A model generated the notes under the pieces. It saw nothing but the letters and a program-made list of their open reading frames with translations. It was not told where the DNA came from and searched no databases. The position numbers and the translations under genes were made by a program. A stretch of 64,000 bases of DNA, taken from NCBI GenBank assembly GCA_028283825.1, contig JAPWJW010000005.1, positions 806,001-870,000 of the forward strand, read 5' to 3'. Origin of the DNA: Azospirillaceae bacterium. GTDB taxonomy: Bacteria; Pseudomonadota; Alphaproteobacteria; Azospirillales; Azospirillaceae. Positions 1-64,000 of this stretch are shown piece by piece. Every line of letters begins with the position of its first letter. The stretch's first letter is position 1.

Positions 1-1
1 G

Positions 2-688
2 CTGTCGCCGCCCGCGTCCCGCCTGTCCGGCCGCATCGCCTATCGCGACAACGCCGGCAATGAGGTCGGGCGGGAACGCTTCGAACTGCTGTCCCACGCC
101 GGCGGCCACAGCTTGCGCGCCCTGTGTGAGATGGACGACATCGCCCTGATCCGCGACGTGACGCTGTCCATGGATGGCGCCTGGCGACCGCTGGAGGGGT
201 TCTGCCGCATCACCCAGGACGGCGCCATCGACGCCGCCACCCACCTGATCATCGGGCCGAACAGCGCCAGCATGAGCGGCCTGGTGCGGCGCGACGACCG
301 CCTGGCGGTGGTGAACGAGGTGATGACCTGCCCCACCCCGCCCGCCTATCTGGGCCTGCACCCGCTGCAGGGCGACGCGCTGATCACCAATTGCGTGCCG
401 GACGCCGCACCGGGCGTGTTCGTGCCGGTCAGCACCATCACCAATTCCCACTCCCCGGATGGGGAGCGGAATGTGGGCCTGCACGCCCTGGCCATCGAGG
501 TGGCGTTCATGGGGGCGGAGACGGTGACCGTGGCCGCCGGAACCTTCCAGGCCCGCCGCTACGCCCTGCGCTGGCACCCCGACTGGCCGCCCGCCGATTT
601 GTGGGTGCGGGCGGAGGACTGCGTGTTCCTGCTGATGCGCTGGAGCATGATCGACCGCTGGTACGAACTGGCGACCCTGGACCAGTAA
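2..688 (+). CDS. Hypothetical protein, 5' end outside window
   Basis: The reading frame is open from base 2, so the gene begins upstream and 228 residues are visible. I do not recognise a firm family. The protein is soluble-looking with no membrane segment or signal in the visible part. The C-terminal half has alternating short strands and a segment resembling the 'AGTFxAxxYxLRW' strand of beta-barrel proteins of the DUF3108/DUF6134 kind, which is only a weak resemblance. It ends 12 bases before the VOC-family gene, so the two are probably co-transcribed. An internal Met at base 113 exists but the open frame in front of it has the same codon character, so it is not the likely start. Confidence 0.7.
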   Translation: MSPPASRLSGRIAYRDNAGNEVGRERFELLSHAGGHSLRALCEMDDIALIRDVTLSMDGAWRPLEGFCRITQDGAIDAATHLIIGPNSASMSGLVRRDDRLAVVNEVMTCPTPPAYLGLHPLQGDALITNCVPDAAPGVFVPVSTITNSHSPDGERNVGLHALAIEVAFMGAETVTVAAGTFQARRYALRWHPDWPPADLWVRAEDCVFLLMRWSMIDRWYELATLDQ

Positions 689-700
689 AGGAGCCTTCCG

Positions 701-1207
701 ATGGACCTGGCACCCGTCTCATCCCTCATCCGTGCCACGCTGTTCGTGCGTGACCTGGATAGGGCCACCGCCTTCTACCGGGCGCTGGGCCTGAGCGAGA
801 CCTATTACGAGGGCGTGCTGGACGACCCGTCGGCCAATGCCATCATCGGTTATGATCGGCCGGGGCCGCTTTCCGTGCGCATCATCAAGCGGCCGGGGCC
901 CAACTTCGGCATGATCGGCCTGTTCAAGATGGACGACGCCCTGGGGGCCGAGGTCGTGCCCATGGCCACCGGCCCCGCCCGCGTGGGCGAGGTGGCGATC
1001 ATCTTCTACGTCCGCTCCATGGCCGACACGCTGGGCGCCTTACGCGCCGCCGGTGCCACCTGGTCACCGGAACCCGCCATCTTCCGCATGGCCCACCGCC
1101 AGCAGGCCGAGGTCTGCCTGCGCGATTGCGACGGCGTGCTGATCAACCTGGTGGAAACCGACCCGGCACAGCAGGAGCGCACCCGGCCTGAATTGGATTA
1201 CGCTTAG
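701..1207 (+). CDS. VOC (glyoxalase/bleomycin-resistance fold) family protein
   Basis: A protein of 168 residues. The N-terminus has the typical VOC opening of a beta strand followed by a helix ('LFVRDLDRATAFYRALGL', residues about 13-30), and a second module starts near residue 85. VOC proteins bind a divalent metal or a small hydrophobic ligand; members include glyoxalases, extradiol dioxygenases and resistance proteins. The sequence does not tell which. It lies 12 bases after the preceding gene, with a purine-rich ribosome site (aaaggag) just before the ATG. Next comes a convergent region holding an intergenic repeat element. Confidence 0.85.
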   Translation: MDLAPVSSLIRATLFVRDLDRATAFYRALGLSETYYEGVLDDPSANAIIGYDRPGPLSVRIIKRPGPNFGMIGLFKMDDALGAEVVPMATGPARVGEVAIIFYVRSMADTLGALRAAGATWSPEPAIFRMAHRQQAEVCLRDCDGVLINLVETDPAQQERTRPELDYA

Positions 1208-1210
1208 TCG

Positions 1211-1357
1211 TATGCCCTCAAGCGCCGGGCGCCAGCATCTGCTGGCTTGGCTTCCTCGATTTCCAGTCCGCCTACGGCTCCCCGGAAATCTGCGGCGGAC
1301 GCGGTCGCGTCCTATAGAAAAGAAGAAGGGCGACGCCGGTGGTATCCGGCGCCGCCC
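1211..1357 (+). repeat. Dispersed multi-hairpin intergenic element, copy A
   Basis: One of six copies of a roughly 150-base element. It opens with 'ccctcaagcgccgggcgcc', then hairpin gccagc/gctggc (1231-1236 with 1241-1246), hairpin gatttcc/ggaaatc (1258-1264 with 1284-1290), hairpin ggacgc/gcgtcc (1297-1302 with 1307-1312), and a 3' hairpin (1328-1339 with 1346-1357). Other copies have different stem bases but remain paired. It sits between the convergent VOC and hydrolase genes. Confidence 0.8.
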
Positions 1358-1364
1358 CTGCCCC

Positions 1365-1380
1365 ATTGCGATATCGCAAT
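1365..1380. repeat. Perfect 16-bp palindrome near the end of a convergent gene pair
   Basis: The palindrome attgcgatatcgcaat lies immediately before the stop codon of the minus-strand hydrolase at 1383. It could be a protein-binding site or part of a termination structure. No T-run follows, so I do not call it an intrinsic terminator. Confidence 0.4.
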
Positions 1381-1382
1381 GA

Positions 1383-2264
1383 TCACTTGGTCGTCAGCGT
1401 GAAGCCGTCCTTCGTGCCCACTTCCTGGTCCAGCGTCCCCTTCACTTGGCTGCCGGTTCCCCATTCCGCCATGAAGGCCAGGGACAGGCGGATAGCGGTC
1501 TTGAGCTGCGCCGCCTGGATGGGACCAGGCTGGGTGGCGTCGCAGATCAAGCCGCCGAAATAATGGTTGGCGCCGTCCAGCACCAGGCCATAACGGTGCC
1601 CGCCGGGGGCGGCGTTGTCGTAGCCGGCCAAATGGCCGTGCCAGCTGTCGGGCGTGCCGCCGGGCATGATATCGATGGTGCCGGTTTCCACCAGCGCCGG
1701 CGTTTCCAACGTGGCGTAGCCCTCGGCCGTGATCAGCCCGGGAATGGGCGGCGGCGGGGAGAAGGCCACGACGCAAGTGGCGGTGGCATCGCGCAGGGAC
1801 CCGGTGACGCCCTCCGGCACGACGGCCTGCGCACCACCCTGCACCAGGGCGGTCAGGCCGCCATAGCTGTGACCGGCGGCGATGTGCGGACCGCCGATAT
1901 GGGCCGACACGGCGCGCATGTCCTCGATCCGCGCCTTCCAGGTGGCGAGGCCGGGATACTTGTCATGCTGCGGATGGTCGGTGGAATCCACGTGCAGCGG
2001 CGCCACCACATCATAACCGGCGCCGACCCAGGCGCCGATCATGTCCGGATACTTCCACGGCGCCGACGCCGCCCCGTGGGAAAAGCTGATGATGCCGATG
2101 CGGCGCCCCCGCGCCCGCCAGGTCGACAGCGGGATGGTGTGGCCATCCGCCGCCGTCAGGGTGGACTTCTCCGGATCGAAGCCGGCGGCCAGGCCGGCCT
2201 TGGCGATCAGGGCGGCCATGGGCGCGCTGGCCAGGATGGCGCGGCGGGTGATCAGGAACGACAT
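1383..2264 (-). CDS. Exported alpha/beta hydrolase (chlorophyllase/PAF-hydrolase-like)
   Basis: A protein of 293 residues. The N-terminus carries 'ITRRAILASAPMAALIAKAG', a twin-arginine-type leader, so it is probably exported folded. An oxyanion-loop HGA motif is near residue 63, the nucleophile elbow GHSYGG places Ser at 133, and a His near the end ('GANHYFGG') completes a plausible triad. A chlorophyllase- or PAF-acetylhydrolase-like dienelactone hydrolase fold fits best; the substrate is unknown. The frame is open further upstream, but the ATG at 2264 is the one directly before the leader and 14 bases after the stop of the upstream hydrolase gene, giving a two-gene operon. Confidence 0.85.
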   Translation of the reverse strand: MSFLITRRAILASAPMAALIAKAGLAAGFDPEKSTLTAADGHTIPLSTWRARGRRIGIISFSHGAASAPWKYPDMIGAWVGAGYDVVAPLHVDSTDHPQHDKYPGLATWKARIEDMRAVSAHIGGPHIAAGHSYGGLTALVQGGAQAVVPEGVTGSLRDATATCVVAFSPPPPIPGLITAEGYATLETPALVETGTIDIMPGGTPDSWHGHLAGYDNAAPGGHRYGLVLDGANHYFGGLICDATQPGPIQAAQLKTAIRLSLAFMAEWGTGSQVKGTLDQEVGTKDGFTLTTK

Positions 2265-2278
2265 GGATGTTCTCCCTA

Positions 2279-3271
2279 TCAGGGGGCCGGCGCGGCGTCG
2301 GCCGGCGGCAAAGCGTCCAGGAAAGCCTTGAGGTCGGCGGCGAACTGGTCGGGAATTTCCCACATGGGCCAGTGGCCCACACCGGGATAGTGGATCAGCT
2401 TGACCTGCGTCTGGGTGAAGCGCTTCACCGAGGCGTCGGCACCTTGCGAGATCACCGTGTCCTCATCCGACCATTGCAGCAGCACCGGCACCCGCACCTG
2501 TTCGGCCACAGCGCCCATGTCGGTGGTCTGGAACAGCCGGGCGTTGGACTTGAGGAAGGACTGCTGGTTGGTGATGGCGCCGGCCAGATTGCCCATGTCG
2601 TACATCATCTGCGGCAAGTAATCCGGAACCACCCAGCCGGGGTGCGAGGTGTCCTCGAACACCCAGCGGTAATAGAACTTGGGATGGTAATCGGGCAGCA
2701 CGGCGTTGTGGAAGTTCAGCATCCAGCGGATGCGCCAGTCGACCTTGCGGGTCTGGCTGGGCCGTTCCAGCGGCAGCATGGAGAAGGTCATGGCCCGGAA
2801 ACGGTCCGGATTATCGATGTTCATCTGCAAAGCGACGTTGCAGCCGTTGGACGTGGCCACCACGATGATCCTGTCGTACTTCAACTCATCCAGCACCAGG
2901 CCCACCAGGCGGGCGGCCTCCGCCGTGGTGTAGCCCTTGGCGTCGGGACCGCTGAGGCCATAGGGCGGCCAATCCACCCGCACGATGGTGTAGTGGTCGC
3001 GCAGGCGCTCCACCGCCGGATCCCATTCGCGCATGTTGACGCCGGTGCCGTGCAGCATCAGCACCGCCGGCCCCTTGCCCTCCACCCGCACGTGCATGGG
3101 CACGCCGTCCACGGTGATGAAGCGCGATGGCGCCTGGGCGTAGCGTTCCGCCATCAGGGCCCGGTCGGACGCCAGCCAACCCAGCTTGGCCGGCACGAAC
3201 CACACCAGGAACACCACCGCCAGCAGCAGGATGAGGCCAAGCAGCCCCCCCGCGATCGTTCGCACCCTCAC
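2279..3271 (-). CDS. Membrane-anchored alpha/beta hydrolase
   Basis: A protein of 330 residues beginning with GTG; an AGGAGG ribosome site lies five bases upstream of it. Residues about 5-26 form one hydrophobic segment (signal anchor), so the enzyme likely faces the periplasm. The oxyanion loop is LHGTG near residues 73-77. The elbow reads A-T-S141-N-G, with Ala in the first position instead of Gly. An acid ('WSDED') and a C-terminal 'GVGHWPMWE' His complete the triad. It is probably an esterase or C-C hydrolase. It is followed after 14 bases by the Tat-type hydrolase gene. Confidence 0.85.
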   Translation of the reverse strand: MRVRTIAGGLLGLILLLAVVFLVWFVPAKLGWLASDRALMAERYAQAPSRFITVDGVPMHVRVEGKGPAVLMLHGTGVNMREWDPAVERLRDHYTIVRVDWPPYGLSGPDAKGYTTAEAARLVGLVLDELKYDRIIVVATSNGCNVALQMNIDNPDRFRAMTFSMLPLERPSQTRKVDWRIRWMLNFHNAVLPDYHPKFYYRWVFEDTSHPGWVVPDYLPQMMYDMGNLAGAITNQQSFLKSNARLFQTTDMGAVAEQVRVPVLLQWSDEDTVISQGADASVKRFTQTQVKLIHYPGVGHWPMWEIPDQFAADLKAFLDALPPADAAPAP

Positions 3272-3303
3272 CCACGCCTCCTTGGCGGTTGTCTCATACG
3301 CGT

Positions 3304-3464
3304 GGCATTTGATCGTAACCGCTCAAATGCCCCCTCAATCGGCGGGCGCCGGCATCCGCCGGCTTGCCTCATCCTCGCTTTCCAGTCCGCCTACGGCTCC
3401 CCGGAAAGCTCCGGCGGCCCCAGTCGGGGCCTACAACGGCATGAGCAAAGAGCCCATGCCGTTG
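3304..3464 (+). repeat. Dispersed multi-hairpin intergenic element, copy B
   Basis: This is the clearest copy. In order the hairpins are ggcatttga/tcaaatgcc (3304-3312 with 3323-3331), gccggc/gccggc around atcc (3348-3353 with 3358-3363), gctttcc/ggaaagc (3377-3383 with 3403-3409), ggcccc/ggggcc around agtc (3416-3421 with 3426-3431), and caacggcatg/catgccgttg (3434-3443 with 3455-3464). It fills most of the gap between two minus-strand hydrolase genes. Confidence 0.85.
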
Positions 3465-3511
3465 CTTCAACTTGGGAAATCATTTTGGACTTGAGCACCG
3501 CAACGGGCCGC

Positions 3512-4498
3512 TTACTTGTCCCGGTTCAGATAGGCATCGACCAGGTCGGCCACGCGTTCCGGCGATTCCAGCGCCGGGAAATGGCCCACCGTGTCCATGC
3601 GCACCAGCGAGCGGCTGGCGGCACCGGTCAGGTAGTCATACAGCGCCACCTCGGACGGCGGGGTCAGCACCGGGTCGCGCATGCCCCAGATGATCAGGAC
3701 CGGCGCCTTGACGGCGGCCAGATGCTCGGCCGTCGCCTGCTTGTTGGCGGTCAGCGCCATCAGGGCCAGATAGTTCTTCTCCGGCGCCCGCATGTTGACA
3801 CCGTAGTAATAATCAATGGTCGCGGGCGTCAGGCGCTTGGGCTCGCCGTACAGATATGAGAGATAGACCCGCCAGTATTCGCGGTCCTGGTAGCCGATCT
3901 TCCGGGCCCGCGCGATCTCCACATCCAACTCGGGCGTGGTCTTGATCTTGGCGTCGGCCACCGAGTTGGCCGGCGTGTTGGCCAGGATCAGCTGCGTCAC
4001 GCGGTCCGGATACGTGGCCGCGAAATAATAGGCCAGGGTGCCGCCGCTGCTGGTGCCGAACACCGCCGCCTTGTCTACGCCCAGCTTGTCCAGCAGGCGG
4101 GCCACCAGGGCCTCCGGCGCGCCGATGGTCTTCGCCGCCTCATCGCTCACCGGACCGGACAGGCTGGCCGGCGGCTGGTCGTAGCGGATGATGCGGTAGC
4201 GGCCCTTCAGCCGGTTGACGACCCCGTCCCAGGAATTCAGGCTGCTGGTGGAACCGTGCAGCAGCAGCAGCACCGGCCCCTTGCCCTCATCCCGGTAGCG
4301 GACCTCGACCCCGCCGAGATCCGCGTACTTGTCGCCGGGTGCCCCGAAGCGCTGGCGGATTTCCGCCAGGCTCGGGCGCTGCACCGCCGGTGGGGCGGCC
4401 TCAGGTGGGGTGCTTTCCGCCGCATGCGGCGCGGACGCCATCATCAGGACGCCCGCCACAACCAGACCCGCGATACGGCCTATCATTGCACCCCCCAT
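3512..4498 (-). CDS. Secreted alpha/beta hydrolase
   Basis: A protein of 328 residues. A Sec-type signal peptide covers about residues 1-27 and ends at 'APHAAES', so the protein is probably periplasmic. The oxyanion loop HGST is near 81-84, the elbow GTSSGG puts the nucleophile at Ser150, an acid lies in 'GMRDPVL' and the catalytic His in 'TVGHFPALE'. The triad is therefore complete, unlike several other alpha/beta-fold proteins in this window. Paralogous in plan to the two hydrolases downstream; the three may hydrolyse related esters outside the cytoplasm. A second possible start (Met5) would shorten the signal slightly. Confidence 0.85.
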   Translation of the reverse strand: MGGAMIGRIAGLVVAGVLMMASAPHAAESTPPEAAPPAVQRPSLAEIRQRFGAPGDKYADLGGVEVRYRDEGKGPVLLLLHGSTSSLNSWDGVVNRLKGRYRIIRYDQPPASLSGPVSDEAAKTIGAPEALVARLLDKLGVDKAAVFGTSSGGTLAYYFAATYPDRVTQLILANTPANSVADAKIKTTPELDVEIARARKIGYQDREYWRVYLSYLYGEPKRLTPATIDYYYGVNMRAPEKNYLALMALTANKQATAEHLAAVKAPVLIIWGMRDPVLTPPSEVALYDYLTGAASRSLVRMDTVGHFPALESPERVADLVDAYLNRDK

Positions 4499-4525
4499 AG
4501 ACTACCCCCTGTTTATTGTGATGGA

Positions 4526-5680
4526 TCAGGCCCGGCCCGACGTGACGAACCAGGAACGGAACACGCCTTCCGACGTGTCGGTGAACTTCTTTGGTGCCGT
4601 ACGGGCATGGAAGGCCGTGGACTGGTAACCGACACGGATGTCGGTGAAACCGGCCGCCTTCATCAGCTGGCCGTAGTCGGCCGACAGGGCGCCGCGCCAG
4701 TTGGGCTCATTATTGAACTGGGCCTCCAGTTCCGACGACAGCTCCTGCCACAGATCACCCAGGGTGTGCAGCAACGGCACCTCCAGGTGGATGGCGATGC
4801 CACCCGGGCGCAGCAGGCGGCGGCTTTCCGCCAGGATGTTGACGGCTGCCGCCTCCGACGTCTCATGCAGCACGACGCAGCTGTACACCACGTCGAAGGA
4901 GGCGTCGGGGAAGTTGGTGCGCTCCGCACTCTGTTCGGAGAAGTGGACGGCGGCCCCCAGGTGCTCCGCACGGCCATGGGCGTAGCGCAGCATGGACTTG
5001 CCCACATCGATGCCGTGCACCTCCGCATCGGGGAAGCAGACGGCCGCCGGCACCGTGCTGGTGCCGATGCCGCAGCCCATGTCCAGGATGCGCTTGGGCT
5101 GGATGTCGGGGGCGATGGTCAGCAGATGGGCCATGGCGGTGTGGCCGCGCAAATCGTTCAGCATGCCGCCGTTGCGGCCCAGCATGTAGACGGCACCGCC
5201 GCGATCCATCACGGCGCCCTGCAACACGGAGCCGTCATCCAGGGCGTTGCCGCCCGGCATCAGGTGGATGTCGCCGCGCAGGATGTAGTCTGGCGCTTTG
5301 AAGTCGGGGTCCAGGGTGACGCTGCCCTTGGGCGCTTCGACGGCGGCCAGGGCCTCAAGCTCACCCGCCTGGCGTTCCACGCTGTCCTCGACCGCCGCCC
5401 ACAGCTGGCGCTGGGATTCACGCTTGAGGCTGAGCCAGGTCTTGAAGCTGCCGAAATCCTGCATGCGCTCGCGCAGATCGTCCACCGGGCTGTTGGTGGC
5501 GCGGCCGTCCATGGCCGCCACCATCTTGCCGGCGATGTCGCGCTGGGCGGTTTCCAGGTTCTGCATGACGAAAAGCTTCAGGTCGCGCACGAACAGCTGT
5601 TCCACCAGCTCGTCATGCGTCGGCAGGGCGATCATGGGATGGGCCTGGGCGGCGCGCGCCTCGACAATGCCGTTGCTCAT
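4526..5680 (-). CDS. SAM-dependent methyltransferase with long N-terminal domain
   Basis: A protein of 384 residues. Residues 1-130 are a helical region. The segment 'GDIHLMPGG' (136-144) is shared with the second methyltransferase of this window (35015-36208). The Rossmann core starts with motif I 'ILDMGCGIGTST' (198-209), then 'VHGIDVGKSML' and 'LHETSEAAA', typical of class I methyltransferases (Methyltransf_25/11). I take the ATG at 5680 because a GGAGA site is well spaced from it; a GTG at 5686 overlaps the stop of the small gene in front. The partner gene (5683-6012) encodes a small helical protein and is translationally linked. The methyl acceptor is unknown. Confidence 0.88.
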   Translation of the reverse strand: MSNGIVEARAAQAHPMIALPTHDELVEQLFVRDLKLFVMQNLETAQRDIAGKMVAAMDGRATNSPVDDLRERMQDFGSFKTWLSLKRESQRQLWAAVEDSVERQAGELEALAAVEAPKGSVTLDPDFKAPDYILRGDIHLMPGGNALDDGSVLQGAVMDRGGAVYMLGRNGGMLNDLRGHTAMAHLLTIAPDIQPKRILDMGCGIGTSTVPAAVCFPDAEVHGIDVGKSMLRYAHGRAEHLGAAVHFSEQSAERTNFPDASFDVVYSCVVLHETSEAAAVNILAESRRLLRPGGIAIHLEVPLLHTLGDLWQELSSELEAQFNNEPNWRGALSADYGQLMKAAGFTDIRVGYQSTAFHARTAPKKFTDTSEGVFRSWFVTSGRA

Positions 5681-5682
5681 GC

Positions 5683-6012
5683 TCACTTCTCCCCAGTGCT
5701 CGGGTTGGATACGGACGCGAGGTCGGCCTGGGCCGCCTCCTGCAAGGGCCGGAACACCTTGGCCAGGATGTGCTGGCGCATGCGATCGCGCTCGACCTGG
5801 GCGGCCGCGTCGGGCGAGAACTCGTCGACGGCACCCGGCGCCAGGACACCGGAGGCCACCAGCAGCCGCTCGCAGGCATCCAGGCGGGCCCGCAGGATCG
5901 TGGCCTCCGACGCCAGCGACACGATCATCGCCAGCGTCTGCTCATCATACGTGCGGCTGCCCGGAATAGGGTCGAGCCGATTGGGGGTGCGGGGAAGCCG
6001 GCGACTTGTCAC
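5683..6012 (-). CDS. Small helical protein paired with the methyltransferase
   Basis: A protein of 109 residues with a GTG start preceded by a GAGG site. It is predicted to be all-helical, rich in Arg, Glu and Ala, with the central block 'LRARLDACERLL' (about residues 41-52). I do not recognise a named family, but it is clearly related to the small protein at 36208-36510 ('LRDRQDTLERLL' in the same place), and both sit directly before a methyltransferase gene of the same subfamily with touching or overlapping ends. A role as subunit or partner of the methyltransferase is inferred from this conserved pairing. Confidence 0.75.
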   Translation of the reverse strand: MTSRRLPRTPNRLDPIPGSRTYDEQTLAMIVSLASEATILRARLDACERLLVASGVLAPGAVDEFSPDAAAQVERDRMRQHILAKVFRPLQEAAQADLASVSNPSTGEK

Positions 6013-6254
6013 ATGAACCTCACGTCGAATGGCGGTGGGGGCGACTGGAGCGACCGGTCATGGGCATCGCCGGAAATTTCATTCCCGGCAATAGATTGTT
6101 GTCGCAACCAATTGGCGTCAAACGGAAATCCGTATTCGCCGTTCGCCTGTCCCTTGCCGCCCGATTGCCGGGTTTCCCTTTGGTCCCAAGGAAACCCCAG
6201 TCCCAACATTTAAGCGCAGGGCGGCCCGCCGATAAGCACCACGTGGAAAAAGCG

Positions 6255-6267
6255 TCCACACAGTGGT
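6255..6267. promoter_or_regulatory. LysR-type dyad (T-N11-A form), site 1
   Basis: The sequence tccacacagtggt contains CCAC-ACA-GTGG, identical over 11 bases to the dyad at 55867-55877 between the LysR gene and its divergent neighbour. It lies about 245 bases upstream of the small-protein/methyltransferase operon. Confidence 0.5.
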
Positions 6268-6310
6268 CAATTTGATACGCCGGAAGAACGGTTTGGCTTT
6301 GCGAAGAAGA

Positions 6311-6342
6311 TGGGGTGGCGGGATAAAAAACATGCCACCCCA
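6311..6342 (-). terminator. Hairpin terminator after the first TonB receptor gene
   Basis: Stem tggggtggc (6311-6319) pairs with gccacccca (6334-6342), six bases past the TonB stop codon. Read on the minus strand the stem is followed by a T/C-rich tract (tcttcttc), a moderate intrinsic terminator. Confidence 0.55.
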
Positions 6343-6347
6343 GTCCA

Positions 6348-8873
6348 TTAGAAGGAGTACTTAACCCTGACACCGAAGGTGCGCAGCTCCGGCAGGGCGA
6401 CGACCGCGGCGGCGTTGTAGGTGGTGTGGGCGAAGGTGTTGTTGAACAGCGAGCCGTCGGTCACGCTGGTGTAGTTGTGGTTGTCGAACAGGTTGGTGAC
6501 GAACACCTCGGCATTGATCGACTTGGTGTTCAGGCCGACGCGCAGGTTGACGTTGGTCAGGTCGGGCGATTTCAGGATGTTGGCCGCGTCCGACCAGACG
6601 CCGGACTTGTAGGTGAAGTCGCCGCGGATGTAGGCGCTGGAGCCCTCAATCAGGTCCAGATCGTGGGTGTATTGCAGGCCGATGGCGGCGGAGTACTTCG
6701 ATGTCAGCGGGTTTTCCTTGCCCGTGAAGTTGGTGATGCCGGTCAGTTGCGTCACCGAGGGCGAGATCAGGCTTTCGATGTAGCTGTCGTTGTACGCACC
6801 GCTGACGTTCAGTTCCAGGCCATGCATCAGCACGGCGGTGACATCGCCTTCCACGCCGGTCATCTTCACCCGGCCGGCGTTCAGGTTGGCCGACACCGTC
6901 TGGGTTGTATTGGCAACCGGGTCAAAAATCACGATCGACGCGGTGTTGATCTGGTTCTTCCAGACCGCACGGTAGGCATCCAGGGTGTAGCGCAGCTTGT
7001 TGTCGAACAGCTTGCCCTTGATGCCGATCTCATAATTGTCGATCTGCTCGGGCTGCACTTCGATCTTGTAGCCGTCGGCGGCCGCCGTCTGCTGCACCAG
7101 GGCGGTGCCCGACAGGAAGGCGGTGTTGAACGAGCCGGGGTTCACGCCCTCGGAGTATGACGCATAGACCATGGTGTCGGGCGCGACATCGTATTGGACG
7201 ATCGCACGGGGGAGGAAGCTCTGGTACTCGTGGCTGGCGATCTGGCTGCCGCCGGCGTAGGTGCCGGCCGGCAGGAAGGCGTTGGACGTAACCGTCAGGC
7301 CGGCCGGCGGGGCGTAGGCGTACAGATGGTCGACCTGATAGCGGCCGTCGAAGCTGACGGTGAACTTGTCGGTGACCTGGTAGCTGAGGCCGTAGAACAC
7401 GCCGGCCGTCTTGCTGCGGGTCATGCCGTTGACGGAAGACAGGGTGGTGGTACCCAGGGCGCCGTTGCCGCCGCCCAGGCCGTTCTGGTACTTGGCGTCC
7501 AGGTAGCTGGCGCCCAGCGTGCCCTTGAACGGGCCATGGTTATAGCTGGCGCGCAGTTCTTGGGACACGTCCTCGGTCTGCTGTTCCACCAGGAAGGGGA
7601 AATCGAAATAGCTGCGCGAACCGGTGCCGCCATAGGGGTTGGTCTGGCTGGTGTCGTAGTAGTTGTCCAGGTCGGCCAGTTCGCTGAAGTACTCGTGGTT
7701 GTAACCGGTCAGCGAACTGATGGTCAGGTCGGTGTCCGGCACCTCGTAGTCCATCGCCAGGTGCACATGGTAGTACTGGCTGACCAGGCCGTAGCCCTGG
7801 GCGCCATCATCGGGATCGATCAGGCGGCCCTTGGGGTTGGCCAGGAAGGCCTTGATGTAGGCGTCGTTGGCCGTGTTGGCCGAGGGGGAGTGGAGCAGGC
7901 TGGGGGCCGTGCCGCAGATATAGGCGTTGCTGACGGCCACACCCGTGGTGCTGACGCCGTTCAGGGTACAGTTGGACTGGTTGGCGACCACGACATTGCC
8001 GTTGGCGCCGGTGACCTGGTAGGCGCCGATCAGGCCCTGGGCCGACGGGCCGTCATCATTGGCGGTGATCATGCCGTAGAACTTGGCGGTGAAGTGTTCG
8101 CTGGGGGTGAACTTCAGCGAGACGCTGCCCGACTTGGTTTCCTGGTCGCCCAGGGTCTGGCCCGGCACGCCGGCGTTGGTGTAGGAACCGTCCTTGGCGA
8201 ATTCCCGCGCCTCCATGCGGATGCCCAGCTTGTCGGGAACGATGGGGCCGCTGAGTTCCGCCTGGAAGTCGCGGTTGTTGCGGGTGCCCAGCATGCCGCT
8301 GACCGAACCGCCCCACTCATCCGTGCTGGGGTCCTTGGTGATGACGTTGATGGCGCCGGCGAAGGTCTGGCGGCCGAAATAGGCGCTCTGCGGGCCCTTC
8401 AGCACCTCGACCCGTTCCGGATCGGTGACGTTGCTGATGGCGGTGGCGGACGACACCGGCACGCCGTCCAGGAAGACCGAGGTGGTCTGCGCGATGGCGT
8501 TGGGAGGCGTGAAGCCGCGGATGATGACCTGCTGGAACGACCGGTCGTTACGGCCGGCGCCGTTGTCGACGACCTTCATGCCCGGCGTGTAGGCGGAGAT
8601 ATCCTGCACCGACACGATGCCGCGCGCCTCGATGTCTGCGCTGGTCAGCGCGGAGACGGCGACCGGGGTCTTCAGGATGTCTTCGCCGACCTTACGGGCG
8701 GTGACCACGATTTCCATCAGTTCATCGCCGCCCGCCTGATCGGCAGCGGCCTGGTCGGCCGCCTTGGCGGGAGCGGAGGTTTGGGCATGCGCGGACGACG
8801 CGGCGCAAGCCACCATGATAGCCAGAATGGATGTCGCTGGACGGATTCGTCCCCGAGCACGAAAAACAGCCAT
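6348..8873 (-). CDS. TonB-dependent outer-membrane receptor, copy 1
   Basis: A protein of 841 residues. A signal peptide covers about residues 1-30 (ending 'SSAHAQ'), a TonB-box-like 'MEIVVTA' is near residue 53, the plug domain spans about 60-180 ('VEVLKGPQSAYFGRQTFAGAINVIT' type strand), and the rest is a 22-strand barrel ending in Phe ('VKYSF'), as outer-membrane barrels do. TonB receptors import scarce large substrates such as siderophores, glycans or aromatic compounds. The C-terminal barrel contains no recognisable substrate signature. It is a near-duplicate of the next receptor gene, and the duplication also covers the upstream region. A LysR-type dyad lies about 200 bases upstream of the start. 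Confidence 0.95.
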   Translation of the reverse strand: MAVFRARGRIRPATSILAIMVACAASSAHAQTSAPAKAADQAAADQAGGDELMEIVVTARKVGEDILKTPVAVSALTSADIEARGIVSVQDISAYTPGMKVVDNGAGRNDRSFQQVIIRGFTPPNAIAQTTSVFLDGVPVSSATAISNVTDPERVEVLKGPQSAYFGRQTFAGAINVITKDPSTDEWGGSVSGMLGTRNNRDFQAELSGPIVPDKLGIRMEAREFAKDGSYTNAGVPGQTLGDQETKSGSVSLKFTPSEHFTAKFYGMITANDDGPSAQGLIGAYQVTGANGNVVVANQSNCTLNGVSTTGVAVSNAYICGTAPSLLHSPSANTANDAYIKAFLANPKGRLIDPDDGAQGYGLVSQYYHVHLAMDYEVPDTDLTISSLTGYNHEYFSELADLDNYYDTSQTNPYGGTGSRSYFDFPFLVEQQTEDVSQELRASYNHGPFKGTLGASYLDAKYQNGLGGGNGALGTTTLSSVNGMTRSKTAGVFYGLSYQVTDKFTVSFDGRYQVDHLYAYAPPAGLTVTSNAFLPAGTYAGGSQIASHEYQSFLPRAIVQYDVAPDTMVYASYSEGVNPGSFNTAFLSGTALVQQTAAADGYKIEVQPEQIDNYEIGIKGKLFDNKLRYTLDAYRAVWKNQINTASIVIFDPVANTTQTVSANLNAGRVKMTGVEGDVTAVLMHGLELNVSGAYNDSYIESLISPSVTQLTGITNFTGKENPLTSKYSAAIGLQYTHDLDLIEGSSAYIRGDFTYKSGVWSDAANILKSPDLTNVNLRVGLNTKSINAEVFVTNLFDNHNYTSVTDGSLFNNTFAHTTYNAAAVVALPELRTFGVRVKYSF

Positions 8874-9064
8874 GATGAAGCCCCTGTCTTTGTGTTTTTT
8901 AATAGGTGTTTTTAGTTATCGCTGGACAGAATCCAGGACTTTATTTTTGTAACGTTTGCCCGCCAAGAAATGGCGGCGGATTTATTTTAAAATCTCGCCG
9001 CAACCCTCGGTGATCATGATTTGATCGGTTTTGTTGCCGAATGACAATGCGGAGCCGAAATCTC

Positions 9065-9077
9065 TATCCACGTGATG
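9065..9077. promoter_or_regulatory. LysR-type dyad (T-N11-A form), site 2
   Basis: The sequence tccacgtgatgga, inside ctatccacgtgatggacag, lies about 195-205 bases upstream of TonB copy 1. The same sequence is present at the same distance upstream of TonB copy 2. Confidence 0.6.
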
Positions 9078-9284
9078 GACAGATGACTCTCAGGGGTAAT
9101 CATTAAATTTATGGGGTGGGACAAGGAAAGCATGGCTTTCATTGGGCTTTTCGCCAGCGCCATACTTTGGGATATATCGGGAATCACGCGGCGGGACCCG
9201 TGTTCTTCCTGCATGGGCTGGATGCCGGGAAAAAAGCACGGCCCACGGGCACGGGACCAGGGGGCGGCGCCCTCTTCACATGCA

Positions 9285-9320
9285 ATTGGGGCGGCGGCCT
9301 GAAAAGACCACCGCCCCAAT
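9285..9320 (-). terminator. Hairpin after TonB copy 2
   Basis: Stem attggggcgg (9285-9294) pairs with ccgccccaat (9311-9320), about 35 bases past the stop of TonB copy 2. No clear T-run follows on the minus strand, so it may act as a weak terminator or a 3' stabilising hairpin. Confidence 0.4.
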
Positions 9321-9355
9321 CGTTGATGCAGACCCGCTGTCGCCGGTCCGGCCCC

Positions 9356-11896
9356 TTAGAAGGAGTACTTGACCTTCACGCCGAAGGTCCGCAGGTCGGG
9401 CAAGGCCGCGATGGCGGCGGAGTTGTAGGTGGCGTGGCTGAAGGTGTTGTTGAACAAGGTGCCGTCGGCCACGCTGGTGTAGTTGTGGTTGTCGAACAGG
9501 TTGGTCACGAACACTTCGGCATTGATGTTGCCGGTGTTCAGGCCGACCCGCAGGTTGACGTTGGTCAGGTCCGGGGACTTCAGGATGTTGGCGGCATCCG
9601 ACCAGACGCCGGACTTGTAGGTGAAGTCGCCACGGATGTAGGCGGTGGAGCCTTCGATCAGATCCAGATCATGGGTGTACTGCAGGCCGATGGCGGCGGA
9701 GTACTTCGACGTCAGCGGGTTTTCCTTGCCGGTGAAGTTGGTGACGCCGGTCAACTGCGTCACCGAGGGCGAGCTCAGGCTTTCGATATAGCTGTCGTTG
9801 ATGGAGCCGCTGGCGTTCAGTTCCAGCCCATGCATCAGGACGGCGGTGATTTCGCCTTCCACGCCGGTCATCTTCACCCGGCCGGCGTTCAGGTTGGCCG
9901 ACACCGTCTGGGTGGAACCGGTGCTGGGGTCGAACACCACCAGCGAGGCGGTGTTGATCTGGTTTTTCCAGACCGCGCGGTAGGCATCCAGGGTGTAGCG
10001 CAGCTTGTTGTCGAACAGCTTGCCCTTGATGCCGATCTCATAATTGTCGATCTGCTCGGGCTGCACTTCGATCTTGTAGCCGTCGGCGGCCGCCGTCTGC
10101 TGCACCAGCGCGGTGCCGGACAGGAAGGCGGTGTTGAAGGCGCCGGGGTTCACGCCCTCGGAATAAGAGGCGTAGACCATGGTGTCGGGCGTGACGTCGT
10201 ACTGGACGATCGCGCGCGGCAGGAAGCTCTGGTACTCGTGGCTGGCGATCTGGCTGCCGCCAGCATAGGTGCCGGCCGGCAGGAAGGTGTTGGAGGTGAC
10301 CGTCAGGCCGCTCGGCGGGGCGTAGGCGTACAGGTGATCGACCTGGTAACGGCCATCGACGCTGACCGTCAGCTTGTCGGTGACCTGGTAGCTGAGGCCG
10401 TAGAACACACCGGCCGTCTTGCTGCGGGTCATGCCGTTGACGGTGGAGAACACCGTCGTGCCCAGGGCGCCGTTGCCGCCGCCCAGGCCGTTCTGGCTCT
10501 TGGCGTCCAGATAGCTGACACCCAGCGTGCCCTTGAACGGGCCCTGGTTGTAGGTCGCGCGCAGTTCCTGCGACACGTCCTCGTTCTTGCGTTCCACCAG
10601 ATAGGGATAGTCGAAGTAGCTGCGCGAACCGGTGCCGCCGAAGGGGTTGGTCTGCGACGTGTCGAAGTAGTTATCCAGGTCGGTCAGCTGGCTATAATAT
10701 TCATGGTTGTAGCCGGTCAGCGAGCTGATGGTCAGGTCGGTGTCCGGCACCTCATAATCCATCGCCAGGTGCACATGGTAGTACTGGCTGACCAGGCCAT
10801 AGCCCTGCGTCCCGTCGCTGGGGTCGATCAGGCGGCCCTTGGGGTTGGCCAGGAAGCTCTTGATATAGGCGTCGTTGGTGGTGTTGGCCGACGGCGAGCC
10901 GATCAGCTTGGGCGCCGTGCCGCAGATGTAGCGGTTGCTGACGGCCACACCCAGCGCGCTGACACCGTTCAGGGTGCAGTTGGACTGGTCGGCGACCACG
11001 ACATTGCCGTTGGCGCCGGTGACCTGGTAGGCCCCGATCAGGCCCTGGGCGGACGGACCGTCATCGTCGGCGGTGATCATGCCGTACAGCTTGGCGGTGA
11101 AGTGCTCGCTGGGCGTGAACTTCAGCGAGACGCTGCCCGACTTGGTTTCCTGGTCGCCCAGGGTCTGGCCCGGCACGCCGGCGTTGGTGTAGGAGCCGTC
11201 CTTGGCGAACTCACGCGCCTCGACCCGGATGCCCAGCTTGTCAGCGACGATGGGGCCGCTGAGTTCGGCCTGGAAGTCGCGGTTGTTGCGGGTGCCCAGC
11301 ATGCCGCTGACCGAACCGCTCCAATCGTCGGTCGGATCCTTGGTGATGACGTTGACGGCGCCGGCGAAGGTCTGGCGGCCGAAATAGGCGCTCTGCGGGC
11401 CCTTCAGCACCTCGACCCGTTCCGGATCGGTGACGTTGCTGATGGCGGTGGCGGAGGACACCGGCACGCCGTCCAGGAAGATCGACGTGGTCTGCGAGGT
11501 GGCGTTGGCCGGGGTGAAGCCGCGGATGATGATCTGCTGGAACGAGCGGTCGTTACGGCCGGCGCCGTTGTTGACGACCTTCATGCCCGGCGTGAAGGCC
11601 GAGATGTCCTGGACGGAAACGATACCGCGGGCGGCGATATCCTCAGACGTCAGCGCGGAGACGGCGACCGGCGTCTTCAGGATGTCTTCGCCGACCTTAC
11701 GGGCGGTGACCACGATTTCCGTCAGTTCATCGCCACCCGCCTGGTCGGCGGCACCCTGGTCGGCAGCCGCGGGAGCAGCGATCTTGCCGTCGGGAATGGC
11801 GGTTTGGGCATTCGCGGATGACGCGGCGCAGGCCACCACGATAGCCAGAATGGACGTCGCCGGGCGGATTCGTCCACGTGCATGAAAAACAGCCAT
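9356..11896 (-). CDS. TonB-dependent outer-membrane receptor, copy 2
   Basis: A protein of 846 residues with the same plan as copy 1: signal peptide (about 1-29), TonB-box-like 'TEIVVTA', plug, barrel, terminal Phe. Long identical runs are shared over the whole length with copy 1. The main differences are an extra few residues after the signal peptide ('IPDGKIAAP') and scattered changes in extracellular-loop-like segments such as 'KLIGSPSANTTND' and 'YSQLTDLDNYF'. This is a recent tandem duplication. Divergence concentrated in loops would change ligand preference, but I cannot measure that here. It shares its upstream region with the divergent esterase gene. Confidence 0.95.
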   Translation of the reverse strand: MAVFHARGRIRPATSILAIVVACAASSANAQTAIPDGKIAAPAAADQGAADQAGGDELTEIVVTARKVGEDILKTPVAVSALTSEDIAARGIVSVQDISAFTPGMKVVNNGAGRNDRSFQQIIIRGFTPANATSQTTSIFLDGVPVSSATAISNVTDPERVEVLKGPQSAYFGRQTFAGAVNVITKDPTDDWSGSVSGMLGTRNNRDFQAELSGPIVADKLGIRVEAREFAKDGSYTNAGVPGQTLGDQETKSGSVSLKFTPSEHFTAKLYGMITADDDGPSAQGLIGAYQVTGANGNVVVADQSNCTLNGVSALGVAVSNRYICGTAPKLIGSPSANTTNDAYIKSFLANPKGRLIDPSDGTQGYGLVSQYYHVHLAMDYEVPDTDLTISSLTGYNHEYYSQLTDLDNYFDTSQTNPFGGTGSRSYFDYPYLVERKNEDVSQELRATYNQGPFKGTLGVSYLDAKSQNGLGGGNGALGTTVFSTVNGMTRSKTAGVFYGLSYQVTDKLTVSVDGRYQVDHLYAYAPPSGLTVTSNTFLPAGTYAGGSQIASHEYQSFLPRAIVQYDVTPDTMVYASYSEGVNPGAFNTAFLSGTALVQQTAAADGYKIEVQPEQIDNYEIGIKGKLFDNKLRYTLDAYRAVWKNQINTASLVVFDPSTGSTQTVSANLNAGRVKMTGVEGEITAVLMHGLELNASGSINDSYIESLSSPSVTQLTGVTNFTGKENPLTSKYSAAIGLQYTHDLDLIEGSTAYIRGDFTYKSGVWSDAANILKSPDLTNVNLRVGLNTGNINAEVFVTNLFDNHNYTSVADGTLFNNTFSHATYNSAAIAALPDLRTFGVKVKYSF

Positions 11897-12224
11897 ATTG
11901 AAGCCCCTGTATTCTGTAGTGTTTTAGGCAGATGTTCTTTTTTAGCACCGGACAGAGTCCAGGCTTTTGTCTTGTAAACTGGGGAGAACCAGTAAACATC
12001 AGCGGATTTATTTGAGTCTTATCCGCGCTTTTGATGGGTGGTGATTTGGGCGATTTTGCCGCGAATGACAATGCCGGCCGGAAATTTCTATCCACGTGAT
12101 GGACAGAACCCTCGCAGGGTTAACCACGGAATTTTATGGGGTGGGACAAGGAAAGCGCGGCTTTCATTGGGCTTTTTAGCCCGTGTCCGCCCTTAAGGAT
12201 ATATCGAAAAAATAAGGAGCAGGG
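11897..12224. promoter_or_regulatory. Divergent promoter region between TonB copy 2 and esterase
   Basis: This 328-base gap carries no gene. It is homologous to 8874-9155. It includes the dyads (c)GGA-N5-TCCA at 11949-11961 and TCCA-N5-TGGA at 12091-12103, and the conserved block 'tggggtgggacaaggaaagc' around 12136-12157. An 'aaggag' ribosome site precedes the esterase ATG at 12225. The upstream dyad could control both genes. Confidence 0.65.
12091..12103. promoter_or_regulatory. LysR-type dyad (T-N11-A form), site 3
   Basis: The sequence tccacgtgatgga lies within ctatccacgtgatggacag, about 200 bases upstream of TonB copy 2 and about 120 bases upstream of the divergent esterase. Confidence 0.6.
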
Positions 12225-13418
12225 ATGAGCACAAATCTACTGCGCACCGCCCTTCTGGGTGCGGTGACAGGGGTAATCGCCGTCGGCATGGCCCCAGGCG
12301 TGGCCAGGGCGGCCGTACCGGCTTGCGTGGAAACGACGCCGCTGCAACGGCCCATCGAGTACGATTCCACCGACATCCTGCCGGATGGGCGGGTGACCTT
12401 CCGCCTGTGCGCACCACAGGCGACGGCCGCCAAGCTGGTCAGCAGCGAGATAGAGGCCGTGCCCGCCGGCTATGACGGCAAGCCCGAGGGCCTGCCCATG
12501 GCCAAGGATGAGTTGGGGTACTGGAGCGTCACGACGCCCACGCCCGTGGCGCCGGGCCCCTACCGCTACGGTTTCAAGGTCGATGGCATCCGGGTGGCCG
12601 ACCCGCAGGTCACCCACTATTCGCAATTCTTCCGGGGCGTGATCTCCACCATCGACATTCCGGGCACGTCGGCGGCGTTCGAATCCTTCCATGCCGACGT
12701 GCCGCACGGCCTGGTGTCCACCCTGGACTATTGGTCGAAATCCCTGGGCATGCAGCGCCGCGCCCACATCTACACCCCGCCGGGCTATGAGGCCGGCAAG
12801 GGCGCCCACCTGCCGGTGCTGTACCTGGTGCACGGCGCCGGCGACAGCGACGACAGCTGGACGTCCATCGGGCATGCGCAATACATCCTCGATAACCTGA
12901 TCGCGGCAGGCAAGGCCAAGCCCATGATCATCGTCATGCCCTTCGGCCACACCCCGGCACGCGAGGGCGTGGAGCGCATGAACAACACCGATTTCGGGGC
13001 CGACCTGCTGGGTGATCTGGTCCCCTATGTCGATGCCCACTTCCGCACCGCCCCCAAGCCGGCGAAACGGGCCATGGCCGGCCTGTCGATGGGCGGCGCC
13101 CACACGCTGCAGTTCGGCCTGCCCCACCCGGAGGTGTTCGGCGCCATCGGCGTCTTCAGCGTCGGCCTGCTGGGCGACGATCCCCTGCCCGCCTATGGTG
13201 CCGCGCACGGCGACGGCCTGAAGAAACGCGGGGAAGCCCACGGCCTGGTCTATTACGCCATCGGCAAGGCCGATCCCTTCCGCAAGCTGGTGGAACCGAC
13301 CGAAAAGATGTTCGACCAGTACGGCATCAAATACGAATTCCATGAGAGCGAGGGCGGCCACACCTGGCAGAACTGGCGCGATTACCTGGTCCTCTTCGCG
13401 CCCAAGCTTTTCCAGTAA
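12225..13418 (+). CDS. Secreted esterase with N-terminal beta-sandwich (feruloyl/enterochelin-esterase-like)
   Basis: A protein of 397 residues. A signal peptide covers about residues 1-27. Residues about 40-130 form an E-set/CBM48-like sandwich ('FRLCAPQATAAKLV', 'GPYRYGFKVDG'). From about 170 the CE1-type alpha/beta hydrolase domain follows, with 'LPVLYLVHGAGD', nucleophile elbow GLSMGG (Ser near 289) and a late His in 'ESEGGHTWQNW'. Such proteins cleave ester bonds of plant phenolic esters or of cyclic siderophores. Being next to and divergent from two TonB receptors suggests it processes a substrate before or after uptake. It is followed by a strong terminator at 13446-13477. Confidence 0.9.
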   Translation: MSTNLLRTALLGAVTGVIAVGMAPGVARAAVPACVETTPLQRPIEYDSTDILPDGRVTFRLCAPQATAAKLVSSEIEAVPAGYDGKPEGLPMAKDELGYWSVTTPTPVAPGPYRYGFKVDGIRVADPQVTHYSQFFRGVISTIDIPGTSAAFESFHADVPHGLVSTLDYWSKSLGMQRRAHIYTPPGYEAGKGAHLPVLYLVHGAGDSDDSWTSIGHAQYILDNLIAAGKAKPMIIVMPFGHTPAREGVERMNNTDFGADLLGDLVPYVDAHFRTAPKPAKRAMAGLSMGGAHTLQFGLPHPEVFGAIGVFSVGLLGDDPLPAYGAAHGDGLKKRGEAHGLVYYAIGKADPFRKLVEPTEKMFDQYGIKYEFHESEGGHTWQNWRDYLVLFAPKLFQ

Positions 13419-13445
13419 GCGACTAATCCTTAAGGGCTTATCCGG

Positions 13446-13477
13446 AATGGCGAAGGCATGCCCTTCGCCATTTCTTT
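13446..13477 (+). terminator. Intrinsic terminator after the esterase
   Basis: A perfect 11-bp stem, aatggcgaagg (13446-13456) with ccttcgccatt (13462-13472), has a 5-base loop and is followed by a T-rich tract (tctttat). Confidence 0.85.
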
Positions 13478-13495
13478 ATGGGTGAAAGGCGCCTG

Positions 13496-13521
13496 TCCAC
13501 CAGGTGGTGACCACCTGGTGG
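13496..13521. promoter_or_regulatory. LysR-type dyad, site 4, inside a longer perfect inverted repeat
   Basis: TCCA-N5-TGGT at 13496-13508 overlaps a perfect inverted repeat of ccaccaggtgg (13497-13507) and ccacctggtgg (13511-13521) around tga. It lies about 180 bases upstream of the first gene of module 1, so it is a good operator candidate for that operon. Confidence 0.6.
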
Positions 13522-13696
13522 TTGTCATTTGACAAGCGCGCGTGTGCGCCAAAAATCCGTCATGTAGAAAATCTGGGCATGCGGCGAACCCGCATCGCCC
13601 CATCCGGACATCAGGAGCCGCGCCCGCCCCCGTGTCGAACATCGCTTTCGACCAGGATCGGTCGTTGCCGCCCACAGCGCAGAAGGACATCGCCGC

Positions 13697-14533
13697 ATGA
13701 CGCAGGCCATTTCGCGCGGCTATGTGCCCGGCCCCCACGGCCAACTCCATTACCGCCAGGCCGGTCCGCAGGGTGCCGTTGCCGGTCGCCCGCTGGTCCT
13801 GTTCCACCAGAACCCGTCCTCCTCTTTCGAGTTCGAGGTGCTGATGGCGGAACTGGCGCGGGACCGCCGGGTCCTGGCCTTCGACACGCCGGGCTACGGC
13901 ATGTCCGACGGCCCGTCGGAACCGCTGAGCATGGCGGGTTACGCCGGCATCCTGGCGGACGCCCTGCCCGCCGTCGGTATCGACAGTGCCCTGGGCTGCG
14001 ACGTCTACGGCTTCCACACCGGCGCGCTGATCGCGGTGGAGGTGGCGCTGGCCCGGCCCGACCTGGTCCGCGCCGTGGCCCTGACCGGCCTGCCCATGCG
14101 CAGCCCGGAGGAACGGGCGGAACGGCTGGCCGCCGCCCGCAACCCCACGCCCCTGGATGAGGCGGGTGAGACGGCGATGGGCCTGGCCCGGCGCCTGTGG
14201 GATTTCGTCGTCGTCAACCGGAGCAAGGGCGTCACGCTGGCCCGCGCCGCGGAAAACTGGATCGACAAGCTGCGCACCCTGGACCGCATCACCTGGGCCT
14301 ATGTCGGGGTGTGGAGCTTCAATTTCGAGGCGCGGATGCCCCTGCTGAAACAGCCCGTGCTGCTGCTTCAGCCCCATGAAGAGATCTTGCGGCAATCGAT
14401 CGCCGCCGTCGCCCTCTGCCCCGACCACCGCGTCGTGGAGATGCCGGAGTGGAGCCGCGACATTTTCGATATCCCGGAAGCGGTCACCCGCATCGGTGAA
14501 GAGTTGCGCCGCTTCCTCGACCAATCACATTGA
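13697..14533 (+). CDS. Alpha/beta-hydrolase-fold protein with His at nucleophile elbow
   Basis: A protein of 278 residues without a signal peptide, so cytoplasmic. The fold is evident from 'LVLFHQNPSSS' (34-43), 'LAFDTPGYGMS' and the elbow 'DVYGFHTGAL' (102-111). The elbow has His107 where the Ser nucleophile normally is (G-F-H-T-G), and no conserved late catalytic His is obvious near the end ('MPEWSRDIFD'). The same H-x-x-P-S-S loop and G-x-H-T-G elbow recur at 19140-19988 and 61788-62624. It is therefore unlikely to be an ordinary esterase. First gene of the module 1 operon, followed after 19 bases by the kinase-like gene. Confidence 0.85.
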   Translation: MTQAISRGYVPGPHGQLHYRQAGPQGAVAGRPLVLFHQNPSSSFEFEVLMAELARDRRVLAFDTPGYGMSDGPSEPLSMAGYAGILADALPAVGIDSALGCDVYGFHTGALIAVEVALARPDLVRAVALTGLPMRSPEERAERLAAARNPTPLDEAGETAMGLARRLWDFVVVNRSKGVTLARAAENWIDKLRTLDRITWAYVGVWSFNFEARMPLLKQPVLLLQPHEEILRQSIAAVALCPDHRVVEMPEWSRDIFDIPEAVTRIGEELRRFLDQSH

Positions 14534-14552
14534 AGCCTTAGGAGTTTTGCTG

Positions 14553-15560
14553 ATGACCGCCCCCACCACCGCCCCCGGCGGCCTCCCCATGGCCAAGATT
14601 TCCCATTCGGTCATGGCGTCCGATTTCCTGGCCGACGAAGTGGCCAAGCGGTACGACATCGCCGGTCCGGTCACCGCCTTCCTGCTGTATCGCGGCATGA
14701 ACGACGTCTACCTGGTGCAGGGCGCCAATGAGCGCTACGCCCTGCGCGTCTGGCGCAAGACCTACCGCGACGTCGATGAGGTGGCGATCGAACTGAACTT
14801 CCTGGATTACCTGCGCCAGCAGAAGTTCCCGGCGTCGGCCGCCGTCCGCACCCGCGAGGGTGAGCTGTACTTCAAGCTTGAGTCGCCCGAAGGCCCGCGC
14901 GCCATCGCCCTGTACGACTGGGCGCCCGGCAAGAAGTTCGGCGAGCGCCTGGACATCGGCACGGCCGAACGCATCGGCGCCGCCTTCGCCCAGATGCACC
15001 TGCACGGCATCACCTACCAGGGCGCCAAGCCCTTCAGCACCGACAATTCCGTGCGGTTCCAGGTGACGGTCCCGGCCCTGCTGAACTTCGTCTACGACCG
15101 GCCCGACGACCTGCGCGACTATGCCATCATCAATGAGCGCCTGGCCCAGCGCCTGATCGACATCCGGTCCGACGACGTGCCCATGGGCATCTGCCACTGC
15201 GACTTCCATTCCAGCAACGTCCACGTGGCGGATGACGGCCAGATCATGCTGCTGGATTTCGATGGTACCGGTGAAGACTATCTCATGCAGGACGTGAAGA
15301 ACTTCGTCTGGGGCAACGTCTTCTACGGCTTCTCCGACAGCTACGGCGAGGCGTTCGAGCGCGGGTACGAAAGTGTCCGCCCCTTCACCGCCGACGAAAA
15401 GCGGCATGGCGAACTGTTCCTGCTGGCCAAGGCGTTCCGCCTGGTCTCCGGCATGGCGGAATCCTCCGCCGCCGTGGGCCGCGGCACGCTGCGGTTCCGC
15501 AACCTGGATTGGTTGGGCGACTACATCAAGTCGCGCGCCCGTCCGCTCGGCCTGCTGTGA
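14553..15560 (+). CDS. APH-family phosphotransferase (kinase-like)
   Basis: A protein of 335 residues, with the start chosen at the ATG at 14553 because an AGGAG site lies just upstream; the open frame extends further back but overlaps the previous gene. The aminoglycoside-phosphotransferase/homoserine-kinase-II fold is shown by 'YALRVWRKTY' (ATP-binding Lys region), the Brenner motif 'HCDFHSSNV' (HxDxxxxN) around residue 215, and 'LLDFDGTG' with the metal-binding Asp. Such enzymes phosphorylate hydroxyl groups of small molecules. In this operon it may activate or detoxify a catabolic intermediate. Confidence 0.85.
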   Translation: MTAPTTAPGGLPMAKISHSVMASDFLADEVAKRYDIAGPVTAFLLYRGMNDVYLVQGANERYALRVWRKTYRDVDEVAIELNFLDYLRQQKFPASAAVRTREGELYFKLESPEGPRAIALYDWAPGKKFGERLDIGTAERIGAAFAQMHLHGITYQGAKPFSTDNSVRFQVTVPALLNFVYDRPDDLRDYAIINERLAQRLIDIRSDDVPMGICHCDFHSSNVHVADDGQIMLLDFDGTGEDYLMQDVKNFVWGNVFYGFSDSYGEAFERGYESVRPFTADEKRHGELFLLAKAFRLVSGMAESSAAVGRGTLRFRNLDWLGDYIKSRARPLGLL

Positions 15561-15572
15561 TCTGACACCGCT

Positions 15573-15606
15573 GAAAGGCAGGGGCGCTCCCCCTACCCTG
15601 CCTTTC
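15573..15606 (+). terminator. Intercistronic hairpin
   Basis: Stem gaaaggcaggg (15573-15583) pairs perfectly with ccctgcctttc (15596-15606), 12 bases past the kinase stop. No T-run follows, so it more likely partly terminates or stabilises the message than ends it. Confidence 0.45.
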
Positions 15607-15656
15607 GGTGGCGGTGACCGGACATCCGGCAAGGCCGTAAACCGCCGAGGTATCCC

Positions 15657-16964
15657 ATGGATGATCTCGCCGCCCTCATGGCGAACGACGAAGAATTACT
15701 GACGGGCCTGCAAAAGAACGGGCCCATCAACCTACCCAGGGCTTATGAAATCATGGACCGGTTCGGCATCGACGGGCTGGTCCTGGGCGATCCGTTGAAC
15801 GTGTTCCACGTGTTGGGTTACTGGCCGCAGATCGGGACCACCCGGCAAGGCCAGCCGCCCACGACGTTCGCCATTTTGACCCGCGACGCGACGCGGCCGC
15901 CGGCCATCGTCACCTCGCACTTCATTTATTACTATACCTTCGTGGACGGTGGCCCGCGTGACCAGGTGGCCGCCTACCTGTTCCAGGACGCGGGCGACCA
16001 GGGGGCGGAGGATTTTGCCCCCGTCTTCCCGGGATTCTTCGCCAGCCGGGGTGCCGCCCCGCTGACGACGGTGGAGGAACGGCGCCGGTCGCGCACCGAC
16101 GCCGCCGTGGCCGGCCGCCCCGTCTTCGCCGATGCCGGCGGCGCACTGAGCCGGGCGCTGCGCGACCTGGGCCTGTGGCAGGGCCGCATCGCCTATGACC
16201 ACGAAGTCACCCGCATGGTGTGCGAGCGGCACGAACGGCCGGGCGAACTGGTCCCGGCCGACAATTTCCTGCGCTGGATCCGCATCGTGAAGTCGCCGCT
16301 GGAACTGGCGCTGATGCGCCGGGGGGCGGAGGCCAACGCGGCGGCGGTGGATGCCGTCATCGCCCAGGTCCGCGCCGGCGTGAATTACCGTGAGATGCGC
16401 CAGCTGTTCGCCCTGGAAAGCGCCCGGCGGGCCAACCGCGCCGTGTTCATGACCATCGACCGCGTCTCCTCCGAACTGCCGACGCAGGACCGGGTGCGCG
16501 AGGGCCAGTCGCTGTTCTTCGACGGCGTCGGCCATTTCCAGAACTATCACGGCGACTATGCCCGCACCGTCTTCGTGGGCGAGCCGGTGGCCGCCGCCCG
16601 CCGCGCCGCTGATGCCGCCGTGGCCGGCTGGAAGGCCATCCGGGAGCAGTTGCGCCCCGGCATGCGTTTCTCCGAAGTCAGCCGCATCGGCCTGGACACG
16701 CTGAAGAAATCCGGTGTCGGCGACATCGTCACCTTCGGCCCCCACAGCGTCGGCCTGATGCACACGGATGAGCCGGGCGAGGTGCGCGGCGGCTTCTACG
16801 GCAAGAACGACCTTGTGCTGGAAGAGAACATGGTCCTGAGCGTCGATTGTCCCTCGCTGGACACCGGCATCGGCGGATCGGTCCATATCGAGGATCTGGT
16901 GGTGATCACCCGCGACGGGGCGGAGCCTATCCACCACCTCGGCAACCACGTCATCATGATTTGA
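15657..16964 (+). CDS. M24-family (Xaa-Pro dipeptidase/creatinase fold) enzyme
   Basis: A protein of 435 residues. The N-terminal creatinase-like domain covers about 1-215 and the pita-bread catalytic domain about 220-435. Metal-ligand positions are visible: Asp near 289 ('FFDGVG'), Asp near 300 ('HGDYART'), His near 363 ('HSVGLMHTDEP') and Glu near 411 ('HIEDLV'). The usual first Glu is Asp here ('LSVDCP', about 395). M24 members cleave Xaa-Pro bonds or, as in creatinase, non-peptide C-N bonds. A second member with the same Asp change is encoded at 41106-42281, in the other LLM module. This suggests hydrolysis of a small C-N-containing intermediate, which is inference. Confidence 0.88.
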   Translation: MDDLAALMANDEELLTGLQKNGPINLPRAYEIMDRFGIDGLVLGDPLNVFHVLGYWPQIGTTRQGQPPTTFAILTRDATRPPAIVTSHFIYYYTFVDGGPRDQVAAYLFQDAGDQGAEDFAPVFPGFFASRGAAPLTTVEERRRSRTDAAVAGRPVFADAGGALSRALRDLGLWQGRIAYDHEVTRMVCERHERPGELVPADNFLRWIRIVKSPLELALMRRGAEANAAAVDAVIAQVRAGVNYREMRQLFALESARRANRAVFMTIDRVSSELPTQDRVREGQSLFFDGVGHFQNYHGDYARTVFVGEPVAAARRAADAAVAGWKAIREQLRPGMRFSEVSRIGLDTLKKSGVGDIVTFGPHSVGLMHTDEPGEVRGGFYGKNDLVLEENMVLSVDCPSLDTGIGGSVHIEDLVVITRDGAEPIHHLGNHVIMI

Positions 16965-16972
16965 GGCGCCCC

Positions 16973-17857
16973 ATGTATCTATCAATCCATATCGACGTTT
17001 CGCCGCAGGACGCGGACAGGGCGCCAATCGACCACCGCGCCGACCGGATCGAGGCGGCCAAGGCCGACTTCGTCCTGCTGGCGCGGGAGACCGACGGCGG
17101 CGGGTTGCAGCCCAGCCGGGTGGAGGCGGTGGTGACACTGCCCTGGATCACCGGCCGGCTGAGCACCCCGGTGGTGGTGGCCGCCCTGCCGGCGCTGCAC
17201 GCCGTGCCCTTCCACATCGCCCGCGCCCTGTCGGCGGCGGATTTCCTGTCCGCCGGCCGCTGCGGCTGGATGCCCATGACCGCCGGCGGTGCGCGGTATG
17301 ACGCCGCCTATGGCGACGGCTACCGCCTGGCCGACGACCAGACCCGCGCCAAGTATGAGGATTTCATCCGTGCCACCCAGGCCCTGTGGGACAGCTGGGA
17401 TGACGACGCCCTGATCATCGACAAGGCCGCCGGCGTCTATCTCGACAGCGCCAAGGTGCGCCGGGTCGATTATCGCGGGCCCTTCTTCTCCAGCATGGGT
17501 CCGCTGAACGCCGCCCGCCCGCCGCAGGGTTATCCCGTGCTGGTGCGCGACCTGGACGACGTGGCCGAAAGTGCCGTGCCCGCCGATGTCGTCCTGGGCA
17601 GCCTGTCCCAGCTGGCGGCGGCCGGCGCCGGCGCGGTGCGCCTGGTGAAGGCGACAGCCGCCACGGTCGACCAGGCCGTGGGCGCCGTCCGGGAAGGTGC
17701 GGCCGATGGCCTGCACCTGGTGGGCGAAAGCGCCCTTGAATTGCTGGAAGCGCTGCGCGCCAAGCACCCCGTGGCCGAAAAGGCCGGGGCCACCGCCCGC
17801 GCGCGCCTGGGGCTGACCAAGCCCGCCAACCCCTATTCGGAAAGGGCCCAGGCCTGA
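16973..17857 (+). CDS. Short luciferase-like monooxygenase family protein (possible partner subunit)
   Basis: A protein of 294 residues, much shorter than the roughly 430-450 of NtaA/SnaA/DszA-type enzymes. The family is recognisable from 'AGRCGWMPMT' (compare RAGWNIVT in the full-length neighbour), 'YEDFIRATQALWDSWDDDALI', 'YRGPF...PLNAARPPQGYPVL' and the C-terminal 'LGLTKPANPYS'. The large C-terminal flavin/insertion region of the full-length enzyme is reduced. Its stop codon overlaps the start of the full-length LLM gene by one base (TGATG), so the two are translationally coupled. This pattern recalls heterodimeric luciferases (LuxA/LuxB), but a decaying duplicate is the alternative. Confidence 0.75.
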   Translation: MYLSIHIDVSPQDADRAPIDHRADRIEAAKADFVLLARETDGGGLQPSRVEAVVTLPWITGRLSTPVVVAALPALHAVPFHIARALSAADFLSAGRCGWMPMTAGGARYDAAYGDGYRLADDQTRAKYEDFIRATQALWDSWDDDALIIDKAAGVYLDSAKVRRVDYRGPFFSSMGPLNAARPPQGYPVLVRDLDDVAESAVPADVVLGSLSQLAAAGAGAVRLVKATAATVDQAVGAVREGAADGLHLVGESALELLEALRAKHPVAEKAGATARARLGLTKPANPYSERAQA

Positions 17858-19143
17858 TGTCGAACAAGAACGGTAGACTGCACCTGTGGGCCTTCCTCCA
17901 GGGCATCGGCTTTTTCCCCGGCGGCTGGCGTGATGAGGGGGCCACCCCCCGCGCCGTGTTCGACCGCGGCTATTACGAGCGGCTGGGCCGCCTGGTGGAA
18001 GAGGCGCGCTTCGACGCCATCGTCTTCGGCGACCAGCTTCAGGGCCGCGACGCCGCCGGGCGCACGCCCTCACGCCTGGCCATCCCCACGCTGGATCCCT
18101 TCACCCTGCTGTCGGTGATGGCCGGGGCCACCAGCCGTGTCGGCCTGGTTTCCACCGTCTCCACCACCTATAACGAGCCGGCGGAAGTGGCGGCCAAGTT
18201 CGCCGCCCTGAACTTCGTCAGCCAGGGCCGCGCCGGCTGGAACATCGTCACCACCGCGCATCCGAATTCGCCCTGGAACTTCGGTGAGACGGAACTGCTG
18301 GAAAAGTCGCAGCGCTACGCCCGCGCCAAGGCCTTCGTCGACGCGGCCGAGGTGTTCTGGAAGGACGCCGGTGGCAAGCCGGCCGGCGACCGCGCCGCCG
18401 CCATGGCCAACGACTGGTTCAACTTCAGCGGCACGCTGGACTTCCCGACCTCCCCCCAGTACCGCCCGGTGCTGGTGCAGGCGGGACAGTCGCCCGACGG
18501 CCGCGACTTCGCGGCGCAAACGGCGGAGGCCATCTTCTGCCCCGCGCCCACCATCGATGCCGGCCGCAGCTATCGCGACGACATCCATGAGCGGGCCCGC
18601 CGCTTCGGCCGCAAGCCGGAAGAGATCCTGATCATGCCCGGCCTGGCCTTCGTGCTGGGCAGCACGGAGGAGGAGGCGCAGGCCAAGCACAAACACGTGC
18701 TGGACCTGGCCGACGACCTGCTGTGCGTCGAATACCTCAGCGAATCCATCGGTTACGACCTGACGCAGCACCCGGTGAACGCGCCCTTCCCCATCGAAGA
18801 GATCGTGGCTCGTTGCGAGTTCCCGGCCGAGGATGTGCGCCGCATGCTGACACCGGCGGTAGAAGCCAATCAGTCCATCGCCGACTATTGCCGCGACTAC
18901 GCCCGCAAGCCGCGCGGCCACGCCATCTTCGTCGGCACCCCCGACCAACTGGCGCAGCGCATGGAAACCTGGATCGACGCCGGCGCCTGCGACGGCTTCA
19001 CCCTGCAGCCGGGCTTCATGCCGCAGGAACTGGAACTGTTCTGCAAAGAGGTCGCCCCCCTGTTGCAGCAGCGCGGCCTGCTGCGCAATGAGTACCAGGG
19101 CCCGACCCTGCGCGACCATCTGGGTCTGGGAGGTCAGGCATGA
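17857..19143 (+). CDS. NtaA/SnaA/DszA-type FMNH2-dependent monooxygenase
   Basis: A protein of 428 residues, full length for the family. It starts 'LHLWAFLQGIGFFPGGWRD', has 'GRAGWNIVTT' near 125-134, 'YRPVLVQAGQSPDGRDFA' near 200-220, and 'GTPDQLAQRMETW' followed by 'LQPGFMP' near the end, then 'TLRDHLGLGG'. These two-component enzymes use reduced flavin from a separate reductase to oxidise substrates such as nitrilotriacetate, dibenzothiophene sulfone or dimethyl sulfide. No flavin reductase gene is visible in the window. It is coupled to the short LLM gene before it and overlaps the next hydrolase-fold gene by four bases. Confidence 0.92.
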   Translation: MSNKNGRLHLWAFLQGIGFFPGGWRDEGATPRAVFDRGYYERLGRLVEEARFDAIVFGDQLQGRDAAGRTPSRLAIPTLDPFTLLSVMAGATSRVGLVSTVSTTYNEPAEVAAKFAALNFVSQGRAGWNIVTTAHPNSPWNFGETELLEKSQRYARAKAFVDAAEVFWKDAGGKPAGDRAAAMANDWFNFSGTLDFPTSPQYRPVLVQAGQSPDGRDFAAQTAEAIFCPAPTIDAGRSYRDDIHERARRFGRKPEEILIMPGLAFVLGSTEEEAQAKHKHVLDLADDLLCVEYLSESIGYDLTQHPVNAPFPIEEIVARCEFPAEDVRRMLTPAVEANQSIADYCRDYARKPRGHAIFVGTPDQLAQRMETWIDAGACDGFTLQPGFMPQELELFCKEVAPLLQQRGLLRNEYQGPTLRDHLGLGGQA

Positions 19144-19988
19144 CAGCCCATTCCGTCGAACGGGCCTTCGTGCGTGTGGCCGAAGGCCAGGTGCACCTGC
19201 GCCAGATCGTGACACCAGGGGCGGCCAAGCCGCCCCTTTTCCTGTTGCACGCCTCACCCGCCTCTTCCCGCTGGCAGGTGGGCTTGATGCAGGCGCTGGC
19301 GCCCTCGGGCCGCACGGTGATAGCACCAGACACGCTGGGCAACGGCGATTCCCCGGCACCGGCGGTGGCCGATCCCGACATCGCCTATTTCGCCGACAGC
19401 ATCCTGCGCCTGGCAGACGCCATGGGCATCGAGACGTTCGACGTCTATGGCGCCCACACCGGGGCCCGCACGGCGTGTGAATTGGCGGCCATGGCCCCCG
19501 GCCGGGTGCGCCACGCCGTGCTGGACGGCATCAAGGAATATGACGAGGAAACCAAGGCCGCCATCCTGAAGCACTACGCGCCCAAGGTGGAGCCGGACGA
19601 CCATGGCACCCACATGGTCTGGGCCTATCACTTCGTGCGCGACCAGGCCCTGTACTTCCCGCATTTCATGCGCGATCCGGAACACCGCCTGCCCGGCTTC
19701 ATGCCGCCGGCCCGCGTGCTGCACGACGCCACCCTGGATGTGCTGAAGGCCCTGGACACCTACGCCCTGCCCTATCTGGCGGCCTTCCGCTACCGCCCGC
19801 TGGAACGCCTGCCGGTCATCGAATGCCCAGTGCTGATGCTGAAGGCGGAGCGGGAACTGGCGGTGCTGAACGCCGCCATCGATGAGGCGGCGGCACTGCT
19901 GAAGCGCGGCACCGTGGCCGCCGTGGCGTCGGATGCCGAAGCCAAGGCCAAGGCCATGGTCGCCTTCCTGGATGGAGTAGCCGCATGA
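19140..19988 (+). CDS. Alpha/beta-hydrolase-fold protein with His at nucleophile elbow (second)
   Basis: A protein of 282 residues, cytoplasmic. It has 'LFLLHASPASSR' (33-44) and the elbow 'DVYGAHTGAR' (101-110), with His106 in place of Ser. The C-terminal part lacks a clear catalytic His ('VAAVASDAEAK'). It belongs to the same subfamily as the proteins at 13697 and 61788. It overlaps the LLM gene before it and the transporter gene after it by four bases each (ATGA), so the three are made together. It may act on the LLM product in a way other than ordinary Ser hydrolysis. Confidence 0.85.
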   Translation: MTAHSVERAFVRVAEGQVHLRQIVTPGAAKPPLFLLHASPASSRWQVGLMQALAPSGRTVIAPDTLGNGDSPAPAVADPDIAYFADSILRLADAMGIETFDVYGAHTGARTACELAAMAPGRVRHAVLDGIKEYDEETKAAILKHYAPKVEPDDHGTHMVWAYHFVRDQALYFPHFMRDPEHRLPGFMPPARVLHDATLDVLKALDTYALPYLAAFRYRPLERLPVIECPVLMLKAERELAVLNAAIDEAAALLKRGTVAAVASDAEAKAKAMVAFLDGVAA

Positions 19989-21383
19989 CCGCCCATACCT
20001 CAGGCACGACCCGGCTGCCGGCGGCGGTCTGCATCGGTTTCGGTGTCGGTACGATCGGCGTGTCCATCATGCTGAACACCGTCACCGCCTATTTCCCGGC
20101 CTTCATGTCCACCGTTCTGGGCAAGAACACGGAGCTGGCGGGCTACCTGCTGATGGCGTCGAAGCTGTACGACGCCATCGCCGACCTGATCATCGGCACG
20201 CTTAGCGACAAGACGCGCAGCCGCTGGGGCCGCCGCCGGCCCTATCTGCTGCTGGGCGCCCTGGTTTCGGCGGGCTCGTTCCTGATGATCTTCGCCGCCC
20301 CCGCCACCCTGGGCGACACGGGGCTTATCGTCTACATGATGGCGGCGCTGGTGATCTATTCCACCGGCTATTCGCTGTTCAACGTGCCCTACATGGCCAT
20401 GCCGTCGGAAATGACACCGTCGCGTTATGAACGGTCGCGCCTGCTGTCCTTCCGCACCGTGTTCGTGTCGCTGGGCCAGATCCTGGCCATGGCCGGTACC
20501 GCCGCCCTGATCCAGCGCGGGGGCGGCGGGTCCGAACGGCTATTGGGCGATGGGCTGGGTGATGGCGCTGGTCATCGGCACCGCCATGGCCCTGTCCTTC
20601 TTCGGCACCGCCAAGGCGCCGGTGGTGGAGGCGACGGCGGCCACGGTGGCACGGCCGGTCGGCACGGCCGGCGCCCTGCTGTCGGTCCTGCGCAACCGGC
20701 CCTTCTGCCTGCTGATGGGCGCCAAGATCTGCCAGTTCCTGGCCTTCGCCAGCCTGGCCGGCACCAGCCTGCTGTTCATGCTGAACGTGCTGCACATCGG
20801 CTACACCGGCCAGATGCAGTTGGCCTTCGCGCAGAACATCGCGTCCGGCCTGTCCATGCCCGGCTGGCTGTGGCTGGAGCGCCGCACCGGCAAGCGCAAC
20901 GCCTATCTGGTCGGGATCGGCGTGATGGCGCTGGCGGCGCTCAGCTGGCTGTTCGTGGGCGATGACGGCGTGGGCACCGTGGGCCTGATCACCCGGGGCA
21001 TCGCCAGCGGCATCGGCGCCGGCGGCATGATCCTGCTGTCCATCTCCATGCTGTCGGACACGCTGGCCTATGACCGCGACCTGACCGGCCTGCGCCGCGA
21101 GGGTCTGCTGTCCAGCATCACCGCCGTGATCGAGAAGACCTCGTTCGCGCTGGGCGTCGCCCTGGTCGGCATCATGCTGAACGCCGCCCACTACGTGCCG
21201 ACCAAGAACGGCCAGCTGGTGGACCAACCGCATTCCGCCGTGCTGGCGCTGTACGCCGGTTACGCCGGCCTGCCGGTCATCCTGTTCCTGTGCAACGCCG
21301 CCTGCATCTGGTTCTACACCCTGGGCGCCCGCAGCCCGGAATTCCAGGTGACGGTGATCGACCCGGAACCGGCGGCGAACTGA
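19985..21383 (+). pseudogene. GPH/MFS sugar-cation-symporter-like transporter with a +1 frameshift
   Basis: The first frame (19985 to about 20530) encodes the N-terminal half with TM helices and the GPH motif 'DLIIGTLSDKTRSRWGRRRPYLLLG'. The second frame (to 21383) encodes the rest from 'GYWAMGWVMALVIG' onward, and both parts look fully conserved. The break falls in the G-rich run gcgcgggggcggcgggtcc around 20516-20532; removing one G would give a continuous 'GGGGPNGYWAMG'. It is either a sequencing error in a homopolymer or a recent loss of function. The gene overlaps the preceding one by four bases and closes module 1. Confidence 0.8.
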
Positions 21384-21388
21384 AAACC

Positions 21389-21416
21389 TGGGCCGCCACC
21401 CCGCGATGGCGGCCCA
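21389..21416. terminator. Bidirectional hairpin terminator between convergent genes
   Basis: Stem tgggccgcca (21389-21398) pairs with tggcggccca (21407-21416), directly after both stop codons (21383 and 21422). On the minus strand it is followed by ggtttt. Confidence 0.7.
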
Positions 21417-21421
21417 GTCGG

Positions 21422-23347
21422 TCATTCCGGCAGGTGGCAGGGGCCCATCTGGCCGTTGGGGCAGGTCGTGCCGGAGGTGGTGTCGCCCAGCACCGTCGGG
21501 CCGTATTCGAAGCCGACCAATATCTTCTGGCCCTTGTAGCCGTCGTAGGTCTGCTCAAACGGCCCCTTCGCGGTGGAGTAGGTCGCCTGCCGCATGTCCA
21601 GGCCATCCATGTTGGCACCGGTGAAATCGGCGCCCCGGATGTCGGCCTGGTTCAGGCTGGCCGGCGTGTGGGTCGGGTCGCTGGACGGCGTCAGTTGCAC
21701 GCCCTTCAGGGTGGCACCGACCAGGGACGCCTCATAGAAATCCGCCGCCGACAGCTGGGCATTGCTGAAATTCGCCAGGGCCAGCTTGGCACCGGGGAAC
21801 TTGGCGAGGTTGAGAAAGGCGCCTTGCGCACTGGCCGGCTGATTGCCCAGGAAGGCCGAGGTGAGGAACAGCGCGCCGCTGAAATCGACGCCGTCGCAAT
21901 GCGCGCCGTCCAGATTGGCGTTCACCAGGAAGGCGCCGGTGGCCACGGCGGATTCACGCTTGGGCGTGGCGCCAACCAGCGTCGCCGTATCCTCCGCGAT
22001 CAGGAAGGCGCTGTCCAGGTTGGCGGATGTCAGGTTGGTGCCCACCAGCTTGGCCCCTTTCATCAAGGCGCCCCGCAGCTTGGCCCCCTGAAGGTTGGCC
22101 CCCTGCAACTGCACCTCATACATCCTGGTACCCACCAGGGAGGCGCCGGACAGGTCGATACCATGCAGATCCAAGCCACTGGGCAGCAGGGCGCCGTCCG
22201 CCACCAGGGATGGGATGGCCGCCGGGATGCCGGTGATGGTGGCGCCCGTCAGGTCCAGCCATGACCAGTTGGAGGAGAGCGCACCGAACGGCACGGTGGA
22301 GCCGGAGAAGGTGGTGCGGTTGGTGGCCGCGCGCGTGAAGTTGGGTGACGGGCTGAACGCCACTCCGCTGAGGTTCACATTGTCGAAGTGTGTCCCCAAC
22401 AGGATGGCGCCGGTGAAAACACACCCCACCAGCGTGGCGTGGGTGAAGTCCGCCCCCGTCAGGTCGGCGTCCGTGAAATCGGCGTGGTCCAGCGTAGCGC
22501 CCTTGAAGGTGGCACCCGCCAGGTGCGCGCCGGTGAATTTCCGGCCGGTGAGGATGGCCCCATCAAAGATCGCCCCCGGCATGTGCGCGCCGATGGCGTC
22601 GATGTCGGACAGGTTGGTGCCGGTGAAGTCCGCCTTGGTCCAGTCCGCCCCCGCCAGATGGCGGCCCGCCAGGTTGGCGTGGCGCAGCGTGGCCCCCTCG
22701 AACTTGGCACCCGCCCAGCCCGGAACCTGCGATAGGCCGGCACGCGTGAGATTGCACTGCCGCATGTCGGCGTTGTTGAGGGACAAGGCTCCCAGATCCG
22801 TATTCGACAGATCCAGCGCGTAACCGGAATTGGTGATGACCAGGATGGCAAGCAGGTCGCCCCCGCCGACATGGAAGGCGACAGGGCTGTCCGAGGTGTT
22901 GACGCTGCCGTCGCCCAGACCGAATTCCTGCGGATACCAGCCGCCGGAATAGCCGGAGAGGTACTTGCCGTGGTCGGGACCGGCTGTCACTTGCAGGGCA
23001 ACATTGCCGTGGCCCAGGTTGGACAGGCGGAAGGTCTGTTCGGGGCCGACTTTATCTGATGTGAAGTGGGAGCCAAACCCCTCCCAGATGTACATGCTGG
23101 ATTTGTCGGTGTGCTGCGGCATGCTGTAGTGCGAATTCCAGTAATGATTAAATGTGTTTCCCCTATCGTCGGTCAGTGTCGTCCTGATCGCGATGCAACT
23201 GCCGCCAAGATTGAAAACGGAAAACCCCCGGCCGCTGCTTCCGAAGCCTATGATCGCGAAGCCGCCGGCGTAGTTGTATTCATTCGTATACGCATTGGCG
23301 TAACCCACACCTTGCCGTTCGAATGACCAGTTGGTGATCGGATCCAT
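21422..23347 (-). CDS. Pentapeptide-repeat protein with N-terminal beta-rich domain
   Basis: A protein of 641 residues starting at the ATG at 23347, preceded by AGGAGA; the frame is open further upstream but overlaps nothing useful. Residues 1 to about 150 are a Gly/aromatic-rich beta domain ('GFAIIGFGSSGRGFSVF', 'FRLSNLGHGNVALQV', 'KYLSGYSGGWYP'), possibly lectin- or trefoil-like. From about 165 to 600 there are dozens of A(D/N)LXX pentapeptides ('LSNTDLGALSLNNADM', 'ANLQGAKLRGALMKGAKL'), which fold into a right-handed quadrilateral beta helix. The tail has a Cys pair ('TTCPNGQMGPCHL'). No signal peptide. The gene lies 31 bases after the large protein gene 23379-26507, forming a two-gene operon of unknown role. 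Confidence 0.85.
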   Translation of the reverse strand: MDPITNWSFERQGVGYANAYTNEYNYAGGFAIIGFGSSGRGFSVFNLGGSCIAIRTTLTDDRGNTFNHYWNSHYSMPQHTDKSSMYIWEGFGSHFTSDKVGPEQTFRLSNLGHGNVALQVTAGPDHGKYLSGYSGGWYPQEFGLGDGSVNTSDSPVAFHVGGGDLLAILVITNSGYALDLSNTDLGALSLNNADMRQCNLTRAGLSQVPGWAGAKFEGATLRHANLAGRHLAGADWTKADFTGTNLSDIDAIGAHMPGAIFDGAILTGRKFTGAHLAGATFKGATLDHADFTDADLTGADFTHATLVGCVFTGAILLGTHFDNVNLSGVAFSPSPNFTRAATNRTTFSGSTVPFGALSSNWSWLDLTGATITGIPAAIPSLVADGALLPSGLDLHGIDLSGASLVGTRMYEVQLQGANLQGAKLRGALMKGAKLVGTNLTSANLDSAFLIAEDTATLVGATPKRESAVATGAFLVNANLDGAHCDGVDFSGALFLTSAFLGNQPASAQGAFLNLAKFPGAKLALANFSNAQLSAADFYEASLVGATLKGVQLTPSSDPTHTPASLNQADIRGADFTGANMDGLDMRQATYSTAKGPFEQTYDGYKGQKILVGFEYGPTVLGDTTSGTTCPNGQMGPCHLPE

Positions 23348-23378
23348 CGTTATCTCCTGTCGCGTCGAACGGATGACT

Positions 23379-26300
23379 TCAGTTGGACTTGGGCGTCGAG
23401 GGGATGTACTGGCTGATCGCCGGCTCCGTTCGCCCACCTGGCCCCTGGCCCGCCTGGAAGGTGACCGCGTAGGCGTTGCGCCACAGGTCGACGGCCAATG
23501 CCGCGACGTTCAGGCCCTGCTGCGCCGCCAGGTGCTGGCCGCCGGGGGCGTAGATATCCAGCCAGAAATCGTCGGCGTCGTAGCCATTGCCGATCTGGCT
23601 GAGCACGAAGGCGTAGTTGGCGACGTCCACGCTTATCGACAGATAGGCGACGTTGGTGTCGGCCGGCGCACGGGCGACCAGCGGCGTCCAATAGGGCGTG
23701 TCGATGCCGTTGAACGCCGGCACCGGGTGGCCGCCGCGGCTGAAGGCCTGGATGCGCTGGTTGCCGGCCTCCAGCACCAGGATGGTCTGGTCCGGCCGCA
23801 GGGCGGTCAGCGTGGGCGCCGACACGCGGCCCGGCCCGGTACCCGGCCCGGCCGCGCTGAACGCCCACGGCGCCTTCGCATCCGGGCTGTCCGCGGCCGG
23901 CAGCCGCAGGATCTGGATGGAATTGTATTCGGGGTTGACGCCGACGACGTAGCCGTTGGTGTGGATGGCCAGCGCGGTGGGCAGCAAGGCGAAGCGCCCC
24001 CAGCTGCGCCCCGACGTCAGATCGAAGCGGCGGGACGCGTCCCCCATCGGCACCGCCGGGTCGGTGACCGGCTTGACCGCGCGCAGGTGGAAGCCTGATT
24101 GGGAGTCGCCAGAGGGGTCGAGATAGAAATATCCGCCGGCCGCCTTCTCACCGGCCACTTTCAACGTGCGGAGATATAGCAGCAGCGGCGGCTTGGAATA
24201 GCCCGCCGGGGCCGCCATATAGCCCGCCTGCGGCCAGAACGGGCTACCATCGCCCGCGATCGGCTTGAAGCCGATGTTCTGCAGGGTGAACAGCTCCGTC
24301 TGTGACGGGTCGCCGCCCACCGGCGGGATGCCCAGGCCGGACGCCTGCCAGCTGTACCCCAGGATTCCCAGATCGTCGCTGAGGGTGATGCCGTTCAGCG
24401 CCTCCAGCACGTGGCCGGTGGGACCGGTGCCGAGATCCCGCCGGGTGGCGGCCGGCGCCTGCCCCGCCTTTTCCCAGAAATAGCCGGTGCCGCCGGTATT
24501 GGGACCGTAGGCCAGCAGATGGCTGTGCAGGTAACGGGTGTCGGCGCTCAGCGGATACAGGCTCTGTTCCACGGCGACGGTCACGGCCAGGATGCCCTGG
24601 CCATGCTCATCCTTGGCATTGATCAGATTGTCCACGGTGGCGGACAGCCCCTTGCCCACGCCCCATCCGTTCTGGTCGAACAGGGCGACGACGAAGGTCA
24701 CCTGCCCGCCCACCGGCACGTCGCTCCAGTCGATGCGGATCGACGGGGTCTGCGGGTCGGCAATCGTGCCGGAATAGCTGCGGGTGGTGTTGCCGGTGTA
24801 CTGCGCCGTGACGGTGTAGCGGGTGGCCGTGGCGGGAAAGGTTTCACCGGTGACGGGCACCAGGGTGATGCGGGCGTCCATCGTCACCTTGAACGCGAAC
24901 TCCACCACCCGGGGGGAGCCGATGACCTCCCCGATGGTTTGCGCCAGTTGGGCCACCGCCCCCTCCAGCGCCAGCACCTTCACCGCCCAGCCGACGAAGG
25001 GGATGGCCTCCTCCACCTCTTCCGCGCCGAAATAAACCGCCAGCTTCGCGATCACCTCGGTCGATGTCAGCACCTTGGTGATCAGGGATTCAGACAGGCT
25101 GATCAGGGCGGCGGAAATATCGTTGCCGGTATTTTCCGACCCGGTGAAAAGGTCGCGCGCCACCGTGAAGATCGAATAGGCCGTCGATAGCAGGAAGCCG
25201 GGACTCTCGAATATGTTCTCGAACAGGGTGCTGCTTTCCTCCCCCACCCCGGTGATGAGCGAATAGGTGGGAACGGCCAGGTCGATCAGCACCGTCATGG
25301 CGATGCCCAGCCAGGCCGCGTCCGGATCCCATTCACTGTGCGACGTGACGCCCAGGCTGCCGATCACCAGCCTGATTTCACCAACCGGCCCCTGGTCGCT
25401 GGGCGGCGTGAAGGTCAGATGGCGGTTCTCGGCCGAAACCGGAATGCCCAGGAAGGTGCTTTCAGCGCTGATGGGACCGCAGAATTTCAGCGTGTTCTTG
25501 CTGGGCCCACCCAGCAGGTCCAGGAAATCCTGGGCATTGGGATCACCGGTGAGCGCCAGCCATTCCTTCACCACCGCCTGCAGCGCGTCCTTGGCCAGTT
25601 CGGTCCAGATGTTGTCGGGGACGATCATCTTGGTCGTCCCGTCCGCCTTCAAAAAGGTGACGAACGCCGATCCATGCCGGACGAAGCTGTTGGTGACCGT
25701 GAGGTCCATGGTGAAGTCGGGCTTGAAGCTGTTGAGCGTCAGCGACAGCCCGAAGTTGGGGCCGGCATCCTCAAGGTCCAGCTTGTAGCCACCGGTCGGC
25801 GCCCCCGCCGCCACGGCCAGGCGGGGCTTGGGCGCGCTGAGGTCCAGGCAGCTCACGCCCGGCAGCAGGTTCCAGCGCCCGCCTTCCAAGGCCGGGTCGC
25901 TGTATATTCCCGTCTTGGCGTCGATCGACACCTGCGTCGTGGAATTCAGCACGCCGGGATTCAGGGTGTAGGTGTGGAAGGGCTTGCCGTCGGGCCGCAG
26001 CACCGGCTTGCCATGGTCGTCCAGCACCGCTTCCGGGGTGCACCAGGACGCCCCGCAAAAGGTGATGGCCTGCTCCAGCTGGATCAGGGTGTCCGTCGCC
26101 GTGACATGACCCAGCACCGTTTCGGCATGGCCGGGCGTCAGCATGGTGACGCTGGGGTTAAGGAAGATGACGGCCCGCGCCACGTCCTTGGCCGTGTAAT
26201 GGCCGCTGTCGCCCGGCGTCGCCACCGCGATGGCCGCCAGGGTGGGAAAGCCGCTGGCGTCGGGTGGGCCATAGACCCGCATCAGCCGCACGACCTTGGC

Positions 26301-26507
26301 GTCGTTGGCGACGGTGGCGGCGAAGTGCGTGGGCGCAGCCACCGCACCTTCGGCAAACCCGGCGGCGCGCAACGTGGAAACGGTGTGAGCCTTCAGGGGG
26401 TATGAGGCACGCCCGGCGCGCAGGCGATAATCCGCCTGGCCTGGCGTGCCCAGGAAGCCAAGATCGAAGTGGATATCGCGCGCCGCGCCCACCGTGCCTT
26501 CGGTCAT
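23379..26507 (-). CDS. Large protein of unknown function with C-terminal propeller-like repeats
   Basis: A protein of 1042 residues that I do not recognise as a whole. No signal peptide or clear transmembrane helix at the N-terminus. Residues about 400-560 are helical and partly hydrophobic ('AIPFVGWAVKVLALEGAVAQLAQTIG'), residues about 570-660 look like an Ig/fibronectin-type beta domain ('TATRYTVTAQYTGNTTRSYSG'), and about 850-1030 show NHL/propeller-like strands ('FALLPTALAIHTNGYVVGVNPEYNSIQILRLP', 'ILVLEAGNQRIQAFSRGG', 'AALAVDLWRNAYAVTF'). A single Cys pair is near 150. It is followed closely by the pentapeptide-repeat gene. It could be an exported or contact-associated protein, but nothing here proves it. 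Confidence 0.8.
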   Translation of the reverse strand: MTEGTVGAARDIHFDLGFLGTPGQADYRLRAGRASYPLKAHTVSTLRAAGFAEGAVAAPTHFAATVANDAKVVRLMRVYGPPDASGFPTLAAIAVATPGDSGHYTAKDVARAVIFLNPSVTMLTPGHAETVLGHVTATDTLIQLEQAITFCGASWCTPEAVLDDHGKPVLRPDGKPFHTYTLNPGVLNSTTQVSIDAKTGIYSDPALEGGRWNLLPGVSCLDLSAPKPRLAVAAGAPTGGYKLDLEDAGPNFGLSLTLNSFKPDFTMDLTVTNSFVRHGSAFVTFLKADGTTKMIVPDNIWTELAKDALQAVVKEWLALTGDPNAQDFLDLLGGPSKNTLKFCGPISAESTFLGIPVSAENRHLTFTPPSDQGPVGEIRLVIGSLGVTSHSEWDPDAAWLGIAMTVLIDLAVPTYSLITGVGEESSTLFENIFESPGFLLSTAYSIFTVARDLFTGSENTGNDISAALISLSESLITKVLTSTEVIAKLAVYFGAEEVEEAIPFVGWAVKVLALEGAVAQLAQTIGEVIGSPRVVEFAFKVTMDARITLVPVTGETFPATATRYTVTAQYTGNTTRSYSGTIADPQTPSIRIDWSDVPVGGQVTFVVALFDQNGWGVGKGLSATVDNLINAKDEHGQGILAVTVAVEQSLYPLSADTRYLHSHLLAYGPNTGGTGYFWEKAGQAPAATRRDLGTGPTGHVLEALNGITLSDDLGILGYSWQASGLGIPPVGGDPSQTELFTLQNIGFKPIAGDGSPFWPQAGYMAAPAGYSKPPLLLYLRTLKVAGEKAAGGYFYLDPSGDSQSGFHLRAVKPVTDPAVPMGDASRRFDLTSGRSWGRFALLPTALAIHTNGYVVGVNPEYNSIQILRLPAADSPDAKAPWAFSAAGPGTGPGRVSAPTLTALRPDQTILVLEAGNQRIQAFSRGGHPVPAFNGIDTPYWTPLVARAPADTNVAYLSISVDVANYAFVLSQIGNGYDADDFWLDIYAPGGQHLAAQQGLNVAALAVDLWRNAYAVTFQAGQGPGGRTEPAISQYIPSTPKSN

Positions 26508-26658
26508 GTAAACCCCTCCGCTTCGGACTTGGCAATGCCACTCTTGCGGGCATTGATAAGTAGAAAATCAGAGGATTTCCACGTTCAAGAAGGATGGGAA
26601 CAACCTGGAAATTATCAATGAAGGACGTACGCAAACTGAAGTAGGGATGCCGCCAATC

Positions 26659-26955
26659 CTAGAAACATTCCTCTTCCAGCTTCTTCAGGTCCGCCAGGGC
26701 CTGTTCGTCCCCATGCTCCTCAAACAGCTCCACCATGTAATAGGTATGGGAATGGAGCAGCAGCAACTGGTCCTGGACGCGGGTCGCATCGTTGCCCGCC
26801 TTGGCCAGCCGCTCCTTGAAGCGGTCCCAGAAGGCGTTGCCGGTGGCCGGGTCGTCGATATAGCGGGAAAGGTGCCCCAGCACCGTCCGCATGTTGCCTT
26901 CGAAATCGATGCCGATGAAGCTGACGTAGCGGTCCGCGGCGGAACTGACGGTCAT
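26659..26955 (-). CDS. cowN: CowN, N2-fixation sustaining protein (CO protection of nitrogenase)
   Basis: A protein of 98 residues, the usual CowN length. Diagnostic features are '[19 protein letters not shown]' near the start, '[19 protein letters not shown]' in the middle, '[24 protein letters not shown]' and the acidic C-terminus 'KLEEECF'. CowN lets Mo-nitrogenase work in the presence of carbon monoxide. In Rhodospirillum rubrum it is controlled by the CO-sensing RcoM; here an rcoM-like gene lies directly upstream on the same strand, 253 bases away, separated by a dispersed hairpin element. Its presence implies the organism is a diazotroph, although no nif gene is in the window. Confidence 0.9.
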
Positions 26956-27084
26956 GATAAGCCCTCAGGATCTGGATGATGGCCCCGACCGTGACAAAGG
27001 CGCCCGTCACCGGCAACAACGCCGGCCCCAGCCGCCTTCCCCTCGCATGAACGGCATTATCCCCGCACGAACGGTATGCTGCGT

Positions 27085-27208
27085 GCCCTCAATCGCCGGG
27101 CGCCCCCTGGGCTTGGCTTCCTCGCGTTTCAGTCCGCTTGGCGCTCCCCGAAACGCTCCGGCGGCCGCAGTCGCGGCCTGTACCGGTACGAGACACCCTC
27201 TCGTACCG
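27085..27208 (+). repeat. Dispersed multi-hairpin intergenic element, copy C
   Basis: The copy lies between rcoM and cowN. Hairpins are gccc/gggc (27102-27105 with 27109-27112), gcgtttc/gaaacgc (27124-27130 with 27150-27156), ggccgc/gcggcc around agtc (27163-27168 with 27173-27178) and cggtacgaga/tctcgtaccg (27184-27193 with 27199-27208). The last one touches the rcoM stop codon. Confidence 0.8.
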
Positions 27209-27919
27209 TCAAACCGCCAGCAACTGGCGAACCAGCTTGACCTTGTCGCGCCCGATGGGGATGCGCAAACCGGGATCGCCCGCCAGATGCAGGCCCCAGC
27301 GTCCGTCCACCCGGTCGGCGGCCAGGACATGGCGCAAATTGACCAGATGCTTGCGGTGCACGCGCACAAACAGCCCGGGGTCGACCCTGCGCTCCAGCTC
27401 CGCCAGCGGCAGGGGGCACAGGGATGATGCCCCCGGCGTCACCGCCTGGGAATAATGCCCCTGGGCGGTCAGGCAGACGATGTCGGCGATGTCGATCAGG
27501 ACCGTGCCCTTGCCGCGCAGGACGGGCAATTTCAGCAGGTGCGGCTGCCCGGCCGGCTGTTCAGTGCCCATGGCATGATCGCCCTGGATGTAGAACATCA
27601 TGCAGAATCCCTGCCCGCTGACGAAGCGCGTGACCTTGGCCACCAGGCTGCCCATGGGCGTGGTGACCATCATCGACGCCGTGCCGTCGTTCGCCGCCGC
27701 CGCGGTGTCGATCAGCCACCGCACCTTGGTCCGCGCGGCGGCCGGGTGGAATTCCAGGATGTCGCGGCCAATGGCGTCATTGGCCCGCACGGCCATCAGG
27801 CGCCGCACCTGTTCGTTCACCGCCAGGACGCGGCGCTGATCATCCAGCAGAATGACGCCGACGGGCGCCCGCTGAAGCTGGTATTCGAAACTGGGCGCCA
27901 GGGCGCCGGCGGCGGTCAT
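27209..27919 (-). CDS. rcoM: RcoM-type CO-sensing regulator (heme PAS plus LytTR)
   Basis: A protein of 236 residues. An N-terminal PAS domain (about 1-120) has 'GVILLDDQRRVLAVNEQ' and the heme-ligand segment 'FHPAAARTK' with His58, which matches the proximal His of RcoM; Met83/Met84 ('SMMVTTPMG') match the Met ligand region. The Cys that serves as ligand in oxidised Paraburkholderia RcoM has no equivalent here (Ala-rich segment about 72-77). From about 130 a LytTR DNA-binding domain follows ('IADIVCLTAQGHYSQAV', 'LFVRVHRKHLVNLRHV'). RcoM is a one-protein CO sensor and activator. The gene directly downstream is cowN, its known target in R. rubrum. Confidence 0.85.
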   Translation of the reverse strand: MTAAGALAPSFEYQLQRAPVGVILLDDQRRVLAVNEQVRRLMAVRANDAIGRDILEFHPAAARTKVRWLIDTAAAANDGTASMMVTTPMGSLVAKVTRFVSGQGFCMMFYIQGDHAMGTEQPAGQPHLLKLPVLRGKGTVLIDIADIVCLTAQGHYSQAVTPGASSLCPLPLAELERRVDPGLFVRVHRKHLVNLRHVLAADRVDGRWGLHLAGDPGLRIPIGRDKVKLVRQLLAV

Positions 27920-28003
27920 CGTGCGCGCTGTCCTCCCCCAGGGGGAAAGCCGGATTGCTGGCGCTATCCTGACACGCCGGACGCGGTTGCGAAAAGGGCC
28001 TGC

Positions 28004-29407
28004 TTACCGATAGGGGAAGGTCGGCTGTCCCTCGGCCGCCTGCATCAGCGCGGCGGCCTCGCCCCCGTTGGCGCGCTGGCGCAGCAGGGCGCGCCGGGCC
28101 ACGGCGAACAGGGCCACGGCAATGACGAGCGCCGGGATCACCACCACGGCGATGGAGTAACCGACCTGGGTCGGGTCCTTGAACACCTTTTCCGTCAGCG
28201 TCGCCACCATCAGCGGCCCCAGGGTGGCGCCGATGATGGTGTTGGCCAGGCCGCAGAGGGCGATGGCGCTGCCCCGCATGCTGGGCGGCACGATGTTCTG
28301 CAAGGTGGCGAAGGTGGTCGCACCCACCACGGCGTAGATGGCGCTGCTGGACGCGACCAGGAACATGGCCAGGATGGAATTGGTGGTGAACACCGCCAGG
28401 GCCGACGGCATGGCCAGCAGGGGCGCCACCAGCAGGATGCCGAACTTGGCCATGGGATAGGACCGGCGCGCGAAATAGTCGATCAGGATGCCGCCGGTGA
28501 CCGGCCCCAGCAGCGAAAAGGCCATGGAGAACGGCCCCAGCCAGGTGCCGATTTCCACCGGCCCGACGTGGAACCCGCGCGTCAGCATGGCGGGCGCCCA
28601 GGCGGCGGAGGCGTAGACCGCCAGGAAACAGACGGCGAAGCCCGCATAGAAGGGCACGAAGATGCCGGCGTTGCGGCGCAAATAGGCCAGTTTTTCCGAC
28701 AGGGGCGTGGTTTGGGCGAACCCACCCTTGCCGTTGCCGCGCGGTGGTTCCTTGGTGGTCAGCATCAGGGCGCTGACCAGCAGGCCGATGGCGCCGCAGC
28801 CAAAGAAGGCGACACGCCAGGGGGCCGCACTCTCCAGGAAGGGGATGCCTTGCAGGCGCCCGTCGGCCGCCGCCTTGATGATGAAGCTGGTCAGCGAAAT
28901 GGCCAGGCCGTTGGCCACCGCCTGGCCGGTGAGGAACAGGCTCAGCGGCTTGCCCCGGCGGTGGGGCGGGAACAGATCGGCGATCAGCGACACGGCCGCC
29001 GGGCCCAGTGCCGCCTCGCCCAAACCCACCAGCAGGCGGGACAGGAAGAATTCCCCGAAACTGTCGGCCAGACCGCCGCCCATGGTGGCCAGGCTCCACA
29101 CCAGCACACCGACCGCCACCAGCAGGCGGCGCGACACGCTGTCGGCCACCAGGCCCAGCGGGATGCCGACGGTGGCATAGAACAGGCCGAAGGCCAGGCC
29201 CTGCAACAGGCTGATCTGCACGTCGGCCAGCCCCAGGTCGTGGCGGACGGGATCGACGACGATGTTCAGGATGCCGCGGTCGATGATGGAAACGATGGCG
29301 GCCAGGAACAGGATCAGGACGCTCCACCACGCCGTCCGCCAGCCGGGATAGCCCGCCGGATCGGCCGACGCGGACGTGAGCGTCTCTTCGGAAATCATCG
29401 TGGCCAT
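28004..29407 (-). CDS. MFS transporter (spinster-like/anion:cation symporter type)
   Basis: A protein of 467 residues with 12 predicted membrane segments. The family is shown by 'IIDRGILNIVVDPVRHDLGLAD' in and after TM1, 'GIPLGLVADSVSRR' (loop 2-3 MFS motif) and 'GLGEAALGPAAVSLIADLFPP' in TM4-5, the signature of spinster-type MFS carriers. Two other carriers in this window (42271, 60287) share these motifs, so the family has expanded here. Substrates in this family include organic acids and aromatic compounds. A LysR-type dyad lies about 150 bases upstream (29556-29568). Confidence 0.92.
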   Translation of the reverse strand: MATMISEETLTSASADPAGYPGWRTAWWSVLILFLAAIVSIIDRGILNIVVDPVRHDLGLADVQISLLQGLAFGLFYATVGIPLGLVADSVSRRLLVAVGVLVWSLATMGGGLADSFGEFFLSRLLVGLGEAALGPAAVSLIADLFPPHRRGKPLSLFLTGQAVANGLAISLTSFIIKAAADGRLQGIPFLESAAPWRVAFFGCGAIGLLVSALMLTTKEPPRGNGKGGFAQTTPLSEKLAYLRRNAGIFVPFYAGFAVCFLAVYASAAWAPAMLTRGFHVGPVEIGTWLGPFSMAFSLLGPVTGGILIDYFARRSYPMAKFGILLVAPLLAMPSALAVFTTNSILAMFLVASSSAIYAVVGATTFATLQNIVPPSMRGSAIALCGLANTIIGATLGPLMVATLTEKVFKDPTQVGYSIAVVVIPALVIAVALFAVARRALLRQRANGGEAAALMQAAEGQPTFPYR

Positions 29408-29555
29408 AATGCCCTTTCAGGGGAATGCCGCGTCGGTCGCGGTCCCCGGTCCCTGTTCCTGAATCAGAGGCGCCGTTTGCCGTCGCCCCATCCCTTGATG
29501 CCCTTGTTAGGATTATCCATTAAGGGGTGCCGCGTTGGCCGCGCGCGCTTTCCTG

Positions 29556-29568
29556 TCCAACTGGTGGA
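29556..29568. promoter_or_regulatory. LysR-type dyad (T-N11-A form), site 5
   Basis: The sequence tccaactggtgga (within gtccaactggtggac) lies between the stop of the CE2-like esterase gene and the MFS gene, about 150 bases upstream of the MFS start. Confidence 0.55.
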
Positions 29569-29593
29569 CGGACTACCATTGTACGTAGGGCCG

Positions 29594-30701
29594 TCAGCGC
29601 CCGGCCCACACCTCCGGATGCGCCTGGATGTAGTCGCCCAGCGCGGTGGCGATCTGTTCGTCATCCTTCAGGTCGGGATGGGCGTTGCAGGCGCTGAAGG
29701 CCAGGCCGTTCATGGGCAGGTAGGCCACCCGGCGCTCGCCCGCGGCCTTCAGGTGCTCCGCCACCTTGGCGACCTCGGCCTCGATCTCGCCATCGGCCAT
29801 GTCGGTCGCCCACAGCAGGAAATAGGCCTGCGGGTTGCGGGCGCGCAGGCCGCCGATGAAGCTGGCGTAGGTCGCCTCATAGTCCGCGTGCAGGGCGTCG
29901 CGGGTCTTCCACTTCTCCCCCGGGTTCAGGGGGGTGGTAAAGTCGTTGGTGCCCAGGGCGATGACGATCACCTGCGGATGCCAGTCGGCATCGGTGTGCG
30001 GGGTTGCGTGGTCGAACAGGGTGAAGGGATAGGCCTTGCGGCAGGGTGTCGGCGGCGAAGCCGTTGTAATTGCGCACGATCCCCCGGCCGGAGATGGCGT
30101 TGACCGCGTAGTCGGCATCGAAACGGCGGGCCAACCGGGGCGGAAGCCCCTGGGACGTATCGGTGGTGGACCAGATCTCGGCATCGGTGCACTTGCGGGT
30201 GGGCGAGGTGTTGCCATAACCCACGGTGTGGGAATCGCCGATGAATTCGATCTGGTGCGCGCGGGGCGTCAATGCCCGGCCGGTAGTGCCGTCCGGCGCG
30301 TAGAACCCTTCGAAACCGGTGGGTGCGGCCTGGCTTTCGCTGGCGATGTCGATGCGCAGCTGGTGGTCGCCTGCCGCCAAGCCACCGACGCGATAAACAC
30401 CGGGCGCCGGCTTCACCAGGGCCACCGGTGCGCCGCCATCGACACTGACCTTCAGGATGACGTCGCCGGTGCCGACGCGGAACAGCGCCTCCGTCCCCCG
30501 GAACGCGGTCTCGAAATAGGTGCCCGGCCACTGCCGCCAGAGGGCCGCCTGCTGATGCAGGACCCGGCCGCCGACATGGATGGGCAAGGTCGCGGCATCC
30601 TTGGGCAGGGCATCGACCGGCTGGACCTGCAAGGGGGCCTGGGCCCGCGCCACACCCGCCAGCAGAACCGCCGCCAACGACAACGCAACAATGGACTTCA
30701 T
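29594..30701 (-). pseudogene. CE2-type SGNH esterase with a frameshift
   Basis: The first frame from the ATG at 30701 encodes a signal peptide (about 1-20), a jelly-roll domain ('GTYFETAFRGTEALFRV') and block I 'IEFIGDSHTVGYGN' with Ser157. The second frame, ending at 29594, carries 'VIVIALGTNDFTTPL' (block III) and 'NAHPDLKDDEQIA' with the catalytic Asp/His. Together they are a complete carbohydrate esterase family 2 acetyl esterase. The frame changes around base 30045, between 'AADTLP' and 'KAYPFTLFD'; loss of one base (or gain of two) explains it. It is either a sequencing error or a newly broken gene. Confidence 0.8.
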
Positions 30702-30809
30702 GCCGGAACGCTCCCATCCCTCGTTTTTTGTTCCGCTTGCAACGGAACGGCGGCGGATGATGACCCAACTCCGGGGGAAAGCGCCAGTGCGTTAGTCCGC
30801 GACCCTTTT

Positions 30810-31772
30810 TCAGGCAGGCGGCGGCGCCACCACGTCCTCATAGGCGTATCGCCGGCTGATCAGGCCGGCGTGCTGGAAGATGTCCAGCGTGGCCTCGAAC
30901 GCCGGCCGGGTGATCTCGACATGCGGGCTCCAGGTGCCCAGGCCCTGGTAGGCCGCGATGGTCCGGGTCAGCACCGCCGGGTCGGTGCCTTTGAAGAAGT
31001 CCGCCTCGGTCCTGGCGACATCGGCGGCGTCCGTCGCGATCAGCCACGCCCGGGCCTTGCGGTAGGCGCGCATGAACGCCCGCGCCCGGTCGGTCTCCAG
31101 CCAGTCGCGCTTGGCGGCCAGGCTGGAAAAGGCGCAGGGGCCGACGACATCGGCCAGGGCCGTCACGATGTGGCCGACGCCGTCATGCTCCAACTGCTGC
31201 GGCCCGGGGCCCTGCAGATGGATGTAGTCGCCCTCCCCCCGCCGGAACGCGGCCACCATGGCCTCGGCCGGACCGGCGTCGACGATTTGGACGTCCCCGA
31301 TATCGATGCCGGCCTTGAAGCAGGCGTACTTGAACATGGTGGTCGGCTGTACGCCCGGCGTGACCAGCACCTTTTTCCCCGTCAGCTTCCGCCAGGAGAA
31401 GTCCGGATCGGCATCCCGGGCCGCCAGGAAGAAGCCGTCCTTCTCATTGATTTGGGCGAAATGGACGGCCGAGGGAATCTGGCCCTTCTCCAGGGCGTTG
31501 AAGGCCTGGCTGGGTGCCGTCTGCACCACATGGGCGCCGCCATCGTCCAGGCTGGCCAGGGCCGACCGCCCGGGTGCGGACACCGTGTAGACCGGCGTCA
31601 GGCCCTCCGCCGCCAGGAAACCGCCGGCGATGGCCGCCACCAGCGGGGAGTAGAAGGCCGAGAACAGGGTGAATTCGATGCGGATGACATCGGCGGCCTT
31701 GGCCGTTCTGTTCAGGAACGGACCGCTTGCCAGGGCAGCGGCCGACACCTTCAACATCTCCCGGCGATCCAT
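30810..31772 (-). CDS. Solute-binding protein (NMT1/THI5- or SsuA-like), orphan
   Basis: A protein of 320 residues. The start at 31772 is chosen because AGGAGG precedes it and the leader 'MDRREMLKVSAAALASG' begins there; it has a twin-arginine-like RRxMLK motif. The mature part has 'FSAFYSPLVAAIAGGFLAAEGL', 'QTAPSQAFNALEKGQI' and 'GKKVLVTPGVQPTTMFKYACF', typical of periplasmic proteins binding nitrate, sulfonates, taurine or thiamine precursors. No ABC permease or ATPase gene is next to it. Last gene of the operon that begins near 37186, with 67 bases to the SDR gene. Confidence 0.85.
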   Translation of the reverse strand: MDRREMLKVSAAALASGPFLNRTAKAADVIRIEFTLFSAFYSPLVAAIAGGFLAAEGLTPVYTVSAPGRSALASLDDGGAHVVQTAPSQAFNALEKGQIPSAVHFAQINEKDGFFLAARDADPDFSWRKLTGKKVLVTPGVQPTTMFKYACFKAGIDIGDVQIVDAGPAEAMVAAFRRGEGDYIHLQGPGPQQLEHDGVGHIVTALADVVGPCAFSSLAAKRDWLETDRARAFMRAYRKARAWLIATDAADVARTEADFFKGTDPAVLTRTIAAYQGLGTWSPHVEITRPAFEATLDIFQHAGLISRRYAYEDVVAPPPA

Positions 31773-31839
31773 CGCCACCTCCTGCCATCGATGCCGCACC
31801 CGGGATCGGATACAGCCTCAGCGGCGGTATAATACAGGA

Positions 31840-32676
31840 TCAGTGATATTCCTCACCGCCGCTGACGTTCATGGCCTCGCCGGTGATGTACTGGGCACCG
31901 GAAGAGGCCAGGAAGGCGCACGCGTTGGCGGTGTCGTCCACACTGCCCGGCCGGCCCAGCGGCACGCGGTCGCGCAGGCGCTGCCAATACGTGTCCATGT
32001 CCACCCCCCGGCGGCGGGACAGGGTCTCGCGCTGCCAGTCGCCCAGGTCGGTGGGCACATGGTTGGGACAGACCGCGTTGACGGTGATGGCGTGGCGCCC
32101 CAGCTCGATGGCCGCCGACCGGGTGAGGCCGATGAGGCCATGCTTGGAGGCGCTGTAGGCCGACATCAGCCCGACGCCGGACTTGGCGGCCTGCGAGGCG
32201 ATGGAGATGATGCGCCCGCCCTGGCCGCGCTCGACCATGGCGGATGCGGCGTACTTCATGGCCAGGAAGGCGCCGCGCAGGTTCACGCCCATGACCGCGT
32301 CCCAATCGGCCACCGGCATCTCGGTGACGGCGCCCACCAGGAAACCGATGCCGGCGTTGTTCACCAGGATGTCCAGCTGACCGAAAGTGCCGGTGGCGTG
32401 CTCCACCATGCCCCGCACCTGGGCCTCGTCCCGCAGATCGCCAGCGAAGGTCGTGCATTCAGCGCCCGTGGCCTCGATGGCCGCCTTCACCTGCGCCATC
32501 TCATCCGCCATCGGCAGGCCCTTGGCTTGGCTGGCGGTGTCGATGACATCGTGAATGACGATGCGGCAGCCCTCGCGGGCCAGGCGTTGGGCGATGGCGG
32601 CACCCAGGCCGCGTAGACGCCCGGCGCCGGTGATGAGCGCCACCTTGCCCGTGAGGTCGGGATAGCTGGCGCTCAT
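31840..32676 (-). CDS. Short-chain dehydrogenase/reductase (SDR)
   Basis: A protein of 278 residues, a typical classical SDR length. It has the cofactor motif 'ITGAGRLRGLG' (15-25), 'NNAG' (106-109), the catalytic Ser161, Tyr174 and Lys178 (YSASK), and a C-terminal 'GEAMNVSGG'. It would oxidise or reduce an alcohol/ketone with NAD(P). The ATG at 32676 overlaps the stop of the HapK-like gene by four bases (ATGA), so they are translationally coupled. The frame stays open upstream but that part reads through the neighbouring gene. Confidence 0.92.
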   Translation of the reverse strand: MSASYPDLTGKVALITGAGRLRGLGAAIAQRLAREGCRIVIHDVIDTASQAKGLPMADEMAQVKAAIEATGAECTTFAGDLRDEAQVRGMVEHATGTFGQLDILVNNAGIGFLVGAVTEMPVADWDAVMGVNLRGAFLAMKYAASAMVERGQGGRIISIASQAAKSGVGLMSAYSASKHGLIGLTRSAAIELGRHAITVNAVCPNHVPTDLGDWQRETLSRRRGVDMDTYWQRLRDRVPLGRPGSVDDTANACAFLASSGAQYITGEAMNVSGGEEYH

Positions 32677-32987
32677 GGTTCGATCTTGTCGCTGGCGATG
32701 AACATCGGGTTGTCGGCGAAGGTGCGGAACTGGGCCGCCACCTGGCGCATGGTGTCGGTGGCCACCTCCCCCTTGAAGCCCTCGGCATCCGCGATGTGGA
32801 TGACCTCCAGGTACTGGAAGGGCGGGGCGGCATCCGATCCCTTCACGGCGTTCAGGCGATAGAGGTCGAAGCCGCCGGCGGAGGGCAACGCCCGCACGGT
32901 GGGGATGTCGGTGGTCCGCGCCCAAGTCTCGTAGGCAGCGGGATCGGCATCGGCCTTCAGGTTGAACAGGACGATCAGGTAGGGCAT
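32673..32987 (-). CDS. Small HapK/RedY-like protein
   Basis: A protein of 104 residues. 'MPYLIVLFNLKADADPAAYETWA', 'TVRALPSAGGFDLYRLN' and 'FQYLEVIHIADAEGF' fit the dimeric alpha+beta barrel fold of the RedY-like HapK proteins (ferredoxin-like strands). Members were named from prodiginine biosynthesis, but most have no proven role. It lies 14 bases after the oxidoreductase gene and overlaps the SDR gene, which suggests action on the same pathway intermediate. Confidence 0.7.
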   Translation of the reverse strand: MPYLIVLFNLKADADPAAYETWARTTDIPTVRALPSAGGFDLYRLNAVKGSDAAPPFQYLEVIHIADAEGFKGEVATDTMRQVAAQFRTFADNPMFIASDKIEP

Positions 32988-33001
32988 GGGGCAGTCCTCA
33001 T

Positions 33002-35008
33002 TCACACGGCCATGCCGGCGGCATGGCCTTCCAGCGTGGCGTTCAGCAGGAAACGGGGGGCGTAGGCGTCGCCGGCCAGGTGGACGGACACGCCGGCGGC
33101 CTGCAAGGGCGCCAGCAGGTCGACGTTGGGCACCCGGGGCGTGGCATGGCACAGCAGGGCCACGTCGGTGACGGTGCGGGGCCGCCCGGTCAGGGCATGC
33201 ACCAGGGTGACCGCCCCGTCCTCGAAGGCCGAGTTCGGATCGATGGTGTGCTGGATCAGCACCTCGACGCCCAGGGCCGCCAGGCGGCGCTGGATGCCCT
33301 GGCGGTTGACCAGGGGCTCAGCCCCGGCGATGCGCTCACGCGGACTGACCAGCACCACCGCCTCGAACCGGGCCGCCAGGAACTCCGTGGCGGCGTAGGT
33401 GAAGGCGGTGCCGTCCTGGTCCCACAGCAGGGCCATGCCCGCTTGCCGGGCGGTCACCCGGGCCAGTTGGGCCATGGCCTCCCGGATGTCGGGGAAGAAG
33501 CCCTCGCCCCGGTATTCCACCGGCAGATGGGCCGGCCAGGCCGGGGTGGCGCCGGTGGCCAACACCACGGCATTCGGCCTGAGCGCCAGCACGTCGTCCA
33601 AGGTGGCGGCACTGCCCAGCACGAAACGCACGCCGTGCCGGTCGGCCGCCAGCTTCTGGTAATCATAGACGCTGCTGATGCCCTCGCCCCCGGGCAAGGG
33701 CGCATGCAGCCGGGCCTTGCCGCCGACCTCATCGCTTGAGCCCAGCACGGTGACGGCATGGCCCCGGGCGGCGGCGGTCCAGGCGGCCTCCAGCCCGGCG
33801 GGGCCGGCCCCCACCACCACGATGGTGCCGGGATTGTCCGTCCGCGGCGGCGTCCAGTCGGCCTCATCCTCCGCCCCGACGCGGGGGTTGTTGTCGCACT
33901 GAAGCACGCCATGGGTGGCGATCAGGTGCCAGCAGGTGTTGCACGACACGCAGTAGCGGATGCTGGCCTCCTGGCCCGACTTGGCCTTGTTGGGCCAGGC
34001 GGGGTCGGTCACCAGGGGACGGGCCAGCATCACCAAATCGGCCAGGCCGTCGCGCACCAGGCGCTCGCCCTCGTTGGGATCGGTGATCAGGCCCAGGGCG
34101 CCGATGGCCGTGCCGGGGGCGTGTCGGCCCAGGGTGGCGATCCTGTCGGCATAGGGCACCCGGCGCCCGTGGTTGTCCGGCAAATGCCAGTCCAGGGTAT
34201 CGGCGTGGGACCCCCAGCAGTAGGTCAGGTAATCCACCACGCCGGTGGCGTGCACCAGGGCGGTGATGGCGGCCGCCTGGACCAGATCCACCCCGCCGGG
34301 CACGCCATCCTCCCCCGGCAGCTTGACCCCGATGAGGAAGTCCGGCCCACAGCGGCGGCGCAGTTCCCGGATCAGGTCGGTCAGCAGCCGGGCCCGGCCG
34401 GCGAGATCACCGCCATAGCGGTCGTCGCGGTGGTTGGATGCCTGGGACAGGAACTGGTGGAACAGATGCCCATGGCCGGCCGACAGCTCCACCCCGGCGA
34501 AGCCGGCCCGGGCCAGGTTGACGGCGGATGTCGCGAACTCCTCGATCAGACCCTCGACCTCGGCCGTGGTCAGCGCATGGGCCACCGTGCCGGACAGATC
34601 GTCGGGCAGGGCCGAGGCGCTGATCAGGCGGCCGACGCGGCCCTCCTCATGGCGCCCCCGGCCGGGGTCCTGCACCTGGCCGATCAAGCCGCAGCCCTCA
34701 TGCTCGACGGCCGCCGCCCAGCGGGCGAGCGCGTCGGTGTTGAGGCCAGTCAGCACATCGACCTTGGTGCCGTTCAACTGGCGGGACAGCACCGCCAGCG
34801 GCTCGGTCACCGTCAGGGCCGCCCCGCCGCGCGCCCGGTTGACGTGATAGGCGATCAGCCTGTCGGTCACCCGGCCCCGATCCTGGAACCGGGTGGAGGT
34901 GGAGGCGTGCACCACCCGGTTGCGCAAGGTGCGCCGGCCCAGGGTCAGGGGGGAGAACAGGTGCGGATAACGGGTCTCCGCCCCTGATGAGGGATCATCC
35001 AACGGCAT
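33002..35008 (-). CDS. Old-Yellow-Enzyme-type NADH:flavin oxidoreductase (2,4-dienoyl-CoA reductase-like)
   Basis: A protein of 668 residues in three parts. A TIM barrel binding FMN covers about 1-340 ('LFSPLTLGRRTLRNRVV' start, 'GVELSAGHGHLFHQFLSQASNHRDDRYGG'). A four-Cys cluster motif for 4Fe-4S follows at about 347-366 ('CVSCNTC...C'). Then a FAD/NAD(P) module starts with 'IVVVGAGPAGLEAAW' near 390. This is the plan of 2,4-dienoyl-CoA reductase and trimethylamine dehydrogenase. It could reduce an unsaturated ring or demethylate an amine. It follows the methyltransferase gene after six bases. Confidence 0.92.
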   Translation of the reverse strand: MPLDDPSSGAETRYPHLFSPLTLGRRTLRNRVVHASTSTRFQDRGRVTDRLIAYHVNRARGGAALTVTEPLAVLSRQLNGTKVDVLTGLNTDALARWAAAVEHEGCGLIGQVQDPGRGRHEEGRVGRLISASALPDDLSGTVAHALTTAEVEGLIEEFATSAVNLARAGFAGVELSAGHGHLFHQFLSQASNHRDDRYGGDLAGRARLLTDLIRELRRRCGPDFLIGVKLPGEDGVPGGVDLVQAAAITALVHATGVVDYLTYCWGSHADTLDWHLPDNHGRRVPYADRIATLGRHAPGTAIGALGLITDPNEGERLVRDGLADLVMLARPLVTDPAWPNKAKSGQEASIRYCVSCNTCWHLIATHGVLQCDNNPRVGAEDEADWTPPRTDNPGTIVVVGAGPAGLEAAWTAAARGHAVTVLGSSDEVGGKARLHAPLPGGEGISSVYDYQKLAADRHGVRFVLGSAATLDDVLALRPNAVVLATGATPAWPAHLPVEYRGEGFFPDIREAMAQLARVTARQAGMALLWDQDGTAFTYAATEFLAARFEAVVLVSPRERIAGAEPLVNRQGIQRRLAALGVEVLIQHTIDPNSAFEDGAVTLVHALTGRPRTVTDVALLCHATPRVPNVDLLAPLQAAGVSVHLAGDAYAPRFLLNATLEGHAAGMAV

Positions 35009-35014
35009 TAAGGA

Positions 35015-36208
35015 TCAGCCCGCCTTGCGGCCGCCGAAGAGGTACCAGCCGCCCCGGCCATGCGGCGGGCTCTCGACCGCACCCGCCACGAAGGCCGGGT
35101 ACTGGTCCAGGTCGAAGCTGGTTACGTCGGGGATGGTGACCTCGAAGGTGTCGGCCCGGGGGAAACCCGCCTCGACCGCCAGTTCGGTGGGGTCCTGGGA
35201 CCGGTATGAGGCGTAATAGGGCTCGGCGTTGTTCTCGGTGTCCCAGTCGTAGGCGAAGTTCATGAAGGCGTCGCAGGCCTTGTGCGGCGGCAGTTCCATG
35301 AAGGCCAGGATGCCGCCCGGCGCCAGCAGGCGATGAACCTCCTTCAGGATCTGCCGGGTCACCGGCACCGGCACCTCATGCAGGAAAAAGCTGGAGACGA
35401 TCAGGTCGAAATGGCCGTCGGGGAAATCGGTGGCGGCCGCGTCCTGCTGGCTGAAATGGATGGCCACGTCCTCGAACTCGGCCTTGGCGTGGCCGTAGCG
35501 CAGGCCGGGTGCCGCCACGTCGATGCCGTGGGCCTCGATGCCGGGGAAGGCCTTGGAGTAGGCGGTCAGGTTGGCGCCCGATTGCGTCGCCATGTCCAGC
35601 ACGCGGGCAGGGCGGAAGTCCGGGCGGGTGGCCTTGAGCCAATAGGCGATGGACTGGCCGACGCCGGCGAAGTTGCGGGTTTTGGTGATGCGGCCGGCGC
35701 CGGCGGTGGGCGACAGGCCCCGGCCCAGCAGCACGCCCTGGGCCACGTCGTCGGCCCCGAACTCGCTGTGGTAGCCGCCCGGCGCCAGATGGACGTCGCC
35801 CTCACTGACGTAATGGGGGATCTCAAGGTCGGGGTTGAGGCGCAGGGAGCCGCCGGCGGCGTTGCTCTGGGCGGCGGAGCGGGCGACCTCGATCATCTGC
35901 GGCAGGGCCCGCTCCACCGCGGCCTGGCGGGCCAGGGGTCCCATCTCCTGGGCGTTGTAGCGGATGCTGCTGTAGAAGCGGTAGAAATGGTCGGTCTTCA
36001 TCGCCTCGGCGATCTCCGCCCCGGTCTGCGGCGCCCGGCCGTGTTCCGCCACATAGCCCGGTAGCACGTTCTGCTCAAAGGCGGTGCGGCAGTCGAAGCG
36101 CAGCCTCAGCATGGCGTGGGTGTGGATGGCGCCCACCGCCCGCTGGCGCGAATACTCCTCCGCCGTCGGCGTCAGCAGGCTGTCGATGTCCGGCACCGTG
36201 TTCACCAT
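35015..36208 (-). CDS. Methyltransferase-like protein with altered SAM motif I
   Basis: A protein of 397 residues, paralogous to the methyltransferase at 4526-5680: shared 'EGDVHLAPGG' (136-145), 'AHGIDVAAPGLRYGHA', 'FPDGHFDLIVSSFFLHE' and 'LLAPGGILAFMELPP'. Motif I reads 'VLDMATQSGANL' (203-214), without the usual GxGxG, so SAM binding may be weak or different. The ATG at 36208 has AAGGAG in front and overlaps the stop of the small helical protein gene by one base. Position in the operon before an OYE-type reductase suggests a joint step on one substrate. Confidence 0.85.
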   Translation of the reverse strand: MVNTVPDIDSLLTPTAEEYSRQRAVGAIHTHAMLRLRFDCRTAFEQNVLPGYVAEHGRAPQTGAEIAEAMKTDHFYRFYSSIRYNAQEMGPLARQAAVERALPQMIEVARSAAQSNAAGGSLRLNPDLEIPHYVSEGDVHLAPGGYHSEFGADDVAQGVLLGRGLSPTAGAGRITKTRNFAGVGQSIAYWLKATRPDFRPARVLDMATQSGANLTAYSKAFPGIEAHGIDVAAPGLRYGHAKAEFEDVAIHFSQQDAAATDFPDGHFDLIVSSFFLHEVPVPVTRQILKEVHRLLAPGGILAFMELPPHKACDAFMNFAYDWDTENNAEPYYASYRSQDPTELAVEAGFPRADTFEVTIPDVTSFDLDQYPAFVAGAVESPPHGRGGWYLFGGRKAG

Positions 36209-36510
36209 CACCTGTCTCCTTGTTCACCGTTGGGGCTGAGATGGATGCGCAGGATCCGCTCGACGAAGGCGGCGCGCTCGGCGGTGCGTTCGGCCTCGAC
36301 CTCCGGCGCCACCGGCAGGTCGCGCAGGTCGGCGCGGCTGACTGTGCCCTTGGTCTCCAGCAGGCGTTCCAGGGTGTCCTGGCGGTCGCGCAGGACCATG
36401 ACCTCGGTCATCAGTTCCAGGAAGAAGGTCATGACCTGGTCGACGGCCGGGTCGTCGAAGAAGGTGGAACGCCGGCCCTTGGTCACGCGGGGAAGGATGC
36501 GCTCGCTCAT
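36208..36510 (-). CDS. Small helical protein paired with second methyltransferase
   Basis: A protein of 100 residues, all-helical and charged, with 'LRDRQDTLERLLETKG' (about 40-55). It is related to the 109-residue protein at 5683-6012, which also sits immediately before a methyltransferase of the same subfamily. The start at 36510 is the Met directly after the membrane-protein gene; longer open frame upstream lies inside that gene. The family is not one I can name. The conserved gene pair suggests a protein-protein partnership. Confidence 0.75.
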   Translation of the reverse strand: MSERILPRVTKGRRSTFFDDPAVDQVMTFFLELMTEVMVLRDRQDTLERLLETKGTVSRADLRDLPVAPEVEAERTAERAAFVERILRIHLSPNGEQGDR

Positions 36511-36532
36511 GACGATAGCCTTTGCGAATTGA

Positions 36533-37186
36533 TCAGAACGGCTTGGTGACGCCCAGGAAGGCCATGACCAGGACCAGGCCCCAGATGGCGAAGACGGTGA
36601 TGCGCAAGGGGTTCCAGAAGGGGGCGGGCACGAAGGGCGCACCCGGCTCGGGGCGCACGGGCGGCTTCAGCAGCAGGAGGATGCGGATGACCACGCCCAG
36701 CAGCAGCAGCACGCCGAACAGCACGGCCTTGGTCGCCAGCCAGCGGCTGTCGAAGGGGGCGCCGGTGGCAAGGCTGGTCAGCCCCAAACCCATGAAACAG
36801 ACCATGGCCACGACGCGCAGGCCCAGATCGACCTTCCAGTAGAGTTTGCCGATGGCGGTGCCCTGGCGCAGGTAGATCATCCACACCAGCCAGACCCAGG
36901 CCAAGGCCGCCACCCAGATGGCCGCCAGCGCCGTGCCATCCAGCGGCAGGCCCCAATTGCTGGCCAAGGTCAGGCCCACCGGGATCATCAGCACCATGGA
37001 CGTGCGCGGGCCCATGTCGATCCAGCCGTTGGCCCGCCGCAATCGCTCCCGCGCGTTGCCGGTCAGGTCGGCCTTGTTCGCCGCCGTCCCGGTGATCAGG
37101 ACGCCCAAATCCGTGCCCAGCCAATAGGCGAACAGAACCACATGCAAAAACGCCACCGCGCGAAACGGGTCGATGCTTATCGCCAC
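36533..37186 (-). CDS. Six-TM integral membrane protein of unknown function
   Basis: A protein of 217 residues with six predicted membrane helices (about 8-31, 63-80, 85-107, 122-142, 151-176, 195-214). The start is GTG. A His in the first helix ('AFLHVVLFAYWLG') and Arg at the start of the second ('RTSMVLMIPVGL') recall small membrane proteins of the CopD/DUF2269 type that may bind heme, but this is weak. It is the first gene of the seven-gene operon running down to 30810, and lies 22 bases before the small helical protein gene. Confidence 0.75.
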   Translation of the reverse strand: MAISIDPFRAVAFLHVVLFAYWLGTDLGVLITGTAANKADLTGNARERLRRANGWIDMGPRTSMVLMIPVGLTLASNWGLPLDGTALAAIWVAALAWVWLVWMIYLRQGTAIGKLYWKVDLGLRVVAMVCFMGLGLTSLATGAPFDSRWLATKAVLFGVLLLLGVVIRILLLLKPPVRPEPGAPFVPAPFWNPLRITVFAIWGLVLVMAFLGVTKPF

Positions 37187-37233
37187 AGTCAGTCCCTGTT
37201 CATTTTTTATCGCGGCGCCGCGCGCCGAAACCC

Positions 37234-37275
37234 AAAAAAAAGGAGCAGCCGCCCGGGCTTAGGGAGCGGCTGCTC
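37234..37275 (-). terminator. Strong intrinsic terminator between LLM gene and membrane-protein operon
   Basis: Stem gagcagccgc (37243-37252) pairs with gcggctgctc (37266-37275). On the minus strand it is followed by eight T (a-run 37234-37241). A second 8-bp inverted repeat, ttgaccgg/ccggtcaa (37286-37293 with 37302-37309), lies just upstream. It ends the LLM transcript about 200 bases past its stop, or attenuates expression of the operon starting at 37186. Confidence 0.8.
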
Positions 37276-37478
37276 TTGCGCCGCTTTGACCGGCGCTCCT
37301 TCCGGTCAAGGCGATAAGTTCTTCAGGAAAAGAGGGACAAGGGCATCAAGTCCTTCAGGTGAACCGGACATACGGCCCACTTCCTGACGGAAAGACTGTC
37401 ACGGCGGACCGGGGCCCAGCAATTCCAGTAATTTCTTCGGGTGATAAACAGTTTCTTTCACTGCTGAACAAAAGGCCG

Positions 37479-38831
37479 TCACCAGATTTCCGGTTTGGCC
37501 TTCATGCCGGGATCCACGTCGAACACGTTGCGCGGCCGTTGCAATCCTAAGTTCTCGCGCAGGGTCCGGCCCTCGTACGCCGTGCGGAAATGGCCGCGCT
37601 CCTGCAGGATGGGCACCACCTGATCGACGAAATCCTCCAGCCCGCCGGGCAGGAAGGGGGCCGCGACGACGAAGCCGTCGGCCGCCCCCTGCCCCTCCCA
37701 CGCCGCCAGTTCATCGGCCACATCCTCTGCCGTGCCGACGATGGTGCGGCTGGTGCGGCCGGCCGCCACGCGGCGGGCCAGTTCGGTGATGGGCAGGCGT
37801 TCGCGTGCCGCCAGTTCCAACACCCGGTCGCGGGTGGAGTTCTGGCCGGCCAGCGCGTCGGCCGGCAGGGGCGGCAGCGGGCCGTCGCGGTCATGGCCCG
37901 ACAGGTCGATGTTGCCCAGCAGGGCTTCCAGTTTGCTGATGGCGATGTCGGCCGGGATCAGGCCGTCCAGCTCACGTTGCAGATCCTGCGCCTCCGCCCG
38001 GGTGCGGCCGATCACCGGTGTCACCGCCGGCATGATCTTCAGGCTGTCCGGCGTGCGGCCGAATTCCGCCAGCTGGGCGTGCATGGCGGTACGGAAGGCA
38101 CGGGCCGTCCCGATCCCGGGATGGGAGGTGAAGATGACCTCGGCACAGCTGGCGGCGAAACGCTGGCCGGTGGCCGACGCCCCCGCCTGCACCAGCACCG
38201 GGTGCCCCTGGGGCGAACGCGGCACGGTCAGCGGCCCCGCCACCTGGAAGTTGGCACCGGCATGGTTGACGGCGGAGATGCGTGACGGATCGGTGTAGCG
38301 GCCGCTGGCCTTGTCGGCCGGCACGGCGCCATCCTGCCAGCTGTCCCACAGCTTGCGCGCCACCGCCACGAACTCCTCCGCCAGGGCGTAGCGTTCGGTA
38401 TGCCCCAGATGGGCGACGCGGCCATAATTGTGCGCCTCGTTCTCCATGGTGGAGGTGACGATGTTCCACCCCGCCCGCCCCCGGCTGAGGTGATCCAGGC
38501 TGGCGAAACGCCGGGCCAGGTCATAGGGCTGGCTGTAGGTGGTCGATGCCGTGCCGACCAGGCCCAGGTGCGTAGTGCAGGCGGCGATGACGCTGAGCAC
38601 CAGGGCCGGATCCAGCTTGGGCGTTTCCAGGCCGCTGAAGATCGCCTCCCCCTTCACCGGGTGGTAACCGACGTAATCGGCCAGGAAGACGCCATCGAAC
38701 AGGCCGCGTTCCGCCGTCTGGCCCAATTTACGGAAATAATCGATGTCGCACAGGGCGCTGTCGGCGGCGCGCGGATGGCGCCAGCCCGCGATGTGCCCGC
38801 CGGTCTGCATCATGAAAGCAAGCAATTTCAT
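37479..38831 (-). CDS. NtaA/SnaA/DszA-type FMNH2-dependent monooxygenase (second)
   Basis: A protein of 450 residues. The start at 38831 is chosen because 'MKLLAFMMQTGGHIAGWRHP' is the standard family N-terminus. It has 'GRAGWNIVTST', 'HTERYALAEEFVAVARKLWDSW', 'PQGHPVLVQAGAS', 'IVGTAEDVADELAAW' and 'GGLEDFVDQVVPILQERG', all family landmarks, followed by 'TLRENLGLQRPRNVF'. It needs an outside flavin reductase. It diverges from the amidohydrolase operon across a 509-base AT-rich region, so the two are likely co-regulated. Confidence 0.92.
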   Translation of the reverse strand: MKLLAFMMQTGGHIAGWRHPRAADSALCDIDYFRKLGQTAERGLFDGVFLADYVGYHPVKGEAIFSGLETPKLDPALVLSVIAACTTHLGLVGTASTTYSQPYDLARRFASLDHLSRGRAGWNIVTSTMENEAHNYGRVAHLGHTERYALAEEFVAVARKLWDSWQDGAVPADKASGRYTDPSRISAVNHAGANFQVAGPLTVPRSPQGHPVLVQAGASATGQRFAASCAEVIFTSHPGIGTARAFRTAMHAQLAEFGRTPDSLKIMPAVTPVIGRTRAEAQDLQRELDGLIPADIAISKLEALLGNIDLSGHDRDGPLPPLPADALAGQNSTRDRVLELAARERLPITELARRVAAGRTSRTIVGTAEDVADELAAWEGQGAADGFVVAAPFLPGGLEDFVDQVVPILQERGHFRTAYEGRTLRENLGLQRPRNVFDVDPGMKAKPEIW

Positions 38832-39340
38832 CGTGTTAAGCTCCCGTCCCTGTGGCTGTCGTGCCCCCTGCCGCCGGCCCCGCCCCGTCTTGACGGAGGG
38901 TCCCTGAAGGGTCTTGCAAAGGGGGATTTCGAAAATGGCCGGCAGTGCCCGTCCTTCATTCAGCATGACTTGGCGCCCGGCGCCATTGAGGAATTTCTGT
39001 CGGGTGATAAGGCGAACTTATTTCCGCGATCGAATAATTCAGTGTTAGGGTGGCATTAGTTGATTGGCCGCATGATTTGAGGCCGACCGGCAAATAGCAA
39101 GATGAAGCGATTTGAATTTGGATTTTTTCCAAATAATCGCCCACGTCTTAAAACTAAATATCAGGGGCTGGCGACAACACTCCGCGACATGGCGGAGGTT
39201 CGGGCGACCAATCAGGGCAGCATCTTCAAAAAAGGAACATGGGGTCCGCCGGATCCCTGCTTTCTTCGCGCCGGACCGCGCTTCGCGTCCGGCAACGCCC
39301 TGGATCATGACGTCCTGTCGGCTGCCCCCAGGCAGTGGAT
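38832..39340. promoter_or_regulatory. Divergent AT-rich promoter region between LLM and amidohydrolase genes
   Basis: No convincing gene in this 509-base gap. Bases about 38990-39170 are markedly AT-rich. It contains a TGGA-N5-TCCA dyad within atttgga-ttttt-tccaaat (39116-39134), an inverted repeat ctccgc/gcggag around gacatg (about 39181-39198), and gccggac/gtccggc (39270-39276 with 39287-39293). These are candidate regulator sites and a leader hairpin of the amidohydrolase transcript. Confidence 0.5.
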
Positions 39341-41077
39341 ATGAAAATGGCCGACTTCGATCTTGTGGTACGTGGTGGCACCGTCGCGGACGGCACCGGT
39401 GACAGCCTGTGGGAGGGTGACGTCGCCATTGCCGACGGCAAGATCGTCGCCACCGGCAAGGTCACCGGATCGGGCAAGGAAGAGATCGACGCCCGGGGCA
39501 AGCTGGTCACCCCCGGTTATGTCGATATCCACACCCATTACGATGCCCAGGTGACCTGGGACACCCAGTTCTCCCCCTCCACCAACCACGGCGTGACCAC
39601 CGTGCTGCTGGGCAATTGCGGCGTGGGGTTCGCCCCCTGCCGGCCGGAACAGCGCGCCCAGATGATCGACGTGATGGAGGGGGTGGAGGACATTCCCGGC
39701 ATCGTCATGGCCGAGGGCCTGCCGTGGAACTGGGAGACCTTCCCCGATTACCTGGACGCCATCGAAAAGCGCCCGATGGATGCGGATTTCGCTGTCGCCG
39801 TGCCGCACATCCCCGTCCGCGTCTTCGTCATGGGCCAGCGCGCCATCGACCGCGAACCCGCCACCGGCGCCGACATGAAGGCCATGGCGGCCCTGGTGCG
39901 CGAGGGCATCCAGGCCGGCGCCTTCGGCTTTTCCACCACCCGCGTCATCGGCCATCGCACCGCCAGCGGCGACCAGTTGCCGGTGACGACGGCCAGCGAG
40001 GATGAGTTGCTGACCATCGCCCTGGCGATGAAGGGATTGGGCAAGAATCTCTTCATGTCGGCGTCGGAATTCGACACGGCCAACGGCTTCTCCTCCGAAT
40101 TCCGCATGCTGTCACGCATCGCGGAGGCGTCGGGCCAGACCGTCACCTTCCCCCTGCTGCAATATAATGAGGCGCCGGACCGCTGGCGCGAGATCGCCGA
40201 CGCCTGTGCCGCCGAGCGCGCCAAGGGCATCGACATCTACGGCCAGGTGGTGGGCCGGCCGGTGGGCGTGCTGTACGGCCTGCAACTGACGCTGCATCCC
40301 TTCCGCGGCTGCCCCACCTATGACCGTATCGATCCCCTGCCGGTGTCACAGCGCGCCGCCGAGATGCGGAAGCCGGAAGTGCGCGCCGCCATCCTGGCGG
40401 AGATGGAGCTGCCGCTGGATACCCGCAAGTATCCGCTGTTCATGCGCGAGATTTCGCTGTGTTACGCCATGGGGGCGGAGGCGGTGTACTCCCCCGCCGA
40501 GGCCGACCGCTTCGACAACATCGCCAAGCGGCGCGGCTGCACGGTGGCGGAGGTGGCCTATGATGCCCTGATCGCCGAGGATGGCCTGGGCATCCTGTAT
40601 TTCCCGGCCCGCAACTTCACCTATTACAACCTGGACATCGTGCACGACATGCTGCGGCGTGAAGGCACGGTGCTGGGCCTGGGCGATGGCGGCGCCCATG
40701 TCGGCGCCATCTGCGACGGCAGCATGCAGACCTTCATGCTGAGCTATTGGACGCGCGACCGCCAGGGTGCGCGCCTGTCCATCCCCGAGGCCGTGCATCT
40801 GATGACCGGCCACACCGCCGGCATCGGCGGCTTCGGCGACCGCGGCATCATCGCCCCCCGCTACAAGGGCGACCTCAACATCATCGATTACGACCGCCTG
40901 GATCTGTATCCGCCACGCGCCAGCTTCGACCTGCCGGCCGGCGGCCGCCGCCTGACCCAGGGGGCCAGGGGCTACAGCGCCACCGTCGTCTCCGGCGTGG
41001 TCACCGCGCGCGACGACGTCGCCACCGGCGACCTGCCCGGCCGCCTGGTGCGCGGCCGCCGTGGCCGGCCCGCCTGA
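39341..41077 (+). CDS. Amidohydrolase, N-acyl-D-amino-acid deacylase family
   Basis: A protein of 578 residues. Metal-binding 'VDIHTHYDAQ' is near 63-72, the family Cys segment 'LLGNCGVGFAPC' near 86-97, a late 'LGDGGAHVG' supplies the conserved Asp, and 'LMTGHTAGIGGFGDRG' is near the end. D-aminoacylases remove acyl groups from N-acyl-D-amino acids, and related enzymes open other amides and cyclic imides. Start codons GTG 39335, ATG 39341 and ATG 39347 are all possible. It opens an operon with M24 enzyme, MFS carrier, LLM and hydrolase-fold genes, suggesting degradation of an amide- or lactam-containing compound. Confidence 0.9.
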   Translation: MKMADFDLVVRGGTVADGTGDSLWEGDVAIADGKIVATGKVTGSGKEEIDARGKLVTPGYVDIHTHYDAQVTWDTQFSPSTNHGVTTVLLGNCGVGFAPCRPEQRAQMIDVMEGVEDIPGIVMAEGLPWNWETFPDYLDAIEKRPMDADFAVAVPHIPVRVFVMGQRAIDREPATGADMKAMAALVREGIQAGAFGFSTTRVIGHRTASGDQLPVTTASEDELLTIALAMKGLGKNLFMSASEFDTANGFSSEFRMLSRIAEASGQTVTFPLLQYNEAPDRWREIADACAAERAKGIDIYGQVVGRPVGVLYGLQLTLHPFRGCPTYDRIDPLPVSQRAAEMRKPEVRAAILAEMELPLDTRKYPLFMREISLCYAMGAEAVYSPAEADRFDNIAKRRGCTVAEVAYDALIAEDGLGILYFPARNFTYYNLDIVHDMLRREGTVLGLGDGGAHVGAICDGSMQTFMLSYWTRDRQGARLSIPEAVHLMTGHTAGIGGFGDRGIIAPRYKGDLNIIDYDRLDLYPPRASFDLPAGGRRLTQGARGYSATVVSGVVTARDDVATGDLPGRLVRGRRGRPA

Positions 41078-41105
41078 TCCCCTATCCCATCGGAGCCTCA
41101 ATCCC

Positions 41106-42281
41106 ATGCTGATCAACCGCGAACGGGCCGACGCCCTGATGGACAGGGGCGGGATCGATGCCGTCGTCGCCTCCACCCCCATCAACACCTATTACCTCAG
41201 CAGCTGGGCGACCGACGCCAGCTGGGGCTTCGGCGACCTGGCCCTGGCCATCCTGCCGCGCGATCATGACCGCGACGCCGCCGTGCTGACGGTGGAGGTG
41301 GACATGGGCCAGCCGCAGCAGGGCCAGGGCACCTGGATGAAGATCGTGCGCGGCTACGCCCGCAAGCCCGGCATCGGCGCCGGCGGCGTGCAGGGCGTCA
41401 TGACGGCCGAGGGCCTGCCCCAGAACCACCAGGAGGCGGTGGCCCAATACCTGCGCGAACTGGGCCTGCATAAGGGCCGGGTGGCGTTCGAGGATCGCGG
41501 CCTGGGCCAGGACGTGAACGCCATCCTGGGCGGCACGCTGGACGTGGTACAGGCCCGCGACCTGCTGCGCGACATCCGCATGGTCAAGACGCCGGCCGAA
41601 ATGGCCCACATGCGCGCCGCCGCCCGCAAGACGGAACTGGCCTTGCAGATCTCGGCCGAGGCCATCGCCGCCGGCGCCACCTGCGCCGAGGCGGAGCGCG
41701 TGTTCTGGTCGGCGGCGGCCCTGGCCGGCGGCCGGCCCGTGTTCCTGCTGATCACCCCCTACCGCGCCAACCACGGCCGGCTGGCGAAAAACGCCGACCT
41801 GAGGCCGGGCGACACGGTGACCTTCGACGCCACCACCGAATTTGCGCACTACACCAGCGACATCGGCCGCACCGCCATCATCGGTGAGCCGTCGGCCGAA
41901 CAGCTGAAGCGCTACAACGCCACCCGCCTGGGCTGGCGCCAGTCCCTGCCCCATTTCCGCGCCGGCGCCCTGTCGACCGATGTGGAACAGGCGGTGGTCG
42001 CCTGCATCCAGGCGGCCGGCAACCCGGAATTCCGCGCCGCCGGCCTGCATTCGGTGGGGTTGGAGCATACCGACCACCCCCACCCCGGCGGCGGCATGCA
42101 CAGCTTCGACCTGGTGGACGGCATGGTGCTGAGCTGCGACCTGCCCTGGATCGGGCCGGCCATCGGCAAGTTCCATTTCGAGGACATCATCTATCTGAAC
42201 GGGGACGGGGTGGAGATCATGAACGACGCCGACGGCCGCCTGCTGGCCTGCATCGACGGGCGGACCGTCCGTGTCGACTGA
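41106..42281 (+). CDS. M24-family enzyme (Xaa-Pro dipeptidase/creatinase fold), second
   Basis: A protein of 391 residues starting at ATG 41106, just after the amidohydrolase. The N-domain covers about 1-165 and the pita-bread domain about 170-391. Metal positions: Asp in 'VTFDATTEF', Asp in 'YTSDIGRT', His in 'HSVGLEHTDHP', Glu in 'FHFEDIIYL'. As in the other M24 protein (15657-16964), Asp stands where Glu is usual ('LSCDLP'). The shared 'HSVGLxHTDxP' suggests both form one subfamily tied to LLM modules. It overlaps the MFS gene slightly if that starts at GTG 42271. Confidence 0.88.
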   Translation: MLINRERADALMDRGGIDAVVASTPINTYYLSSWATDASWGFGDLALAILPRDHDRDAAVLTVEVDMGQPQQGQGTWMKIVRGYARKPGIGAGGVQGVMTAEGLPQNHQEAVAQYLRELGLHKGRVAFEDRGLGQDVNAILGGTLDVVQARDLLRDIRMVKTPAEMAHMRAAARKTELALQISAEAIAAGATCAEAERVFWSAAALAGGRPVFLLITPYRANHGRLAKNADLRPGDTVTFDATTEFAHYTSDIGRTAIIGEPSAEQLKRYNATRLGWRQSLPHFRAGALSTDVEQAVVACIQAAGNPEFRAAGLHSVGLEHTDHPHPGGGMHSFDLVDGMVLSCDLPWIGPAIGKFHFEDIIYLNGDGVEIMNDADGRLLACIDGRTVRVD

Positions 42282-43596
42282 CGCCATGTCCGCCGAACTG
42301 GCCCCGTACCCGCCCCTCCGCCGCGCCCTGTGGCCCATGTTGCTGCTGTTCCTGGCGGCCAACTTCTACAGCATCGACAAGGCCATCATCGGGGTGCTGG
42401 CTGAACCCATCAAGGCCGATTTAGGCATCACCGATGTCCAGATGGGCCTGCTGATGGGCCTGGCCTACGCCCTGCTGAGCGGGCTGTGCGGCCTGTGGCT
42501 GGGTACCCTGGTCGACAGCGGCAAGCGCCGCACCGTGCTGGGCGGCGCCGTCATCCTGTGGAGCCTGTCCACCGCCGCCGGCGCCTTCGCCCCCGATTTC
42601 AGCACCTTCTTCGTCTTCCGCGCCCTGGTGGGATTGGGCGAGGCCGCCGTGGCCCCGGCGGCGCTGTCGCTGATCGCCGACATGTTCCCACCCAGCCGGC
42701 GCGGCCGGGCGCTCAGCACCTATCTGATCGGCGCCACCATCGGCACCGCCCTGTCGTCCGTCATCCCCGGCTGGATCGTGGGCGCCGACCTGCATCTCAG
42801 CGTGCCCGGCTTCGGACGCATCGTGCCGTGGCGCACCGCCTTCCTGCTGTGCGGCATCGTCGGGCCCATCGTCGGCCTGCTGTTCTTCACTGTGAAGGAA
42901 CCGCCCCGGCGGGGGATCAGCGCGGCGCAGAAGGGCCCCACCAAGGTGGCGGCCAAGCTGGCCTACCTGTGGCGCATGCGGGGGGTGGTGGTCCCGCTGT
43001 TCGGCGGCTTCGCCCTCTATTACGTCGCCTTCATCGGCGTCACCGCCTGGACCACGCCGCTGCTGATGCGCACCTACGGCGTCACGCTGGCGGCGATCGC
43101 CAACGTCATGGGCCTGGGCATGCTGGTGGCCGGTGTCGCCGGTTACCTGCTGGGCGGCCTGGCCGCGGACTCCGGTGCCGCCGCCAGGCATCGGGGCGGG
43201 CGCATGCTGATCATGGCCATCCTGCCCATCCTGGCCCTGCCCTGCGCCATCGGCGGCTACGCCCCCGGTGTCGGATCCGCCATCGCCCTGCTGGCCACCA
43301 TCAGCCTGGCGACGCCCATGCTGAACGTGGCCATGAACGCCACCATCCAGGAGATCGTGCCCAACGACATGCGGGGGTTCTCGCACGCCCTGCTGACGGT
43401 GGTGACCGCCCTGCCGGCCGGTGCTGGTGGGCCCTTCCTGATCGCCTACGTCTCGCAGACCGTGCTGGGCGACCCCGCCCGCATCGCGACGTCCTTCCTG
43501 ATCGTCGCCCTGCCCTGCCTGCTGCTGGCGTCGCTTTGTTTCGTGCGGGCCCGGCGTGCCTACCGTGGCGCCGCCCTTCAATCCGCCAGAACCTAA
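42271..43596 (+). CDS. MFS transporter (spinster-like type)
   Basis: A protein of 441 residues with 12 predicted membrane helices. 'SIDKAIIGVLAEPIKADLGITDVQ' and 'GLGEAAVAPAALSLIADMFPPSRRGRAL' mark the same spinster-like group as the carriers at 28004 and 60287. The start may be GTG 42271, overlapping the M24 gene by 11 bases, or ATG 42286. It probably imports the compound degraded by the surrounding enzymes. The LLM gene follows after 28 bases. Confidence 0.9.
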   Translation: MSTDAMSAELAPYPPLRRALWPMLLLFLAANFYSIDKAIIGVLAEPIKADLGITDVQMGLLMGLAYALLSGLCGLWLGTLVDSGKRRTVLGGAVILWSLSTAAGAFAPDFSTFFVFRALVGLGEAAVAPAALSLIADMFPPSRRGRALSTYLIGATIGTALSSVIPGWIVGADLHLSVPGFGRIVPWRTAFLLCGIVGPIVGLLFFTVKEPPRRGISAAQKGPTKVAAKLAYLWRMRGVVVPLFGGFALYYVAFIGVTAWTTPLLMRTYGVTLAAIANVMGLGMLVAGVAGYLLGGLAADSGAAARHRGGRMLIMAILPILALPCAIGGYAPGVGSAIALLATISLATPMLNVAMNATIQEIVPNDMRGFSHALLTVVTALPAGAGGPFLIAYVSQTVLGDPARIATSFLIVALPCLLLASLCFVRARRAYRGAALQSART

Positions 43597-43624
43597 TCAA
43601 CCAATATAAGCCGGAGTCAAACCC

Positions 43625-44992
43625 ATGGCCGCCCCGTCCCGGAAGATGATCCTCGCCACCTTCATTCATAACAGCGGGGCCCATCCCGGCGGCTGGCGCT
43701 ATCCGGAGAAGACCCCCGACCAGCATGATTTCCGCACCTACGCCCACCTGGCCCAGACGGCCGAGCGCGGCAAGATGCATTGCTACTTCTCCGGCGATAG
43801 CCAGGGTTATCCCCACCTGAAGGGCCGGGACGCCTTCGCCGCCACCGACTATGCCGGCAAGCTGGAACCCACCACCCTGCTGGCGGCCCTGGCCGTGCTG
43901 ACCAAACACATCGGCCTGATCGCCACCGCCACCACCACCTATAACGAGCCCTATTCCATCGCCCGCCGCTACGCCTCGCTGGACCACATCTCCGGCGGGC
44001 GGGCGGGCTGGAACGTCGTCACCTCCGCCGCCGAGGGTGAGGCGCGCAATTTCGGCCGCAACCCGCTGATGGACCACGACGCCCGGTACGCCCGGGCGGA
44101 GGAGTTCGTCGACGTGGTCAAGCACCTGTGGGACAGCTGGGAAGACGGCTCGCACATCCGCGACCGCGCCGCCGGCCGCTATTTCGACCCCGACCGCGTG
44201 CACCAGCTGAACCACAAGGGCACGCATTTCGACGTGGCCGGGCCGCTGAACGTGGGCCGCCCGCCCCAGGGCCACCCCATCATCGTGCAGGCCGGCGGGT
44301 CCGGTGCCGGCCGCGCCCTGTCGGCCCGCACCGCCGACATGATCTTCACCGCCGCCAATTCCCTGAAGGCCGCCAAGGACTTCTACGCCGACATGAAGCA
44401 GCGGGCCGCCGGCTTCGGCCGCAACCCGGACCATGTGCTGGTCATCCCCTCCGTCCAATTGATGGTCCGCTCCACCGAGGCGGAGGCCAAGCAGGCGGCG
44501 GAGGAACTGCTGGACATGGTGCCGACCGCCCTGGCGCTGCGCACCCTGCAAATGCAGCTGGGCGCCGACCTGTCGGACTACGGCCCCAACGACAAGCTGC
44601 CGGACCTGGCGCTGACCAACGGTGGCCAATGGGTGCAGCAGCAGATCATCAAGATGGCGCGGGATGAGGATCTGACCATCGGCCAGTTGGCCCGCCGCGT
44701 GGTGGTTTCCCGCGCCAGCTATTCCCAGGCCGGCACGCCGGAGCAGATCGCCGACATGTGCGAGCTATGGTTCCGCGAGGGCGGTGCCGACGGCTTTTCG
44801 CTGTCGCCTAACTACCTGCCGGACGGACTGGAAGATTTCGTGGACCAAGTCATCCCGATCTTGCAGAAGCGTGGTCTGTTCCGGACGGACTATGAGGGTG
44901 CCACGCTACGCGAGAACCTGGGCCTGCCGCGGCCCGAAAACGCCTTTGTCGCCAACCCATCACTGGGCAGCGAACCGTCGATGTGGGCCTGA
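43625..44992 (+). CDS. NtaA/SnaA/DszA-type FMNH2-dependent monooxygenase (third)
   Basis: A protein of 455 residues with the full family layout: 'MILATFIHNSGAHPGGWRYP', 'GRAGWNVVTSA', 'DHDARYARAEEFVDVVKHLWDSW', 'PQGHPIIVQAGGSGAGR', 'AGTPEQIADMCELWF', 'GLEDFVDQVIPILQKRG', 'TLRENLGLPRPENAF'. It resembles the LLM at 37479 more than the one at 17857. It probably oxidises a heteroatom-bearing intermediate with FMNH2 supplied from elsewhere. It is co-directional with the amidohydrolase, M24 and MFS genes before it and 21 bases before the hydrolase-fold gene. Confidence 0.93.
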   Translation: MAAPSRKMILATFIHNSGAHPGGWRYPEKTPDQHDFRTYAHLAQTAERGKMHCYFSGDSQGYPHLKGRDAFAATDYAGKLEPTTLLAALAVLTKHIGLIATATTTYNEPYSIARRYASLDHISGGRAGWNVVTSAAEGEARNFGRNPLMDHDARYARAEEFVDVVKHLWDSWEDGSHIRDRAAGRYFDPDRVHQLNHKGTHFDVAGPLNVGRPPQGHPIIVQAGGSGAGRALSARTADMIFTAANSLKAAKDFYADMKQRAAGFGRNPDHVLVIPSVQLMVRSTEAEAKQAAEELLDMVPTALALRTLQMQLGADLSDYGPNDKLPDLALTNGGQWVQQQIIKMARDEDLTIGQLARRVVVSRASYSQAGTPEQIADMCELWFREGGADGFSLSPNYLPDGLEDFVDQVIPILQKRGLFRTDYEGATLRENLGLPRPENAFVANPSLGSEPSMWA

Positions 44993-45013
44993 CGGCCTGA
45001 TCGATCAGAACCA

Positions 45014-45985
45014 ATGGCCAAGCATCAGCAGGGAAAGGGCATTCCATTGACCGTCAACCGCCGTGATTTCGCCAAGGGCCTGGGGCTTTCCGTCGCCGCC
45101 GTCACCATGACGAGTGCGGCCGCCAAGGCCGCATCCCCCGCCATCCCCGTCCCGCCGAAGGGCCCCTGGTCGCGCACCGGGGCGCTTCAGCGGTCCGGCG
45201 GCGTGCTGCACTACGCCGTGCTGGGCCCGGATGACGGTGGGGCCAAGCCGCCCATCGTCCTGCTGCACAAGCTGGGCGGCTGGCTGTCCGACTGGCGCTT
45301 CGTGGCGCCGGCGCTCGCCGAGGGCCGCCGGGTCATCGCCTTCGACCTGCCGGGCCACGGCGGCTCGCGCTGGTCGGGGGAGCCGCCCTATCTGCAAACC
45401 CTGGGTGAAACGGCGGCCACCCTGGTCGGCGCCTTCGACGAGATGGGCTTCGACCAAGTTGACCTGGTCGGGACTTCGTTGGGCGGCTGTCTGTCCGTGC
45501 CGCTGGCGGCCATGTGGCCGGAGAAGGTGCGCCGGCTGGCGCTGGTATCCTGCGCCCTGGGCAAGCACCGCACACTGCAGGAAATCCGCGACAACGTGGA
45601 TGCCAAGCAGAAGGATCTTTACGACCGGAACGGCTATCCCGTGCCGACCCCGCCGGAACTGCTGACCCAGATTTTCGGCATCGTGAACACCGGCCCCATC
45701 AACGCCGACGGCATCGAAAGCCGCAAGGCGGCCGGCCGCTGGATCCAGCCGTCGGAACGCGGCGTCGCCTTCGCCGACATCATGGGCACCCTGCCCCGCA
45801 TCCAGGCGCCGACGCTGCTGGTCTACGGCCAGTTCGACAAGGCCTACGTCAAGTTCCGGACGGATGCCGAAAAGGCGCTGAAGAGCAGCCGGACGGAGGT
45901 CATCCCCGACGCCGGCGCCTTCGTCATGCAGGACAATCCGCCGGCCACGGCGGCCGTGCTGCGAAAGTTCCTGAACGAAACATGA
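45014..45985 (+). CDS. Tat-exported alpha/beta-hydrolase-fold protein lacking the catalytic His
   Basis: A protein of 323 residues. The leader 'NRRDFAKGLGLSVAAVTM' is a clear twin-arginine signal (residues 15-32). The fold is evident from 'IVLLHKLGGWLSDW' and the elbow 'LVGTSLGGCL' with Ser155, and an acid is present in 'VYGQFDKAY'. Near the C-terminus the usual 'GHF' of the triad reads 'DAGAFVMQD', so the catalytic His is replaced by Ala. It may have another function or use a different base. It sits 21 bases after the LLM gene, and a dispersed hairpin element begins right after its stop. Confidence 0.85.
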   Translation: MAKHQQGKGIPLTVNRRDFAKGLGLSVAAVTMTSAAAKAASPAIPVPPKGPWSRTGALQRSGGVLHYAVLGPDDGGAKPPIVLLHKLGGWLSDWRFVAPALAEGRRVIAFDLPGHGGSRWSGEPPYLQTLGETAATLVGAFDEMGFDQVDLVGTSLGGCLSVPLAAMWPEKVRRLALVSCALGKHRTLQEIRDNVDAKQKDLYDRNGYPVPTPPELLTQIFGIVNTGPINADGIESRKAAGRWIQPSERGVAFADIMGTLPRIQAPTLLVYGQFDKAYVKFRTDAEKALKSSRTEVIPDAGAFVMQDNPPATAAVLRKFLNET

Positions 45986-45987
45986 CC

Positions 45988-46138
45988 CCAGCGGCACGAA
46001 ATTTCGACTCATGCCGCTGGAGGCCGGCGACGGCCGGCCCCGGAGTGAGCACCGCAGGGCGGAACGAGGATAGCCCAAGCCAGCGGATGCTGGCGCCCGG
46101 CGCTTGAGGGGGCCCTTGATCGGTCACGATCAAGGGCC
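45988..46138 (-). repeat. Dispersed multi-hairpin intergenic element, copy D (reverse orientation)
   Basis: Read on the minus strand the copy begins with hairpin ggcccttgatcg/cgatcaagggcc (46138-46127 with 46122-46111), then gccagc/gctggc around atcc, a GC-rich core shared with copy E, ggccggc/gccggcc, and the closing stem ccagcggcatg/cgtgccgctgg (46020-46010 with 45998-45988, one G-T pair). It fills nearly the whole gap between the hydrolase and aldehyde dehydrogenase genes. Confidence 0.85.
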
Positions 46139-46167
46139 GCGTGTATGAGTCAAAAAACAGGGGCATC

Positions 46168-47604
46168 ATGGTGGAGCAGCACATTGAGCGGGCGCGGCAG
46201 GTCCGCATTTACCAGACCATAGCCGGCGAACAGGTCGGCACCCGGTTCGAGGATGTGATCGATCCCTCGACCGGGGCGGCGTTCCAGCAATATCCCGTCG
46301 CCACGGCGGAGGAACTGGACCGCGCGGCGGCGGCGGCGCGGGCGGCACAGCCCGCCTGGGCCGCCCTGGGTTGGGACGAACGCGAGCGTCTGCTGGTCGC
46401 CTTCGCCGATGCCATCGACCGGGAGATCGAGTGGATCGCCACGCTGCACACCATGGAACAGGGCATGCCCTTTTCCCAATCCATGATGTTCGCGAAGGCC
46501 ATGACCCAGCGCATCCGCATCATGGCGGAATTCCGGGTACCGGACCGCGTGCTGATCGACAATGACGACAAGCGGGTGACCGAGCGCTGGCACCCCCTGG
46601 GGGTGGTCGCCGCTATCGCGCCCTGGAACGGGCCCCTGCTGCTGGGCATGATCAAGGTGGTCACCGCCCTGATCGCCGGCAACACCATCGTGCTGAAGCC
46701 GTCGGAACTGACGCCGCTGAGCACGCTGGAACTGGGCCGCATCAGCCTGGACATCCTGCCCAAGGGGGTGCTGAACATCGTCAGCGGCGGGCGGGAGACG
46801 GGGGCGGCCCTGGTGTCGCATCCCGGCTTCGACAAGGTGTCGTTCACCGGATCGACCCCCACCGGCATCGCCATCGCCAAGCAATCCGCCGTCTTCCTGC
46901 GCCCGGCCATCCTGGAGCTGGGGGGCAACGACGCCGCCATCCTGCTGCCCGACGGTTCAGTGGACGACTTCGTGGCTGCGGTGGCGATGATCGGCTTCGG
47001 CAACAACGGCCAGTTCTGCGCCGCGGTGAAGCGCGCCTATGTCCCGCCCCACCTGGCGGAAGAGGTCACGACCAAGCTGGCGGCCATCGCCGACGCCCAT
47101 GTCCTGGGCAACGGCTTCGAACCCGGCGTGACCATGGGGCCCATCCAGAACAAGGCCCAGTTCGACAAGGTCTGCGCGATTGTCAAAGACGCCAAGGCCG
47201 CCGGCGGGCGCATGGCCGCCGGTGGCGGCCCCGTGGACGGCCCGGGATATTTCTTCCGCCCCACCATCGTGGCTGGCCTGAAGGACGGCACGCGCCTGGT
47301 GGATGAGGAACAGTTCGGGCCTGTCATCCCCGTCGTCATCTATGATGACGTTGACGCGGTGGTCGAGCGCATCAATGCCGGCCCCTACGGCCTGACGGCA
47401 TCGGTCTGGACCAAAGACCTGGACCGGGGTGAGGAAATCCTTGGCCGCATCGCCGTCGGCATGGCGGCCGTCAACCGCCACGCCCCGTTCGACCCCAAGG
47501 TGCCTTTCCCGATGATCAAGCAGTCGGGCATGGGCACCGACTACGCCGACCACGGCATCAAGGGCACCATGCGCCTGCAGGCCATCACGCGGGTCAAGAG
47601 CTGA
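46168..47604 (+). CDS. NAD(P)-dependent aldehyde dehydrogenase
   Basis: A protein of 478 residues. The start at 46168 is chosen because an AGGGG site precedes it. Landmarks are 'APWNGP' (Asn154), 'VLKPSE' (Lys177), 'FTGSTPTG' (227-233), catalytic Glu250 in 'LELGGND' and catalytic Cys284 in 'NNGQFCAAVKR', then 'EQFGPVIPVV'. All residues for oxidation of an aldehyde to an acid are present. It is probably the last oxidative step of module 2 and may also serve general aldehyde removal. A hairpin terminator follows. Confidence 0.94.
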   Translation: MVEQHIERARQVRIYQTIAGEQVGTRFEDVIDPSTGAAFQQYPVATAEELDRAAAAARAAQPAWAALGWDERERLLVAFADAIDREIEWIATLHTMEQGMPFSQSMMFAKAMTQRIRIMAEFRVPDRVLIDNDDKRVTERWHPLGVVAAIAPWNGPLLLGMIKVVTALIAGNTIVLKPSELTPLSTLELGRISLDILPKGVLNIVSGGRETGAALVSHPGFDKVSFTGSTPTGIAIAKQSAVFLRPAILELGGNDAAILLPDGSVDDFVAAVAMIGFGNNGQFCAAVKRAYVPPHLAEEVTTKLAAIADAHVLGNGFEPGVTMGPIQNKAQFDKVCAIVKDAKAAGGRMAAGGGPVDGPGYFFRPTIVAGLKDGTRLVDEEQFGPVIPVVIYDDVDAVVERINAGPYGLTASVWTKDLDRGEEILGRIAVGMAAVNRHAPFDPKVPFPMIKQSGMGTDYADHGIKGTMRLQAITRVKS

Positions 47605-47609
47605 TCCGG

Positions 47610-47642
47610 AACGGGCCGGACGGCATCACCATCCGGCCCGTT
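47610..47642. terminator. Hairpin terminator between convergent genes
   Basis: Stem aacgggccgga (47610-47620) pairs with tccggcccgtt (47632-47642), six bases past the aldehyde dehydrogenase stop, followed on the plus strand by tcctttc. Confidence 0.75.
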
Positions 47643-47647
47643 TCCTT

Positions 47648-48079
47648 TCACACAAGGCCGGCCACCAGGGCCTCATACTCGGCCCGCGCGGCCTCGCCGA
47701 TGCCCACGCCAATGACGTCGCAGGGGCCCGCCGGATCGTAATGGGCGCGGTGGCCCTGGCCGTGCGTGTCCAGCATCACCAGGATGGAGCCGGGGCCCAG
47801 CCGCCGCCGCTGGCCGCTGCCCGCCTCGATCTCCCACGCGCCGTTCAGCACGATGGACAGGCCGGCCGTGGCGGAGATGTGCCAATCCTTGGCCGTTGCA
47901 GCCCCACCCTTGACCACCCCGAACAGGGTGGCGGCATAGGTGCCCAGGAAGGTGCTGGGGCCGCTGTCGTTGGGGATTACCCGCAAGGTCGGCAGGCGGA
48001 TGTCGGCCAGGCGGGAGGTGCCGTCAGCCGTGGCGAAGACGCAGACGGCCGGGACGGTGGCATCCTCATCCCCGCTCAA
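47648..48079 (-). CDS. Cupin-fold small protein
   Basis: A protein of 143 residues. The cupin core is seen in 'DWHISATAGLSIVLNGAWEIEAGSGQRRRLGPGSILVMLDTHGQGH'. Classical metal ligands are only partly present. The start is TTG at 48079, which overlaps the stop of the lipase gene by four bases (TTGA), so translation is coupled. Two other cupins (53960, 58024) share the G-x-GH motif after the 'G-D/S' turn. It may bind or isomerise a small molecule or act as a sensor. Confidence 0.7.
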   Translation of the reverse strand: MSGDEDATVPAVCVFATADGTSRLADIRLPTLRVIPNDSGPSTFLGTYAATLFGVVKGGAATAKDWHISATAGLSIVLNGAWEIEAGSGQRRRLGPGSILVMLDTHGQGHRAHYDPAGPCDVIGVGIGEAARAEYEALVAGLV

Positions 48080-49173
48080 GGCTGTGCCGCTTTCTTGAGG
48101 AAAGCGGCGACGCGCACCTTGGCGTTCTCCCGGACGTCCTCATAGAACAGGCCGTAATCGTGATAGTGCATGACGCCGGTGCCGGGCAGCGGCTTCAGGT
48201 CCAGCTCCGCGCGCGGCTGCACCACCAGGAAGCCCTGCTCACACTTCGCCGCCACGGCGCCGCGCACGATGGGGTTCAGGCCGCCCGCCCCCGGTTCGCC
48301 CGGAACGGCGCCTTTGGATGCGCTTTCAGGGGCGGCGGGCCTGGTGCGGTCGAAGGTCAGCGGGTTGACGCAGACGCCGGTGGCGCCGGGCACATCGCCG
48401 TATTTGTCGGTGAAGGACTTCTCCGACCGCGCGATGGCGGCATTCAGGTCGGCGGACGGCAGGACGGCGTTCCATTGCAGGACGCAGCCCGTCTGGGTGG
48501 GCGTGTCGCACACCGACAGGTGCTTGTAGCGCAAGCCGAATTCGCCCTCCGCCACGTTCATGCCGATGCTGTAGGCGGCCACCAGCTGCCGGGCCAGGGG
48601 CGTGCCGTCGATGCGTTTTTCCAGCAGCTGCGCCACCAGCCAGCCGCCCTGGCTGTGCCCCGCCAGGATGAAGGGCCGGCCGTGGTTCTCATGTTGCAGG
48701 TAATAGTCGAAGGCGCGCTCGATATCCGTATAGGCCAGCAGCAGCGCCTTTTCGCGCCCATTCTGCTTGTCGTTCATGAATGAGGCCTGGCGGTAGCGCG
48801 GCGCGAACACGCGGCAGCAGGCGTTGAAGACGCTGGCCTGCCGGGCGATGGTGCTGACGTCCGTCCAGGCGTTGGTCTCACCATCCGCCACACCCTGGTT
48901 CCAGCGCGTGGTGCTTTTGTACGTGGTGGGGTGGATGAAAAAGACATCCGCCGGCGGGTTCCTGGCGGCCGCGCTGGCGCCCTTGGGCACCGCCGCGCTG
49001 GCGCCGGGGCCGAACGGGCCGGCGGCCCAGGAGGTGGCCAGGCTGTAATCGGGTGCGGCCGACGGCACTTGCGTCTCGAACGCCGGTTGTTCCTGGGCCA
49101 TGGCCGGAACGCCGGCCGCCAGGGTGGCAACCAGCGCCAAGGACCGAAGAGCATGTTTGATCTGAACTGGCAC
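48076..49173 (-). CDS. DUF3089-family secreted lipase/esterase
   Basis: A protein of 365 residues with a GTG start and a Sec signal peptide (about 1-26, ending 'PAMAQE'). 'ADVFFIHPTTYKSTTRWN' and 'FAPRYRQASF' are hallmarks of DUF3089 (alpha/beta hydrolase clan), and the elbow GHSQGG gives Ser174. A late His lies in 'GVMHYHDYGLFYEDVRENA'. It is likely a periplasmic esterase. It follows the amine oxidase gene after a 39-base gap and is coupled to the cupin gene. Confidence 0.9.
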   Translation of the reverse strand: MPVQIKHALRSLALVATLAAGVPAMAQEQPAFETQVPSAAPDYSLATSWAAGPFGPGASAAVPKGASAAARNPPADVFFIHPTTYKSTTRWNQGVADGETNAWTDVSTIARQASVFNACCRVFAPRYRQASFMNDKQNGREKALLLAYTDIERAFDYYLQHENHGRPFILAGHSQGGWLVAQLLEKRIDGTPLARQLVAAYSIGMNVAEGEFGLRYKHLSVCDTPTQTGCVLQWNAVLPSADLNAAIARSEKSFTDKYGDVPGATGVCVNPLTFDRTRPAAPESASKGAVPGEPGAGGLNPIVRGAVAAKCEQGFLVVQPRAELDLKPLPGTGVMHYHDYGLFYEDVRENAKVRVAAFLKKAAQP

Positions 49174-49212
49174 TGGTACCCCCTTATTCTCACAGCAATA
49201 TATTAGCGGACA

Positions 49213-50694
49213 TCAGGCGCGTGACAGAACTTCGATCGCCGCGCGCTCGCCGCTTTCGAAGGCGGATTCCATGCCGAAGTCCGTCCGGCGGGTGTGCTCG
49301 CCGGCGAAATGCATGACCTGCCAGGGGGCGATCATCTCACGGGCGAAGGCGTTGACCTGGCCGGGCGCCAGGCTGAAGCCGCAGCCACGCTGCAAGGGAT
49401 CGGCCAGCCAGTCCTTGTAGGTGGCGACCTTGAGCAGGCCCTTGGAGGCCGGGCGCAGCCGTTCCATCTCCGCCAGCAGGAAGGCCTGGGCGGCGGGGCC
49501 GTCCATGCGCGACACCGCCTGGGCGACGTTGCCCACCATGACGATCATGGCGCGGTGCGCCCCCTCGCCCGTGTGGTTGTCGATGGCCCAGAACATGCCC
49601 ATGGGTCCGTCGGTGGAGAATGACGGCGGCAGGCCGTCCTCCTTCCAGAAGGGCTTTTCCACCGTCAGATACATGCGCGCCGTGTTGGCGTAGGGCATGT
49701 GGTCGATGGCGTCGCGCATCAGGGGGTTGGCCTTGGCCTTGATCGTCACGCCGCGCAGCATGGAGAACGGCAGGGCGGAGATGACGAAGCGGGCCTTATA
49801 GCTGCTGCCGTCCGTGCAGGTGACGGTGGCGGCCTTGTCGGTCATCTCGACCCCCGCCACCTTCTTGTTCAGGCGGATGGCATCGCCCAGCTTGGCCGCC
49901 ATGGCCAACGGCAGGCGCTGGGCGCCGCCCTCGATGTTGGAGATCTGGGCCAGGCCGTTGATCTCATTGCGGTTGTTGCCTTCGCCGAAGGGATGGTCGC
50001 GATGGCTTTGCCCTTGGGCGGTGGGGCCGCCGAAGGATTTGTCCAGGGCGGTGCGCGTATCCTCCTGCCACATGCGCAGCAGCGAGGTCTCATCGATGCC
50101 GATGCCGGGGGCCGATACGGCGGCCAGCCGGATGGCTTGCTCGCTATAGCCCTTTGATTGCATCAACTGGCGCAGGCTGATGTCGAATTCACTGAACTTG
50201 GGGTTCAGCCAGTCGTCCAGTTCCTTCAGCGGGTTGTACTTGGCGGCCACCGCCTGGCCCATCAGCATGGGCGGGATGGCCCGTTCGTCGCCCACGCAAC
50301 GGTTCAGCGGGTTGGCGCCCCAGGTCTTGGGATCGATCCAGCTGTCCATGAAGTGCGCGCCGAAGGTCAGCAGGTCGCGGTCTTCCGGGATCAGCTTAAG
50401 CCCCAGGGTGTGGCAGGCGTTGATGACGCGGGCGTAGCTGCGCCCCACCTGGCTGGCGCCGACATCGATCGGCCCTTCGGCCGTCCGCACCGTCTTGACG
50501 CGGCCGCCCACCTGGTCGGCGGCGTCCAGCACCAGGACGCGCAGGCCGTTGTCCGTCAGGGTCTGGGCCGCGTTCAGGCCGGAAAGGCCGGCACCCAGGA
50601 TGATGACGTCCACCGTCGGGGTGGCGGCGAAACTTGATTTCGGCAGGGCGGCCACAGCCGCCGTCGCCGCGACGAATGTCCGTCGCGTGAGCAT
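49213..50694 (-). CDS. Flavin-containing amine oxidase family protein
   Basis: A protein of 493 residues. The leader 'MLTRRTFVAATAAVAALPKSSFAA' has a twin-arginine-like RRTF motif. The FAD dinucleotide-binding motif 'VIILGAGLSGLNAAQTL' starts near residue 29 and is followed by 'VGGRVKTV'. The C-terminal 'FAGEHTRRTDFGMESAFESGERAA' is the second FAD-contact motif of monoamine oxidases and phytoene-desaturase relatives. It likely oxidises an amine in the periplasm to an imine and then an aldehyde. It is first of a three-gene operon with lipase and cupin. Confidence 0.9.
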   Translation of the reverse strand: MLTRRTFVAATAAVAALPKSSFAATPTVDVIILGAGLSGLNAAQTLTDNGLRVLVLDAADQVGGRVKTVRTAEGPIDVGASQVGRSYARVINACHTLGLKLIPEDRDLLTFGAHFMDSWIDPKTWGANPLNRCVGDERAIPPMLMGQAVAAKYNPLKELDDWLNPKFSEFDISLRQLMQSKGYSEQAIRLAAVSAPGIGIDETSLLRMWQEDTRTALDKSFGGPTAQGQSHRDHPFGEGNNRNEINGLAQISNIEGGAQRLPLAMAAKLGDAIRLNKKVAGVEMTDKAATVTCTDGSSYKARFVISALPFSMLRGVTIKAKANPLMRDAIDHMPYANTARMYLTVEKPFWKEDGLPPSFSTDGPMGMFWAIDNHTGEGAHRAMIVMVGNVAQAVSRMDGPAAQAFLLAEMERLRPASKGLLKVATYKDWLADPLQRGCGFSLAPGQVNAFAREMIAPWQVMHFAGEHTRRTDFGMESAFESGERAAIEVLSRA

Positions 50695-50724
50695 GAAGTC
50701 CCCCGTTCTCTTATAATGCGCGTG

Positions 50725-50872
50725 GTCTTTGATCGTGAACGATCAAAGACCCCCTCAATCGCCGGGCGCCGGTATCCACCGGCTTGGCTTCCTCGTTGCG
50801 CCCTGCGGTGCTCACTCCGGGGCCGGCCGTCGCCGGCCTCCAGCGGCACGAAACAAATTTCCGTGCCGCTGG
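50725..50872 (+). repeat. Dispersed multi-hairpin intergenic element, copy E
   Basis: Hairpins in order are gtctttgatcg/cgatcaaagac (50725-50735 with 50740-50750), gccggt/accggc around atcc, ggccggc/gccggcc, and ccagcggcacg/cgtgccgctgg (50840-50850 with 50862-50872). The core is nearly identical to copy D. It lies between the amine oxidase start and the TonB gene end. Confidence 0.85.
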
Positions 50873-50923
50873 CATAATGCCCCTCACTGCCAATGGCGGC
50901 CCCCCACCGGCCGCCATTCGCCC

Positions 50924-50961
50924 AAAAGAAAACGCCCGGGCCGATTTCTCGGGCCCGGGCG
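50924..50961 (-). terminator. Intrinsic terminator of the third TonB receptor gene
   Basis: Stem cgcccgggcc (50933-50942) pairs with ggcccgggcg (50952-50961). On the minus strand it is followed by ttttctttt. It starts nine bases after the stop codon at 50971 that would end the receptor in its original frame. Confidence 0.8.
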
Positions 50962-50970
50962 GGACTGGCA

Positions 50971-53464
50971 CTAGAAGCGATAGCTGCCGCGGATGCCCCA
51001 GGTGCGCAGTTCGCGCAGCTGGACGATGACCGCGGAAGCTGGTCGAGAGATGGGCGAACGTCGGGTCGATGACGTAGCCGTCCACCGCGCTGTAGTAGGA
51101 CTTGTCGTTGAACAGGTTGGTCGCGAAACCTTCGATGGAATAGCTGTCGGTCTTCACGCCGATATGCAGGTTGACCTGGTTGGTGGCCGGCGTGCGCACC
51201 AGGTTGGCCACGTCGGAATACGCACCCGACTTGTAGGTGAAGTCCACCCGGCTGAAGCCCTCGACATCGCCCAGGATGGGCAGGCTGGGCAGCGGCGTGG
51301 TGTAGGACAGCGACGCCGTGCCCGACCACTTCGACACGAACGGCGCCTGGTTGCCGGAGAAGTCGGTGATGCCGGTCAGCGCCGTGACCTGCGAGTTCGA
51401 GGTCTTTACGATCTTGCTGTCGATGTAGGCGCCGCTCAGGTCCAGTTCCCATTCCTTGGTGAGGACGGCATTGATTTCCGCCTCCAGGCCCTTGATGTGG
51501 ACCTCACCGGCGTTGGTGGAGGCCAGCACCTGCTGGGCGCCCAGCACCGGATCGACGTAGCTGTAGGCCTGCTGGTTGATCTGGTTGGACCAGTCGGCGT
51601 AGTAGGCGGCCAGGTCGTAGCGCAGGCGGTTGCCGAACAGCTTGCCCTTCATGCCGATTTCGTAATTCTTCAGCGTTTCCGGATCGACGGCGACCTTCAG
51701 GTTGTTCTTCTCGGCCACGGCCACGGCCGAGGCCGCGGCGGTCAGGAACGAGGTGTTGAAGATGCCGGGGTTCACGCCTTCGGAGTACGAAGTGTAGATC
51801 ATCGTGGCGTCGTCCACGTTGAACTGGGCGATCACGCGCGGCATGAAGTTATGGTAGTATTTCTCCAGTAACACGGTGCCACCCGGATAGAAACCGGCCG
51901 GAATGAAGGCGCTGTTGGTCGCCGTCGTGCCCGCCGGCGCCGCGTAGGCCGCCATGTCATCCACCTGGTAACGGCCGTCGAAGTTCAGCGTGAACCACGG
52001 CGTGAAGTCGTAACCGATGCCGTAGAAGGCGCTCCACGTCGTGTCGGAGGTGGCGCCGCTGATCGCCGACTTCAGCGTGGTGGTGCCGCCGCCGCTGCTG
52101 GACTGCGACCAGGTGTCCATCCAGCTGAGACCACCCGTCAGGTGCAGGGGGCCGTCTTCATAGGATGCGCGCACTTCCTGCGACCAGTCGTGCGAGCGGC
52201 CCTCAACCAGGTAGGGGTAGTTGTAGAAACCTTCGCCGCTGCTGGACTTGATGGACGTGCTGTAGAAATTGTCCAGGTCGGCCAGTTCGCTGCTGAACAC
52301 GCTATTGTAGGCGCTCAGCGAGGAAAGGGTGATGCCGGTGTCGCCGATGGTCCAATCGGCCGACAAATGGGCGTGGTAGTCACGGGCCACCAGGCCGTAG
52401 CCCTGGGTGCCGTCATCGGGGTTGATGACGCGGCCGGAACCGTTGGCCAGGAAGTTCTTGATATAGGCGCTGTTGGTGGTGTTGGCCGACGGGGTCAGGC
52501 CGGACAGGCCGGGCGTGACACCGCAGATGAAGCGGTTGCCGGTGGGCAGGGTGCAGTTCGACTGGTTGGCGACCAGGGTCTGGCCGGCGCTGTTGGTGAC
52601 GCCGTAGGCGCCGATCAGCCCCTGCGCGGGCGGGCCGTCGTCCAGGTCGGTGAACATGCCGAACAGCTTGATCTTCAGATCGTCGTTCGGCTTCAGCACG
52701 ATGGCCAGCGAGGCGTTCTTGGTGTCCTGGTCGCCCAGGGTCTGGCCAGGCACGCCGGCATTCTCGTAGGAACCGTCCTTGCCGAACTCACGGGCGCTCA
52801 GGCGGAAGCCCAGCTTGTCGGGGATGATGGGGCCGGCGATCTCGGCCGAGAAATCCTGGTTGTGGCGCGTGCCCACCATGCCGTCGATGGAACCGCTGTA
52901 TTCCTCGGTCGGGTCCTTGGTGACGATGTTGATGGCGCCGGCGAAGGTCTGGCGGCCGAAATAGGCCGACTGCGGGCCCTTCAGCACTTCGACGCGCTCA
53001 GGATCGGTGATGGTCTGGATGGCGGCCGGGTTGCTGACCGGCGCACCGTCGATGAACAGCGACGCGGTCTGCAACTGCGAGGTCGACGGCGCCATGCCGC
53101 GCAGCACGATGGCCTGGAACGACCGGTCGGCGCGGCCGCCGTTGCTGGCCTGGCCCACCACGTTGGCGCCCGGCACGAACTGCGCCAGGTCCTGGGTGGA
53201 GGTGATGCCGCGCGCCTCGATATCGCCGCCGGTCAGCGCGGTGATCGCGACCGGGGTCTTCTGCATGTCCTCGTTCTTGCGGCGGGCCGTGACGACGATT
53301 TCCTCCAGGCCGTCCTCGGCCGGGGCGGCGGCATCCGCGGCGGGCGCGCTCTGCTGGGCGAAAGCGGTGCCGGCGGCCATCACGCCGGTGAAAAGCGTCA
53401 GTGCGGCGGCAAGACAAGTGCCGCTTCGCAGGACCGACGAGAGATTTTTACTGTCCAAAGCCAT
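50971..53464 (-). pseudogene. TonB-dependent outer-membrane receptor, copy 3, 3'-end frameshift
   Basis: The receptor belongs to the same subfamily as copies 1 and 2: signal peptide, 'EEIVVTARRKNEDMQKTPVAITAL', plug with 'VEVLKGPQSAYFGRQTFAGAINIVT', barrel. Near base 51037 an extra C shifts the frame after 'PTFAHLSTSF'; without it the protein would continue 'AVIVQLRELRTWGIRGSYRF' and stop at 50971, ending in Phe as barrels need. As sequenced, the frame runs on to 50711 with unrelated residues. The start at 53464 (or Met at 53467) has an AGGGGG site. It is either a sequencing error or a fresh mutation that would block barrel assembly. Confidence 0.88.
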
Positions 53465-53959
53465 CATTCCCCCTGTTCGAGAATCGGATGATATTGTTTG
53501 TGTTTTTGGTACAGCCGCCCGTTTCCTGAAGCATGACTGCATCAAGATTAACAGATCGATAATTCAGCCTTTCTCCAATAAATGGAGGCCGAAAAATTAC
53601 TGTTGTTTGGGGAGCGCTCATAAGCTGTCAGAAGAAGGATTAAAATCCATCGAATTCGACGACCTATCCACCTGCTGGACAACCAAGCACTCCTCACTTC
53701 TATTTGCAGCCTTGAACCCGCATTTAGACGGATTCCGGGCGTATGCCCAAGGGACGCTCCCTGCCCCCGGGACATGGATGAACCGCGACAGCACGCCCGC
53801 GAGGCCCATGGCCCGCAAGGCGCGCGCGTGCGGCGAACTGACAAAAACCTGCAAGACGGCGGATGGGCCGTCCCATCCACACCGAAACCACCGCAATACT
53901 GTCGGCATGCGCGGCAAAGCCGGCCGCCCCCAGATCAGCCCCTGTTCAGAGCCCTAGAA
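53465..53959. promoter_or_regulatory. Upstream region of TonB copy 3
   Basis: This roughly 490-base stretch contains no convincing gene. The part 53500-53720 is AT-rich. A LysR-type dyad lies at 53667-53679, about 203 bases upstream of the receptor start, the same distance as in copies 1 and 2. The rest (53720-53959) shows nothing I can interpret. Confidence 0.5.
53667..53679. promoter_or_regulatory. LysR-type dyad (T-N11-A form), site 6
   Basis: The sequence tccacctgctgga, within ctatccacctgctggaca, matches the boxes upstream of TonB copies 1 and 2 in sequence (ctatccac-N-tg-N-tggaca) and in distance to the receptor start. Confidence 0.6.
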
Positions 53960-54520
53960 TTATTTGTCCTTGGCCTTGTCCAGGCGCGCGCTGACACACT
54001 GAGCGTCGGCGACACCGGGCGGGCAAGGATTGAGTTTCGGCGCCAGGCTGTCCTCCTTGGGAAGACGCACCGTCATGATACGCACGGGCTCGGACCCAAT
54101 GGTCCGAGAGGTGTGCCCCCGCCCCGTGATATCCGACGCCAGAACGATATCCCCTTTCCTCAGGATATGTTTCGAGCCGTCACCCAGCCCGACTTCAAGT
54201 TCACCGGAAAGGACCACAAGTAGACGTGGCGTCGATACGCCATGCCAGTCAACAAAATCACCGGGAAGGCTATCGCCGATCTCGACATCCGTAGCAAAAA
54301 GCCGCGACTGGACACTGTGACCTGGCACGCCGCCCGTCTTCGGCAATGTCGTGATGTCGAGATGCGATTCACCATCATCACCACCCGTCATGCGCAGAAT
54401 TCTGAACGCATCACCGGTGGGGGATAGGGGGGAGACGGGATCGCTATCCTTTGCATGGGCGGGCATTCCACCCAAGAGTAGACAGAAAATCGCAACGCCG
54501 CCCGCAATGCGCCCCATCAT
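53960..54520 (-). CDS. Secreted cupin-domain protein
   Basis: A protein of 186 residues with a signal peptide (about 1-23, ending 'MPAHAKD'). The cupin core is 'RLLVVLSGELEVGLGDGSKHILRKGDIVLASDITGRGHTSR' (about 98-138). The C-terminal tail has two Cys ('NPCPPGVADAQC'), consistent with a periplasmic disulfide. It shares the G-x-GH-x-S/A motif with the cupins at 47648 and 58024. The role is unknown; binding of a small ligand in the periplasm is plausible. Confidence 0.8.
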   Translation of the reverse strand: MMGRIAGGVAIFCLLLGGMPAHAKDSDPVSPLSPTGDAFRILRMTGGDDGESHLDITTLPKTGGVPGHSVQSRLFATDVEIGDSLPGDFVDWHGVSTPRLLVVLSGELEVGLGDGSKHILRKGDIVLASDITGRGHTSRTIGSEPVRIMTVRLPKEDSLAPKLNPCPPGVADAQCVSARLDKAKDK

Positions 54521-54625
54521 TTTCTCCGCTTAATTCGCCCAGGCAAAGGATGTCAGCCTGCATTTTTTTTGGCAATTTCAATAATCTTGTGAGTGATCAG
54601 GAATCTTTAGCACCCGGCCGGCACC

Positions 54626-55753
54626 TCAATCCCCCGCCGCCAGCCGGCGCAGGCGCGGGATCAGATCGCGGCCGAAGACCTCGATATCGCCCAGCAGATC
54701 GAAGCCGCGGATGAGGAAACCGGTGATGCCCATGGCGTGATAATCCATGATGGCGTCGGCCACCTGCTCCGCCGTGCCCACCAGGGCCGGCGGCAAGGTC
54801 GGGGTGGCGAAATCGATGGACGCCTTGGTGATGCCGGTCCACAGGCGCTTGTCCAGCAGCTCCGGCCCGTCGGCGATGCGCTCCAGCTCACTACGCCCCG
54901 CCCCGCCCTTGGTGGTGGCCAGCGCCTTGTCCAGGCGCATGGCGGTACGCACGGCACCGCCGTCACCCTCCAGCGCCCGCTGCTGTTCCAGCGCCACCTC
55001 GCCCAGGCGATCCACGATGCGCCGCGCCTCGGCCCAGGCCGCCGCCTCCGTATCGCCCAGGATGACGCGGACGGAGGTTTGCAGGCGCAAGGGTCGGCCG
55101 GTCTTGGTCGCGGCATCCTGCACCACCGCCACGTCCCGACGCATGTCGTCCAGCGGCTTCAGGCCGCCGAAGGCGTAGACATCGGCGCATTCCGCCGCCT
55201 TTTCGATGGCCAGCGGCGATGCCCCGCCCCAATAGATGGGAATGGACTGGTCCCGCACCGGCCGCAGTTCGGACAAGGCCTTGTTGAAACGGTAATAATC
55301 GCCGGCGAAGTCCGCCGGCTTGGTCGCCGACCACATCGCCCGCATCACCCGCACATATTCGGCGCTGCGGTGATAGCGCTGTTCCTTGTTCAGGAAATCG
55401 CCGTCGCATTGCAGTTCGACATCGTTGGCGCCGGTGATGACATGCACGCCGGCGCGGCCATCGCTCAGATGATCCAGCGTGGCGAACATGCGGGCCGCCA
55501 TGGTGGGGGCGATGAAACCCGGCCGGTGCGCGACCATGAACGCCAGCTTGCTGGTCAGGGCCGCGGCGTGGGCCGCGATGGCGAAGGGGTCGGGCGCGAA
55601 GGAGTTCTGCAGGATCAGCACGCGGTCGTAACCGTTGGCGTCATAGCGCCGCGCCAGTTCCCCGATCATCGCGCGGTCGAACAAGGGACCGGTGGGCGGG
55701 CTGATCTCCGACCCGTTGCGGTGAACCAGGACGCCCAGGATTTCGATGCTCAT
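54626..55753 (-). CDS. LLM-class flavin-dependent monooxygenase (SsuD-like)
   Basis: A protein of 375 residues starting at ATG 55753, with GGGGGA in front. 'RYDANGYDRVLILQNSFAPDPFAIAAHAA', 'AFMVAHRPGFIAPTMAARMFATLDHLSDGRAGVHVITGAND', 'YYRFNKAL' and 'IPIYWGGAS' are typical of alkanesulfonate monooxygenase-like enzymes, a different branch from the three NtaA-type LLMs here. It probably needs FMNH2 from outside. It is divergent from a LysR gene across a region with a LysR-type dyad, a classic arrangement for regulator and target. Confidence 0.9.
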   Translation of the reverse strand: MSIEILGVLVHRNGSEISPPTGPLFDRAMIGELARRYDANGYDRVLILQNSFAPDPFAIAAHAAALTSKLAFMVAHRPGFIAPTMAARMFATLDHLSDGRAGVHVITGANDVELQCDGDFLNKEQRYHRSAEYVRVMRAMWSATKPADFAGDYYRFNKALSELRPVRDQSIPIYWGGASPLAIEKAAECADVYAFGGLKPLDDMRRDVAVVQDAATKTGRPLRLQTSVRVILGDTEAAAWAEARRIVDRLGEVALEQQRALEGDGGAVRTAMRLDKALATTKGGAGRSELERIADGPELLDKRLWTGITKASIDFATPTLPPALVGTAEQVADAIMDYHAMGITGFLIRGFDLLGDIEVFGRDLIPRLRRLAAGD

Positions 55754-55865
55754 GCCATCCCCCATTCCACATGTGACGCAACGCCAAGCCCCAGGCTCGC
55801 CGCCCGTTTGGCGAACCGTTAAGACACCGGGTCCTGGCCGTTGGAATGGGGATCCCTGCCAGCTC

Positions 55866-55878
55866 ACCACACAGTGGA
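55866..55878. promoter_or_regulatory. LysR-type dyad (T-N11-A-like), site 7
   Basis: The sequence accacacagtgga has the perfect dyad CCAC-ACA-GTGG at 55867-55877 and lies in the 217-base divergent region between the SsuD-like gene and the LysR gene, 93 bases upstream of the LysR start. The identical 11 bases occur at 6256-6266. Confidence 0.6.
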
Positions 55879-55970
55879 TAATTCAAATAATTTGTTCCTG
55901 CTGAAGAATAACTTGATCAACCATGCCCCCAAACGCGCTTTTGACGCGCCGGACCAAGGGGTGCCCCCGC

Positions 55971-56897
55971 ATGAACATCAGCAAGCTTGAAAGGCTGATC
56001 GCCGTCTTCGAGGCCGGCAGCTTCCGCAAGGCATCCCAGGGCCTGGGCATGTCGCAGCCGGCATTGACGTGGAGCATCAAGCAGCTGGAGGACAGCCTGA
56101 ACACCCGGCTGTTCGAACGCGGCCCCCGCGGCATCCGCCCCACGCCGATGTGCGAACGCCTGATGGTGCGGGCCAAGCTGATCGTGTCCGAACACCACCG
56201 CCTGGTGACGGAGATCGCGGCCGGCAACCGGGCGCAGGTGATCGAGGTGGGGGTGCACCCCATCATGCTGAACGGCGATTTCGCGCGCTGTGCGGCCCGC
56301 TTCAGCCAGCAGGAAAAGGACGTCACCCTCAAGATCAAGGAAGGCTACAGCTCACAACTGTTGGAAAGCCTGCAACGGGGGGAGATCGACTTCGCCTATT
56401 GCGCCTTCACCGAAAAGGCGCTGGCCAAGGAAGGCTTCGATTTCGAGCCGGTGGCCACCCAGGAATATTCCATCGTCGCCGCCCCCACCCACCCGATCTT
56501 CGAGGAACTGTCAGCCAAGAAACCGATCGGCGACCATGTCTGGGCGCGGGTGGACGTGCCCAACCTGGTGGCCGCCGACCGCAACGCCAGCGAGATCGAC
56601 GAGTTGCTGGCGCGTTTCGGCTACACCAGCGCCACGCAGACGGTCTTCTCCTCCTCCATGGGCCTGCTGAAGCTGCTGGTCCAGGAAGGCGGCCTGCTGG
56701 CCATGATCGCGGACGAGTTCGTGGCGGAGGAAGTAGCCGCGCGCACCCTGAGGCGGGTGCCGGGATCACAGATCAGCGCCTCTTCCGTCGGCTTGGTGAC
56801 GCTGACCGGCAGCTATGAGACCGTGACCACACGGCGCTTCAAATCGCTGCTGCGCCAATCCCACCGCCGCACGTCCCAGCTGGCCAAGCGGGCGTGA
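55971..56897 (+). CDS. LysR-family transcriptional regulator
   Basis: A protein of 308 residues. The start at 55971 gives the standard 'MNISKLERLIAVFEAGSFRKAS' opening. The winged helix-turn-helix covers 1-60 ('GMSQPALTWSIKQLEDSLNTRLFERG') and the effector domain about 90-295. LysR proteins bind T-N11-A dyads upstream of target genes and usually respond to a pathway intermediate. It is divergent from the SsuD-like monooxygenase and paralogous to the regulator at 62659. It is the best candidate for binding the dyads listed in this window. Confidence 0.94.
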   Translation: MNISKLERLIAVFEAGSFRKASQGLGMSQPALTWSIKQLEDSLNTRLFERGPRGIRPTPMCERLMVRAKLIVSEHHRLVTEIAAGNRAQVIEVGVHPIMLNGDFARCAARFSQQEKDVTLKIKEGYSSQLLESLQRGEIDFAYCAFTEKALAKEGFDFEPVATQEYSIVAAPTHPIFEELSAKKPIGDHVWARVDVPNLVAADRNASEIDELLARFGYTSATQTVFSSSMGLLKLLVQEGGLLAMIADEFVAEEVAARTLRRVPGSQISASSVGLVTLTGSYETVTTRRFKSLLRQSHRRTSQLAKRA

Positions 56898-57175
56898 GCG
56901 GCCAGTTACAGAAAACCTCTATCGCTGTAATAGAATTCGGTACTTCTTCCGACCCGTTCATCTGCCCATAGTTTTCCCCAATGAATTTGCGGCGCGGTCG
57001 CCGCCACAGGGAAAGGCCCCCGGCCGACATCGGGTGGGGGACGGGCGTGATGGGGATTTGGCTGTTTTGGGCGGGGCGCCGATGTCGGCGCCGTTTCCGG
57101 AACACGATGCCGTGCATCCTGCCCACCTGGCTGGCCCGCCGCCTGTGAGCCATCCAAATCCCGTGGAGCAGCCTG

Positions 57176-58021
57176 ATGAACAAGCACCCGCTCAACCCCA
57201 TCACCACCCAGCATGTGGAGGATTACCGCCGCGACGGCGTGGTCTGCCTGCGCCAGATGTTCGATGCCGAGTGGATCGACACCCTGCGCCAGGCGGCGGC
57301 CGCGGTGGTGAAGGATCCCCAGGCCTTCGGCATGACCGGGCCGTCGCACGGCTCCATGACCTCGGTCGCCTATCTGTGGCGCAAGTCCGGCGCCTTCCGG
57401 AACTTCGTGATGAATTCCCCGGCGGGTGAGGTCATCGGCCGCGTCATCGGCGCCGACACCATCCAGATCTTCCACGACCACCTGTTCCACAAGCCTGCCG
57501 GCTCCCCCCAGATCATGCAGTGGCACGCCGACCATCTTTGGCCCTTCACCGGCACCATGATCCCGAACCTGTGGGTCGCCCTGTCGCCGGTCACGGCCGA
57601 GAACGGCCGCATCGAGTTCGTGGCGGGTTATCATCACCACTGCATCGACACCGGATCGCGCTTCGGGCCGGCCGGCGACGGCACCTTCCGCTTCCCCAAT
57701 TTTGAGCAGGAGCGGGGCAACCCCGACTTTCCCTTCCGCTTCGTCACCTGGGATCTGGAACCGGGCGACGCCGTGCTGTTCCACGTCGATATCCCGCACT
57801 TCTCCAAGGGCAATGACAGCGTGGACCTGGACCGCACCGGCCTGGCCGTGCGCGTCATCGGCGACGATGCCTATTGGTGCCCGCGCGAGGGCCTGACCAA
57901 CGTCCCCGGCGTGGACCTGCTGAGCCAGCCGGAAGGCGTGCACCCGCCGGCCAGCGACCAGCTGCCGGTGATCTGGCGCCGCCCGGCCGACGAGCCCCGC
58001 GCCTTCCAGCCGCGCGCTTGA
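57176..58021 (+). CDS. Phytanoyl-CoA dioxygenase (PhyH) family Fe(II)/2-oxoglutarate oxygenase
   Basis: A protein of 281 residues. The facial triad is visible: His117 and Asp119 in 'MQWHADHLWPF', a distal His at 203 or 208 in 'LFHVDIPHFS', and an Arg near 226 ('GLAVRV') for 2-oxoglutarate. PhyH enzymes hydroxylate unactivated carbons of acyl chains or natural products. The gene begins 278 bases after the LysR gene and is followed two bases later by the cupin gene, so it is part of module 3. Confidence 0.92.
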   Translation: MNKHPLNPITTQHVEDYRRDGVVCLRQMFDAEWIDTLRQAAAAVVKDPQAFGMTGPSHGSMTSVAYLWRKSGAFRNFVMNSPAGEVIGRVIGADTIQIFHDHLFHKPAGSPQIMQWHADHLWPFTGTMIPNLWVALSPVTAENGRIEFVAGYHHHCIDTGSRFGPAGDGTFRFPNFEQERGNPDFPFRFVTWDLEPGDAVLFHVDIPHFSKGNDSVDLDRTGLAVRVIGDDAYWCPREGLTNVPGVDLLSQPEGVHPPASDQLPVIWRRPADEPRAFQPRA

Positions 58022-58023
58022 GG

Positions 58024-58614
58024 ATGGATGCCCCCATGGACGAGATCGGCTTCAGCAAAAGAGACATCCTGGCCAAGGCGGCGCTGCTGATGGCCGGCGT
58101 CGGGGCCGCCACGGCCCTGCCCCTGGGCGCGCAGGCGGCGGAGGCACCGCCGGCCGATCCGCACCGCAACGGCGTGCCGCTGGATTTCCCCGGCACCGGG
58201 CCCATCCCCTGGATCCAGCGCGTCTTCCACCTGTACACCGGCCCCGACGGCCTGACCCGGGCGGAGCAGCTGCCGGTGGAGGCGCCCCAGGGCGCGCAGA
58301 TCGCCCAGTTGCTGCGCCGCACGGCGGAGCGGGTCAGCATCGGTGGCACGGCCGGTGGGGCGGGGTTCGACTTCCACGTCGCCAACCAACCCACCCTGCT
58401 GATCCCGCTGTTCGGCACCATGATCATCGAACTGCACAATGGCACGCGCTACGAACTGCGCCACGGCGACCTGGCCTATGCCGAGGATTGCAGCGGCAAG
58501 GGCCACATCTCCCGCTCCGGCCCCGACGGGTCGCTGATGGTATCGGTGCAGTTGCCCAAGGCCGGCTGTCCGGCCACGGGCAGTTCGGATATTTCCAAGA
58601 TTTGGCGGGACTAG
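58024..58614 (+). CDS. Exported cupin-domain protein
   Basis: A protein of 196 residues if it starts at ATG 58024, or 192 from ATG 58036. The leader 'FSKRDILAKAALLMAGVGAATALPLGAQAAEA' looks like a Tat- or Sec-type signal. The cupin core is 'TLLIPLFGTMIIELHNGTRYELRHGDLAYAEDCSGKGHISR'. It shares G-x-GH-x-S/A with the other two cupins here. It follows the dioxygenase gene by two bases, so they act together or are at least co-expressed. Confidence 0.82.
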   Translation: MDAPMDEIGFSKRDILAKAALLMAGVGAATALPLGAQAAEAPPADPHRNGVPLDFPGTGPIPWIQRVFHLYTGPDGLTRAEQLPVEAPQGAQIAQLLRRTAERVSIGGTAGGAGFDFHVANQPTLLIPLFGTMIIELHNGTRYELRHGDLAYAEDCSGKGHISRSGPDGSLMVSVQLPKAGCPATGSSDISKIWRD

Positions 58615-58674
58615 GCGCCGCCTCGGTCTTCATAGTTCCTTCCAATAAAACGAACATCCGGCAGGGGTAGATAC

Positions 58675-60057
58675 ATGAAAATGCGGGCGCTGATCGGCTG
58701 GGGCATCGGCTCATTCACCTCGGCCTCGCTGGTGGGGGCGGTGGGCCTGCTGCACCTGCGCTTCATGACCGACAGCCTCGGCATCGCCATGGGCCTGGCC
58801 GGCATGCTGGTGGTGGTGTCCAAGGTGTACGACGCCGCCATCGACCCGGTCATGGGGGTGATCAGCAGCCGCACGCATACCCGCTTCGGCCGCTACCGCC
58901 CCTTCCTGCTGGCGGGTGGCCTGCTGTCCGCCCTGTCCCTGGTGCTGCTGTTCAATGTGCCGCAGGCGCTGCACGGCACGGGCATGATCGTCTTCATGGG
59001 CTTCAGCCTGCTGCTGTTCTCCACCGCCTACACCATGTTCCGCATCCCCTACCTGGCCATCGGGCGGTCCATCACCCAGGACTTCCACGAACGGTCGCGC
59101 CTGATGACGTTCAGCGTCTACGGATCATCCCTGGGTGGCCTGGCGGCGACCTCGGCCGCCCCCTTCCTGCTGGCCCACATCGGCAGCAACCGTGAGGGCC
59201 ACGGCCTGGTGGCCATCATCCTGGCCGCCCTGATCGCGCTGGGCGGTACCGTCAGTTTCCTGCTGATCACCGAGAATGAGGGCGCGACGGCGGAGCGGCA
59301 CAGCCTGTCCTTCCGCGACGCCTGGGCCGCCATCCGCGCCAACCAGCCCTTCCAGTGCCTGATGGGCTTCAAGGTCACCATGTTCGCAGCCCTGGCCCTG
59401 CACATCTCCGCCATACCTTATTATACCCGCCACGTCCTGAAGGCGTCGGATGTCAGCCTGGGCAGCTATTTCCTGACCCAGACCCTGGCGATGATGGCGT
59501 CGCAGCTGATCTGGGTGCGGGTGGCCCGGCGCTTCGGGCGGCGCAACGGCCTGATGGCGGCGGCCCTGATGCAGGCGGCGGTCATGGCCTGCTGGTTCCT
59601 GGTGCCGGTGGCCCAGCCGCAGCCCTGGATCCAGATCATCGGCGCCCTGGGCGGCATTTCCAGCGGCGGCATCTTCCTGGGCCTCTATACCGTGCTGAGC
59701 GACACCATGGACCACAGCCGCCGGCTGTCGGGCAACCAGGGCCGCGACGGCATCCTGGCCGGCGTGTTCGTCATGACGGAAAAGGCCACCGCCGCCTTCG
59801 GCACTTTCGTTTTCAGCGCCATCCTCAGCATCGTCGGTTTCACCTCCGCCAAGGATGCCGGCACCGACATGCAGCCCGCCGGTGTCGTGGCCGGCATCAG
59901 CCTGGCGCTGTGGGCCCTGCCCGCATTGGCCGCCGCCGCCGCCTGCCTGTTCCTGCGCGCCTACCGGCTGGCATCCGCCGATGCGCCGCAGGCCAGGGGC
60001 ACGGGTTCGGCGCATGTGGCCCTGGCGCCGGCCGCCCTGCCTGCAAAGAAAATCTAA
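58675..60057 (+). CDS. GPH-family MFS cation:sugar-type symporter
   Basis: A protein of 460 residues with 12 predicted membrane helices. 'VVSKVYDAAIDPVMGVISSRTHTRFGRYRPFLLAGG' is the glycoside-pentoside-hexuronide carrier signature. It is intact and homologous to the frameshifted transporter of module 1 (19985-21383). Members also carry non-sugar substrates. It follows the cupin gene by 60 bases. Confidence 0.92.
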   Translation: MKMRALIGWGIGSFTSASLVGAVGLLHLRFMTDSLGIAMGLAGMLVVVSKVYDAAIDPVMGVISSRTHTRFGRYRPFLLAGGLLSALSLVLLFNVPQALHGTGMIVFMGFSLLLFSTAYTMFRIPYLAIGRSITQDFHERSRLMTFSVYGSSLGGLAATSAAPFLLAHIGSNREGHGLVAIILAALIALGGTVSFLLITENEGATAERHSLSFRDAWAAIRANQPFQCLMGFKVTMFAALALHISAIPYYTRHVLKASDVSLGSYFLTQTLAMMASQLIWVRVARRFGRRNGLMAAALMQAAVMACWFLVPVAQPQPWIQIIGALGGISSGGIFLGLYTVLSDTMDHSRRLSGNQGRDGILAGVFVMTEKATAAFGTFVFSAILSIVGFTSAKDAGTDMQPAGVVAGISLALWALPALAAAAACLFLRAYRLASADAPQARGTGSAHVALAPAALPAKKI

Positions 60058-60168
60058 TCAGCCCCAAAACTATTCAGCACCCGCCGGACCGGCCTTTCCC
60101 CTCGTCCATGACATTGTTCTGCTATATCGTTGCCCCAGAAAATCATAAATGGACAGGGTTAGGCCATA

Positions 60169-60230
60169 CCACTGGCAGTGGAAGTAATTCCATACCGCTC
60201 CGTTTCAAGTCGAAATCCGTTTTCGACTTG
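60169..60230. promoter_or_regulatory. Two inverted repeats upstream of the MFS gene
   Basis: ccactg-g-cagtgg (60169-60181) resembles the LysR-type dyads but with wider spacing. caagtcgaaa/tttcgacttg (60206-60215 with 60221-60230) is a perfect 10-bp inverted repeat with a 5-base loop. Both lie in the 229-base gap before the MFS gene at 60287 and are candidate operators. Confidence 0.4.
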
Positions 60231-60286
60231 GGGACGGATAAGGCTGTCGTTTGGCGCGTGCCCTTTGAACAGGAGCGGGCAATATC

Positions 60287-61645
60287 TTGGTCGAGACGAC
60301 AGTGCGCGACGGCGCAGCGCCCCCCATCACGGCATCCATCCCGACCCTGGCCCGGCCCATCGGTCCGGCGGTGGCCTGGTTCACCGTCTTCACGCTGTGC
60401 GTGGCGCAGATCATCTCCACCATCGACCGCGGCATGCTGGCCCTGGTGATCGACCCCGTGCGCGCCGACCTGAAGATCACCGAGATCGACATCGCGCTGT
60501 TGCAGGGTTTCGCCTTTTCCATCTTCTACGTCACGGTCGGGCTGCCGCTGGGGGCGGTCGCCGACATGGTCAGCCGCCGCCGGCTGCTGGTGGGCGGTAT
60601 CCTGGTGTGGAGTGCCGCCACCATCGGCGGCGGCCTGGCGCAGGATTTCGGCGGCATGTTCACCTCACGCCTGTTCATCGGCGTGGGCGAGGCGGTGCTG
60701 GGCCCCTGCGCCGTCACCATGATCAGCGACCTGTTCCCGGTGCACGGCCGCGGCCGCCCCATGGCAGTCTACGTCTTCGGCACCATGATCGCCTACGGCA
60801 TCGGCTCGCTGGTCAGCGGCTATATCCTGCAAGTCGCCCCCCAGGGGGCGTTCGACGGCCTGCCCTATATCGGCACCCTGGCGCCCTGGCGCATCGCCTT
60901 CGTCCTGGTGGGCGCCTTCGGTTTCGTCATCGCCGCCGTGCTGGGCCTGCTGCGCGAACCGGCACGGCAGCAGCGCGCGGCCTCGGCAGAGACGACCGGA
61001 TTCCGCGCCGGCCTGACCCATTTCTGGGCGGCGCGGGCGGTGTTCCTGCCGCTGTACGGCGCGCTCGCCTTCTTCGCCATGGGCGGTGCGGCCGCCACCG
61101 GCTGGGGTGCCGTGCTGCTGACCCGCGCCTACGGCTATAATCTGGGGGCGGCCGGCAAGGGTCTGGGCTCCGCCTACATCGCCTGGGCCGCCATCGGCGC
61201 CATCATCGCCAGCGTGCTGGTCGACCGCGTCGCCCGCCGGGCGGGGGCGGTGGGTAAGGTGCGGCTGGCCGCCGGCCTGGCCCTGCTGTGCATCCCCTCG
61301 GTGGTCGCGGTCGCCGCCCCCAACGGCACCATCGCCACCATCCTGCTGGCGGAGGTGATGTTCGCCAGCGCCCTCTACGGCACCACCATGCTGTCGGTGA
61401 TATCGGAGGTGGCGCCCCTGCGGGTGCGCGGCCTGGCGGTGGCGCTGTACGCCTTCGTCATGACCATGATCGGCGGCTCCATCGGCCCCATCGCCGTGGC
61501 CTATCTGACCGAACACGTCTTCAAGTCGCCGGCCGCCGTCGGCTCCTCCATGGCCATTGTCGGCATCGCCGCCCTGTTGCTGTCGGCAACACTGGCCTGG
61601 GTTGCCTCGCGCCATGTGGCCAAGGTGGTCCAGGCCACCGCCTGA
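60287..61645 (+). CDS. MFS transporter (spinster-like type), TTG start
   Basis: A protein of 452 residues with 12 predicted membrane helices. 'TIDRGMLALVIDPVRADLKITEIDIALLQG', 'GLPLGAVADMVSRR' and 'GVGEAVLGPCAVTMISDLFPVHGRGR' place it with the carriers at 28004 and 42271. The likely start is TTG at 60287, with AGGAG about 11 bases upstream; no better ATG is near. It probably transports the same substrate class as the other spinster-like carriers of the window. Confidence 0.9.
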   Translation: MVETTVRDGAAPPITASIPTLARPIGPAVAWFTVFTLCVAQIISTIDRGMLALVIDPVRADLKITEIDIALLQGFAFSIFYVTVGLPLGAVADMVSRRRLLVGGILVWSAATIGGGLAQDFGGMFTSRLFIGVGEAVLGPCAVTMISDLFPVHGRGRPMAVYVFGTMIAYGIGSLVSGYILQVAPQGAFDGLPYIGTLAPWRIAFVLVGAFGFVIAAVLGLLREPARQQRAASAETTGFRAGLTHFWAARAVFLPLYGALAFFAMGGAAATGWGAVLLTRAYGYNLGAAGKGLGSAYIAWAAIGAIIASVLVDRVARRAGAVGKVRLAAGLALLCIPSVVAVAAPNGTIATILLAEVMFASALYGTTMLSVISEVAPLRVRGLAVALYAFVMTMIGGSIGPIAVAYLTEHVFKSPAAVGSSMAIVGIAALLLSATLAWVASRHVAKVVQATA

Positions 61646-61787
61646 GGCCATCGGCCATTGCGTGGACGCCCGGGCATCGCCGCCTGGGCGTTCGTGCCCC
61701 CTTCCCTGACCATCACCCCGGAACCGATCACGGTTCCGATCGATCGCGGCTGGCCCCAGGCCAGCCCGCCTCTGGAGACATGCCCCG

Positions 61788-62624
61788 ATGACCGCCCCCA
61801 TGACCAGCGTCAAACGCGCCTATGCCGACAGCCGCCACGGCCAGCTTCACTATCGCGTCGTCCAGCCGACGGACCCGGTCGCGGGCCTGCCGCCGCTGCT
61901 GTGCCTGCACCAGACGCCCAGCCACAGCGGCGACTGGCTACCCGTGATGCCGGACCTGGGTGCCAGGCGCGTGGTGGTGGCGGCGGACACCCCCGGCTAC
62001 GGCATGAGCGACCCGCCCCCCGCCCCCACCACCATCGAGGATCTGGCGGACATCATGGGCACTCTGATGACCGACCTGGCGGCCGACGGCGTGGTGCCAG
62101 CGGGCCCGTTCGACGTGATGGGTTTCCACACCGGATCCCTGGTCGCCACCCAGCTGGCGCGGTCCCTGCCCGACCGGGTGCGCCGGGCGGTGGTGTTCGG
62201 CCTGGCGGCTTACCCGGCCGACATCCGTGCTGAAAAGCTGGCGAACCTGGCCACGGTGTTTCCGCTGCCCGACGGCACGCTGAACCACGTGGAAAAGCTG
62301 TGGAGCATCATCAGCCAGTTGAGCGACCCGCGCCGCGACGCGGAACAGCGGCACGTCGCCATGGCGGAATGCCTGCGGCTGGGCAGCCGCATGACCTGGG
62401 GCTACCAGTCCGTCTATCGCTTCGATTTCCTGGGCGCCATGACGGCGGTGAAACAGCCGGTGCTGGTCATGAACCCCGAGGATGATTTGTGGACCGTCAC
62501 GCATCAAACGTCCCACACCTATCCCAACGGCCGGCGCTTCGACATACCGGGCGTCAAGCACGGGGTGCTGGAACTGGAGAAGGCCCTGGTGCTGGCGGAG
62601 ATCGAGGCCTTCCTGGCGCCTTGA
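61788..62624 (+). CDS. Alpha/beta-hydrolase-fold protein with His at nucleophile elbow (third)
   Basis: A protein of 278 residues, cytoplasmic. It has 'LCLHQTPSHSGDW' (38-50), 'AADTPGYGMSDPP' and the elbow 'FDVMGFHTGSL' with His114 in the nucleophile position. A late His is present in 'GVKHGVLELE'. Motifs match the proteins at 13697 and 19140, forming a subfamily repeated in two modules. It is convergent with the second LysR gene. Confidence 0.85.
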   Translation: MTAPMTSVKRAYADSRHGQLHYRVVQPTDPVAGLPPLLCLHQTPSHSGDWLPVMPDLGARRVVVAADTPGYGMSDPPPAPTTIEDLADIMGTLMTDLAADGVVPAGPFDVMGFHTGSLVATQLARSLPDRVRRAVVFGLAAYPADIRAEKLANLATVFPLPDGTLNHVEKLWSIISQLSDPRRDAEQRHVAMAECLRLGSRMTWGYQSVYRFDFLGAMTAVKQPVLVMNPEDDLWTVTHQTSHTYPNGRRFDIPGVKHGVLELEKALVLAEIEAFLAP

Positions 62625-62658
62625 CCGGATCCTTGATCTGGCCGCGCGGCCGATCCCC

Positions 62659-63567
62659 CTAGCGCGAAGCGCGGCCGATCCAGTGCCGGATCATGGACTT
62701 CAGCTGCCGCGCGACCTTGGACTCATACCGGTCCTTGAGGGTGATGAAGCCGAAGGAGGGTGCGGGGATTTCCGACCCCGGCAAGGCCCGCATGGTACCG
62801 GCCTTCAGCTCATGCGCCACCACCTCGCGCGCCACCATGCCGATCATCTGGCCGTGCAGGATCAGGTGCTTCACGAAGGCGATGGAGGATGACTTGATGG
62901 CCTTGCTGTCGTCGGTATGGCCGAACTTGCGCATCACCCGCATGACGTCCTCGTTCCGGTCGATCATGTCGGGACGGTCATAGGCGTGGACCTGGGCCCA
63001 GGTGTACTGACCGAAGGGGGCGCCCTCGGCGATCTGCCTGAAGATGGGATGATCGGCGGCGGCGACCACCGCGTATTCCTGGGTGATCAGGGAATCGAAG
63101 ATGAAGTCCTGGTGCTCATACCCCTCGGGGAAGCCGCAGACGGCGAAGTCCAGGTCGCCGGTGGTCAGCAGGGCCAGGATCTGCGAGGTGTAACCCTCAC
63201 GCACCCATAGGTCGATGGCGGGATAGCGTTCGACGAATCCCGCCATCACCCGGGCCAGCGCCTCATTCATCATGATGGGGTGGACACCGACCGCCAGGCT
63301 GGGGACGCGGTTGATTTCCGAGATGTCGTTGATGATGCGCTGTTCCTCGTTCAGCATCAGCTTGGCGCGCTGAACCAGGGTTTCGCAAATCTCCGTCGGG
63401 CGCACGCCGGTGGGCCCACGCTCGAACAACGAGGTGTTCAGTTCCTCCTCCAGCTGCTTGATGCTGGAGGTCAGGGCCGGCTGGGTGACGCCGATGATCT
63501 GGGAGGCCTTGCGCAGGCTGCCCGTTTCATAGACCGCGATCATCCGTTTCAGCTGGACGAGATTCAT
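62659..63567 (-). CDS. LysR-family transcriptional regulator (second)
   Basis: A protein of 302 residues: 'MNLVQLKRMIAVYETGSLRKASQIIGVTQPALTSSIKQLEEEL' is the winged helix-turn-helix, followed by an effector domain with 'LAVGVHPIMMN' (compare 'IEVGVHPIMLN' in the regulator at 55971). The two regulators are paralogs. It is convergent with the hydrolase-fold gene and preceded by a dispersed hairpin element. Its targets are unknown; it could share the T-N11-A dyads with the first regulator. Confidence 0.94.
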   Translation of the reverse strand: MNLVQLKRMIAVYETGSLRKASQIIGVTQPALTSSIKQLEEELNTSLFERGPTGVRPTEICETLVQRAKLMLNEEQRIINDISEINRVPSLAVGVHPIMMNEALARVMAGFVERYPAIDLWVREGYTSQILALLTTGDLDFAVCGFPEGYEHQDFIFDSLITQEYAVVAAADHPIFRQIAEGAPFGQYTWAQVHAYDRPDMIDRNEDVMRVMRKFGHTDDSKAIKSSSIAFVKHLILHGQMIGMVAREVVAHELKAGTMRALPGSEIPAPSFGFITLKDRYESKVARQLKSMIRHWIGRASR

Positions 63568-63672
63568 ACCCTGTATCGCTCACGAGGTTCCGCCGAGGCG
63601 ACTGGAGCATACAGGCACGCACCCCGATAGCTATGCGCTTGCGTTCGGTTTGCCCGACTGTTGGAAAGTCAT

Positions 63673-63902
63673 GTTCCCTCAGACGCCGGGCGGGCCCATC
63701 CGGGCCCTTGGGCTATCCTCGCCTTTCAGTCCGCTACGCTTCCCGAAAGGCTCCGGCGGACGCCGTCGCGTCGCGTCCTACAGCGGCATTAGAGCAAGAT
63801 GCGATCACGCGTGATCGCATCTTGCCCTTAAGCTGTTCATGATAGAGCGGATTTACACGATCAGGTGATTCCACCTGATCGCGTTCCGCTCTAATGCCGC
63901 TG
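63673..63902 (+). repeat. Dispersed multi-hairpin intergenic element, copy F with nested palindromes
   Basis: The core has gggccc/gggccc around atcc (63692-63697 with 63702-63707), gcctttc/gaaaggc (63721-63727 with 63745-63751) and ggacgc/gcgtcc (63758-63763 with 63773-63778). The closing stem cagcggcattagagc (63781-63795) pairs with gctctaatgccgctg (63888-63902). It encloses a perfect 30-bp palindrome (63795-63824) and a hairpin gatcaggtg/cacctgatc (63859-63867 with 63872-63880) flanked by agagcgga/tccgctct (63844-63851 with 63885-63892). Confidence 0.8.
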
Positions 63903-63904
63903 CG

Positions 63905-64000
63905 TTAACCCACACCCCACAAGACCTCGGGCACGAAGATACGACCCTGGGAATAGATGCCGTGATCGGCCCCCGGCTCGGCCAGGAAATACGGGCCGTC
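63905..64000 (-). CDS. 3' end of an unidentified gene
   Basis: The minus-strand frame is open from the window edge to a TAA at 63905-63907, giving 31 residues ending 'GRIFVPEVLWGVG'. Codon use fits the other genes. The fragment is too short to assign a family. Its stop lies two bases from the nested palindromes of repeat copy F. Confidence 0.55.
   Translation of the reverse strand, partial: DGPYFLAEPGADHGIYSQGRIFVPEVLWGVG

What the first reader, a model, noticed from the sequence alone, without database searches (positions are those of the whole stretch)
1211..63902. A six-copy intergenic element with covarying hairpins
Copies at 1211-1357, 3304-3464, 27085-27208, 45988-46138 (reverse), 50725-50872 and 63673-63902 share an opening ccctca(a)-cgccgggcgcc and a fixed order of hairpins. 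The stem bases change but pairing is kept: second stem gccagc/gctggc, gccggc/gccggc, gccggt/accggc, gggccc/gggccc; third stem gatttcc/ggaaatc, gctttcc/ggaaagc, gcgtttc/gaaacgc, gcctttc/gaaaggc; fourth stem ggacgc/gcgtcc, ggcccc/ggggcc, ggccgc/gcggcc; outer stems likewise. Compensatory change in several helices is the mark of selection on structure (RNA or cruciform DNA). Two core classes exist: A, B, C, F versus D, E. I know of no named family with this layout.
Basis: partly seen in the sequence, partly recalled or inferred. Interest (0 to 1): 0.8.

Follow-up and report, generated by a model that had tools for sequence, protein, structure and literature searches.

The report
Mobile hairpin-cassette repeat of Azospirillum relatives
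These bacteria carry roughly five hundred copies of a small, gene-less DNA element built from interchangeable hairpins that settles just behind genes, sometimes exactly in a stop codon; it is a new variety of a known kind of bacterial repeat, and what moves it is unknown.

Summary
The six copies are real and are the only strong ones in the window. They belong to a family of roughly 500 copies per genome (29 in 400 kb sampled at round coordinates), abundant in 7 of 7 genomes of the genus. A 38-nt head module recurs patchily in related alphaproteobacteria. Covariation is strong: 97.1% of 1478 stem cells pair. It looks DNA-like: G·U is 0.5% of cells against 4-6% in tRNAs, stems vary more than linkers, hairpins assort almost independently. 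In a tandem array a single hairpin changed and nothing else. Copies differ by presence between species. Full-length forms (15 of 70) have imperfect terminal inverted repeats and, in part of them, a 3-bp TNA duplication; copy D duplicates the TGA stop codon of the neighbouring gene. Copies lie downstream of genes and avoid divergent gaps. No RAYT (REP transposase) is needed: 0 of 7 genus genomes. Best reading: a non-autonomous mobile DNA repeat, REP-like in placement, MITE-like at its ends, with exchangeable hairpin cassettes. The mobiliser was not found; RNA function is neither shown nor needed.

The parts
1215..1316 (+). Copy A, class-1 core, no 5' hairpin; begins 7 nt after the stop of the ORF ending at 1207
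   Evidence: R1 120.2 bits; ORF 701-1207; upstream sequence
3304..3331 (+). Copy B 5' terminal hairpin
   Evidence: located
3332..3435 (+). Copy B class-1 core (P1/P2 head, P3 with mini-hairpin, P4)
   Evidence: R1 131.1 bits
3434..3464 (+). Copy B 3' terminal hairpin
27086..27182 (+). Copy C class-1 core, shortened P2
   Evidence: R1 92.6 bits
27184..27208 (+). Copy C 3' hairpin, abutting the end of the ORF 27209-27919 (-)
45983..45985 (.). Copy D target duplication, right copy: TGA on the + strand, the stop codon of the ORF 45014-45985 (+)
45989..46019 (-). Copy D 3' terminal hairpin
46019..46110 (-). Copy D class-2 core
   Evidence: R1 56.7 bits
46111..46138 (-). Copy D 5' terminal hairpin
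46146..46148 (.). Copy D target duplication, left copy: TGA on the + strand
50714..50716 (.). Copy E target duplication, left copy (TAA)
50724..50751 (+). Copy E 5' terminal hairpin
50752..50841 (+). Copy E class-2 core
   Evidence: R1 55.0 bits
50841..50871 (+). Copy E 3' terminal hairpin
50875..50877 (.). Copy E target duplication, right copy (TAA)
63676..63782 (+). Copy F class-1 core, no 5' hairpin
   Evidence: R1 97.0 bits; upstream sequence
63781..63902 (+). Copy F 3' hairpin, its arms separated by a nested second repeat (about 63791-63895)

Best explanation
A non-autonomous mobile DNA repeat, about 90-175 bp and so too short for a transposase gene, made of hairpin cassettes joined by invariant linkers. 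Full-length form: TNA | 5' terminal hairpin - head module (CCCTCA..., P1/P2) - P3 or its class-2 replacement - P4 - 3' terminal hairpin | TNA. SHOWN: high copy number, presence/absence between related species, imperfect terminal inverted repeats with a 3-bp TNA duplication in part of the full-length copies, a stop codon as target in at least two cases, placement at gene 3' ends, nearly strict Watson-Crick covariation, near-independent assortment of the hairpins, and replacement of one hairpin inside an otherwise identical tandem copy. INFERRED: a transposase acting in trans moves full-length copies; TNA is self-complementary and fits two stop codons on either strand, so insertion into a stop codon restores it and does no harm, which with purifying selection would give the 3'-end bias. 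Hairpins are then exchanged between the many copies by short-tract gene conversion or template switching, so both arms change together. The fixed linkers and loops suggest that a protein reads them on DNA extruded as hairpins. Most copies (55 of 70) lack one or both terminal hairpins; how those arise is undetermined.
For: Copy number: 29 matches of at least 35.8 bits in 20 stretches of 20 kb at round coordinates of the own genome, extrapolating to about 520. Mobility: 36 of 40 G000 copies could be anchored on both sides in N. viridazoti and 29 of 36 have no detected copy in the orthologous interval; in reverse 12 of 13 were anchored and 5 of 12 have none. Empty site: at G003:C16 about 79.9 kb the element stands between two TAA, the first being the in-frame stop of the upstream gene, and N. 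iridis has one TAA there, also an in-frame stop. TSD: 12 of 47 full-length copies match at one register (7 at the overlapping +1/+1 register, 0-4 at the other 88 tested); where both sides are TNA, 12 of 16 are identical against 4.2 expected (P = 6e-5). Placement: of 70 copies 33 lie between convergent genes (16.6% of intergenic length) and 2 between divergent genes (28.9%). Watson-Crick: 8 G-U in 1478 cells against 18 in 311 tRNA pairs (P = 6e-9), or 12 in 280 without a doubtful tRNA-SeC call. Stems (P2-P4) vary 0.233 per site, unpaired columns 0.095. Excess mutual information: 1.01 bits for paired columns, 0.13 within a hairpin, 0.01 between hairpins, where 3 of 62 column pairs exceed z 3. 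Cassette replacement: in L335 three tandem copies are identical and the fourth differs at 6 positions, all inside one hairpin; the orthologues of C3:1164969 differ at 6 of 12 P2 stem positions and 3 of 86 other core positions (P = 6e-5). RAYT not needed: PF01797 in 0 of 7 genus genomes.
Against: No transposase with matching ends was found: 30 of 30 5' ends read, of 85 in the genome, lead straight into the core, and the three groups of DDE_Tnp_1 elements that I could delimit have other ends. 35 of 47 full-length copies do not keep an exact duplication at the fixed register; 55 of 70 copies lack one or both terminal hairpins, and two species-specific gains are core-only with small replacements and no clear duplication (G006 102801 and 204039), so one DDE mechanism does not explain all. 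The TSD register was set after looking at some of the same copies, and a few of the 47 are orthologues of each other. Orthologous sites sometimes hold a copy of another class or orientation, and at one site (G006 199056) the interval counted as empty in G000 still holds degraded element sequence, so the 'no copy' counts include decay. Direct recognition of hairpin DNA is untested.
Confidence: 0.66

Rival explanations
1. The compensatory pattern is purely mutational: template switching and quasi-palindrome correction rewrite one arm from the other, so perfect stems persist with no selection or protein reading the hairpins; the repeat spread long ago and drifts.
For: PMC8794818 (abstract and opening paragraphs seen) describes template switching producing multibase compensatory changes and maintaining stems. 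Few one-sided changes and a whole-hairpin replacement fit.
Against: Linkers and loops are more conserved than stems (0.095 versus 0.233), which a purely mutational process does not explain; in L335 two loop bases change with the arms, which looks like exchange rather than arm correction; several copies are absent from relatives at 94-95% identity.
Confidence: 0.2
2. An RNA element: transcribed in 3' UTRs, with selection on RNA structure (mRNA stabiliser, ribosome-stalling hairpin within 15 nt of the stop codon, terminator or processed sRNA).
For: 29 of 50 cores that face an upstream gene end start within 15 nt of its stop codon; PMC12306157 (passages seen) cites an earlier study in which E. 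coli REPs that close to a stop codon lower translation. RNA folds of three copies on both strands are stable, but only moderately below shuffles (z -0.99 to -2.33).
Against: G-U is 0.5% against 4-6% in tRNAs; stems vary more than linkers; 18 of 70 copies sit in tandem gaps in opposite orientation to the genes; copies are gained and lost between species; separate terminator-like hairpins with T-runs lie next to some copies (by eye). No RNA-seq was available.
Confidence: 0.13
3. A classical RAYT-mobilised REP or BIME/REPIN: Y1 tyrosine transposase cuts GTAG-tagged hairpins as single strands.
For: Read on the minus strand, P4 is preceded by GTA(G) in most copies; the placement is that of REPs (PMC3733652, section 15 read).
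Against: PF01797 in 0 of 1 own genome, 0 of 7 genus genomes and 3 of 21 genomes with 13 or more head matches, against 19 of the 61 others; a TNA duplication points to another kind of event.
Confidence: 0.04

Closest known systems
REPs / BIMEs, in particular the CGTC-tagged REPs of alphaproteobacteria (PMC3733652)
   Same: Many intergenic palindromes, close to gene 3' ends, mostly convergent and unidirectional gaps, heterogeneous stems, no dedicated transposase known for the CGTC group (abstract; section 15)
   Different: 20-40 bp palindromes there; here a fixed chain of several hairpins (core 90-107 bp in the window) with invariant linkers, and in full-length copies terminal repeats and TNA duplications. 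CGTC REPs are said there to be missing in Acetobacteraceae (passage), where the head module occurs
MITEs
   Same: Short, no room for a transposase gene, terminal inverted repeats and target duplication in full-length copies, high copy number
   Different: No autonomous partner found; copies without one or both ends are the majority; internal hairpins covary and assort as cassettes
IS1031 group of the IS5 family
   Same: 3-bp TNA target duplication (PMC12016507, one passage read); elements with TNA duplications and DDE_Tnp_1 genes are present in this genome
   Different: Their terminal repeats read GAGTCC..., the repeat's read TAC(G/C)(C/A)GCGGC
Rfam RF02353 BjrC68 (Bradyrhizobiaceae sRNA)
   Same: Only Rfam family with any match to copy B up to E = 1 (16.3 bits, minus strand)
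   Different: Far below its gathering score of 39 bits; not a member

Membership tests
REP (repetitive extragenic palindrome) in the broad sense | high-copy intergenic palindrome near gene 3' ends | tested here: met
REP (repetitive extragenic palindrome) in the broad sense | unit of 20-40 bp | tested here: not met
   cores of 90-107 bp in the window; D and E about 165 bp with their duplications
RAYT-REP / REPIN | GTAG tag at the hairpin foot | tested here: inconclusive
   minus strand GTA plus a paired G before P4 in most copies; not in the 9 of 70 ending TTGTCGCT
RAYT-REP / REPIN | cognate RAYT (PF01797) in the genome | tested here: not met
   0 of 7 genus genomes
CGTC-tagged REP | terminal CGTC/CCTC/TGTC, 8-9 bp stem almost always starting with AT pairs, CCA tail | tested here: not met
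   compared by eye with the description in PMC3733652 section 6; outermost pairs are mostly G-C (P2 57 of 61, P4 59 of 61; P3 A-U in 12 of 61)
MITE | terminal inverted repeats | tested here: met
   left TACGCGCGGC, right (reverse complement) TACCAGCGGC, imperfect; full-length copies only
MITE | target site duplication | tested here: met
   TNA; 12 of 47 exact at the fixed register, 12 of 16 where both sides are TNA; 35 of 47 do not show it
MITE | ends shared with an autonomous element | tested here: not met
   30 of 30 5' ends read (of 85 found) lead into the core; no partner in 14 DDE_Tnp_1 loci. Other transposase families were not searched, Y1 apart
IS5/IS1031-derived element | IS1031-type terminal repeats | tested here: not met
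   GAGTCC... versus TACCAGCGGC
Structured RNA family (Rfam) | match at gathering score | tested here: not met
   0 matches in the window
Structured RNA family (Rfam) | transcription as a defined RNA | not testable with these tools
   no RNA-seq

The most novel reading that the evidence does not exclude
A mobile DNA element whose hairpins are exchangeable cassettes: fixed single-stranded linkers and loops are read by an unknown, non-RAYT recombinase, while stem sequences are free and are continually replaced arm-with-arm by cassette exchange among about 500 copies, so that covariation of a textbook 'RNA' strength arises at the DNA level; full-length copies use TNA targets including stop codons as self-repairing safe sites.
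Probability: 0.3. Interest if true: 0.75.

Novelty: new variant of a known kind. Interest (0 to 1): 0.52.

Why it matters
Covariation is widely used as proof of conserved RNA structure. This family gives very strong covariation with little G·U, with hairpins that assort almost independently and, in a tandem array, one replaced whole in an otherwise identical copy; it is a clean natural case for separating selection from cassette exchange or template switching, and a warning for covariation-based RNA discovery in repeat families. It also poses a concrete question: what moves about 500 copies of a RAYT-independent palindromic repeat. Insertion into stop codons with duplication of the stop would be a simple way for an element to fill a compact genome without harm.

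Tried and rejected
RAYT mobilisation: rejected. Autonomous partner: a scan for TIR-like 12-mers with up to 2 mismatches in the window and L196-L280 gave 244 sites away from known copies; they were looked over but not examined one by one, and no pair stood out around a transposase. Ends of DDE_Tnp_1 elements were compared and differ; only three groups could be delimited from the 14 loci. Known RNA family: rejected. Phage origin: no match in 50,697 phage records at E 1e-5; 16 stretches in viral contigs hold the head pattern, of which I read only L335 for its array. Plasmid collection: only 39-nt head matches in two N. cyanobacteriorum replicons. Literature: 8 searches; five stretches of the element searched as letters gave 0 papers; searches with Nitrospirillum, Azospirillum, Magnetospirillum or Rhodospirillales plus repeat terms listed nothing that I recognised as this element (titles and abstract starts of the rows shown only). 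This covers open-licence PMC papers only. My first tRNA control parsed nothing and was redone.

Rows dropped before counts: the placement test used 70 copies (61 class-1, 9 class-2); three partial or cut matches (L217:19922, L227:13259, L232:8800) and two weak ones (L210:7876 at 23.0 bits, L224:779 at 25.4 bits) were left out. Copy E fell inside a called ORF and was placed by the next genes. The 35-bit line was drawn after seeing the gap between 35.8 and 23.0 bits. The 61-copy alignment was restricted to E <= 1e-14, which removes class-2 and degraded copies and favours well-paired ones; it was fitted to the structure, so its pair counts lean that way. The MAFFT-made 33-copy alignment gives the same picture, with the structure written by hand on it. 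Gene calls are from my own simple caller, not a published one. The R1 scan of named loci covered 100 of the 106.
Full report
What was checked. The six copies were read from the window and aligned. BLAST with copy B showed many more in the same genome, so 33 class-1 core sequences (30 BLAST loci plus A, C and F; B is L001) were aligned, a structure of 25 pairs was written by hand and a covariance model R1 was built. With filters off R1 finds the six copies in the window at 55 bits or more and nothing else above 15.8 bits.

How many and where. Twenty 20-kb stretches of the own genome, chosen at round coordinates and not for their content (although searches had already listed places of up to 150 copies), hold 29 matches of 35.8 bits or more, which extrapolates to about 520 in 7.16 Mb. 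The whole-genome search itself was capped (150 scored, the lowest at 101.6 bits). The 7 genomes of the genus, the own one included, reach 96-99 of the 99 candidates scored; other genera of the family are patchy, and 15 of 40 genomes in all have a match. Contig lengths identify the genus as Nitrospirillum, one member being filed as Azospirillum sp. B4. A 38-nt head model R2 is present in 42 of 82 genomes of the order, 6 of 13 genera, and in 21 of 289 drawn from the class. A 19-mer of the head lies in 106 stretches of named genomes, chiefly Nitrospirillum, Azospirillum-like, Magnetospirillum, Paramagnetospirillum, Terasakiella, Roseomonas-like and other Acetobacteraceae or their MAGs; in some of these, such as L054 of an Akkermansiaceae MAG, no hairpin follows, so the 19-mer alone does not prove an element. 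In the other genera printed the head is followed by other hairpins, so the family is modular.

Anatomy. Core: CCCTCA, P1 around P2 (loop ATCC), TCCTC linker, P3 with a mini-hairpin, CTCCGGCG linker, P4 (loop A/GGTC), CTA. Of 70 copies in sampled and contiguous own-genome DNA plus the window, 15 have both terminal hairpins, 1 the 5' hairpin only, 26 the 3' hairpin only, 9 end in TTGTCGCT, and 19 have neither. In 30 of 30 loci read, out of 85 genomic matches, the 5' hairpin is followed by the core (the reversed-pattern control gave 0).

Covariation. On 61 copies 97.1% of 1478 cells are standard pairs and 271 cells changed on both sides (0 of 500 shuffles as high for either; slid structures reach at most 59.0% and 55); the number of further pair types does not exceed the shuffles (37 against 35.4). 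G·U is 8 of 1478 against 18 of 311 in 14 tRNAs of the same DNA, or 12 of 280 without a doubtful tRNA-SeC. Among P2, P3 and P4 mismatches, A-C (18 cells) outnumbers G·U (6), and nine unpaired cells fall on one P3 pair; read on the minus strand these 18 would be G·U, about 1.6%, still low. Stems vary more than unpaired columns (0.233 versus 0.095), unlike typical RNA families (recalled). Hairpins are nearly independent of one another: mean excess mutual information 0.01 bits between hairpins (3 of 62 column pairs above z 3, two of them between P3 and its own mini-hairpin), 0.13 within a hairpin and 1.01 for paired columns.

Whole-hairpin replacement. In L335, an IMG/VR contig with an array of 108-bp copies, three successive copies are identical and the fourth differs at 6 positions, all inside one hairpin: two pairs changed on both sides plus two loop bases; the last copy of the array differs in several hairpins. 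The copy at G000:C3:1164969 and its N. viridazoti orthologue share flanks, P3 and P4, but P2 differs at three pairs on both sides; 3 other differences lie in the remaining 86 core positions, and the sequence after the core diverges. Of the four orthologous pairs aligned this is the cleanest and was picked after seeing all four; one of the others has the element in opposite orientation, one holds a different class, and in one the N. viridazoti P2 arms do not match each other well (my reading), as if half converted.

Mobility. In 420 kb of G000 against 400 kb of syntenic N. viridazoti there are 40 matches (of 37 bits or more) and 13 (of 29.6 bits or more). Of 36 G000 copies anchored on both sides 29 have no detected copy in the other species' interval, tandem copies counted singly and intervals reaching 3951 bp; in reverse 5 of 12 have none. 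One of these five intervals (G006 199056) still holds degraded element sequence in G000, so decay is part of the count. G002, G003 and G006 are 94-95% identical here. Of 8 G003 copies examined, five (3349, 22799, 41727, 59885, 108396) are absent from G006, one (101804) is shared with G006 and G002, one (27046) was too long to print and one (118107) had no anchor. At G003:C16 about 79.9 kb (59885) the element stands between two TAA, the first being the in-frame stop of the upstream gene, and N. iridis has one TAA there, again an in-frame stop. G004 and a variant in G000 also occupy the site while G002 and G006 do not, so loss or recombination also happens. Some gains are core-only with replacement of a few bases (G006 102801, 204039).

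Ends. Forty-seven full-length copies from all fetched loci were aligned by their terminal hairpins; a few are orthologues of each other. Triplets outside the ends match in 12 of 47 at one register, in 7 at the overlapping +1/+1 register and in 0-4 at the others. Where both triplets fit TNA, 12 of 16 are identical against 4.2 expected (P = 6e-5). The register was suggested by earlier inspection of some of these copies. Copy E has TAA on both sides. Copy D, which the automatic scan missed, has TGA on both sides, one being the stop codon of the ORF 45014-45985. Copy B does not match at the register. A TNA duplication is described for the IS1031 group (PMC12016507, one passage read). Elements with TNA duplications and DDE_Tnp_1 genes are in this genome, but with other ends.

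Placement. With a simple gene caller, 33 of 70 copies lie between convergent genes, 35 between tandem genes (17 in the same and 18 in opposite orientation) and 2 between divergent genes, while intergenic length is 16.6%, 54.5% and 28.9% respectively (P = 3e-9 for the convergent excess and 3e-8 for the divergent deficit). Fifty cores face an upstream 3' end, median distance 12 nt, 29 within 15 nt. The same pattern is reported for REPs in other genomes (PMC3733652, sections 6, 7 and 15 read).

What moves it. No other candidate was found among the families searched (Y1 and DDE_Tnp_1). The mobiliser, and whether the copies without terminal hairpins arise by the same route, stay open.

Interpretation. 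The evidence favours a non-autonomous mobile DNA repeat with interchangeable hairpins. An RNA role is possible but not needed. Template switching, described by others as creating multibase compensatory changes (PMC8794818, abstract and opening paragraphs seen), may contribute; the loop changes in L335 suggest that exchange between copies is also at work. Compensatory change alone, in a repeat family, should not be taken as proof of selection on RNA structure.

Noticed in passing
window 50711-53545 (-): The TonB-dependent receptor ORF is out of frame at its 3' end: a C-terminus like those of its neighbours (...GSYRF*, compare ...KYSF*) lies in another frame with its stop at 50971-50973, so the ORF's overlap with copy E is a read-through after a frameshift.
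   Followed up: partly
window 63791-63895: A second repeat of about 105 bp with its own hairpins sits inside the 3' hairpin of copy F; two more copies (92-96% identical) are in the sampled 400 kb (L199, L206).
   Followed up: partly
L317 (G000:C3 about 215 kb): An insertion sequence with a DDE_Tnp_1 gene sits in what looks like a 3' terminal hairpin of the element (flank ACCAGCGGCA), as if the hairpin were an IS target.
   Followed up: no
L335 and L336 (IMGVR_UViG_2708742415_000004): Arrays of head-to-tail copies (108-109 bp period in L335) on a contig classed as viral; similar short arrays occur in N. viridazoti (L060, four copies) and the own genome (C3:1217342-1217696, three copies).
   Followed up: partly
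L119, L039, L101 and G006:C1 about 740.8 kb: Several copies carry insertions of roughly 17-30 nt inside a hairpin, some of which look palindromic themselves, possibly a still smaller inserted repeat.
   Followed up: no
L034, L044, L197: Some copies lie just upstream of what looks like a start codon in reverse orientation, where the TGAGGG end could serve as or overlap a Shine-Dalgarno sequence (by eye).
   Followed up: no
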